This document shows, in pieces, positions 1-37,455 of a DNA stretch of 37,455 nt. The notes under the pieces are model-generated. The model saw nothing but the letters and a program-made list of their open reading frames with translations. It did not search any database and was not told where the DNA came from. Each line of letters opens with the position of its first letter. Position 1 is the stretch's first letter. The DNA comes from a virus: positions 1-37,455 of the IMG/VR virus record IMGVR_UViG_3300050006_000929; one strand, given 5' to 3'. The translations under genes and the position numbers were made by a program.

Positions 1-153
1 AAATCCCTGGAGGAGCGCGGGTACGATAGGGGCCGAGATCTACTGTTGATCGGCGCGGTCGGTGTGTTCCAGAATCTGGATGACCGCGGCGCCTCCTACG
101 CTTCCGCCGTGATGGAGGGCATCCGAGTAGCCGGGAACGGATTGACGAGATGA
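1..153 (+). CDS. C-terminal end of an unknown phage protein (partial)
   Basis: This is an open frame entering from the window's left edge and ending in TGA at 151-153. Its stop overlaps the ATG of the next gene (ATGA), the usual spacing in this operon. The visible 50 residues include GYDRGRDLLLIG and a helical end with ASAVMEGIRVAGN. The hydrophobic and Arg/Gly pattern is compatible with a small tail or baseplate protein, but no family is recognised. It lies immediately upstream of baseplate genes, so a structural role is inferred from position only. The start lies outside the window. Confidence 0.6.
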   Translation, partial: KSLEERGYDRGRDLLLIGAVGVFQNLDDRGASYASAVMEGIRVAGNGLTR

Positions 154-722
154 CCGAAGAGTCGGCACAGCGGGACTACCGCCAACTGCGCGAGCAGCTG
201 TCTCGTGCCTTCAGCTTCGTGCGCTCGGTCGAGATCAACCGCAAGCTCGCGGCTATCACCTTCGACGACCTGTTGGCCGAGGCGTACACCCTGCTCGACG
301 ACAGCGCGATCACCGCGGAGCTCGACATCGCTACCACGGACGCAGGGCGCGTGGCGTTCGTGCAGGGGGAAGACGAGCTGACCGGCCTACGACGCCGTGG
401 GAAGCTCCAGCGCCTGGCCTCCCTCGCTGGCGACGTACTCGACGAGGCAACCTTCGGCTCCATCTTCACGGATCTCCAGCGCGCTGATGTCTCCCAGGTC
501 ACGGACACCTCCAGCTTGTTCGACAGGCTGAAGGAGTTCGACCCCACGGAAATCGCCTTGGACAGCGAGTATGAAGATGAGGACGACGGTTCGAAGCTGG
601 TGGAAATCCAAGGCTCCGTGGTACTCCAGGACGGCGAGGAGCAGATCGACATCTTCGTGACGGAGGAAGCCCTGGAGACGCTTGCCAAGGCCCAGTTCAC
701 TGCCACAGAGGACGAGGGATGA
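150..722 (+). CDS. Hypothetical protein upstream of the baseplate genes
   Basis: This 190-residue acidic protein is not recognised. The N-terminal half (about 1-60) is rich in Arg, Glu and Leu and looks helical. A very acidic stretch (EYEDEDDG, about 143-150) precedes a beta-like C-terminal part. The start ATG overlaps the previous stop by 4 bases and the stop overlaps the next ATG by 4 bases (719-722), so it is probably translationally coupled on both sides. It directly precedes a gp25-like baseplate gene; a tail or baseplate accessory or assembly role is inferred from position alone. No cysteines, membrane segments or enzymatic motifs are visible. Confidence 0.7.
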   Translation: MTEESAQRDYRQLREQLSRAFSFVRSVEINRKLAAITFDDLLAEAYTLLDDSAITAELDIATTDAGRVAFVQGEDELTGLRRRGKLQRLASLAGDVLDEATFGSIFTDLQRADVSQVTDTSSLFDRLKEFDPTEIALDSEYEDEDDGSKLVEIQGSVVLQDGEEQIDIFVTEEALETLAKAQFTATEDEG

Positions 723-1387
723 CGGTAGACCTACAGCTCGTGCTCATCCAGGACCGGGTCCCGCTCCGGTTCATGAACTACGTCCCAGAGATGGCAATCC
801 CTACCCTCGAGCTCCGGGGCAAGGACTTCCGCACGGTCAGCGAGGTGCTGATCAACGACGTGCGCTCCCCCAGCTACCTCGTCATGTCCGACACCCGGAT
901 GCTGGTCCAAATCCCGACCACGGAGGCAGGGGCGACCATCCGAGGCGTGACGGTGCTCAGTCGGAGATTCACGGCCACCGAGCGGAGCATCATCAGCTTC
1001 CGCCTGGGGGCGCTGAATCAGGGCATCCGGGGCCTGGAGAAGCTGGTCCAGCACTTCGTGGTCGAGGTGCTCACCACTCCGGGCCGCGACATCTTCAACA
1101 AGGCCCGCGGCGGTGGTCTACGGTCCCTGATCGGTACGCCCACAGGCAAGCACTCGAAGACGAGGGTGACGGGAGCGTTCGCGCAGTCCGTGGACCGGGC
1201 GGCGGCGCAGATGGTCGCACGGCAGACCACCCAGAACCTACCGCCCGACGAGAAGCTCCTGGCCGCGGACCTCGTCGGTATCGACTACGACGCCGCCCGC
1301 GGTGAAGTCCGCGGTCGTGTCCAGCTCGCCTCCATGGCCGGCCAGGCGGCGAAGGTAACTCTCTCCTCGACGCAGGATGACAGCTGA
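719..1387 (+). CDS. Baseplate protein: IPT/TIG-like domain joined to a gp25-like (GPW/gp25) domain
   Basis: This 222-residue protein reads as two parts. Residues about 25-95 match the IPT/TIG immunoglobulin-like pattern: a short Pro-Thr-Leu strand, L-R-G-K-D-F, then EVLINDVRSPSYLV and MSDTRMLVQIP. Residues about 100-222 match the pattern of the gp25/W baseplate wedge family: a helix, then LTTPGRDIF, then GGGLRSLIG, a second helix, and C-terminal strands (VRGRVQL). In T4 and P2, gp25/W is a small baseplate wedge protein encoded beside the J/gp6-type wedge protein, exactly as here. The gene overlaps both neighbours by 4 and 1 bases. The assignment rests on motif pattern and synteny; the TIG fusion is unusual for this family. 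Confidence 0.62.
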   Translation: MTVDLQLVLIQDRVPLRFMNYVPEMAIPTLELRGKDFRTVSEVLINDVRSPSYLVMSDTRMLVQIPTTEAGATIRGVTVLSRRFTATERSIISFRLGALNQGIRGLEKLVQHFVVEVLTTPGRDIFNKARGGGLRSLIGTPTGKHSKTRVTGAFAQSVDRAAAQMVARQTTQNLPPDEKLLAADLVGIDYDAARGEVRGRVQLASMAGQAAKVTLSSTQDDS

Positions 1388-4300
1388 TGTCCAACGATGA
1401 TTTCAAGGCGTTCGTCGTGTCCCGGCTCCGGGCGGCAGAGCCCGCCCTGGACCTCACGGCAGGTTCCCGGTGGATGACCCGAGTGGTCGAGCCCATCGTC
1501 AGCCGGTTCGGGGACGACCCCCTGGGCCTGGATACGGGCGTCTTCATCCGTACCCGGCTCCAGCAGGAGTTCCCCAACCTCGGTGTGGTGGAGGGGCACG
1601 CAATCGACGACGCGTTGGTCAAGCCGAGCATCCCGATCGTCTCTGCCTTCCGTCGTGCGCTGATGCAGATCCAGACGGATCGCAGCCTCATCAACCTGGA
1701 CACCATGAGCGACAACTCCGTCGACGCATGGCTGGCCAACTTCTTCCTCTCGCGCGCGGCCGGAGGGTACGCCGTCGGGACAGGGCGGGTCTTCTTCTCG
1801 AGCCCCACCTACGCGACGTTCACTGCCACCAACCCCTTCATCAGCAGAAGCGGGCTCACCTTCCTGCCCCCCAACCCCCAGACCATCACGGTCACCCAGA
1901 TGGCGGCCCAGCGACAGGGAGGGTTGTACTACGCGGACGTGATCCTGCGCGCGGAGTCCCCGGGCGAGGACTACAACCTCGAGCCAGGCGACCTCACCTC
2001 GGTCACGGGCATCGACGGCGCAGTGCGCGTCACCAACCTCTTCCGCTTCTCGGGCGGACTGGCGCGGGAGACCAATGTCCAGGCGTCGTCCCGCGGTGAG
2101 CAGGCCCTCACGGAGAGGTCCCTCACCTCCGGCCGCGGCATCTTCACTCGGATCATGGACCTGTACGCCGGCGCGGTGCGCAACCTCGTCGTCGTGGGCA
2201 TGGGGGATCCCGAGATGCAGCGGGACATCCTTCGTGGATCCAGCGAGGGCCGTCTCCTCAGCAGTGGGGTGAGCCTGACCATCGGCACCTTCGTGCTGCA
2301 CATGGGCATGTTCGAGGACCGCGGCATCCTGGGTACGGAGCTGATCGAGGTGGGCAACACCATCGACCTCAACTACTGGCCCCTGCTCTACGGCCTGTCG
2401 TTCGACCAGCAGCACGAGGAGTTTGCGATCGAGGCCATCGTCGCCGACACCCGGACCTTGATCCCCTCCATCCCGAGCATCGTGCTGATGCAGCTCGACG
2501 GTATCCCGGCCCCCACGGGGACCGTACTCGGTGGGATCCCCGCGGTCCTGCCCGGCGTGTTCTCGGCGGTGAAGGGCAACGGACAGATCACCGTGTCCGA
2601 GCTCCCGGGCGGCATCCTGCAGCCGACCACTCCCAACGGCCTGATCGAAGTGGACGACAACGCGGTCCACCTCGGGGGCAAGCACGACATCTGGGTCCGT
2701 CCGACCGCGGACACGGCCAAGGCGCTGACGGTTACAGCCCTGGCAGACGAAGAGCCCCTCGTCGCGGGTCGAACCATCGTCACGGCCGGCCTGGGTGCCA
2801 ACCCCAACATCGTCTCCTCCTCCGACGCCACGGTGGACTGGATCGAGCTCGGGACGGAACGCGGCATGTTGTTGGTGATCCAGGACGGGGTCGACGCAGG
2901 GACCTACGCCATCCTGGAGGTCGCCGCGGACCACCTCGTCCTCGACGCGGACATGACGTCGAGCGAGGCCAGCCTGCTGTTCAAGGTGGTCGATGAGGTA
3001 CAGCACGACCTCGTGACACCGAAGGTGCTGAAGGTTCCCTTCGGTACGGAGGCACCTGGCAACGACCTCGCCACCATCATCGGATCAGAGACCGTGGTCC
3101 TGGGGATCAACGCCATCTCGTACGGTGCAGAGGTTGGGGACACCCTGGAGATCCTGGCCGGCCCCAACGAGGGGATCTACCAGATCATCTCCTTCGCCAC
3201 CAGCGGCGGCGGCACCACCCCGACCTTGGACCGCCCGATGGGGTCGAGCGGCTCCCACCTGTCGTACAAGATCTACACTGCGCAGGAGGCGATCCAGCGG
3301 CCGATGGTCCGTATCCAGCCCCAGGGAGTCCGTCTCCTGGATAGCGCGGACCAGACCACCGACACCGTCATCCCTCCCGCACTCCCCGTCGACGCGAGGA
3401 ACACCCACGCCTTCACGGGCGCAGAGCCCATCTGCGATGGCCGGTGGGGCTTCGTGGCGCCGGACCCCGGCCCCATCTTCCAGCCTGTCGACAGCGCGCC
3501 GTGCTCTGCGACGGAGTGGCTCGAGGCGCAGCTGATGGCAGACGTGGTCGACCCTGACGAGGAAGACCGCGCCCTGGAGATCCTGGACGTCCTGGACGCT
3601 ATCATCTCTGGTGGGGACTACACGGATGGATGCATCCCATGTGATGGGTGGATCGCCTGTGTGCGCCTCACCACCAAGCGGCTGCACATCTCCTTCCTGC
3701 CGAACTCCGGGTTCGTCACCTACCTCGGCCAGATCGTCGACTGGCTCGACACGGTGTTCACCAACTTCTTCCGCATGGCCAACCCCTTCACCATTGAGGC
3801 GGATGCCACGGGCATCTCCATCCCGTTGGGCATGGGTGCGGAGCTGCCCGGGGAAGGAGAGACCCCCCTGTGGCAGACGGAGATCTGTATCCCCAAGGAG
3901 TTCTTCGACTGCTGCTGCAACGTGTGGATCGGCCTCCCCGAGTTCGACATCGCCCGCCTCGCCCAGATTATCGACGCCGCCGTCGGCGGGGAAGGCTGGG
4001 ACGCGATGGAGAACCTGGACAACCTGTTTACCCCGGAGGTGATCCTGGCTGTCTTGTCGCTCATCGCAGACGCACACGACCCATGCGCTCTGCAAGCCCA
4101 GGCCGGGGACGTGCTGGTGCTGCACACAGGCCCCAACGCCGGGGGCTACGTCATCCAGGACGTGCACAGGTACGACCTGAAGATCCCGCTGGCGTTCATG
4201 GGCACAACCACTGACGAGGCGCTGGCCTGGGCAGAGACGGTCCCGATCCTGTCGCTGGCAGTCGTCATCATCGAAGGGGAGTTCCAGGTACAGGCGTGCG

Positions 4301-6462
4301 AGGCCCTGTGCGACTTCTTCGCCGAGGGGTTCCCCGACGAGCCGCCGTTCCCCGACATGCCCGAGTTCGACGGCTACTGCTACGACGACTACGGCAACGA
4401 GAAGAGCCCCTTCGACTGGCTGATCAAGTTCATGCAGTGGTTCATGGACTTCCTCTCGAGCCTGGGGCTGGACGTTCCCGACGACATCCCGATCCAGCCG
4501 GGCACATTCGTGCAGGGACTCTTCGGGCTCCTGTTCCCGAGCTACGGCGTAGGAGAGGGAGTGTGCGAGGGCACGGTGCGGGTGTACTGGGCAGAGCCCA
4601 CCACTGCGGAGTTCGACGGCAGTGGCAACTGCCTCGTGCTGCCCGACGACGATGACGACTCTGCCACACCACCGCCCGTCATTCGGTCAGGCCCGGCCTC
4701 CCTCTTCACCGGAACCATCGGGGAGACGGAGCTCCTGTTCGCGGCCAGCACCAACGTGGATCCGTACATGCTGTTTCCAAGCAAGGACACCACGGTGGAT
4801 GTGAACGTCCTGGACTGGCCGCGGCACCTCAGCGTGGTGCAGGACCCGGGAGGATGGGCGAACCTGCAGATCACGGACCTGGAGGTCCCGGCACCCATCG
4901 CGCTGGGGCTACAGCCGTTCCAGGACGTCCTCCAGCTGCACGAGGAGCGGTTCCTGCTAGGTACCAAGGACCGGCGCCCGGCGCTGGCGACCATCGTGGG
5001 CAGCAACATTGTCCGCATCCTGGACTCCTTCCCTCACGACGTGATCGCCGACCAGGAGATCGAGGACGGGGACATCCTCTTCATCGAGGAGGGGCTCGAC
5101 GCCGACGGATACCGCGTGACCCGCCGCCTGACGGATAAGACGTTCGAGCTGGACCGCCCGATGGTGGACAGCACCTTGTCTGTGATCAAGGACGGGGCCG
5201 ACGGTTCTTTCGACGCCACAGCCGTGGCACCGGCCAATGCTCGCTTCACCTCTGCCTCGTCTCCCTTCACCACGGAGGACATCGGTCGATACCTCACGGT
5301 GTACGGGACGGTAGACGGAGAGAACGACGTGTCGAGACGGATCGCGGCCGTGGCACCGGACGGCAGCTCCGTGGACCTGGACGACCCCTTCTCCTCGGTG
5401 GTGGACGTCAACGTGGTCTGGTGTGTGTCGGCGGCTCCCGCCACCCCGCCGGGCGTCACGGATGCCGGTGGCACGGAGCTGGTGGCCCTGCGCCCCTTCC
5501 GTGTCTACAACGGCACCGCGACCGAGTGGATGGTCATGTCCGTTGACACGTCCCTGGACAACTCCGTGGCCGCGTTCGAGATCATGTCGTACGGGGAGTT
5601 CCTGTCCGGGGACGCAGTGACCGCGGCCCAGCCGACCGATGGAGTGCATCAGCCGTTCTCCGTGGTGCGTCCGGGGATCCAGCGCATCACCTCGACCCAG
5701 ATGGCCGAGAACCGCGAGAACGGGCTGTACTACTTCGACGTCAAGGTGCGGTCCCTCGGGTACGACGAGGTCTTCAACATCGCCCGGACCACCAAGCTGG
5801 AGCCCGTGCTCGGCACGTACCGTGCCGACGGCTACAGGTACGACGTGGAGAACACCAACCTGACCTTCTCCTCCTACGAGGAGGTGGGCCTGGTGTTCTC
5901 CCCCAGGTTCCTCCCGGTCGGCCTCGAGGACCGCGAGGAGAACTTCCTCCCGTGCCGCGGCCAACGCCTGCAGATCACGTACGACCAGGCACCTCTGGTG
6001 GACCAGATCCAGCAGGTGCTCAAGACCAACCTGGATCGCCAGCTGGTCTCGGATCCCCTGGCGAGGCACTTCCTCCCCAGCTACGTGTACTTGCACATCG
6101 TCTACAAGGGCGGGGACGAGACCTCCGTCATCGCGCAGGACTTCACGGACAAGATCCGTGGCCTCGAGCCCGAGGACGAGTTCAGCGTGGCCGCCCTAGA
6201 GAAGATGATGGAGCAGCGCGGGGTGGCCGACTGGACACATCCCATCGAGATCATCACGCTGACGCACGACCTGGATCGTCGGATGGTGGTGGAGCGGTCG
6301 GAAGACCGTGTCGGTGGGACGGCGCTGGTGCTGTACAACGGCACCAATCGCACATCCTACTTGATCCCGGGGCCTGATCGCAGTACGTCTGACGAAGAGG
6401 ACATCCCTCCGGGGGAGCGGATCTTCCTGGAGCGAGAGTCAGCGGTGACCGTGCTGAAATGA
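1387..6462 (+). CDS. Giant baseplate J-like (gp6/gp47-type) wedge protein with long insert
   Basis: This 1691-residue virion protein starts like baseplate J proteins: DLTAGSRW (about 23-30), a helical segment, an A-x-G-x-x-x-G-x-x-F strand region, the PGEDYNL turn (about 192-198) and a stretch near 280 ending GMGDPEMQRD. Ordinary J proteins are a few hundred residues long. Here about 1100 residues follow, including short G-D/G-Y beta modules (near 490, 580, 905 and 1225) and a segment from about 683 to 1082 with 15 cysteines. The C-terminal 280 residues return to J/gp6-like sequence (STQMAENRENGLYYFDV, then YVYLHIVYKGGDETSV and a helix ending RGV). The start ATG overlaps the previous stop (TGATG). 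It presumably forms the inner baseplate wedge. The 3' end is overlapped by 24 bases by an antisense gene. Confidence 0.72.
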   Translation: MSNDDFKAFVVSRLRAAEPALDLTAGSRWMTRVVEPIVSRFGDDPLGLDTGVFIRTRLQQEFPNLGVVEGHAIDDALVKPSIPIVSAFRRALMQIQTDRSLINLDTMSDNSVDAWLANFFLSRAAGGYAVGTGRVFFSSPTYATFTATNPFISRSGLTFLPPNPQTITVTQMAAQRQGGLYYADVILRAESPGEDYNLEPGDLTSVTGIDGAVRVTNLFRFSGGLARETNVQASSRGEQALTERSLTSGRGIFTRIMDLYAGAVRNLVVVGMGDPEMQRDILRGSSEGRLLSSGVSLTIGTFVLHMGMFEDRGILGTELIEVGNTIDLNYWPLLYGLSFDQQHEEFAIEAIVADTRTLIPSIPSIVLMQLDGIPAPTGTVLGGIPAVLPGVFSAVKGNGQITVSELPGGILQPTTPNGLIEVDDNAVHLGGKHDIWVRPTADTAKALTVTALADEEPLVAGRTIVTAGLGANPNIVSSSDATVDWIELGTERGMLLVIQDGVDAGTYAILEVAADHLVLDADMTSSEASLLFKVVDEVQHDLVTPKVLKVPFGTEAPGNDLATIIGSETVVLGINAISYGAEVGDTLEILAGPNEGIYQIISFATSGGGTTPTLDRPMGSSGSHLSYKIYTAQEAIQRPMVRIQPQGVRLLDSADQTTDTVIPPALPVDARNTHAFTGAEPICDGRWGFVAPDPGPIFQPVDSAPCSATEWLEAQLMADVVDPDEEDRALEILDVLDAIISGGDYTDGCIPCDGWIACVRLTTKRLHISFLPNSGFVTYLGQIVDWLDTVFTNFFRMANPFTIEADATGISIPLGMGAELPGEGETPLWQTEICIPKEFFDCCCNVWIGLPEFDIARLAQIIDAAVGGEGWDAMENLDNLFTPEVILAVLSLIADAHDPCALQAQAGDVLVLHTGPNAGGYVIQDVHRYDLKIPLAFMGTTTDEALAWAETVPILSLAVVIIEGEFQVQACEALCDFFAEGFPDEPPFPDMPEFDGYCYDDYGNEKSPFDWLIKFMQWFMDFLSSLGLDVPDDIPIQPGTFVQGLFGLLFPSYGVGEGVCEGTVRVYWAEPTTAEFDGSGNCLVLPDDDDDSATPPPVIRSGPASLFTGTIGETELLFAASTNVDPYMLFPSKDTTVDVNVLDWPRHLSVVQDPGGWANLQITDLEVPAPIALGLQPFQDVLQLHEERFLLGTKDRRPALATIVGSNIVRILDSFPHDVIADQEIEDGDILFIEEGLDADGYRVTRRLTDKTFELDRPMVDSTLSVIKDGADGSFDATAVAPANARFTSASSPFTTEDIGRYLTVYGTVDGENDVSRRIAAVAPDGSSVDLDDPFSSVVDVNVVWCVSAAPATPPGVTDAGGTELVALRPFRVYNGTATEWMVMSVDTSLDNSVAAFEIMSYGEFLSGDAVTAAQPTDGVHQPFSVVRPGIQRITSTQMAENRENGLYYFDVKVRSLGYDEVFNIARTTKLEPVLGTYRADGYRYDVENTNLTFSSYEEVGLVFSPRFLPVGLEDREENFLPCRGQRLQITYDQAPLVDQIQQVLKTNLDRQLVSDPLARHFLPSYVYLHIVYKGGDETSVIAQDFTDKIRGLEPEDEFSVAALEKMMEQRGVADWTHPIEIITLTHDLDRRMVVERSEDRVGGTALVLYNGTNRTSYLIPGPDRSTSDEEDIPPGERIFLERESAVTVLK
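1884..1983 (+). repeat. Copy 1 of an internal J-domain repeat in the giant baseplate protein
   Basis: It encodes TVTQMAAQRQGGLYYADV followed by a PGEDYNL turn. A matching segment lies at 5681-5780 in the same protein and reads TSTQMAENRENGLYYFDV. The two copies share TQMA, a conserved Arg and G-L-Y-Y-x-D-V about 1266 residues apart. This suggests an internal duplication of the J-type core, or one domain duplicated before the long insert arose. Confidence 0.6.
5681..5780 (+). repeat. Copy 2 of an internal J-domain repeat in the giant baseplate protein
   Basis: It is the C-terminal counterpart of the segment at 1884-1983, sharing the TQMA and GLYY-x-DV core. It introduces the C-terminal gp6-like part of the protein. 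Similarity is visible in the protein and only partly in the DNA, so the duplication is old or shaped by shared structure. Confidence 0.6.
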
Positions 6463-6744
6463 GGCACTCCCCGCTCGTACGATGACGGAGGTATAGGGAT
6501 CGAACTCACTGCCGCATGAGGTACACTGGCCCAGGAAATTGGGCGTGATCTGGTTGGGCTTGAAGGGCTGACGGGCGTTGATGATTGGCGTGATACCACC
6601 ACCGCACTCCGGACAGGAGACTGTCGAGAAGAACTCCTTGACGTCCGCGTCGGCCTGCATCACCAGCTCCTGGTCACCATGCTCCGCCACGATGGCCTCG
6701 AGCTCGGCACGATCCATGAACTGCAGGTGGGGAGTTGAGCGCAT
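6439..6744 (-). CDS. Small zinc-ribbon protein encoded antisense within the tail operon
   Basis: This 101-residue protein has a helical N-terminus (DRAELEAIVAEHG) and a classic zinc ribbon: C44-P-E-C47-G-G-G and C74-T-S-C77-G-S, 26 residues apart, the latter followed by EFDPY. It is the only gene on the - strand among the structural genes and it fills the otherwise empty 285 bases between two + strand genes. Its 3' end overlaps the baseplate gene by 24 bases. Its ATG lies 3 bases from the divergent ATG at 6748. No good Shine-Dalgarno is seen, but a -10-like TATACT sits 6 bases before the ATG, so the mRNA could be leaderless. Function is unknown; a transcription-linked or host-directed role is only a guess. 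Independent expression is typical of phage morons. Confidence 0.72.
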   Translation of the reverse strand: MRSTPHLQFMDRAELEAIVAEHGDQELVMQADADVKEFFSTVSCPECGGGITPIINARQPFKPNQITPNFLGQCTSCGSEFDPYTSVIVRAGSASFQHGHR

Positions 6745-6747
6745 CGC

Positions 6748-9033
6748 ATGAGTATAAACGACCCCCAGGTGCTCAACCAAGTCCCTGCCCCCGATGCCGA
6801 GGACGTCAGTCGACACGACTTCTTCCACTTCAGCCTCCGCGATGCCCAGTCGGAGGTGGACCTGTCCACGGTCCACACCTACCTCGGCTTCGGCCGCGCC
6901 TACTACGACCCGTCGACGGACGGCCCTGACCTCCCCGAGGAGGTAGGCCGCCTCTCTGACGACGAGGACACCATCGGGGTGTCCCTTCGGTCGTTCTCGG
7001 ATACAGGTGCTCCCGGCACCCCCGGCAGCACGCCGGACGGGGACGCGTTCAGGTCGCTGCTGCTGGACGAGCTGGTCATTGAGAAGACGTCTGGTCCGGG
7101 CACGTACCAGAACGGCACGTACTACTTCAAGGACACGGACCTGACCGGACTGGGTCCGCTGATGGCAGACTTCAGGATCGAGGCAGCTCCGGTGGTCGTG
7201 GGTCCCCTCCGCAAGGCTCTCCTGTTGTTCGTGTGCCACGACGGCATGGACTTCTACATCCGGATCTGCTCGCCGGCGACGGACGGGTCGGGGACTCGCG
7301 TCGAGCACGGGTCGATCATCCTCGACCCCTCTGGCAACGCAGAGGTGAAGGTGGTGTGGGATGCCCGCACCGTAGTGGACGAGGTGATCGTCACGGCCCA
7401 GGGGGGTCCAGCAATCGACCCGGGAGTCGTGAAGGTGCCGGCCTCGGCCGTGGGAACGGTGCTGCCTGGGATCACGTTGGGGCCGTGGCAATTCGTAGAG
7501 CCCCAGTTCGAGTCGGGCATCCTGGTCGGCTTGGACGGCAGGGACACCGACACGGTGTACGTCAGGCTGGCTGCGTTCCAGCCCATCGCTGCCAACGTGG
7601 TGAGGAACGGCTCGGTACAGGCGGGGTCTTCCGGCGTCGTCCTACCGAACCCTGTGGTGGAGTACGACGGGACGGACGACCCCCTGACGCGCGACGAGGT
7701 CCCCTGGCTCGGGAGCGGTGTCGGTGTCGGCGGAGTCATCTTCCACGATGAGGCCACGAACGAGTTGGTCATCTCCAAGGCCGCGGCGGGAATCTTGCCT
7801 CACCTCCTCCACGAAGAGCGTATGCCGGACGCAGACGGGTGGGCGTTCGAGGTGGAACTCTCCGCCGCCAGCCTCGTACACGCGGGCACGACCCCCACTG
7901 GTGCAGGTGTCCTCGTCTCCGACGGCGTGCGGTCTGCCCTGATCGCCCTGATCGATGACTACGTGGACGCGTTCATGGGGGTGTACTCCACGCCCGGCGC
8001 GGTCGACACGCACGACGAGACCAAGTACACGCGGGCTGAGATCTCGTGGGGCGCCTCGCCCACGTACCTCTTCGTCACCATGAACCACACGCGGGCCATG
8101 CTCTCGTTGTTCGACGCTGACGGCGTACTGCGGGCCGAGGTCCCCTACGCCAGCTTGCCGACGGCTCCCGAGGGGCAGGTCGCTATCGGGTTCACCCACC
8201 AGGCCATGACCCCTGACGGAGTGAGCGGCGACATCGTCGTGCACGGCGCGCGGTTCTTCCCCGGCGCCACGACCTACGAGGCGCGTCTGGGACAGCTACC
8301 CCCTACTGCCGCCCCGCCCTGGGCGGAGCTGGCCCTGGGGACGGGTGTCTCCGCTATCTCCGGTGACCTCCTGGACCTGGATGACCCCGACTACGGGGAT
8401 CCGACAGGGCCGGCGGAGGGCTACCTCGTCTACTACCGCCCCGGAGACATCGGCCCTACCTACGGTGGCGGGGCCAGGGCGCGGTTCAAGATCAGCGAGT
8501 GGTCCGACAACATCGGCACCCCCGAGCCCGCCGAGAAGGGGATCTTCTTCGGCCCCGGGGTCTTCGACGGCTCCTACTCGGCCTACCTCTGCTTCGTCGA
8601 CTCGGGCACCCAGAAGTACGTGTTCGTGCCCACCAGCGACGTCGAGGGCAGCCTGGAGGAAGTCCTGGCCCAGAGCGAGGACGGGCAGAGCTTCTCCGCC
8701 GTGGTGGACTTCACTGTGGAGCACGAGTACCTGCTGATCATGCAGCCCCAGAGGAGCATCCGGGTGTACATCGACGGCGCGACCGCTCCTGTCATCGAGA
8801 TCCCGTGGAAGTCGGGGTTCGACCTCCCGCCAGAGCCCGTGCCCCTGCCCGTGGCCTGCGCCTTCTTCGGATCCTACGGCGGGTGGTCCGCGGCTCGTGG
8901 GCAGATCGCATCCGCCGCCCGCCACGCCGCCAACGGGGTGGACGTGTCGGTACGGAAGAACTTCTCGGACGACGAGGTCGACAGGGTCGCCGGCGCACTG
9001 GCCAACCTCCTGGTCGAGGCGGGGGACGTGTAG
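6748..9033 (+). CDS. Virion structural protein with probable concanavalin/LamG-like domains
   Basis: This 761-residue protein lies between two giant baseplate genes. Its composition is beta-rich (Val, Gly, Thr, Asp, aromatic residues) with one or two Cys, typical of extracellular phage fibres. Two regions resemble a jelly-roll lectin-like fold: about 355-510 (WAFEVELSAAS, later YLFVTMNHTRAMLSLFDADG) and about 540-720 (RARFKISEW, later YLLIMQPQRSIRVYIDG). In LamG-type domains such a strand pattern often carries sugar or Ca2+ binding, but no binding residues can be assigned. The C-terminus ends in a helix (DDEVDRVAGALANLLVEAGDV). The ATG is preceded by GGAG with a long 13-base spacer. Its stop is directly followed by the next ATG. 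A role in baseplate periphery or host contact is inferred. Confidence 0.68.
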   Translation: MSINDPQVLNQVPAPDAEDVSRHDFFHFSLRDAQSEVDLSTVHTYLGFGRAYYDPSTDGPDLPEEVGRLSDDEDTIGVSLRSFSDTGAPGTPGSTPDGDAFRSLLLDELVIEKTSGPGTYQNGTYYFKDTDLTGLGPLMADFRIEAAPVVVGPLRKALLLFVCHDGMDFYIRICSPATDGSGTRVEHGSIILDPSGNAEVKVVWDARTVVDEVIVTAQGGPAIDPGVVKVPASAVGTVLPGITLGPWQFVEPQFESGILVGLDGRDTDTVYVRLAAFQPIAANVVRNGSVQAGSSGVVLPNPVVEYDGTDDPLTRDEVPWLGSGVGVGGVIFHDEATNELVISKAAAGILPHLLHEERMPDADGWAFEVELSAASLVHAGTTPTGAGVLVSDGVRSALIALIDDYVDAFMGVYSTPGAVDTHDETKYTRAEISWGASPTYLFVTMNHTRAMLSLFDADGVLRAEVPYASLPTAPEGQVAIGFTHQAMTPDGVSGDIVVHGARFFPGATTYEARLGQLPPTAAPPWAELALGTGVSAISGDLLDLDDPDYGDPTGPAEGYLVYYRPGDIGPTYGGGARARFKISEWSDNIGTPEPAEKGIFFGPGVFDGSYSAYLCFVDSGTQKYVFVPTSDVEGSLEEVLAQSEDGQSFSAVVDFTVEHEYLLIMQPQRSIRVYIDGATAPVIEIPWKSGFDLPPEPVPLPVACAFFGSYGGWSAARGQIASAARHAANGVDVSVRKNFSDDEVDRVAGALANLLVEAGDV
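6751..6780 (-). promoter_or_regulatory. Candidate sigma70-type promoter for the antisense zinc-ribbon gene
   Basis: On the - strand TTGGTT (6780-6775) and TATACT (6756-6751) are separated by 18 bases. TATACT occupies exactly -12 to -7 relative to the A of the ATG at 6744, so transcription would begin at or next to the start codon. It lies inside the first codons of the divergent + strand gene. The -35 box is a weak match (TTG only). The short AT-rich patch stands out in very G+C-rich surroundings. Confidence 0.4.
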
Positions 9034-12000
9034 ATGGGCACCACGACCGAACACTACGTCGTGAAGATGGGGGACGAGAACCAGCCCCCGGTGGCCCGTG
9101 TACTCCCCGTGGAGCAGTCGAACGCCCTGGGATCCGTGGTCCAGCTCACCGGAGAGGCCAGCTACGACCCCGAGAGCGCCGTCCTCGACTTCACGTGGTC
9201 CTTCCTCGAGGCGCCCATCGGCAGCGAGCTGACCGACGACGGCTTCGACTCCCTCAACGACACCGGGTCCGTCGTGTCGTTCACACCCGACCTCATCGGA
9301 ATCTACAGGGTCTCCCTGGTCGTCAGCGACGGCGAGCTGGACAGCGACGTGGCAGAGGGGTACGTCCGCATCTCCCCGGTGCTGGCGCCGGTATGCACGG
9401 ACCTGACGCCCGACGCCAAGCACATCTTCCGGTGGGTCACGGATTTCCTGGGCCTGATCGAGGACAAGGAAGTCTTCAGCATCCTGTGGTCAGCCCTCCT
9501 TCAGATCTGGGGAGACCAGCTCCTCGCGGGGCTGCAGGTCGACTACAACAAGAGCATCCACACGGCCCAGGAGCTGTTCCAGCGACGGTGGCAACACTAC
9601 GACCCCAGGCTGGCTCTGGCGCCCAGCTTGCACTACGTGGTTGTGGGGAACCAACAGGACGGGACGCACGCTGTCACAGGTGGGGTAGGGCGCATCAACA
9701 AGGGCATCCTGCTGAGTGACGCCACGATGTTGGTGCTGGAAGGCGTCGTCAGCGTCGACTACGTCTCGTACCAGATCCAGGTGGTGGACAGCAACGGGAT
9801 CGCCCCCGGCAACAACGGCGTGTACACCATCGCGCGCGCCCGCACGGATCGATCGCAGTATCAGCTCTCGGGCGCTACTCGGTTGCCTGATGTGACCGCA
9901 GACGTGATCACCACGGGCAACGACCTCGTGGCAGTGGCGGGCTCCGACCTCGTCACCTCTGCCCTGACGGACTTCAGTCTCTTCGCCGGGTTCGAGTCGG
10001 GGGACGTGATTCGGATCGGCAACGAGTACATCATCATCGACGCGGTGGGCGTAGCGGGCGGGCTGCCCGACAACAGCACGCTGCAACTGCGTAGTGCGCC
10101 TACATCTCCCGGGGCAGGCCTGGCCTTCACCGTGTACAACCTCGTCACGCTCCGCCTGGATCCGTTGGAGTCGATGTACACGGACACCTTCTTCATGCCG
10201 CAGTCCGACGGCGACCTGAGCCTGCTCAACTCCGGGGAGATCACAGGCTACGCAGACATCACCAACATCACCGAGGTGGTGGTCGGTGTGGCCAAGGTCT
10301 TCGACGATGCGGTGGGGAAGACCATCCAGCTGGATGGGGACCAGAACAACGGCGCCTTCGTGGTGGGGAGCGTCAACGAGGCAGGGGACGGCTACCACAT
10401 CGTCAGCGCCTTCGGGGGCACCTTCCCCCAGGAGGGGGTGGCGTTCACGCTGGAGGAGGTGGGCAGCGCCGACGGCCGGATAGTGGTGGTGAATGGTCGC
10501 TCGGCCACCCTGCGCCGCGCGTACAACGACGATCTCCAACCCAACCCGCCGACAGGGCCGGGTCCTGTGACGGTCGGCGTGGCTACGGAGGCTCTGCTCC
10601 TGTCCGGTCTGGAAGACGTCGAGTGGCGCTTGCCCGCCACGTTGTACTCGGAGCAGTACGACTTCGAGGACATGGGCGTCCAGCCCGGGGACCTGTTGGT
10701 GGGTGAGCTGTACCGCCCAGACACGGGGGCCGTAGCGAACGTCTACGCCTCGGTGGTGTCCGTGGACGGTCCCCGTCTCGGGTTCGAGGTGACGCGGCAG
10801 GACATCACGGCAGGGACAGACCTGGACCTGTCGGATGAGGAGAAGTACACGATCGCGGAGTCCCTCGGCTTGGAAGGCGCGACCCTGGACCTGCTCGGTG
10901 CCCTGGAGCTCGAAGGGGACGCGCAGGACGTGGCGGACGCCTACAACTCCACGGCCTTCGGCAACCAGTACTACAACGTGCCGGTACGGGACTCCCTGGG
11001 AGTCGTCGTCGGCCCCCTGACGCTCCAAGTGCGAGCCAAGTTCGTCGTCCGAAACTCCTGGGTGCCTGTCCACAACGACCTGGTCAGCTCGCCGTGCCTG
11101 AGCGAGTACATCGCCAAGCCCGTCGTCTACGAGAACGAGGAGGGTGCAGTCACCCTGGTCACCAAGGAAGGTGCGACCAAGGAGCTGGACCTCACTCCCT
11201 TCAAGCTGGTGGAGAACAGGGAGTTCACGATAGGCCCCGAGGACGCCGTGTGGGGCAGGGACGGGGACGCCGTAGCGGGCTCTCCGATCTTCACCTCGGC
11301 AGCGGGGGACTTCCTCAACCGGGTCGTGGCGGCGGGGGACACCCTGGAGCTCCGCGGGTTCAACGCTGGCCACTACGCGATCTCGGAGGTGCTGTCGAGC
11401 ACCCAGGTGAGGATCGGTGAGGAGGCCACTGGGGCCGCCCCCACGATCTCCGACGGCGATGTCGAGTGGTATCTGACGCGACGCCGACCAGGCAACTTCA
11501 TCCGCTTCGTGCCCGGACTGTTCAGCCCGGCATGGCCCGCCCCGGCTCGCCTCTGGTCGGAGGTGAGCTTCTTCGACAACGGGCAAATCCTCGAGGACAA
11601 CTTCGGTCACCTCGTCAAGCTGTCCAGGGAGGACCTGTCTTCCCGGGAGTCCACGGGCATCTCGTACAAGGACGCCTTGGAAGGCCTGATGTACGCCTGG
11701 TCCTTCGGGCCGCGGGTCGAGATGGTTCGGGTGGGCGCGCAGCTCCTCCTCGGCCTGGCCACGTCGGAGAAGCGTGGGGAGATCACGGAGATCCGGGAGG
11801 ACTACCAGACGGACCCGACGACTGGAGTAGCCACCTTGGGGCGCATCCTCGTGGAAGACGTCGACGTCGACGACAACACCACGGGGCTGATCCGGGTCTA
11901 CTTCTTCACCCCGACGACGGACGAGGCCGACGAGAACTCCACCGGAGTGGCGATCAACCCGGTGACAGGTACGCGCTACACCAAGGGGGACGTCGTCGAG

Positions 12001-13845
12001 AAGTTCACCCCTCTGGCCCGCGGGGTCGAGGTCCTGGACTACGTCAACAGTCCGACGTGGTGGGCGGGCATGGGCTCGCAGGGAGTGGTCGGTGCGGAGC
12101 TGCGGAAGTACCACACGTGGCGCCTGCTGGCGAACGTGGACGTCATCGACTACTCCGACCTCAAGATGACGGCGGACTTCGTGCGTGCCATCCGCGCGGT
12201 CTGGACAGAAGTCGACGCCGTGATGTTCAAGCTCCTGGTCGACGATGTGACGATCTCCGACACGGTGGAGATCGAGGGATCCCTGCTGCTCTTCGACAAC
12301 CCGGGTATGGGCCTGGAAGCCGCCCTGGGCTTCGGCTACAGCCACCACGGCCACCAGCTCATGGACTTCGGGGAGAGCATCAAGGCCAGCCGGGTGCTGT
12401 TCACCGGGTGGGACCTGGAGACCGTGGCCGGGGTCGCCGAAGTGACCTCCGCCCGTGGAGGCTTCCTCGGCGACCTGGAAGAACCCCCGAATCCCTACTT
12501 CAGCGAGGTGCCAGAGACCACCGCGGTGACCGCCCCGGACCTGCTGACGTCCAACCAGATGGTGCGCGGCGTGAGCCTGTATCACGAAGGAGATATCCTC
12601 CACATCTTGGAGGGGGACAATGCCGGCCGGTACGAGATCGAGGGAGTGCCCGGGAACAAGGAGCTCTCCCTCCGACAGGCGGGGGTAGCCCCGAGTACGA
12701 TCCCTGCTCTACCGCCTCTCAGCCCAGACCCTACGCAGCTGAAGAAGGCCTCGGGGCAGAAGTTCATGATCGAGCGGCGGGTGCGCTACCCGCTGATGGG
12801 TGAAGAGGGCGGAGCAGGACTCGGTGTCGAGGTGTCCAGTGTCGACCCGGTGGCCTACCTCTCGTACGACACGGGCGTGGGCTCCGCTGGCTTGGCCGTC
12901 GGGGATCGGCTGGTCGTCGTCGACAACTACGAGGCCACCTACGAGATCCGCAACATCACCGACGAGGCCGGGGTGGTCCGGTTGGACCTGGATCGGCCGG
13001 CGCTCCTGCCTGGGATCACGGACGACGACTTCAAGGTCTTCCGTCCGGTCATGTTGGCGAACCCGCTGTGCGCAGGGGTTGTCCATGCCCACGCCGGTCA
13101 GAACGTCACCCTGGGAGAGGACCTTTGGGGGCACGGCGTGTCCGTGTACGACTACCTCTACATCTTGACGGGTCCCGAGGCCGGGCACAGGTTCCGCATC
13201 ATCGACCTCCCCGTCGCCGGGGACTCGTGGGTGCAGGAGATCCCCGGAGCCAACCTCGTCGGCGCGGAGTGGGAGATCCGACGCGAGGAGCTGGGGGACA
13301 CGCCCTTGACCTTCGGCAAGGTGCTCGAGGTACTGCCCTGGGCGAAGACGGAGCTGGTGTTGTACGACCCCAAGTTCCAGATCGTCGTGGCTGTGGCCGA
13401 CATGCAGGGGATGGGAGGCACGGCCGCGGTGTCCCCGAGCACGGATCTCCAGGCGGCGGGCGCACTGCCTGGGGACTTCCTCGAGCTCGGCAACCCGGCC
13501 CAGCCTACGGATACCGCGACAGGGGTGTTCGAGGTGGCTACGGCCGGGCCAGCAGTGTCGTTGACCAAGGAGGTGGGGAACGCCTTCTCGGGGACCAACG
13601 CACGCATCCTCCGCCGCACGGCGGACTTCAACGTCAACCTGATCACCGTCACCTCGGTGGCCGGGACGAACTTCGCAAACCTGGGGGTACTGCCCGGGGA
13701 TGTGGTAGAGCTGTGGGAGAACCCTGGGGACACGCCGTTTGTTCGACGCGTCCTGTCGGCGGCAGCTGGTACGATCACCCTCACCAGGACCATGGGCGTT
13801 GTGGCGCTCCGGTTCGGTAGGATCATCCGGCGCGAGGAGAACTGA
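9034..13845 (+). CDS. Giant tail protein with N-terminal PKD domain and repeated beta modules
   Basis: This is a 1603-residue virion protein. Residues about 17-117 match a PKD (Ig-like) domain: NQPPVARV, TGEASYDPES, LDFTWSF, then VSFTPDLIGIYRVSLVVSDGE. Residues about 125-190 form a helical, Trp-rich segment (FSILWSALLQIWGDQLL, YNKSIHTAQELFQRRWQHYDP), probably an assembly interface. Much of the rest consists of short beta modules with the pattern G-D-x-L-x-L ... G-x-Y-x-I: AGDTLELRGFNAGHYAI near 770, EGDILHILEGDNAGRYEI near 1185, and four more between about 1285 and 1600. The ATG follows the previous stop with no gap and its own stop overlaps the next start (TGATG). PKD domains occur in phage tail proteins that contact other proteins or glycans. 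The exact position in the tail is unknown. Confidence 0.7.
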   Translation: MGTTTEHYVVKMGDENQPPVARVLPVEQSNALGSVVQLTGEASYDPESAVLDFTWSFLEAPIGSELTDDGFDSLNDTGSVVSFTPDLIGIYRVSLVVSDGELDSDVAEGYVRISPVLAPVCTDLTPDAKHIFRWVTDFLGLIEDKEVFSILWSALLQIWGDQLLAGLQVDYNKSIHTAQELFQRRWQHYDPRLALAPSLHYVVVGNQQDGTHAVTGGVGRINKGILLSDATMLVLEGVVSVDYVSYQIQVVDSNGIAPGNNGVYTIARARTDRSQYQLSGATRLPDVTADVITTGNDLVAVAGSDLVTSALTDFSLFAGFESGDVIRIGNEYIIIDAVGVAGGLPDNSTLQLRSAPTSPGAGLAFTVYNLVTLRLDPLESMYTDTFFMPQSDGDLSLLNSGEITGYADITNITEVVVGVAKVFDDAVGKTIQLDGDQNNGAFVVGSVNEAGDGYHIVSAFGGTFPQEGVAFTLEEVGSADGRIVVVNGRSATLRRAYNDDLQPNPPTGPGPVTVGVATEALLLSGLEDVEWRLPATLYSEQYDFEDMGVQPGDLLVGELYRPDTGAVANVYASVVSVDGPRLGFEVTRQDITAGTDLDLSDEEKYTIAESLGLEGATLDLLGALELEGDAQDVADAYNSTAFGNQYYNVPVRDSLGVVVGPLTLQVRAKFVVRNSWVPVHNDLVSSPCLSEYIAKPVVYENEEGAVTLVTKEGATKELDLTPFKLVENREFTIGPEDAVWGRDGDAVAGSPIFTSAAGDFLNRVVAAGDTLELRGFNAGHYAISEVLSSTQVRIGEEATGAAPTISDGDVEWYLTRRRPGNFIRFVPGLFSPAWPAPARLWSEVSFFDNGQILEDNFGHLVKLSREDLSSRESTGISYKDALEGLMYAWSFGPRVEMVRVGAQLLLGLATSEKRGEITEIREDYQTDPTTGVATLGRILVEDVDVDDNTTGLIRVYFFTPTTDEADENSTGVAINPVTGTRYTKGDVVEKFTPLARGVEVLDYVNSPTWWAGMGSQGVVGAELRKYHTWRLLANVDVIDYSDLKMTADFVRAIRAVWTEVDAVMFKLLVDDVTISDTVEIEGSLLLFDNPGMGLEAALGFGYSHHGHQLMDFGESIKASRVLFTGWDLETVAGVAEVTSARGGFLGDLEEPPNPYFSEVPETTAVTAPDLLTSNQMVRGVSLYHEGDILHILEGDNAGRYEIEGVPGNKELSLRQAGVAPSTIPALPPLSPDPTQLKKASGQKFMIERRVRYPLMGEEGGAGLGVEVSSVDPVAYLSYDTGVGSAGLAVGDRLVVVDNYEATYEIRNITDEAGVVRLDLDRPALLPGITDDDFKVFRPVMLANPLCAGVVHAHAGQNVTLGEDLWGHGVSVYDYLYILTGPEAGHRFRIIDLPVAGDSWVQEIPGANLVGAEWEIRREELGDTPLTFGKVLEVLPWAKTELVLYDPKFQIVVAVADMQGMGGTAAVSPSTDLQAAGALPGDFLELGNPAQPTDTATGVFEVATAGPAVSLTKEVGNAFSGTNARILRRTADFNVNLITVTSVAGTNFANLGVLPGDVVELWENPGDTPFVRRVLSAAAGTITLTRTMGVVALRFGRIIRREEN
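12578..13836 (+). repeat. Cluster of G-D/G-Y beta modules in the giant PKD protein
   Basis: Modules of about 45-55 residues follow one another with gaps: near 12590 (EGDILHILEGDNAGRYEI), 12894 (VGDRLVVVDNYEATYEI), 13140 (YDYLYILTGPEAGHRFRI), 13480 (GDFLELG) and 13690 (GDVVELWENPGDTPFV). The common core is a Gly-Asp turn, a hydrophobic strand, a Gly-rich turn, then an aromatic residue and Ile. Divergence is high, so this is a protein-level repeat, not a DNA tandem repeat. Confidence 0.55.
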
Positions 13846-14432
13846 TGCTTCACGTCCAAGGAAGAGACCCCGGGGTCGAGTGCAACGTCTGGATGGGTCT
13901 GCGCGACCGGCGAGGCCGGGTCGTCCCCGAGAGCGTGCGCGAGGGCCACAACGTCTGGACCCTGACCGGCCGCGAGTACCTCGTGGGGCGGATGTCCCTG
14001 GCTTCCGTGGCCCCGACGAGAGTGGAGGGGCGGTCGGACTGCGTCTACTACATCGGCATTGGATCCGGGGTGCAGACCGAGGTCGAGTCCGTCAGCGCGC
14101 TGGTCACCCCGGTGGAGTACAGGTCAGGCAGCTTCTTGGCCCCGATCCAGACGCCTCCGACCTTCCCCGCGGACACCACCAGCACTCCTCGCACGTCCGT
14201 GCGCTACATCCGGGAGTACGCCAGCAACGAGATCAGCCTGGGTGCTGACGTCGTCGTCACCGAGGCAGGCCTCTACACCGACGGCGACCCTTCCAACAAC
14301 GACGCTCCGCCTGCTCCCGTCACGCTGGCCGCCGCCGGTGGCCGGGCACCACTCGCGTACCACTCCTTCGAGCCGATCACGAAGTTCCTCGGCTTCACGT
14401 TCGTCATCATCTGGGAAGTGAGGATCACCTGA
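13845..14432 (+). CDS. Small tail or baseplate-appendage protein
   Basis: This 195-residue protein follows a pattern common in phage tail genes next to fibres. An N-terminal NVWTLTGREYLVGRM segment is followed by CVYYIGIGSG (about 66-75), a central region with repeated VSALVTPVEYRSGSF, then VVVTEAGLYTDGD (about 136-148), and a C-terminal FEPITKFLGFTFVIIWEVRIT. The order 'G-I-G-S/T-G, E-A-G-L-[FY], F-x-P-I-x-K, W-x-[IV]' is familiar from small tail proteins of many phages, although its exact function is not settled. It sits between two giant tail genes and overlaps each by 1 base. A connector between baseplate and appendage is a reasonable inference. Confidence 0.6.
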   Translation: MLHVQGRDPGVECNVWMGLRDRRGRVVPESVREGHNVWTLTGREYLVGRMSLASVAPTRVEGRSDCVYYIGIGSGVQTEVESVSALVTPVEYRSGSFLAPIQTPPTFPADTTSTPRTSVRYIREYASNEISLGADVVVTEAGLYTDGDPSNNDAPPAPVTLAAAGGRAPLAYHSFEPITKFLGFTFVIIWEVRIT

Positions 14433-17400
14433 TGGGCACCCGATTCCAGAGACGGCCGCGACTGCTGGGGAACCTCCCCTTCCCGGTGCTCAACCAGCCC
14501 TTCATCCGGGGAGCCAACCGGGCCGACCTGACCACGGGTATCTTCGCGGGCCTGATCCTCCCAGGTGATCTCCAGGTGGACGTGACGGGTACGACCAGTA
14601 CGGTCAACCTGACTGCGCAGGACATCAGCACGGTCGTCAACGACTGCAACACGCAGTTCGCCGCCGACGCCTCTCCTGCCACGGCGAGCAACGAGGGCGG
14701 GTTCCTGGTGATCCGAGCAACGGGCGCCGGTGAGGGGACCTACGTGCACATCCTGGGCGGCTCCGCCTGCGATGCGCTGGGCTACCCGTACTCCCCCGAC
14801 CCGTACGCCCGCGTCGAGGCGGACGACATCGGCACGTCCCCGCCCTACGCCACCGACGACGAGCACCCGTTCTACCCCACGTTCATCCAGCAGATGGAGG
14901 ACGTGACGCCGGAGTCCGTCAACCGCGGCTTCTATCAGCTGGCCGCCAACGACGACGAGCTGGAGTACTACCTGACCCGTCCTCTGGCCCTCCCGCAGAT
15001 CCTCAACGTGGATCCGTCGGCCCCGGCCTGGGCACCCCACCTCGTGCTGGACGCATCTGGGAACATCGAGCAGATCGACTTGTCGGTGCTGGGAGACCCC
15101 GCGGGTCCTGCGCCCGACCTGAACGACCGCATCTTCGTCGGCAACCTGAGCCGTACCTCGACCCTGCGCCAGATCGCCGGCTACTTCGCCGTCCAGGACT
15201 CACGCGATGTGGAGATCATCTCGGGTGGCATGACCGTCCGGGTGTCGGCCATCACGCACGGTCAGCGCGTCAACCCCCTGCTGTTCCCTGACGAGGACTC
15301 GCCGCCCGCGGCTCCGCTGCCCGACGCGGCGGACTGGACCGGAGGAGGAGGCAACGTGCTCGGTGGGGGCACTGTCAAAGCGGCGTCCGCCGCGATCACG
15401 GACGTGCTCTACCGATCTGGGGTGCAGGCCAACGGTGCTACATTCCTCGCAGATGGCGTGCGCGCCGGCGACAAGGCCACCATCGCCGGGGCAGGCGTCA
15501 CCGAGCCGTTCAATCACGACGGCGAGTACCGCATCGAGCAGGTGGTGCACGAGGACGCGTTGCTACTGAAGGCCCGTGGGCTCGACGCCATGGAACTGAA
15601 TCCGTCCATCGCGGGGCCGCTGGGCAACGTCGAGGTGTCAGTGGATCAGTTCGCGGACGGGGTCTGGATGTCCTTCCAGCCCGCGATCCCCGCAGGCCGT
15701 GCGTTCAAGCTGATCTACGGGGTGGAGTCCTCTCTCGCGCAGATCAACCCCGACTACCTGCTGGACCTAATCGTCCGCACCTCTGAGGAGGTCGACGACC
15801 TGGTGCAGGAGACCATCCGCAGGATGAAGGGACCGCTGGTCGACAGCACGGACGACTTCACGGCCTTCCCCTTCGCCCACACCATTCCCGGTGGCGTGTC
15901 GTACGCGGGCGAGGCGGACGTGTCGCAGGAGCTGCAGTGGCGCCGGACCACGATGCAGGGCGCCTACGACGGCCAGGGCCGCGGATCGGGCGGAGGGTTC
16001 TACGCCCAGATTGACTCCCGGCCGCCGCGCTGGGAGAACCGTACCCCCAGCACCCGCGCCGGAACCATTGAGCGCACAGGGGTTGCGGCGGACATCCTCG
16101 CGGGAAATGTACTCCACGTCCCCGGTGAGGCGTTCACCTTGGACGACATCGGGAAGACCGTCATCCTGAAGTGGCCGGGGGCGGCTCCTCTGGCCGTGCG
16201 CGACAAGGCGGCGTTCAAGCTGATCGACTACCTGACGTCGGAGTCGGCGGTGCTGGAGCCCGCTACCCACGCGCCTTCCATCCCGGTCTCGTCCGGGTAC
16301 GACTACGACCTCGTCACCGACAGGTTCGACGACTTCCGTTCCACACACCACGCCCACGCGCTGGTGCCTGGAGTGGCCGGTGGCCGACAGGGCTACGTGT
16401 TCACCTCGGATGTCGACCCCAACCCCATCAACGTGCCCCTGGGCGAGGGCTTCCTGAACCTCCGTGAAGCCTCGGTCCACATGCACGACAGCGGCCAGGC
16501 GCTCAGTCTCGTTCCCGCAACCTTGCCGGGCGGGAACAACGAGATCTACCTGCCGTTCGATCCGACGACCACGAGGAACATCCGCGCAGGGCACCCCAGT
16601 GGGGAAGTCCTGTTCGGCGGCTGGGTCTTCATCAGCAACAGCCCTGGGAACGATGGCTGGTACCGGCTGCTCGAGAAGAGGGGTGTGCACAAGGGCGACG
16701 CGAACAACTTGGTCACCGTCGCGGACCTGGACGGGAACTACCCGAGCTTTGTCGCCGACCTGACCGCTGCGCCGAGGGTGCACTTCTACTACTCGGTCAT
16801 GTCGTCGAGCACGTTCGAGGCGCTGGACCCCGCAGCGATCATCTCCGGCAACTCCCCCCTGGGGACCCTGCTGCACGAGGATTTTATCGAGGGTGGTCCC
16901 CACTACTCGGCATCCGGCGTGCGCGTACCGGAGGGCTGGGGCGCCCTGGGGATTAGCTGGCGGGGCGAGGCGTTCGGCGGGATCTGGGGAATCCTCAACG
17001 ACGCCGCGTTCGATGCCCTGGACAACGGAGACGGCGCGGAGGGACCGGCCGTCCGCTTCTACTCGTACACCCCTGCATATGGGGCGCACTTCGCCCACGA
17101 GGCGGCGCCCATCTCGTACCCGTCCACGTACAGGGGTGGCTTCGCAGGCACCTTCGTGGCGCGCACCAGGAGCCAGGACCGCAATAGCGCCTCCTTCGCT
17201 GGGACCCCCGGGGGCTGGGCCGTGATGGCCGTACAGAAGGGGTGGGACCCCGCTCTGTTGGTGGGCTCCGTCGACGACGTATCCACGATCACCAACTACA
17301 AGTGGAGCAACATCACTCCACTGGTGTCCTGGGCCGCCCAGGTCGGTGCGGCCGAGACGGACATGACCCAGCTCCAGAACGGCTACCTGGAGTTCCTCGG

Positions 17401-20329
17401 CGCCGCGTACCAACGGAAGCCCTCGGCTTGGTGGGATACCACCCGGCGCTACGGGGGGTTCTACTCCGAGATGAGCGGCGCGTTCCGCCACGCCCTGTAC
17501 CCCATGGCCATCGAGTCCACGAGGGACAACGGCAGGTACCACGCTTCCCGGACGTGGTCTCGGTTGGGCCACAGGGGTGAGATCTACGAGCCCTCGCCGA
17601 CGCTCTCGACTGCGCCGCCCGACCCCGCCGTCTCTAGGAGCCACGACAGTAGCGGCTTCGTGTCGATTGCAGGGGTCCAGCTGTTGGGCACGTCCGATCA
17701 GTACATCGGGTGCCACGTCCTGCTTGACGATGTGACCGACCCCTCGCCGGCGGGCATGAGTGGGTGGTACACGATCATCAACGTCATCACCGACGGATCG
17801 CAGGCGGACCCCACCCTCGTCGAGGTGTTGGGGACCAAGACTTTGACTGCCCGGGCCGCCCCGACGGGTGTGGTGGCTGCCATCCATGGGAGCAGGTGGC
17901 ACTACGGCCACGTGGACCAGGCGCAGTTCATGATGATCGGTACGGAGTCGCACCTGAACCCCGGTGCTGCCATCTTGGCGTTGCGGCAGGCGCCGGAGAT
18001 GCCGGTGCTCGGTGTGTGGGCCACGCAGCCCTACGCACTGGGCCCCACCTCGACGGGGCCACAGGGCTATTCCGATATCGAGGCGGAGATCGATGCTGGT
18101 GGAGAGCCGGCCTACCCGGCCTACGGGTACCAGACCCACGTGCAGCGGGTCTCCCCGACGTTGGTGGATCAGCCCTATGGAGTGGGGTTCGGGGGTCTGC
18201 AGTGGGTCATCAGTGACCCGCACTACGTGGGAGAGGAGCCGTTCCTGAACCTGGGATGGGGTGGGATGTATCGACGAGCACGTCCCATCGGTCCTGCGGG
18301 TGGGCCGTTCCGGGATATGGACCGCTCCAGCACAGAGATCATGAACTTCTGGAACTCGGAGTACGTGTTCTTCACACGTGACTTCGGAGTCGTCCTGTCT
18401 CCCGCCAACTTCTTCAACCTCACCTACGTGGGGCAGGTGGACTCGGGGCTGTTCCCCGAGGCGATGATGCTCCACATCGAATCTACTTCGGCGAGCTGGT
18501 CCCTGTCAGATGACATGGTCGGCTTCGTGTCGAAGGGCCAGAGGGTCTTGCGTGAGAACCACTACCACGTGGAGGTTCAGATCGAACTCCAGGTTGTCGG
18601 TAGCCCGGGGTTCGGCAACGAGTTCGACATGAACGTGCGCCTGATAGCGGACGATGGTGCAACCCTGGGCGACCAGGTGGTCTCGGTACACAACAACGAC
18701 CTCGATCGCGCCGCGATGACCTTTACGCTGGACAACCTGCGCGAGGGGAACATCGACGTGTACGAGGACTTCACCACCTTCCGCCTTGAGGTCACGCTGG
18801 GGGCCCTCACCTACTCGGCGGCAGCGGCCGGGGAGCTCGACCTCCACTTCCGTCGAATCATCATCCACACGGGGCAGGAGACTTCGGTGCACCAGGGCGC
18901 GCTGGTGGTGGAGGGCCCAATCATTGCGCAGGGCGGCTTCCACGCGGCCAGTCCGATCAGGGACTACCTCACGATCGGACCCGCCGAGGCCGACCTCTAC
19001 GTCCCGAACGGGTACGCCAACGAACCTCCTGTCATTGACACCGGGGACTACACCGGCAAGCCGTTCGGCAGTGCAGGTGAAGACGAGCCCATGGCCTACC
19101 CAGTGGAGCCCCCTGGCCGCGCCCTTCTCCGGACGGCCTACAAGGACGGGGACATCGACAAGAACTTCTACGCGCTGGTCGAGGCAGAGGACTGCCTGGA
19201 CTTCAAGAAGGGGCCGGAGGCGGCCTCCATCCGGTTCTTGTCGAAGGTACTGGACCCATTCGTCTACTCGTCTGGCTGGCCGAATCCCCCGCTTCAGGGG
19301 CAGACGCACTACATCTGTCCTCCTGGGCGCGTGGGATTCATCGTTCCTCTGCGGCTACCGCACGCGGCGCTCCTCACGGAACTCGACCTCGTGATGTCGT
19401 TCAAGCCCAGCTACACGTTCGATGAGCACGGGTCGGGCGGCCCGACGATCATCGACGGGGCCTGGAACATCTGGCACGCACGGCAGGGCATCCACCAGCA
19501 GACGGAGGACGGAGTACGAGTCCGTCTGTGTAGGCAGCACCTGTTCCCCGACACGGACAGGGCCTACGAGAGGATCGGTTCCGAGGACGCCATGCGCGAC
19601 TGGGGCTTCCGAAACGGCTACCACGCCAAGACGTTCCAAGGTGGGCGCGACGTGTGGGACTACCCGGAAGAGCACCACCGCATCGGGTTCCACGAGGTGC
19701 TCCTTCGCACCTACGTCTCCCTTCGGGGCGACATGCACCGCATCGACGCGGGTGATCCCAACGTCAACTGGGTCGGGCACACGTTGCCGACGATGCTGAA
19801 CCAGACCAAGGAGGAGATGCAGATCGGACGCGAGATCATGGTGACGCGCAAGTGGTTCTCGCAGACGGAGGAGTGCGGCGCGGACCCCGACAGCCTAGTC
19901 CCGAACCCCCATTCCTGGGTGAGTGGGGATCCCGGCTACGAGACCCCGGACATGGCATCGCCGGAGAAGTTCTTGGTCGACACGAGGCAGTTCGCCTACT
20001 ACCTGATCATCGACGCCTGGGGATCCCCAGGGTACAACCCGTCTGGCGGCCAGGCGCTGCTCTCCGACACCCACGTGCCCCCCAACATGATCCAGTCGCC
20101 CGATCCCTTCGAAATGGAGTGGTTCTACACCGGGCACTTCCAGCCGGCCATGAACGACGCGATCAAGCCCGACACCCCGCCGTGGGTTCGCGGGTACCGG
20201 GTACAGCCACAGCTCATTACAGGGGAGTGGGAAACTCCTCTCCACTACTACGCCCTCATGGCCACCCCGATGATGAAGTTCCGCGGCGCCCGCTGCGGAT
20301 TCGAATGGACCCGGGTTCGCCCCGGGTAG
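14432..20329 (+). CDS. Giant tail appendage (fibre or spike) protein
   Basis: This 1965-residue protein is the last and largest of the tail cluster, where fibre and receptor-binding genes usually lie. Residues about 40-125 resemble a domain common in phage tail fibres: LTAQDISTVVNDCN, then GGFLVIRATGAGEGTYVHI and ACDALGYP. About residues 430-490 are helical and could form a trimer stalk (NPDYLLDLIVRTSEEVDDLVQETIRRM). G-D/G-Y-type modules occur near 345, 570, 725 and 1090. The central and C-terminal regions are very rich in Trp, Tyr, His and Gly (for example GFYSEMSGAFRHALYPM; FEMEWFYTGHFQPAMN), fitting carbohydrate or surface binding. No lyase or peptidase motif is recognised. The start overlaps the previous stop by 1 base. 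Confidence 0.62.
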   Translation: MGTRFQRRPRLLGNLPFPVLNQPFIRGANRADLTTGIFAGLILPGDLQVDVTGTTSTVNLTAQDISTVVNDCNTQFAADASPATASNEGGFLVIRATGAGEGTYVHILGGSACDALGYPYSPDPYARVEADDIGTSPPYATDDEHPFYPTFIQQMEDVTPESVNRGFYQLAANDDELEYYLTRPLALPQILNVDPSAPAWAPHLVLDASGNIEQIDLSVLGDPAGPAPDLNDRIFVGNLSRTSTLRQIAGYFAVQDSRDVEIISGGMTVRVSAITHGQRVNPLLFPDEDSPPAAPLPDAADWTGGGGNVLGGGTVKAASAAITDVLYRSGVQANGATFLADGVRAGDKATIAGAGVTEPFNHDGEYRIEQVVHEDALLLKARGLDAMELNPSIAGPLGNVEVSVDQFADGVWMSFQPAIPAGRAFKLIYGVESSLAQINPDYLLDLIVRTSEEVDDLVQETIRRMKGPLVDSTDDFTAFPFAHTIPGGVSYAGEADVSQELQWRRTTMQGAYDGQGRGSGGGFYAQIDSRPPRWENRTPSTRAGTIERTGVAADILAGNVLHVPGEAFTLDDIGKTVILKWPGAAPLAVRDKAAFKLIDYLTSESAVLEPATHAPSIPVSSGYDYDLVTDRFDDFRSTHHAHALVPGVAGGRQGYVFTSDVDPNPINVPLGEGFLNLREASVHMHDSGQALSLVPATLPGGNNEIYLPFDPTTTRNIRAGHPSGEVLFGGWVFISNSPGNDGWYRLLEKRGVHKGDANNLVTVADLDGNYPSFVADLTAAPRVHFYYSVMSSSTFEALDPAAIISGNSPLGTLLHEDFIEGGPHYSASGVRVPEGWGALGISWRGEAFGGIWGILNDAAFDALDNGDGAEGPAVRFYSYTPAYGAHFAHEAAPISYPSTYRGGFAGTFVARTRSQDRNSASFAGTPGGWAVMAVQKGWDPALLVGSVDDVSTITNYKWSNITPLVSWAAQVGAAETDMTQLQNGYLEFLGAAYQRKPSAWWDTTRRYGGFYSEMSGAFRHALYPMAIESTRDNGRYHASRTWSRLGHRGEIYEPSPTLSTAPPDPAVSRSHDSSGFVSIAGVQLLGTSDQYIGCHVLLDDVTDPSPAGMSGWYTIINVITDGSQADPTLVEVLGTKTLTARAAPTGVVAAIHGSRWHYGHVDQAQFMMIGTESHLNPGAAILALRQAPEMPVLGVWATQPYALGPTSTGPQGYSDIEAEIDAGGEPAYPAYGYQTHVQRVSPTLVDQPYGVGFGGLQWVISDPHYVGEEPFLNLGWGGMYRRARPIGPAGGPFRDMDRSSTEIMNFWNSEYVFFTRDFGVVLSPANFFNLTYVGQVDSGLFPEAMMLHIESTSASWSLSDDMVGFVSKGQRVLRENHYHVEVQIELQVVGSPGFGNEFDMNVRLIADDGATLGDQVVSVHNNDLDRAAMTFTLDNLREGNIDVYEDFTTFRLEVTLGALTYSAAAAGELDLHFRRIIIHTGQETSVHQGALVVEGPIIAQGGFHAASPIRDYLTIGPAEADLYVPNGYANEPPVIDTGDYTGKPFGSAGEDEPMAYPVEPPGRALLRTAYKDGDIDKNFYALVEAEDCLDFKKGPEAASIRFLSKVLDPFVYSSGWPNPPLQGQTHYICPPGRVGFIVPLRLPHAALLTELDLVMSFKPSYTFDEHGSGGPTIIDGAWNIWHARQGIHQQTEDGVRVRLCRQHLFPDTDRAYERIGSEDAMRDWGFRNGYHAKTFQGGRDVWDYPEEHHRIGFHEVLLRTYVSLRGDMHRIDAGDPNVNWVGHTLPTMLNQTKEEMQIGREIMVTRKWFSQTEECGADPDSLVPNPHSWVSGDPGYETPDMASPEKFLVDTRQFAYYLIIDAWGSPGYNPSGGQALLSDTHVPPNMIQSPDPFEMEWFYTGHFQPAMNDAIKPDTPPWVRGYRVQPQLITGEWETPLHYYALMATPMMKFRGARCGFEWTRVRPG

Positions 20330-20338
20330 GAGGATCGA

Positions 20339-20857
20339 ATGGACACCAGAAACCTTCTGCTGCTGGTGCTGACGGCCCTTGCCGCCTGCGCCATCTACAC
20401 CACGTCGATTGCCCAGCCGATCGACCTCACCGACGCCGTCCCGGTCGTCCCCGATGCGGGGGAGGTGGACGTCGAAGCAGGTGACGACGACTCTGCCGAG
20501 CCGGACCACGTCGCCGATATCGTCGAGGAGGTGGGTGGTCTCCCGGGTGTGGTCGAGGAGATCAAGGAAGCCAAGGGCGACAAGACCGCCATGTTCATGG
20601 CCATCTCTGCGTTGATCGCCATCGCATTGAAGGTGCTATTGAGCCTGCTGAAGTTGACAGGTGCCGCCATCTTCAAGAACTCGACCTTCCTCAAGATTGT
20701 GCCACTGGTCCTGGGGGTGCTCATCTACCTCTTCGCGGACTTTGCCGCCGGTGTGGTGTGGTACGAAGCTCTCATCGTCGCGGCCGGAGGTCCGGGAGCC
20801 ATCCTCTTCAACGAGGTGTGGGAGCTGCTCCCGATCCTCCAGGACGCGAAGGAGTAG
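20339..20857 (+). CDS. Small membrane protein, candidate holin or spanin-like lysis protein
   Basis: This is a 172-residue protein with an N-terminal hydrophobic signal or anchor (residues 5-24). LAAC at 14-17 fits a lipobox. A Pro-rich and acidic segment follows (about 26-80, including DDDSAEPD), then a Lys-rich turn and two, perhaps three, C-terminal membrane segments (about 85-105, 118-140 and 142-155). Holins are small proteins with one to three membrane segments; unimolecular spanins join an N-terminal lipoprotein to a C-terminal membrane segment. Either reading fits in part. The location, just after the tail fibre gene, is common for lysis genes, but no endolysin lies in this window. 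A perfect AGGAGG (20328-20333) is 5 bases from the ATG, the best ribosome site of the arm. Confidence 0.6.
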   Translation: MDTRNLLLLVLTALAACAIYTTSIAQPIDLTDAVPVVPDAGEVDVEAGDDDSAEPDHVADIVEEVGGLPGVVEEIKEAKGDKTAMFMAISALIAIALKVLLSLLKLTGAAIFKNSTFLKIVPLVLGVLIYLFADFAAGVVWYEALIVAAGGPGAILFNEVWELLPILQDAKE

Positions 20858-20860
20858 GCG

Positions 20861-21130
20861 ATGTACCTCCACGACCGCCTGGAGACGGCGTTGGAGAAGG
20901 GAGCGTCCCAGGCAGCTACGAAGTCTGGGGAGGTCTCCGCCCCTGCCGAGGTCGTGGTGGCGCCCCCTACTGCCGTACCCGAATCGATTGGATCTACCCC
21001 CGCGTTCCAGCAGATGGCCCTCGGGACCGCAGGCCGCATGCGGCGCGGGGCACCTACGTCCATGAGCAAGAAGAGGGGCGGCCGGTGGGCCAGGAAGATC
21101 CGACGGCTAAAAAAGGGTGGGGGCAGGTAG
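20861..21130 (+). CDS. Small protein with strongly basic C-terminus
   Basis: This 89-residue protein is not recognised. The N-terminus (YLHDRLETALEKGASQAATK) could form an amphipathic helix. The middle is Ala/Pro/Val-rich. The last 22 residues (MSKKRGGRWARKIRRLKKGG and onward) carry about a dozen Lys and Arg, suggesting binding to nucleic acid or to the acidic membrane surface. AAGGAG about 6 bases before the ATG, in the end of the upstream gene, supports the start. It is the last + strand gene, and its stop codon lies within the loop-proximal part of the terminator hairpin. A role in lysis is possible from position but not shown. Confidence 0.6.
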   Translation: MYLHDRLETALEKGASQAATKSGEVSAPAEVVVAPPTAVPESIGSTPAFQQMALGTAGRMRRGAPTSMSKKRGGRWARKIRRLKKGGGR

Positions 21131-21139
21131 CCCCCACCC
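21109..21139 (-). terminator. Rho-independent terminator between the convergent arms
   Basis: A perfect 10-bp G+C-rich stem (21115-21124 pairing with 21130-21139) with a 5-base loop lies between the converging operons. On the - strand the stem is followed by six T (A6 at 21109-21114 on the + strand), the classic form of an intrinsic terminator for the leftward replication operon. Rightward there is no U-tract, so the hairpin would be weaker there. The stop codon of the last + strand gene (21128-21130) is part of the hairpin. Confidence 0.75.
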
Positions 21140-21148
21140 CTGTCGGGG

Positions 21149-21349
21149 TCAGTCGATTGCCGCGATGGCGAGTTGACAGATCCGACTGAGGACCGAAGCC
21201 CGGGTGTCGCCCGGCCGAAGAGTTCCCTCCAGCTCGTCGACGTAGAACCCGAACATCTGCTCCTCCGTCATCGTCTCCAACTCGTCCGCGTCGATCTCGA
21301 TGTAGTTCTCGTTGGGGGGAGCCTCCGCCGTGGCCAGGGTGACTTCCAC
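21149..21349 (-). CDS. Small acidic protein at the end of the leftward operon
   Basis: This 66-residue acidic protein is not recognised. Residues about 15-45 are rich in Glu and Asp (YIEIDADELETMTEEQMFGF). The C-terminus (ASVLSRICQLAIAAID) looks like a hydrophobic helix. The start is GTG with no clear Shine-Dalgarno; no other start lies in frame upstream before the 5' neighbour, and the internal ATG of MTEEQMF is a less likely choice. It is the last gene before the terminator. Its high acidity would suit a protein-protein or DNA-mimic role, but nothing in the sequence proves this. Confidence 0.5.
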   Translation of the reverse strand: MEVTLATAEAPPNENYIEIDADELETMTEEQMFGFYVDELEGTLRPGDTRASVLSRICQLAIAAID

Positions 21350-21372
21350 CTGTGGCCGCGGGGAGGGGTCAG

Positions 21373-22290
21373 CTAGTTTCCCCCCTCGAACTCCTCCACC
21401 AGCTCGTCGACCACGCCCTTGAGCTGGTCCTCGTCGTAGATCCCCTGCTCGAGGATCAGCTCGCGCAGCAGGCCACCGACCACGGCCACGTCACGGGCCA
21501 TGTCGGTCACGCTGTCCTGGAGCGCCTTGAACTTCTTGTCGGCGTTCTTGCGGTCCAGGCCCTGCTGCTTCTTCGTCTCGTCCAGGATCGCACCGCCGGT
21601 GTTGCCCAGGTCGGTGAGGTGGTCGAGGCGGTCCATCACGTCGGTGAGGTCGCCTGCGGGCTCGGAGGCGGGCTCCGGGTCAGGCTGGCGGGCACGGCCG
21701 CGCCGCTTGGGCGGCTCGGGCTCCGGCTCGGGCTCCGGGTCGGCCGCAGGCTTCCGGGTGCGCCGACTGCGCCGCTTGGGCGGCTCGGGCTCCGGCTCGG
21801 GCTCCGGCTCGGGCTCCGGCTCGGCCGGCTCGGCCGGGTCGTCGGGGTCCTGCGAGGGCTCCCCGCCGTCTCCGACGTGCCAGTCCGCGATGACCTCCGC
21901 CAGCTCGTCGTGACCCATGTTCACCGCCTCCGGCTTCTCCAGGATCTTGTTGACGATGACGAAGTCCCGCAGGTGGAACAGGCGGAAGGCCCGCTTGCGT
22001 CCGTCCATGGCGGTGAGGTACTCGACGACCTCGTCGCGGGTCTTGCTTCCCAGTTCGATCTTGACTGCCACTGGATCACTCCTTCTCTCGATCTCGTATG
22101 TCCGAACATGTAGTAGACCCTCCACTCCGGAGAGCCCGAATTGAGTCACAGCTGTGGTCCTTGCGCGGAGGACGTACTCGGGGGCGGGGGTCCCAACGGA
22201 ACACCCTTCCCCCTCGTAGATCCTCTCGTTCCCCATCTGGCGTGCCCGAGGGCAGCTACCGAGAAGGTCGCACTCGAGGCACGGAAGCAT
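21373..22290 (-). CDS. Protein with Cys cluster, Glu-Pro repeats and coiled-coil end (two possible starts)
   Basis: The full frame encodes 305 residues. From the ATG at 22290 it begins with a cysteine cluster C4-L-E-C7-D-L-L-G-S-C13, plus C30, like small zinc or Fe-S proteins. From the GTG at 22071 (AVKIELGSKTRDEV) it yields 232 residues. That GTG has an excellent GAGAAGGAG 7 bases upstream, whereas the ATG follows the previous stop by 1 base, suggesting coupling. Codon quality drops between about residues 46 and 73. The shared C-terminal part has a helical region, a Glu-Pro repeat with two PPKRR blocks (about 155-205), then a coiled-coil-like end (LDETKKQQGLDRKNADKKF, then VVGGLLRELILEQGI). 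Function is unknown; the Pro/Arg-rich spacer suggests a flexible link between two modules. Confidence 0.55.
   Translation of the reverse strand: MLPCLECDLLGSCPRARQMGNERIYEGEGCSVGTPAPEYVLRARTTAVTQFGLSGVEGLLHVRTYEIERRSDPVAVKIELGSKTRDEVVEYLTAMDGRKRAFRLFHLRDFVIVNKILEKPEAVNMGHDELAEVIADWHVGDGGEPSQDPDDPAEPAEPEPEPEPEPEPEPPKRRSRRTRKPAADPEPEPEPEPPKRRGRARQPDPEPASEPAGDLTDVMDRLDHLTDLGNTGGAILDETKKQQGLDRKNADKKFKALQDSVTDMARDVAVVGGLLRELILEQGIYDEDQLKGVVDELVEEFEGGN
21701..21838. repeat. In-frame repeat encoding Glu-Pro runs and PPKRR
   Basis: A 38-base segment at 21701-21738 recurs identically at 21770-21807, offset 69 bases (23 codons), and contains 12-base units of ggctcgggctcc. On the - strand it encodes runs of Glu-Pro followed by PPKRR. 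Such arrays change length by slippage, so copy number may vary between isolates or be mis-assembled. Confidence 0.75.
22079..22087 (-). promoter_or_regulatory. Strong internal ribosome-binding site
   Basis: GAGAAGGAG on the - strand, 7 bases before the GTG at 22071. It lies inside the longer open frame that begins at 22290 and would direct synthesis of a 232-residue short form lacking the Cys cluster. Confidence 0.6.
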
Positions 22291-22291
22291 C

Positions 22292-22624
22292 TCAGATGAG
22301 CCGTGCTTTGAGGTCGAAGTAGTGTGCTACTGCCGTCAGCGGGGGACAACCCCACGTCGTGCAGTGAGTGTTGCAGATCACCTGCTTGGCGAACCGGATG
22401 TTCTCCAGTCTCCCGAAGAACGTCTCCAGCTGCCTCCGCAGGGCCATGGTCGGGCACTCATCCTCGTCGTACAGGTCGTCGTCTCCGACGATCAGGTCGA
22501 TCATGTGAACGTCGTCCAGGTCGCGCCGGAGATACGTCCCCAGCACCTCCTTTCCGATGGTCACCAACTCCGTCTTGCTCAGCCCGAGCAAGTCGTCTCG
22601 CGACAGAGATGCCAGATCCGTCAT
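22292..22624 (-). CDS. Small unknown protein with C-terminal cysteines
   Basis: This 110-residue protein is not recognised. The N-terminal half is helical and acidic (LSRDDLLGLSKTELVTIGKEV, then IDLIVGDDDLYDEDE). The C-terminal part contains C-N-T-H-C-T-T-W-G-C (about 84-93), which could bind zinc or iron with H or further Cys. The start ATG overlaps a TGA in the third frame (ATGA) and has GGAG 7 bases upstream. The upstream zinc-ribbon frame runs 167 bases into this gene in another frame, which is odd for this operon. The stop lies 1 base before the next ATG. Role unknown; the product would act in the cytoplasm. Confidence 0.6.
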   Translation of the reverse strand: MTDLASLSRDDLLGLSKTELVTIGKEVLGTYLRRDLDDVHMIDLIVGDDDLYDEDECPTMALRRQLETFFGRLENIRFAKQVICNTHCTTWGCPPLTAVAHYFDLKARLI

Positions 22625-22964
22625 ATTCCTTCTCCAGTGAGCCGAGTCCCTCGGGGCACGACGAGCAGTAGAAGAACGACTGCGCCGTCAGACATGTCTC
22701 TCTCCGGACCGTCCTCCCGTGATCGGCTAGGGCGATGCTGTCCACGTCCACCCAGAAGATGCCGTAGCTGGGGTGGGCCTTTCCTGGTGCCGTCCTGTCG
22801 GCCGCGGCCGCGTAGATCGGGCACTCGACCTCCTCGTTGAGGATGCCGCGCTTGAAGATCATCGTGAAGTTGCGCCGGCCGCACTTCTTGCAGGCCTTGA
22901 AGGGCAGCGTCATGCATACGATGCGCCCCTTCCACTGATCTACCTCGCGACACCATACCGTCAT
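22458..22964 (-). CDS. Zinc-ribbon protein, C-terminal end uncertain
   Basis: This 168-residue frame begins at an ATG that overlaps the previous stop (ATGA, GGGAG upstream). C-K-K-C-G-R-R (about 25-31) and C-S-S-C-P near residue 100 form two zinc knuckles, with extra Cys near 48 and 89. After CSSCPEGLG the sequence turns into an Arg-rich tail that overlaps the next gene by 167 bases and looks like a shadow frame. A -1 shift shortly before 22624 would end the protein at a TGA overlapping the next ATG by 4 bases, as elsewhere in the operon. So either a true long overlap, a sequence error or recoding is present. Function is unknown; zinc ribbons of this kind often bind nucleic acid. Confidence 0.6.
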   Translation of the reverse strand: MTVWCREVDQWKGRIVCMTLPFKACKKCGRRNFTMIFKRGILNEEVECPIYAAAADRTAPGKAHPSYGIFWVDVDSIALADHGRTVRRETCLTAQSFFYCSSCPEGLGSLEKEYDGSGISVARRLARAEQDGVGDHRKGGAGDVSPARPGRRSHDRPDRRRRRPVRRG

Positions 22965-23506
22965 AGCTCCCACGAGGGTTTCCACAGGGGGACGCCGAAG
23001 GAGTCGCAGAAGTCCAAGGTCAGGTGCAGGAGGACGCCCTCCTCAGGGTCTTGGACCTTCATCGCGCCGGTGTAGAAGAACCGGCTGTCGTCCACCGTGG
23101 CGAACGCCTTGGCGAAACCGTCGAAGACGATCTTGCCGCGGTTGTCCGCGTCCAGCTTCTTGAAGCGGGACTTGGCCTTTCCTGGCCACGTTGAGTTGAC
23201 CAGCGACTCGAACCGTACCTCCGCTACCCCGACGAGAACCACGTTGGGGTCCTCCAACGCCTCGGCGAGGAACATCATGTCTCGTTGGTACCGAGGCACC
23301 ACCTCGGAGGTGAAGTGCTTCTTGAACACCTTGCCCTCCGGCTGGAGCTTCTTGACCGGCACCTTGCCTCGTTTCCCGGGGACCTTCTGCATGACCGTCT
23401 TGTACATGTTGTTCAAGGACGGCGGCAGGAAGGGAACCCACAGGCTACGACTGTTTGCGGCGCATGAATCCCCGAGATGTCTTCGCACCGAGGACATTGT
23501 TCTCAC
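22961..23506 (-). CDS. RusA-like Holliday junction resolvase
   Basis: This 181-residue protein resembles RusA-family endonucleases: an N-terminal PFLPPSLNNMY strand-turn (about 25-35), K-rich segments, a central strand (VVLVGVAEVRF), then LDADNRGKIVFDGFAKAFATVDDSRFF. The D-x-D-N-R-x-K ... D-G ... DDS pattern carries the conserved acidic residues and lysine of RusA. The enzyme cuts four-way DNA junctions with Mg2+. Phages use it to resolve recombination or replication branches before packaging. The start is uncertain: GTG at 23506 or ATG at 23497, neither with a strong Shine-Dalgarno, and the family-like part starts about 22 residues in. It overlaps the preceding gene by about 60 bases. Confidence 0.75.
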   Translation of the reverse strand: MRTMSSVRRHLGDSCAANSRSLWVPFLPPSLNNMYKTVMQKVPGKRGKVPVKKLQPEGKVFKKHFTSEVVPRYQRDMMFLAEALEDPNVVLVGVAEVRFESLVNSTWPGKAKSRFKKLDADNRGKIVFDGFAKAFATVDDSRFFYTGAMKVQDPEEGVLLHLTLDFCDSFGVPLWKPSWEL

Positions 23507-24056
23507 GGCTTTCCCGCTTGCTCCCCGCCTCCCTGGAACGGATGGCGTTGCTCACGGCTCGTCGGTTGTTCTCAGCAGCTTGGTTGGCCCTCTTGACCAC
23601 GGCGACCAGGCACTTCAGCTCCAGCAGTTCGGCGAGCTCGGAGATGAACACCGGGTGGGTGCGGATCTCGTCGTCGTCCTCGTACTTCTTCGGGGCAGGC
23701 CCCGGCGTCTTCTTCTTGGTGCTCTCGCGGTCGACCTTGATCTTCCGCCGCAGGAAGGAGCGGACGGTCTCTACCCGTTCCGACTGTGCCTCGGAGGCCG
23801 CCTCGAACTCGCCGAGGCACCCACCGATGTACTCGCACCACCGGGTCGTGATGCTGATCCAGTCGCCGAGCTTGGAGGGGGACAGGTCGCCCAGGTTCGC
23901 CGGGATCCCGCCCGTGTACTCCTCGCCCCGCATCGTCGGGCGGTCAGGGGAGAGGATCCCCCGCTTCCGCATCTCCTTGTCGACACGGCCGCCGATGTCC
24001 AACGTCTCGAGGACGTCGTCGAGGCCCATCTCCGCAGAGATCTGTGGTCCTACCAC
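23445..24056 (-). CDS. Unknown protein between two nuclease genes
   Basis: From the GTG at 24056 the protein has 203 residues; GGGAG lies 7 bases upstream, inside the end of the previous gene. An ATG at 24029 is the alternative. The open frame continues upstream but that part is an antisense-like shadow of the previous gene. The N-terminal half is mixed (LETLDIGGRVDKEMRKRGIL, then LGDWISITTRWCEYIGGCLGEFEAA). A basic, Pro-rich segment (STKKKTPGPAPKKYEDDDE) is followed by a long helical region and a strongly basic tail (RRAVSNAIRSREAGSKRESRE; FMRRKQS). No family is recognised. The basic tail and nuclease neighbours suggest DNA contact, perhaps as a recombination accessory protein. Confidence 0.62.
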   Translation of the reverse strand: MVGPQISAEMGLDDVLETLDIGGRVDKEMRKRGILSPDRPTMRGEEYTGGIPANLGDLSPSKLGDWISITTRWCEYIGGCLGEFEAASEAQSERVETVRSFLRRKIKVDRESTKKKTPGPAPKKYEDDDEIRTHPVFISELAELLELKCLVAVVKRANQAAENNRRAVSNAIRSREAGSKRESRENNVLGAKTSRGFMRRKQS

Positions 24057-24865
24057 TCTGGGTCTCCCTTCTTGCAGACGGGGTTGTACTTGCAGTCGCG
24101 GCACTTCCATCCCGGGACGTCGCGCGTGGGCCACACCCGGTTGCCGACCATGGTCAGGACCGTCTGCAGCCTCTGCTCGACGGCGGCCCAGATGGAGTCG
24201 TTGAAGGGGATCACGTACTGGCGGATGGCGGAGTTGTTCTTGTTGTAGTACCAGAACACGCAGAAGGGCACGTCGAAGATCCGCATGTAGATCGTGCCCT
24301 GCCAGATGTGGTCGTCCAGGGGGTTCGGTCCCAGCTGGGTGAATCCCCGGTCGTTGATCGTCTTGATCTCGTGAATCCACTGGCAGTAGAAGAACCCGAC
24401 GCGCGCGTCGCAGCTCCCCCAGAGGTTCAGGTCGTCGATCCCGTCGGACACCTCGGTCTCGTAGTCCTCCCCCCACAGCACCTTGCACGGACCCTGCATC
24501 AGGTCCTGGAGGTTGTGGCCGGAGTTGAGCAGCCTACGCATCCGGGGAGACCACGTGTCGCGCACCTGGTCACGGAATCCCATCAGGTCGAGGGCGAGCT
24601 TCCTCGAGCACCCGATACCGGGCGGCTTGACTGAGGAAGGGTGGAAGACCCCGGACATCCGGGGTTCGGGGGTGATCACGCCTTGTCCGTTGCACTTGGG
24701 GCACTGGAACGGCGGTCGAAGGGGTCGGCCCTTCCGCTTCGGTTCGTTGAGGGTCTCGAGGTACTCCTCTACGTCGTCGAGCGGGTCCAGGGAAGCCATG
24801 ACTTCCGCCACCTCCTCTTGGGAAGCGGCTCGTAGATCATCAATCGTGTGGATCTCAGCTACCAC
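24050..24865 (-). CDS. Cas4-like PD-(D/E)XK exonuclease with Fe-S cysteines
   Basis: This 271-residue protein has the Cas4/RecB-like nuclease pattern: H117 in a SGH-x-L-Q-D-L helix, D153 in GSCDARVG, and E166-I-K168 in HEIKT. C86 and C255, C258 and C264 (W-K-C-R-D-C-K-Y-N-P-V-C) are spaced like the four ligands of the 4Fe-4S cluster in Cas4 and AddB. An extra C55-P-K-C58 knuckle precedes them. Such enzymes degrade single DNA strands from ends, preparing 3' tails for a recombinase; the RecA-like gene lies two genes upstream. The GTG start has GAGGAGGT just upstream. No cas1 or CRISPR array is present, so an adaptation role is not indicated. Confidence 0.8.
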   Translation of the reverse strand: MVAEIHTIDDLRAASQEEVAEVMASLDPLDDVEEYLETLNEPKRKGRPLRPPFQCPKCNGQGVITPEPRMSGVFHPSSVKPPGIGCSRKLALDLMGFRDQVRDTWSPRMRRLLNSGHNLQDLMQGPCKVLWGEDYETEVSDGIDDLNLWGSCDARVGFFYCQWIHEIKTINDRGFTQLGPNPLDDHIWQGTIYMRIFDVPFCVFWYYNKNNSAIRQYVIPFNDSIWAAVEQRLQTVLTMVGNRVWPTRDVPGWKCRDCKYNPVCKKGDPEW

Positions 24866-24907
24866 GTAACCTCCTCTAAGCTTCTCTCATCTTGTACCTG
24901 ATTCACG

Positions 24908-25279
24908 TCAGCCCTTGTCGCCCGCCCCGATGACCTCCGCAGCCTCCAGGAGAGCCAGCAGATCGCTCCACCTGACAACGGCGTAGCGCTGGGTCCTCGG
25001 GGGCTGGCGGTAGTCGAGCTGGAGCACGGGGATCTCACCCCCACTGGCACGAGAAGCAATCAGCTTCAGGTCGTCCAGCTTGAGCGGCCACTGCTTGGCC
25101 TCGGTGAACTTGTTCTCGATGCGGAGCTCGCCGATGACGCGGGCGTCGCCCTTCATACCACGGCGGGAGCCGGAGGCAGGCATGATCCTGCCCCCGACCT
25201 GTGTGGATGTCCCCAGCTCCTGCGCCTGGGACTTCTTCATCTGGCGGCGGAGATCGCCCTTGGTGCGTCTCCTGGTCAC
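24908..25279 (-). CDS. PD-(D/E)XK resolvase-like nuclease
   Basis: This 123-residue protein starts at a GTG that overlaps the RecA-like gene's stop by 4 bases (GTGA). After a basic N-terminus it reads G-G-R-I-M-P-A-S-G-S-R-R-G-M-K-G-D, then RIENK, and a helix-strand end with LPLYQL-like spacing (IPVLQLDYR). K-G-D and E-x-K are the usual catalytic acids and lysine of small PD-(D/E)XK enzymes, including archaeal and phage Holliday junction resolvases. It would act on branched or single-stranded DNA with Mg2+. This is a second putative resolvase beside the RusA-like gene. The fold is inferred from motifs; the substrate is not known. Confidence 0.68.
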   Translation of the reverse strand: MTRRRTKGDLRRQMKKSQAQELGTSTQVGGRIMPASGSRRGMKGDARVIGELRIENKFTEAKQWPLKLDDLKLIASRASGGEIPVLQLDYRQPPRTQRYAVVRWSDLLALLEAAEVIGAGDKG

Positions 25280-26487
25280 GAGACGTTGCACCTCACCCCA
25301 GCCTTGGACAGCAGGGTCTGGTACAGCTCCTCCATGATCTCGGGCCGTGCGCGCAGGTACTCGCACGCCTTGGTGTCGCCCTGGCCCATCTTGTCACCGG
25401 CCTTGAAGTTGGCGCCGTCCACAGCCAGGGAGAACCACGAGCCCTTCTTGTCGATCAGGCCGGCCAGGATGGACTCCGTGACGATGTCGTAGGCCCGGTC
25501 GAACCCGATGCTGTACAGGTAGCGCAGCTCGCCTGTGGCGCCCTCTGGGAAGCCGTGCTTGCCCTTGAGGATCTCCCAACGGACCATCTTGCCGACCTGA
25601 CGCTTGCCCTTCTGGCCAGCAGCCTCGATGCGGATGCGGCTGCCCACGCGCAGCATGATGCACGCGGACTTGCCGTGGTCCTTGGCGTTGCCGCCGCCGA
25701 TGCGGTAGTCCGGGGCGAACATCCCGCCGCCGATGTTGTCGCGCATCTGGTTGATGCCGAGCACCAGCGTCTCGTTGGGGAGGCCGTCGGCCTCCAGGCC
25801 CATGGCGGCGTGGAACTTGTGGAAGAACGCCGTGTTGACCCCGGCGCTCCCCGCGTAGTGCTTGTCCTCCATGTCCGCCTCGGCCTCGGCCATGGGCATT
25901 AGGGAGCCCAGGGAGTCCACGAGGATGATCTTGAAGAACCTCGCTACCAGGAAGTCCACCACCATGCTCCAGAACGCCTCAGCGACGGGACTGAACGCTT
26001 CCACGAACTCCCCGACCTGGTCCTTCAGGTAGGCGACGTCTTCGGCGTCGTACTCTTCACCGTCGGCGCGCTCCATGGCTGCGATCTCCTCGTCGGAGAG
26101 CGCGATGCGTAGGCCACGCCGCTTGGCGTACATCTTGTCGAAGTGGAACTCCGTCATGGCTGCTGCGAGGGCGCAGGCATCACCAAAGATCTCCTGCTGC
26201 TTCGCCATGTACTCGGTGGCCAGCTCCGTCTTGCCCGTACCCGGCCCGCCGACGATCTCGACGAACGTACCCGAGGGCAGTCCACCGGCCGTGGCGACGT
26301 CGAGGCTGGGGAACCCGCTGGGGCACCTCCTCATCAGGTGAGGAAGGATGTACTCGCTCGCGCGACGCACCCGTCCTCGCCCCTCGTAGTGGGTGTTCAT
26401 GTCGGCCAGCAGCAGATCTACCTGTTGGTGCAGATCTACCTCGACCGCGTCCTTCTTGCTCGCGCGCTTCTTCCTCTTCTTCGCCAT
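25276..26487 (-). CDS. RecA/UvsX-like recombinase
   Basis: This 403-residue protein has the RecA ATPase core: Walker A GGPGTGKT at 80-87, a strand IILVDSLGSL (about 190-199) as Walker B, and INQMRDN near 250 matching the RecA motif with glutamine. A Lys/Arg-rich N-terminus (KKRKKRASKK) and a C-terminal KAGDKMGQGDTKACEYLR segment complete it; the AGDKMGQG pattern is typical of RecA C-terminal regions. It would coat ssDNA with ATP and drive strand invasion, supporting recombination-dependent replication. Its start abuts the HU-like gene stop and its stop overlaps the nuclease gene, implying a single recombination block. Confidence 0.85.
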   Translation of the reverse strand: MAKKRKKRASKKDAVEVDLHQQVDLLLADMNTHYEGRGRVRRASEYILPHLMRRCPSGFPSLDVATAGGLPSGTFVEIVGGPGTGKTELATEYMAKQQEIFGDACALAAAMTEFHFDKMYAKRRGLRIALSDEEIAAMERADGEEYDAEDVAYLKDQVGEFVEAFSPVAEAFWSMVVDFLVARFFKIILVDSLGSLMPMAEAEADMEDKHYAGSAGVNTAFFHKFHAAMGLEADGLPNETLVLGINQMRDNIGGGMFAPDYRIGGGNAKDHGKSACIMLRVGSRIRIEAAGQKGKRQVGKMVRWEILKGKHGFPEGATGELRYLYSIGFDRAYDIVTESILAGLIDKKGSWFSLAVDGANFKAGDKMGQGDTKACEYLRARPEIMEELYQTLLSKAGVRCNVS

Positions 26488-26958
26488 CTACTTCTTCGGC
26501 TCCCAGGGCTGGGTGCCGCAGTTGGGGCAGATGGGCACGTTGGCGGTGTAGTCCACCTTGTCCGACCCGCACTTGGGGCAGGGGGCCTTCCCCTCGCTGG
26601 CGGTCTTGGTCTTCTCGTCGTCGGTCTGGACGCCGTACTTGTCCATGGCTTGCTCCTTGAGTTGTGCCCTCAGCGCGGTGCCGGGGCGGAAGGTGACTCG
26701 GATCTGGGGAGGGACGGTCACGTGTCGGACCTCGCCCTCCCTGACGACGCGCCCAGGACGCGCCTTGTACGTGGTGAACCGGAAGGACCCGAACCCCCGG
26801 ATGGCCACCTCCTCGCCCCCTCCGAGCACCTCGCCCATCACGTCGAAGGTGGCAGACACCACCTCCTTGACGAGGCGCCGGAGGACGCGGTTGCGGAAGT
26901 ACTTCCACCTCGACTGGAGGTGCTTGAGCACTGCGTCAGCGAGCTCGTTGCGGGTCAC
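26488..26958 (-). CDS. HU/IHF-like DNA-binding protein fused to a zinc ribbon
   Basis: This 156-residue protein begins with a GTG overlapping the previous stop by 4 bases. Residues about 1-105 match HU/IHF: a helical dimer region (TRNELADAVLKHL; LVKEVVSATFDVMGEVL), then EEVAIRGFGSFRF, arm strands, and VTFRPGTALRAQL. The arm lacks the usual G-R-N-P-x-T-G stretch; RPGRVVREGEVRHVTVP replaces it, so the Pro that intercalates DNA in HU/IHF is not at its normal place. A short linker leads to a zinc ribbon C-P-K-C-G-S ... C-P-N-C-G-T at the C-terminus. It would bend or compact DNA; the ribbon may add RNA, DNA or protein binding. Confidence 0.8.
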   Translation of the reverse strand: MTRNELADAVLKHLQSRWKYFRNRVLRRLVKEVVSATFDVMGEVLGGGEEVAIRGFGSFRFTTYKARPGRVVREGEVRHVTVPPQIRVTFRPGTALRAQLKEQAMDKYGVQTDDEKTKTASEGKAPCPKCGSDKVDYTANVPICPNCGTQPWEPKK

Positions 26959-27626
26959 TCGTCGCCGTACCCCCGCTCCTCGGCGTACAGCCGGGCCGTC
27001 TGTGAGAAGCGTGCGTTGTGGCCGATGGCGCGGGCGCTCCAGTCCCACTCGTCCATGATGAACGTGCGGACCTCGGCGGTGGACAGCTTGATGGTGGTGT
27101 CCTCGGACATCTCCAGCTGCTTGATGATGGTGTCGTGGTCCTGCGGGGGGTTGAGGCGGACGGCCAGGCGGGTGAGCTCGCCGTCGGCCAGCTGCTGCAT
27201 GGCCTCGGCCAGCAGGTTCTCTGCCTGGTGCAGGTAGCCCTCCTTGGCCTCCTTGACCATCTCGGAGTGCTTGTCGCGGTTCTCCTTGAGGACCTCGAGG
27301 ACCTTGGGCTTGTCGAACGTCTGGGACAGGTTGATGTGCATGAGAGATACTCCTTCGGGGAGCCCGACGCCTGGGGGAAGCCCGAGGAGCCAGGGGGTGT
27401 ACAGTTCCAGTTTTCGGGTCGCGGCGATGTTGCCGAAACCCATTCCGATGTCCTCCCAGGAGTGCCATTCCACCTCCTGGATGTCCTTGACCGAGTTGTC
27501 CTCGATCACCTTGGTGATGGGCATCTCGTAGGCCAGGAGCTCCTGCTCGAACATAGGGAAGTCGATTGGCTCGTCACCGAAGCAGACGACCTCCGGGTAG
27601 TCCAGTGGCTCGTCGAAGATGCTCAC
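26955..27626 (-). CDS. Unknown phage protein, possibly made in long and short forms
   Basis: The full frame from the GTG at 27626 has 223 residues. An internal ATG at 27341, with GAAGGAG 8 bases upstream, would give a 128-residue form. The short form begins HINLSQTFDKPKVLEVLKEN, followed by a long helical part and RLNPPQDHDTIIKQLEMSEDTTIKLSTAE and FIMDEWDWS; this resembles a small protein family seen in actinobacteriophages, by recollection only. The upstream 95 codons (SIFDEPLDYPEVVCFGDEP, DIQEVEWHSWEDIGMGFGN) have good coding bias and no stop, so they are translated or were until recently. Function is unknown. It sits between DNA polymerase and the HU-like gene. Confidence 0.6.
   Translation of the reverse strand: MSIFDEPLDYPEVVCFGDEPIDFPMFEQELLAYEMPITKVIEDNSVKDIQEVEWHSWEDIGMGFGNIAATRKLELYTPWLLGLPPGVGLPEGVSLMHINLSQTFDKPKVLEVLKENRDKHSEMVKEAKEGYLHQAENLLAEAMQQLADGELTRLAVRLNPPQDHDTIIKQLEMSEDTTIKLSTAEVRTFIMDEWDWSARAIGHNARFSQTARLYAEERGYGDE
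27350..27356 (-). promoter_or_regulatory. Strong internal ribosome-binding site
   Basis: GAAGGAG on the - strand, 8 bases before the ATG at 27341, within a longer in-frame coding region starting at 27626. It could direct a 128-residue short form, or mark the true start, in which case the upstream 95 codons would be a relic or an N-terminal extension. Confidence 0.65.
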
Positions 27627-27627
27627 T

Positions 27628-29673
27628 CTATTTAGCTTCCGCCCAGGAGTACCCGAAGTTGCCGTCGACCGGCAGGGGAACTCGCAGGTCACGCTCGAAG
27701 GGGTGCTCCATGCCGTCATTGATCACTAGCCTCGCCTCCTCCTTGACACCTTCGTGGTCAGGCATCTCGAAGATCAACTCATCATGGATCTGCAGCAGCA
27801 TCTTCGCGCGAATCTTGTGGAGGTGCTCGTCGTTCTCGAGCACCAGCATGGCCATCTTGGCGATGTCCCCAGCGGAGCCCTGAATGATGGAATTCACGGC
27901 CTGGCGCTCGGCCTGGGACGCGAACTTGCGGCTCTTGGAGTTGATGCTCGGCAGTCGCCTGAACCTACCGGCCAGGGTCCGCACGTACCCCTTCCTGCGG
28001 GTCTTGCGCACGGTCTCGTCGATGAAGTCCTTCACCCCAGGGAAGACGTTGAAGTACGCCTCGATCAGCTTGGCGGCCTGGGGGCACGACCGGCGGACGA
28101 ACCACCGACCGCGCATGAGGATCTCCTCCTCGAGGACCTCCAGCCCGAGCTGCTCACCGAGGTGGGCCTCACCAATACCGTAGATCAGTCCGAAGCCGAC
28201 AGCCTTGGCGCGCTTCCTCAGCGTGACCCAGGCTACCTGGTCGTCGGTCATGGGCAGCTTGGCGTCCTTGAGCCGCCTCGCTTCGATCACCTGCTCGTAC
28301 GTGGCGCCCATGTCCATCTGGCCCACGGTGAAGGAGTGCAGGTCCTTGCCGTCCAGGATGGCCTGAATCATGGCCTCGTCCCCGCTGAAGTGAGCCATCA
28401 GGCGCATCTCGAGCTGGGCGTAGTCGGCCACGTAGAAGATGTTGCCGGGCCAGGGAATGAAGCCTTCCCTGATCTCGAACTCGTCGTACCCAGGGATGTT
28501 CTGCAGGTTGGGGTCGCGACTGGAGAGCCGGCCGGTCACGGTGCCCGTCTGTACGAGCGTCGTGTGGACCCGCGAGTTGCGGTCGATGGGCAGCTTCTTC
28601 CTGGGCTTACCCTTGCGTGGGATGCTGAGCGGCGACGCCACGTAGGTCCCGTACAACTTGGAGACCGAGCGGTACTCCTGCAGCGCGAGGGCAGCGTCGT
28701 TGCCGCGGTTGGCCCAGTCTTCGAGGACGTCCTTGGCTGTGGAGGGGAGCTTGATCCCACTCGCACCGCCCGTGGTCCACTTCTCCGGCCGGTTGCCGAA
28801 GGGGTCGGTCCACACGTCTGTCTTCTGGTCGTACTCGTAGAAGAAGTCGCGCAGCTGCTTGGGGCTGTCGAGGTTGATCACGAACCCGGCCTCGCGGCAG
28901 AAGTCCCTGACGATCCCCTCCATCGACTCTTCCATCACCGCGGCGATGTCCTTGAAGTGTCCAAGGGCCATGCAGATCCCGCGCCGTTCCATGTTGTACA
29001 GCGCGCGGGTGAAGGGAACCTCGATGTCCACGAAGTGGTCCCACAGCGAGTAGCCGTGACCCATGTTGATGTCGCGGAGCAGGTTCTCCAGCACGACCTC
29101 CAGCTTGTAGGAGGCCCAGGCGTCCAGGCTGGCGTACTCCGCTTGCACCTCGAGGGGTGAGGCGAACATCGCTTTGGCCGTCTCGCCGGACTTCTTGGGG
29201 ATGATCTTCTTGCCGTACTTCTCCTTGTACCAGGGGCCGAAGGTGGCCTGGAAGGACGGCATATTGGCGAGGATCTTGTAGTCCTTGACGCACTCCTTGA
29301 GGCCGTGCAGGCCCTGGCGTCGTTCCTCATCCACCAGCCAGTCCATGACGATGGTGTCGTAGAGCGGACCTCCGACGTCGATGCCCACGTTGGCGAGCAT
29401 GTGGACGTCGAACTTGATGTTGGTCCCGATCTTGATGACGTCCTCGTCGACGAGCAGGGGCTCCATCGGGTCCATCGTGGTGACACTGAGGCACCACCGC
29501 TCGACACCGTCCGAGACGCTCCACAGAACAGGGAAGTCCCGGATGATGTCGAGACCGGTGGTCTCAGTATCCAGCCCGATGGCCTTCTGCGCTTGTAGAC
29601 GAGCACACAGGTCGGCGGCTTCGTAGCGATCGTCGACGTAGTGAGGTTCGCCTGTGTCAACGAAGATGGCCAT
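27628..29673 (-). CDS. Family A DNA polymerase with 3'-5' exonuclease domain
   Basis: This 681-residue protein resembles DNA polymerase I without the 5' nuclease. The exonuclease motifs are D35-T-E37 (LDTETTGLD), GTNIKFDVHML, and Y-A-S-L-D. Polymerase motif A is VADYAQLEMR (about 412-421), motif B is RKRAKAVGFGLIYG (about 484-497), and motif C is LLQIHDELIFE (about 624-634). The residue matching E. coli F762 is Phe. The family-A phage enzymes replicate the genome with the helicase and primase encoded upstream. TAGGAGG is placed 4-5 bases before the ATG. The stop is followed 1 base later by the GTG of the next gene. All catalytic acids appear present, so an active polymerase and exonuclease is likely. 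Confidence 0.92.
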   Translation of the reverse strand: MAIFVDTGEPHYVDDRYEAADLCARLQAQKAIGLDTETTGLDIIRDFPVLWSVSDGVERWCLSVTTMDPMEPLLVDEDVIKIGTNIKFDVHMLANVGIDVGGPLYDTIVMDWLVDEERRQGLHGLKECVKDYKILANMPSFQATFGPWYKEKYGKKIIPKKSGETAKAMFASPLEVQAEYASLDAWASYKLEVVLENLLRDINMGHGYSLWDHFVDIEVPFTRALYNMERRGICMALGHFKDIAAVMEESMEGIVRDFCREAGFVINLDSPKQLRDFFYEYDQKTDVWTDPFGNRPEKWTTGGASGIKLPSTAKDVLEDWANRGNDAALALQEYRSVSKLYGTYVASPLSIPRKGKPRKKLPIDRNSRVHTTLVQTGTVTGRLSSRDPNLQNIPGYDEFEIREGFIPWPGNIFYVADYAQLEMRLMAHFSGDEAMIQAILDGKDLHSFTVGQMDMGATYEQVIEARRLKDAKLPMTDDQVAWVTLRKRAKAVGFGLIYGIGEAHLGEQLGLEVLEEEILMRGRWFVRRSCPQAAKLIEAYFNVFPGVKDFIDETVRKTRRKGYVRTLAGRFRRLPSINSKSRKFASQAERQAVNSIIQGSAGDIAKMAMLVLENDEHLHKIRAKMLLQIHDELIFEMPDHEGVKEEARLVINDGMEHPFERDLRVPLPVDGNFGYSWAEAK

Positions 29674-29681
29674 CTGTCCTC

Positions 29682-30923
29682 CTAGTACTCCGCCCGCGAG
29701 CGGCTACGGCCGCGGCGTCCGGAGAAGCGACCACCTCGGCCGCGGCGGGGCTCGACGTCCTCGTCGTCCCCGGGCTCACCGCCTCGTGGTTCGTCGCGGT
29801 CCTGGATGTAGGGGTTCTCCACGCCCAGGCGCTTGCACTGGTTGTCCACGCTCTCCAGCTTGGCGCTGACACCGAGCATGTTGTCGAAGTCGAACGGCTT
29901 CATCAGGGCCTTGATGTCGTCCTCGTAGTCGTACTCGCCGTCGATCATCTCGCAGATCGAGCCCATCTCGCCGTCGCCGAAGTCCACCTCGAACTCGTCG
30001 CGGTAGCACCAGCCCACCGCGTTGGGGTTCTTCGGGTGCCGCATCTGGATTGTGGTCTGGGCGCGTTCGCCCTCCTTGATCAGGTACAGCACCACGTCGT
30101 TGAACTCGGTCGGCCGGGGATCCGCGCAGTGCGTGCACTCGGCCTCGCGCCGCGGGATGTCCTTGTGGCCGCAGTTGGTGCAGGTCAGGAAGCTGTAGGA
30201 GAGCTTCTCGATCTGCTCGTCGGCCATGCCTTCCAGGTCGATGATGGAAGCCTCGCACTGGGGGCAGATCAGGGCCACCGGCTCGATCAGGCCCTTGCGG
30301 CAGTTCGCGCAGGCAGAGGCGAGCCGGGCGTTGTGGTCGCCCAGGTTGGTGCGGAAGGCAGGCCCCAGAGTGGAGTAGCGGGTCGCCCCGAACACCTCCT
30401 CGGCCTTGTCACGGCAGTGCTGGCACTTGTTGCCCTCGCACTCCTCGCGGACCATGTACGGCTGGCCGGCGCGGTCACCGCGCTCGTACACGATGGGCTT
30501 GCCGTCGTTGTCGTGGGCCTGGATGAGGTGGTACCAGGCCAGGTGGACGTAGGGCCACGCCCCGAGTACGCGGCGGGAGATGTTCTTCTGCCCCGTGCTC
30601 AGCTTGCAGAAGACGCACCGGTCGCCGCCAGGCTCGTCGGCCTTGGACTCGTCCTGGGTGTCGAGGAACCCTCCCGTGCACGCACCGTAGACGGCCTTGC
30701 GCTCACCGCGCTCGGCCCTGTGCTGGGCGTACAGGTAGAACGGCTGCTCGTACTCGGAGTAGAACGGTCGTGGGTCCTCGAAGAACACGTCCAGCGGCAT
30801 GATCGCCGCCGGTCGCTGCTTGGGGATGTCCATGCGGTCACGGAAGAATCCCCTGCGGCCCTTGGATCCGCGGGGGGTTGCCGTGGCACGACTGTCCCGG
30901 AAGGTCATCCGTCGTCTAGCCAT
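29682..30923 (-). CDS. Multi-zinc-knuckle protein, candidate ssDNA-binding protein
   Basis: This 413-residue protein has at least four C-x-x-C pairs: CVFC (about 104), CQHC (about 170), CANC and CPQC (about 210-225) and CTNC with CTHC (about 255-275). The arrangement suggests several zinc ribbons or knuckles. The N-terminus is Arg-rich (ARRRMTFRDSRATATPRGSKGRRG). A C-terminal acidic segment (GEPGDDEDVEP) ends in an RGG-like tail (RRGRGGRFSGRRGRSRSR). T4 gp32 and related phage ssDNA-binding proteins carry zinc knuckles and acidic C-termini, and this gene sits between primase and polymerase, so a replication ssDNA-binding role is inferred. The start at 30923 is preferred; ATG at 30908 overlaps the primase stop as an alternative. 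No enzymatic motif is seen. Confidence 0.6.
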   Translation of the reverse strand: MARRRMTFRDSRATATPRGSKGRRGFFRDRMDIPKQRPAAIMPLDVFFEDPRPFYSEYEQPFYLYAQHRAERGERKAVYGACTGGFLDTQDESKADEPGGDRCVFCKLSTGQKNISRRVLGAWPYVHLAWYHLIQAHDNDGKPIVYERGDRAGQPYMVREECEGNKCQHCRDKAEEVFGATRYSTLGPAFRTNLGDHNARLASACANCRKGLIEPVALICPQCEASIIDLEGMADEQIEKLSYSFLTCTNCGHKDIPRREAECTHCADPRPTEFNDVVLYLIKEGERAQTTIQMRHPKNPNAVGWCYRDEFEVDFGDGEMGSICEMIDGEYDYEDDIKALMKPFDFDNMLGVSAKLESVDNQCKRLGVENPYIQDRDEPRGGEPGDDEDVEPRRGRGGRFSGRRGRSRSRAEY

Positions 30924-31963
30924 GTCCTCTTCTTTCTCTCTTGGGCTTGAAGTCGATTCTTGATTGCCAGCGGAAGCGCTCTCTTCCACTCGCGGTAGGG
31001 CAGAGCGAACTCCACCATCTCAGCCAGGTCCTCGGGGATCAGGTCGTCCGGCTGATGCGCGTACTCGGGGAAGTCCACGACGCGCGTGGCGATCCCCGAC
31101 TCCATCGCGAGCCTCCGTCCGACCTTCCAGGTCCCGTCTATCCCGGCCTCATCGTTGTCCAGGAACAGCACCACCTCCGGCGCAAGGTACTCCACGATCT
31201 CCTGCTGCTCGGCAGACATCGTGGAGGTAGTGAGCCCGACGACGTTGTACACGCCGCTCTGCATGGCCCACATGCACGCCTTGAATCCCTCCATGATGAC
31301 CAGCTGCGTCCCTCGGGGGCTGCGCTGCATCTCATGGAAGAGTCGATCCATGTTCCACAGGAAGTTGCGGCTGGGGCGGATGTAGTCCTGGAACCCCATG
31401 TCCCGCATCTCGGCCTTGTAGATCTTGTACTTCCCGAACCGTCCGCGGTCGGGGTCGTCGTCTCGGAGACGGCCGCTGATCCCCACCAGGTTGCCGTACA
31501 GGTCTCGCAGGGGGTAGGTGATGCGCTGGCGCTGTCGGTCGTAGCCGATGTCCAGGTCCTCGATCAGCTCGCGCTGGAAGCCGGCTTGCACCAGCTCCTT
31601 GGGGGTGAAGTCGAACACCCCCAGCATGTGCTCCGGGAGCGTGTAGGCCCCCTTGAACGCGTCCCCCTCACGCTTCCGGGTCTGGCCGACCAGGATCGCT
31701 GCCGCCAGTTGATCGGCGATGGGGTCGAGGAGGGTGTCCACAGTCTCTCGGGCGTACCCGAGCTCGAGGAAGAAGCGCTTGAGCCCACCACCGAGGTGGC
31801 AGGTGAAGCAGTGCCACATCCCCGTTCGGAGGTTCACCGAGAAGGACGGCCGGCGCTCCTGCCCCTCCTTGTGGAAGGGACACTTCGCCGTGATGTTGTC
31901 GTCACCCGTCTGGCGGGCGTACCCCAGCTCCTTGGTGATGAGGCTGAGAACGTAGTCCTTCAC
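30905..31963 (-). CDS. DNA primase (CHC2 zinc finger and TOPRIM)
   Basis: This 352-residue protein has an N-terminal CHC2-type zinc finger: C28-P-F-H31 and C51-F-T-C54, the usual spacing for DnaG-type primases. The TOPRIM domain follows: an E in VIMEGFKACMWAMQSG (about 220-235) and LFLDNDEAG (about 267-275), which carries the conserved D-x-D metal ligands. It would make RNA primers for the phage polymerase. The GTG start overlaps the helicase stop by 4 bases, so helicase and primase are coupled. It is shorter than cellular DnaG and lacks a recognisable helicase-binding domain at the end. Confidence 0.87.
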   Translation of the reverse strand: MKDYVLSLITKELGYARQTGDDNITAKCPFHKEGQERRPSFSVNLRTGMWHCFTCHLGGGLKRFFLELGYARETVDTLLDPIADQLAAAILVGQTRKREGDAFKGAYTLPEHMLGVFDFTPKELVQAGFQRELIEDLDIGYDRQRQRITYPLRDLYGNLVGISGRLRDDDPDRGRFGKYKIYKAEMRDMGFQDYIRPSRNFLWNMDRLFHEMQRSPRGTQLVIMEGFKACMWAMQSGVYNVVGLTTSTMSAEQQEIVEYLAPEVVLFLDNDEAGIDGTWKVGRRLAMESGIATRVVDFPEYAHQPDDLIPEDLAEMVEFALPYREWKRALPLAIKNRLQAQERKKRTWLDDG

Positions 31964-33381
31964 TGCGCTGGCTTCCCCGTGAACTTGATGCGCTCACGTG
32001 GCTTCGCGCGTCCCCGGTGGCCCCGGGTAGGCTTGGTCCCTGGCGGCGCGTCGCCGTCCTCTGGGTCATCTTCTCCCATGGTCGTGGTCTCTTCCTTCAC
32101 CGCGTCCTGGACCCGCAGGGAGTTGCTCCTCTCGAGGAAGCTGAAGTCCCGTGCCGGCTGGGCGTGGATCACGTACGGAGGGATGCCCTCGTCGCGGCCC
32201 TTGGAGAAGGAGTGGGTGAGCACGTACTCCCCGAACTCGGGGTGGAAGTGGCGGATCACGCGCAGGGCGATGGTTGCGTCCTGCCCCAGCGCGTCGGAGT
32301 GGGCCAGCTCGCCCACGTCATCTCCGCGACCCTTGCGGGCATCGCGGTTGGCCTGGGTCACCCCGATGAGGGGGACCTCTGCGTCGTTGGCCAGGTCTCG
32401 CAGGGCGTTGGAGATCTTGGTCAGCTTCTCGGCCTGGTTCCGCGCGGACGCGGAGAGCAGGTAGATGCCGTCGCAGATCACCAGGTCAGGTTTGTACTCC
32501 TCCACCTTGGCGCGGATGGTGTCCACGCTCTTGCCGCTGACCACACCCTTGCCAGTGCTGATCTTGAGGCAGGCGGAGCGTCCGTCGTCGTTGAGCTCGC
32601 CCGATTGCAGGGCGGTGAGTGTGTCCAGGTAGGTGAACACCGTGGACTTGAGGGCTGGGTGCAGCCTTCCGTGGCGGTAGTCCGACCAGTCCACCCCGGT
32701 CAGCAGGGCGGCGAGCCGATGTGCGATCTTCTTCGCGACCATCTCGGCCGAGAAGAACAGCACGCGACGGCCGTGCTCGTAGGCGTACACCGCGATGACG
32801 CACGCTATCCATGTCTTCATGGTGCCGGGGCGGCCGTAGATCAGCATGTAGTCGCCGCCCTGGAGCCCCATGGTGCTTTCGTTGAAGATGGTCCAGGGTG
32901 TGGGGATACCGAGCATCCCTCCACCTACCTCGGCCTTCTCGTAGTCCTCCTTCAGCTGGTCGCAGACGTCGGCCATGTCCAAGTCGCCGCCCGCTGACTG
33001 GGTCCTCTCCCACTTCTGGAGCTGTGCTCGGAGGTGCTGGACGGCGCCTCGATGGTCACCTCCGTCTACGAGGGCACCGGCGCTGTCGACCATCAGGTCG
33101 AAGTCGCGGAGGAACCGCTGGTCGGACACCTCCTGTACCAGCGACGACAGGCTGTCTCGCGGGACCTGCAGATGCAGCGTCGGGTTGCGACGCTTGGCCA
33201 TCGTCAGGCTGGGGGTCTCCCCGTAGTGCTCCTCGTTGTGGAAGTGGTCGCGGACGAAGCGGTAGAGGGCCATGCCCTCTGCGGTGTTGAAGAACCCGAT
33301 GTCGATACCCGAGTCGTGGAGTGCCCCGAAGTTGGCATCGGAGATCACCTTGACCAGGAGTTCAACCTCGGGATTCGCCAT
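31960..33381 (-). CDS. DnaB-like replicative helicase
   Basis: This 473-residue protein has a RecA-type ATPase domain with Walker A GRPGTMKTW (about 182-190), LFFSAEM with a conserved Glu after it, Walker B LVICDGIYLL (about 300-309), then VPLIGVTQANRDARKG, where the Gln fits the DnaB sensor motif. A helical N-terminal region (about 1-140) could be the DnaB-like hexamer-forming domain. It would unwind DNA ahead of the fork, loading onto ssDNA. A GGAGGG with 6-base spacer supports the ATG at 33381. The C-terminus ends in a basic, Pro-rich tail (GTKPTRGHRGRAKPRERIKF). No fused primase; primase is the next gene. Confidence 0.85.
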   Translation of the reverse strand: MANPEVELLVKVISDANFGALHDSGIDIGFFNTAEGMALYRFVRDHFHNEEHYGETPSLTMAKRRNPTLHLQVPRDSLSSLVQEVSDQRFLRDFDLMVDSAGALVDGGDHRGAVQHLRAQLQKWERTQSAGGDLDMADVCDQLKEDYEKAEVGGGMLGIPTPWTIFNESTMGLQGGDYMLIYGRPGTMKTWIACVIAVYAYEHGRRVLFFSAEMVAKKIAHRLAALLTGVDWSDYRHGRLHPALKSTVFTYLDTLTALQSGELNDDGRSACLKISTGKGVVSGKSVDTIRAKVEEYKPDLVICDGIYLLSASARNQAEKLTKISNALRDLANDAEVPLIGVTQANRDARKGRGDDVGELAHSDALGQDATIALRVIRHFHPEFGEYVLTHSFSKGRDEGIPPYVIHAQPARDFSFLERSNSLRVQDAVKEETTTMGEDDPEDGDAPPGTKPTRGHRGRAKPRERIKFTGKPAQ

Positions 33382-33757
33382 TGTCGTCCCTCCACGGCCC
33401 GATCACGGAGACGTCACCCTTGGCGAGGACGACCTCGTCTCCGGTCTGGAAGTCGGCCGGCCCCCCACCGGAGTCGGCCCCAGCGCGGTAGTAGGGGCGC
33501 AGGAGATCCAGTCCGAGGTTGTACCTGTCGATCCACAGCAGGATCCCGATGCAGCGAGCACCCGAGGCTGTCACGATGGACACCGGCTCGCCGATCTTGG
33601 ACCGGGCGTAGGCCGGCCAGTTGTCGTTGGAATTGAGGGTGGTACGAAGCTCCTTCAGGTCACGGCTCAGACGGCGGTGGTCCTGCTGCAGAGCCTGGAA
33701 CTCGTGGCGGGGCACGGAACCCCCTTGGGGTGTGCCCCGAGTGCGTTTGGTGTTCAT
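33362..33757 (-). CDS. Small LSm/Hfq-like candidate protein
   Basis: This 131-residue protein has a basic, helical N-terminus (about 1-45: MNTKRTRGTP, then QALQQDHRRLSRDLKEL) and a beta-rich part resembling Sm/Hfq strands: IGEPVSIVTASGARCIGILLWID (split by turns), RYNLGLDL, and after a loop DEVVLAKGDVSVIGPW. In Hfq the order is 'V-x-I-x-L-x-N-G, G-x-I-x-x-x-D-x-[FY], V-Y-K-x-x-I-x-x-I-x-P', which this follows loosely. Hfq binds RNA as a hexamer ring. The match is a pattern reading only. The gene lies between the DUF932-like gene and the helicase, overlapping the latter by 20 bases. AGGG lies about 8 bases before the ATG. Confidence 0.5.
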   Translation of the reverse strand: MNTKRTRGTPQGGSVPRHEFQALQQDHRRLSRDLKELRTTLNSNDNWPAYARSKIGEPVSIVTASGARCIGILLWIDRYNLGLDLLRPYYRAGADSGGGPADFQTGDEVVLAKGDVSVIGPWRDDNGESRG

Positions 33758-33784
33758 GTATGAATCCCTGGGTCGAGCGGACGA

Positions 33785-33797
33785 AGTCTACCAGACT
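33785..33797. repeat. Short inverted repeat between two genes
   Basis: AGTCT and AGACT separated by ACC form a 13-base near-palindrome in the 38-base gap between the DUF932-like and LSm-like genes. It overlaps the stop codon of the former. It is too short for a terminator on its own and no promoter was recognised; it may be chance or an operator. Confidence 0.25.
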
Positions 33798-34833
33798 ACG
33801 CCGCCAGGAGGAATTTCCCCCCGACCTTCTCCAGCTCCATTCTGGCGTCCGGGCTCTCCAGTCCGCGCGCCGCGGCCGTGATGGCCTGCGACACCATGAA
33901 CCGGCTCGGCACGGGCTCCTCTTCGTACAGGTCCTCGGCCTTCTGGATCAGGTACTTGGCCACGTTGTTCTTCCGCAGGAAGGCACGCATCTGGACCAGC
34001 GGGGCCTCGAGCATGTCCGACGCGGAGTGGACCATCTTCTCTTCCACCGTCTGGCGCCTGGTCATCAGGTCGGCCCAGATGTGGTTGAGGTCCTCCTCGA
34101 GGCTGTCGTCGTCCACCTTGACGTGGCGTCGGCGGTAGAGCGACTTGTTCCCCACCATGGTGATCATGCCGTTGAGGCAGATGATGCGGAACCAGAAGTC
34201 GTCCAGGGTGAAGGACGAGTACCCCACCTCGCTGTTGCGCAGCAGGAAGCCGTGGAGGTGCTTGTCCTCGCGGCCGGTCTCCGGGTCCACGATCACGACC
34301 TCCTCGCCGACGATGCCGGTGAGGTGGGTGCTGCGGTCTGTGAACGACTCACGGTGCTGCCAGCGGACGAACGACACGTCGTCGTACAGGTGGTTGCGCA
34401 TGTCGGAGTGCGCCATGCAGTCCACCAGGCGCCGGTCGTCGATGGTCTGGTAGCCCGGGGACAGGAAGGCCCGGAGCTGACCCTGGTTCTGCGCCTTGGC
34501 CTTGTCGTGGTGGCAGCTGCGCACGAGGAACTTGGTGTCCGCGAACTTGAACCGGCGCTGGATCTCGTCCTGGACGGAGTCGTAGGGGATGCCGTTGAAC
34601 CACTTGTCCCACTTCACGCCGAGGTGGGAGCTGATCTGGCTCTTGGACCAGGGGGTCATCTCCAGGATGCCGACACCGGGGATGTCGAAGTCGAGGAGCG
34701 GGGTGACGTGGGTACGGGTCATGTCCAGTACCACGTCGGGGTAGTTGCGCTGGGCGCGGTCTTCGACGGCCTCGCGGACGTCATCGAACGTCAGGAGGTT
34801 GCCCGAGTCCGGGAGATCGAGGAGGTCGTGCAT
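33796..34833 (-). CDS. DUF932-like phage protein
   Basis: This 345-residue protein resembles DUF932 (phage/plasmid-like) proteins: after a mixed N-terminus come DDVREAVEDR, a strand with the LLDFDIPGVG region, then the core LLRNSEVGYSSFTLDDFWFR (split here as HGFLLRNSEVG and FTLDDFWFR) and IICLNGMIT. 'N-S-E-V-G ... R-x-x-C-x-N-G-[ML]' is the recognisable signature. A helical C-terminal part (AFLRKNNVAKYLIQKAEDL) follows. DUF932 proteins have no established reaction; they recur in phage and plasmid replication regions and have been linked only by context to DNA metabolism. The start ATG lies in the end of the upstream gene, overlapping by 53 bases. Confidence 0.62.
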   Translation of the reverse strand: MHDLLDLPDSGNLLTFDDVREAVEDRAQRNYPDVVLDMTRTHVTPLLDFDIPGVGILEMTPWSKSQISSHLGVKWDKWFNGIPYDSVQDEIQRRFKFADTKFLVRSCHHDKAKAQNQGQLRAFLSPGYQTIDDRRLVDCMAHSDMRNHLYDDVSFVRWQHRESFTDRSTHLTGIVGEEVVIVDPETGREDKHLHGFLLRNSEVGYSSFTLDDFWFRIICLNGMITMVGNKSLYRRRHVKVDDDSLEEDLNHIWADLMTRRQTVEEKMVHSASDMLEAPLVQMRAFLRKNNVAKYLIQKAEDLYEEEPVPSRFMVSQAITAAARGLESPDARMELEKVGGKFLLAA

Positions 34834-35113
34834 CTTCTTGGGGTCCTTCCACCGTGGGTGTTGCGTTCAGTTGTTCGAGAATCTCGTCCTCCAGCTCGTC
34901 GAGCACGGCTGCGACGGCCTTGCCGATGAGCACCTCGGGCTCGTCCTTGTCCGACTTCACGGCGGACTTGAGGTCCAGACCCCACTCGAATTGGATCTGC
35001 GCCTTGGCTCCCGACGTTGCGTTGGTCAGGAGGCCAGTCATGGTCAGATGGAACAGCCCGCCGCCCTTGGCTGCGAGGTTCAGCTCCATCAGGTCGATGT
35101 CGTCGAAGTGCAT
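34781..35113 (-). CDS. Small unknown acidic protein
   Basis: This 110-residue protein begins HFDDIDLMELNLAAKGGG, then strands (LFHLTMTGLLTNATSGAKAQIQFEW) and an acidic helix (VLIGKAVAAVLDELEDEILEQL). Its last 17 residues are encoded in the overlap with the next gene and are Pro/Arg-rich. The start ATG overlaps the previous stop by 1 base (TGATG). No family is recognised. Three small acidic unknown proteins lie in a row here (34781-35951), possibly a complex or a set of phage regulators; this is inferred only from order and similar composition. Confidence 0.6.
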   Translation of the reverse strand: MHFDDIDLMELNLAAKGGGLFHLTMTGLLTNATSGAKAQIQFEWGLDLKSAVKSDKDEPEVLIGKAVAAVLDELEDEILEQLNATPTVEGPQEDARPPRSPGLGQPPDVR

Positions 35114-35508
35114 CAGCGGTTCTTCCGGTTCGGGAAGAGCGGGTGCTCCTCGAGCTTCTTCTTGTACATCGCGTGGGCGCGGTCGGCGGCCTCGGGGAGC
35201 AGCTCGTCCATCAGGTCGAACAGCTCGGCCGCACCGGAGTCGATGCCGTCCTCGCTCTGGTCCACGGTGAGCTTGACGTTGACGAAGGCCTCGTAGCCGT
35301 TGCCGAAGTCCTTCTCACCCATGCTGTCGCCGAGGGAGATCTCGGCGCCACCGTTGCCCATCAATTCTGTGAGTCGGTTCATTTCTTCCTCGCTCAGTTG
35401 GATGTCGATCTGGAGTGTTTCGTCTTCGATGTCGGGGTAGTCGTTATCGTTGAAGCGCAGGTGCACCGTCCCGATGATGCGGGGGGCACTGAGGACGACC
35501 GTGGTCAC
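35113..35508 (-). CDS. Small unknown acidic protein
   Basis: From the GTG at 35508, which overlaps the previous stop by 4 bases, the protein has 131 residues. It has beta-rich parts (VVLSAPRIIGTVHLRFNDN; ETLQIDIQLS) and a helical acidic C-terminus (AAELFDLMDELLPEAADRAHAM), ending KKKLEEHPLFPNRKNR. The open frame upstream of the GTG is an antisense-type shadow of the previous gene. No family is recognised and no Cys, membrane segment or ATP motif is seen. Its place within the replication operon suggests a DNA-metabolism or regulatory role, but there is no direct evidence. Confidence 0.62.
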   Translation of the reverse strand: MTTVVLSAPRIIGTVHLRFNDNDYPDIEDETLQIDIQLSEEEMNRLTELMGNGGAEISLGDSMGEKDFGNGYEAFVNVKLTVDQSEDGIDSGAAELFDLMDELLPEAADRAHAMYKKKLEEHPLFPNRKNR

Positions 35509-35951
35509 GAGTAGTCCCCAGGCTTGGCGCCCTTGACGATGACCGTCTTGTCCACGTCCTCGATGGCGGCCTGGAGGGCATCGTAGACCTCCTCGGGCAG
35601 CTTCGAGCGGGCGGCGTCGCGGTCCAGCTTGACCTTCAGCACGCCAGCCTTGATCCACTCGTCGATGCCGATGGAGTCCCTGGCGACGTCGAGGGCCTTG
35701 TCCATGTCCACGGAGGGCGGGCGCCCCCGGTACTGAATCTTGAACCCGTCGACGCTCTCAGCCGAACGGGGGTCGGACTGCATGCATGCACGCAGCTGGG
35801 TGACGGCCGCCTTCCACTGGTCCACCGTGGTTCGCCAGCTCCGGAAGGCCGCACCTGCGGGCCCGGTGTCGTTGAGGAGATCGAACTCCAGCTTCTTCAG
35901 CTTCTCGTCGATCTCCCGGTACTCATCCAGGGCCCTGTCGAGCTTGCTCAT
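35505..35951 (-). CDS. Unknown helical protein
   Basis: This 148-residue protein has an N-terminal coiled-coil-like helix (LDRALDEYREIDEKLKKLEFDL), a Trp-containing helix (AAFRSWRTTVDQWKAAVTQLRAC) and a C-terminal helical part (YDALQAAIEDVDKTV). AGGAGG with a 6-base spacer before the ATG at 35951 is one of the best ribosome sites in the operon. The stop overlaps the next gene (GTGA), and the ATG overlaps the UDG stop (ATGA). No family is recognised. Helical structure and coupling to the next two genes suggest a small complex with them. Confidence 0.65.
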   Translation of the reverse strand: MSKLDRALDEYREIDEKLKKLEFDLLNDTGPAGAAFRSWRTTVDQWKAAVTQLRACMQSDPRSAESVDGFKIQYRGRPPSVDMDKALDVARDSIGIDEWIKAGVLKVKLDRDAARSKLPEEVYDALQAAIEDVDKTVIVKGAKPGDYS

Positions 35952-36697
35952 CGGTTTCCTCCTCGATCAGGGATGGGTTCTCCGAATAGGTGGTGCCTGG
36001 TGTGGTCCACGTACACCATGGCCTGCAACATCTCGGCGAAGGTGATCTGCGCCCAGCTGCCGTCTTCGTTGTGCCCGCCTTCGCGCTCGATGAACGAGGG
36101 GTGTACCAGCGGGTAGAGGGGGTACTGCACGTCCACGTGCTCTCCAGGTATGACGATGTCCTTGAGCTGCCCGTGGACCTTGGTGATGGCCGTCTTCGTC
36201 TTCGTCAGAAGGTTCATCGGCACCTTCCCCAAGGTGATGATCAGGACGGGATCCACGATCAGGATTGTACGTCGGAGTCTATCCCAGCACGCCGACAGTT
36301 CCTGTCGCGTCGGGTTGCGGTTGTTGTCCGGTCGGCAGCACACCGTGTTGGCGTAGAACAGCCGCTCGTCCTCGACGAGGAATTGCCTCACGGTCGGGTA
36401 GTCGACGGAGTCCCCCTGGTTGTAGTCCTCCTGCAGCTCCTTCAGGCGGGGGGAGTGCGCGACGAACAGCAGGATCTCGTCCAGGAGCTTGCCCGAGGTG
36501 CCGACGAACGGCAGCCCGGACCAGTCCTCCTCCTTCCCTGGGGCCTCGCCGATGAGCATCACGGATCCGGGAGCCACGCTCCCTTCACCGAAGACGACGC
36601 TCTCTCGGTTGCTCCGCATCACGGAGCACTTCCGGCAGGACATGTAGTCCTGCTCCAGCAGCTCGAGCTGCTTGCCCCGGTCAGCGAAGTCCCCCAT
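35948..36697 (-). CDS. Fe-S uracil-DNA glycosylase (family 4/5-like)
   Basis: This 249-residue protein carries C21-x-x-C24, GEAPG at 50-54, then SGLPFVGTSGKLLD, C121 in NTVCCRP and C137, and LVHPSF near residue 200. These match the bacterial and archaeal family 4 uracil-DNA glycosylases, whose four Cys hold a 4Fe-4S cluster. The enzyme removes uracil from DNA by flipping it into a pocket. In a phage it would repair deaminated cytosine in newly made DNA, or prepare branch sites. The A in GEAPG and the E following argue for this class. The start overlaps the previous stop by 1 base. Confidence 0.85.
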   Translation of the reverse strand: MGDFADRGKQLELLEQDYMSCRKCSVMRSNRESVVFGEGSVAPGSVMLIGEAPGKEEDWSGLPFVGTSGKLLDEILLFVAHSPRLKELQEDYNQGDSVDYPTVRQFLVEDERLFYANTVCCRPDNNRNPTRQELSACWDRLRRTILIVDPVLIITLGKVPMNLLTKTKTAITKVHGQLKDIVIPGEHVDVQYPLYPLVHPSFIEREGGHNEDGSWAQITFAEMLQAMVYVDHTRHHLFGEPIPDRGGNR

Positions 36698-37017
36698 CAG
36701 TGCGCGCCGGGGACCACGAGTCCGGACGCGTGCATCCGCGCGGCCCGGATCACCTTCTCGATGTTGTCCCGGTCGGGCCGGTCCATGTCCTTGGAGGAGT
36801 AGATCGCGGCCACGCGCACACGGAAGTTGTCGATGCCGCCGGGGTTCATGTCGATCCCCTTCACCCCGCCCTTGCCGGGCGCGACCATGCCGAACTCCAT
36901 GGCAGTGTTCAACACCGCCCAGTCGCCTTCGAGCTTGTCCATCCGGCCCACGTAGATGCCGGTGTCGTACCCGTGCACGACCACGATCTCGTCCTTCTTG
37001 AATCCCTTCAGCTCCAT
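36697..37017 (-). CDS. Small unknown beta-rich protein
   Basis: This 106-residue protein begins ELKGFKKDEIVVVHGYDTGIYVGRM, which could be strands of a small beta-barrel (KOW- or SH3-like), followed by a Gly-rich part and a helical C-terminus (RDNIEKVIRAARMHASG). The ATG at 37017 is chosen because GGAGG lies 7 bases upstream; the GTG at 37020 is the alternative. It follows the SF2 helicase gene with a 1-base overlap and precedes the uracil-DNA glycosylase. No family is recognised. A helicase- or glycosylase-linked role is possible from position only. Confidence 0.58.
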   Translation of the reverse strand: MELKGFKKDEIVVVHGYDTGIYVGRMDKLEGDWAVLNTAMEFGMVAPGKGGVKGIDMNPGGIDNFRVRVAAIYSSKDMDRPDRDNIEKVIRAARMHASGLVVPGAH

Positions 37018-37455
37018 CACAGGTCCTCCACGATGTGTCCTTGCTTGCGGGCCAGCCTCTTCAGCTGGATCGCGGACAGTTGGCTTTTCATCATCTCGTC
37101 TACCCAGACCATCACGACGGGTTGGGTCTTGCCATCCAGGTCCCGAAGGATCCTGCCTGTCGCCTGCTGGTAGTCGTTCGCGTTGCGGAACGGCGTGAGC
37201 AGGTGGAGGGTGTCGAGGTCCGGCCGGTTCAGTCCCCGGCGGGCCAGGTGCATGGTAGCGAACACCACGGGGTAGTTGTGGAGCTGCGCTGCGCGGTCCT
37301 TCTGCTTCACGCTCCCCACGATCAGCCCGCTGTTGGGCACCATCTCGTGGAGGGCGTGCAGGTGATCCACGCTGTGGCTGAGCAGGAGAATCTTCCGCCC
37401 CTTGTGCCGACCGCGCTGGATCTCGTCCACGATCATCAGGTTGCGGTCGTTCTCC
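37017..37455 (-). CDS. SF2 helicase, C-terminal part (partial at window edge)
   Basis: This is an open frame reaching the right edge, with 145 residues visible. It has the C-terminal domain of an SF2 helicase: GRKILLLSHSVDHL (motif IV-like), PNSGLIVGSV, then VVFATMHLARRGLNRPDLDTLHLLTP (motif V; A-R-R-G-L) and NDYQQATGRILRD (motif VI, Q-x-x-G-R-x-x-R). T4 UvsW and ERCC-type helicases have this order. The ATP-binding part is outside the window. It would remodel DNA branches or unwind recombination intermediates. The stop overlaps the next start (TGATG). Confidence 0.8.
   Translation of the reverse strand, partial: ENDRNLMIVDEIQRGRHKGRKILLLSHSVDHLHALHEMVPNSGLIVGSVKQKDRAAQLHNYPVVFATMHLARRGLNRPDLDTLHLLTPFRNANDYQQATGRILRDLDGKTQPVVMVWVDEMMKSQLSAIQLKRLARKQGHIVEDL

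Follow-up and report, generated by a model that had tools for sequence, protein, structure and literature searches.

The window analysed here, the whole 37,455-base stretch of an IMG/VR virus record, carries a tail and baseplate block on its plus strand and replication genes (a family A DNA polymerase, a UvsX/RecA-like recombinase, a primase, and a DnaB-like helicase) on its minus strand. No tRNA genes were found in the 37,455 bases. Three large genes of the plus-strand block are at issue:

1387..6462, plus strand: protein A (1691 aa), a J/gp6-type baseplate wedge protein with long module-bearing inserts
9034..13845, plus strand: protein B (1603 aa), the next large baseplate/tail protein, with an N-terminal PKD-like domain and many module copies
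14432..20329, plus strand: protein C (1965 aa), with one weak module copy and no known family

Residues 85-240 of protein A match the baseplate wedge subunit family PHROG_6 (E=8.4e-11), and its N-terminal part is 24-27% identical to proteins of Vibrio phage D181, Salmonella phage Arash, and Bacillus phage G, the last of which carries the annotation baseplate wedge subunit. Against Pfam Baseplate_J the protein scores 14.6 bits, under the family cutoff of 21.1. Sequence places protein A among the gp6/J-type baseplate wedge proteins. Its likeness to the gp6/gpJ wedge subunit lies in residues 85-240; it differs in having roughly double the length of many relatives, owing to inserts that bear the modules. 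Relatives of protein A come in one size range of 660-860 aa and another of 2094-2219 aa. Among related phage contigs, the A proteins of L021 and L023 are 41 and 32% identical to that of the window in their best segments, while that of L011 is more distant; a wedge-family scan of genome contigs gave just one distant locus, in a bacterial MAG. A short J-like-domain stretch is present twice in protein A, at ~165-215 and 1432-1475 (TQMAAQRQGGLYYADV, TQMAENRENGLYYFDV), with ~1270 residues between. Protein A also contains a cysteine-rich insert (residues 683-1082, window ~3433-4632; CIPCDGW, CIPKEFFDCCC) that is possibly metal-binding or disulfide-bonded; similar cysteines are found in L021.

Orthologues of protein B, 800-1600 aa in length, come after the wedge gene in relatives. 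The N-terminus of protein B (window 9079-9336) gives a PKD_4 match that is under cutoff (E=7e-4), and in the alignment this PKD-like domain is missing from short orthologues. A tblastn search of protein B against cultured phages gave no match. Protein C, which has no match in Pfam or PHROGs, has a homologue in L021 (E=3e-166) and, judged by its position, is probably a fibre or adhesin. Two long antisense ORFs, one of 1037 aa facing B (9490-12603, minus strand) and one of 902 aa facing C (15767-18475, minus strand), are probably a by-product of the 65% G+C content. Further along the minus strand, a 326-aa protein (26488-27468) has an HU/IHF-like domain at ~170-275 and a C-terminus with a weak zinc-ribbon match.

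Within these proteins a module of ~60-80 residues recurs, longer than the motif quoted in an earlier note on this DNA, which had put copies at 40-60 residues. All five copies quoted in that note are present (at 3133, 4102, 11332, 12586, and 12898), 2-4 bases from the positions given there. At E<=0.01 a 38-row profile picks out 13 window copies, slightly short of the approximately fifteen that had been counted: protein A has five, protein B seven, and protein C a weak one. Eight of these 13 are rows of the profile itself and five were held out (starting at B 1183, A 897, B 1364, and B 1529, and at C 331-380). The copies are as follows:

2794..3000, plus strand: copy A1, protein A 470-538; iE 6e-16 (in profile); 16.8 bits with the B-only profile
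3058..3282, plus strand: copy A2, protein A 558-632; iE 5e-16 (in profile); 13.7 bits with the B-only profile; AlphaFold2 pLDDT 93.1
4075..4212, plus strand: copy A3, protein A ~897-942; E=1.4e-7 held out; 15.5 bits with the B-only profile; clear first half
4984..5214, plus strand: copy A4, protein A 1200-1276; iE 5e-13 (in profile); 12.1 bits with the B-only profile
5209..5436, plus strand: copy A5, protein A 1275-1350; iE 1.9e-8 (in profile); divergent DIG variant
9913..10146, plus strand: copy B1, protein B 294-371; iE 6e-10 (in profile); matching place in L021 and L023
10243..10461, plus strand: copy B2, protein B 404-476; iE 1.7e-5 (in profile); matching place in L021 and L023
11254..11484, plus strand: copy B3, protein B 741-817; iE 5e-17 (in profile); 13.7 bits with the A-only profile
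12517..12699, plus strand: copy B4, protein B 1162-1222; E=1.3e-8 held out; 18.9 bits with the A-only profile
12856..13050, plus strand: copy B5, protein B 1275-1339; iE 2.9e-8 (in profile)
13123..13206, plus strand: copy B6, protein B 1364-1391; core only; E=1.1e-4 held out; 6.4 bits with the A-only profile (best shuffle 5.2)
13432..13623, plus strand: doubtful copy, protein B 1467-1530; iE 5.2; by eye only and outside the 13
13618..13797, plus strand: copy B7, protein B 1529-1588; weak; E=1.1e-4 held out; iE 0.12 in another profile search
15422..15571, plus strand: possible copy, protein C 331-380; E=3.3e-4 held out; iE 0.15; hhalign P=0.0023

Protein C holds at most one copy, on which the tests disagree: the held-out and hhalign values stand against the iE and against the B-only profile, with which C 331-380 does not score above shuffled proteins. 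The module was said to be common to three giant proteins; this holds for A and B, while for the third it comes down to that one weak match.

Most pairs of copies are 15-30% identical and copy-versus-copy BLASTP is marginal (E 0.29-0.8), so profiles were needed to compare them. A profile of five window copies finds further copies in protein A at ~484 (iE 5e-6) and ~903 (iE 1e-5), with nothing comparable among reversed decoys. A profile built from B copies only recovers four A copies, which score 12-17 bits when the highest of 900 shuffled proteins reaches 3.8. In the reverse direction, a profile built from A copies only scores 13.7 bits at B 749-797 and 18.9 bits at B 1185-1213, with no shuffled protein above 5.2. 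Both results bear out the claim that one module is shared across genes. When the profile was iterated over relatives, 21 copies were found at iE < 1e-5, all in the A and B proteins of the window, L021, L023, and L011, and the best reversed decoy was 0.88 or worse in every round. Similarly, a full-length 78-column profile of 43 copies matches held-out copies of L017 (1.2e-9), L016 (1.9e-9), and L004 (9.9e-8), against a best reversed decoy of 0.067. The profile check proposed in the earlier note has thus returned significant matches between copies, including held-out ones. What the copies have in common is Gly, Asp, and hydrophobic core residues, and no model among Pfam, PHROGs, and NCBIfam supplies a name for the family. 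At the level of sequence, these comparisons show the repeat to be real and to be one homologous beta module within and between A and B.

The profile also matches proteins of 639-941 aa in related contigs. These are homologous to a Salmonella phage Arash protein (4e-48 to 5e-58; L047 at 1e-56) that matches the PHROG_279 tail sheath family (6e-10) and that falls under the cutoff of Pfam Phage_sheath_1; by this homology they are assigned as tail sheath proteins. In the sheath alignment, the copy at 394-460 of the L046 protein is missing from L047, L049, and Arash, with the flanks conserved, and the sheath, A, and B alignments agree in placing the module as an insert between conserved flanks. One further copy occurs in a protein of ~430 aa in L002-L004. 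Among cultured phages, a profile search found no module in Bacillus phage G or Vibrio phage D181 at E<=0.01, Arash has one weak match (5e-4) in its sheath protein, and tblastn with an L021 copy gave no match. Weak full-length tblastn matches to the phiKZ gp146 family (E 0.7-0.8) were set aside; the profile search was empty in phiKZ.

The copies of L021, L023, and L011, the last a more distant relative, lie at places that match those in the window. Of nine window copies tested, seven pair best with their positional counterpart in another phage, and A5 and B5 lack a clear partner. Most duplications therefore predate the split of these phages, so the copies are old and inherited, and recent spread is not supported. 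Of the earlier suggestion that the module had spread, what stands is that different genes share it and that it occurs in the sheath and ~430-aa proteins of relatives. Gain and loss of modules still happen over a longer time scale: in shorter wedge relatives the module sits elsewhere, and relatives lack one sheath copy although its flanks are conserved. In protein A of L023, a different repeat pattern (GETITGGTSGAVAVI, GETVTGSASEATSTI) is inserted close to the first module copy, just ahead of the module at 542-614.

The fold of the module was approached through copy A2, whose AlphaFold2 model, computed with an alignment of all copies and the sole good model obtained, has five strands, a pLDDT of 93.1, and a pTM of 0.80. 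The structure check proposed at the outset succeeded for this copy but not for B 1140-1603, for which a prediction with five orthologues reached a pLDDT of 41; therefore, the fold of the B copies is taken from sequence homology. Foldseek against the PDB gave no match to the A2 model at E<=0.001 (best 0.012), and its top rows were mostly phage tail and tailspike proteins. The top match in BFVD was a baseplate J-like protein (TM 0.88, rmsd 1.2). VIA-align placed the whole model on LKA1 gp49 286-372 (Z 8.2) and RcGTA hub 170-251 (Z 8.2), in both cases with model residues 1-79, and likewise on Klebsiella K1 lyase 141-233 (Z 8.0), phi92 gp150 710-797 (Z 7.9), lambda tail tip 491-566 (Z 7.4), R4C 166-245 (Z 6.8), and ubiquitin-activating enzyme E1 181-261 (Z 7.2; the FCCH domain, Pfam E1_FCCH), scores that are borderline given that the tool warns of common arrangements at a Z of ~8. 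Barrels of F- and V-type ATPases were also among the structural matches. The strongest reason for trusting these borderline scores is that the aligned segments begin and end only a few residues from the published limits of the domains, which are 284-370 in LKA1 gp49 (PMC5701251), 168-249 in the RcGTA hub (PMC7296036), and 162-243 in the R4C hub (PMC10276861). The model points to a known kind of phage barrel insertion domain, of which the module forms a sequence family without a name. The suggestion that it is undescribed thus survives at the level of sequence-family libraries, but the predicted fold matches phage tail insertion domains described previously (PMC5701251, PMC7296036, PMC10276861).

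Three other readings bear on what the module is and how it came about. Since GD and G-x-Y turns are frequent in beta-rich tail proteins, the similarity could reflect convergence with no need for common descent, as the low pairwise identities and non-significant BLASTP comparisons would allow. This is extremely unlikely, given that cross-gene and held-out profile matches exceed shuffled and reversed controls and that held-out copies from other phages are recovered at 1e-8 to 1e-9 by the profile of all 78 columns. That the module is recently mobile and hops still between genes of this phage would fit its being found in several unrelated tail proteins as well as a sheath copy that has been gained or lost; such mobility is nonetheless very improbable, as window copies are mostly nearest to positional counterparts in other phages rather than to each other, and resemble one another only weakly at the protein level. 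A third reading would make the module an SH3-like barrel that bears a KOW-type motif, like the ribosomal proteins eL14 and uL24. A profile search of PDB sequences does put eL14 at the top (E=0.003), with uL24, Spt5, and the ProQ C-terminal domain lower, and the module core G-x-L-x-I-x-x-G-x-x-x-G is KOW-like. These profile matches span mainly the central GD...G core, however, and what the structure search returns is phage insertion domains together with E1 FCCH and the barrels of ATPases, so that a KOW assignment appears improbable. KOW/SH3 ribosomal proteins, and likewise the P22 coat I-domain that is named in the LKA1 paper (PMC5701251), are absent among the 50 structure matches listed, a list that excludes no other family.

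The explanation preferred as a whole, to which a probability of roughly 0.75 is given, is that the module is a barrel insert of the LKA1/RcGTA type, anciently multiplied in baseplate proteins, with an outer spacer and contact role. Each module would be an all-beta insertion domain of 60-80 residues, five-stranded in the model and of the barrel type of LKA1 gp49 and the RcGTA hub, and every copy would fold like A2. The insert would have multiplied long ago within the baseplate proteins of a group of large contractile-tailed phages; in the window it supplies part of the extra length of A and B, which are up to twice the size of many relatives. The domains would lie outside the baseplate core as spacers and contact surfaces between adjoining subunits, and some may also contact cell-surface sugars. 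The T4 baseplate contains 12 copies of gp6 and six of gp7; by analogy, A and B would together give an estimated ~100 module copies per particle.

Spacer and subunit-contact roles seem most likely, and the main rival is that the modules are working sugar-binding domains that form, on the baseplate and also on the sheath of relatives, an array in which each unit binds glycan weakly, for reversible attachment to capsule or lipopolysaccharide. The matched RcGTA hub domain is termed oligosaccharide-binding and the Dit domain of T5 is said to have an oligosaccharide-binding fold (PMC7296036), and the R4C authors propose a sugar-binding role as for RcGTA (PMC10276861). These names derive from structural likeness, however, and the authors of the LKA1 study describe what its insertion domain does as unclear and mention that it may take part in substrate binding (PMC5701251). 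Further, the residues common to the copies are those expected at fold-keeping positions, and the fold is also matched by ubiquitin E1 and by the F- and V-type ATPases, whose known functions lack glycan binding. By analogy with the named domains, sugar binding as the working role is possible but unlikely. More doubtful is a broader proposal in which one barrel family serves as a general block in four contractile-tail proteins of a phage group, the sheath, the wedge, the next baseplate protein, and a fibre-like protein, its many copies forming a multivalent glycan-binding coat for reversible attachment.

The gain from this analysis is a profile that recognises a domain missing from current family libraries, in proteins that mostly carry the label hypothetical. 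The shared insert ties baseplate to sheath proteins in large uncultured phages, and module inserts help explain baseplate proteins of 1600-2200 residues; if it is true that copies bind sugars, they would also bear on how such phages attach. Among the systems compared, E1 FCCH shares the fold (Z 6.1-7.2 across many E1 structures, rmsd mostly 2.2-2.5 over ~70 residues) and differs in its unrelated function; Pfam E1_FCCH matches none of 38 copies at E<=1, and nothing relevant was found in literature joining the FCCH domain with a phage baseplate. The LKA1 gp49 domain has the fold predicted here over its full extent (Z 8.2, rmsd 2.6 over 72 residues) and is likewise an independent barrel set inside another domain. 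It is a single copy in a tailspike lyase, where it deepens the substrate groove, and is described with six strands (PMC5701251), whereas the module occurs in many baseplate copies, has five strands in the model, and is 12% identical to it. The RcGTA and R4C hub domains resemble the module in fold (Z 8.2 and 6.8), in domain limits that agree, and in being insertions in a baseplate protein, and differ from it in being present once per protein, in a siphophage-type tail, at 9-10% identity. Set beside these systems, the module is useful for annotation and is not a new kind of system.
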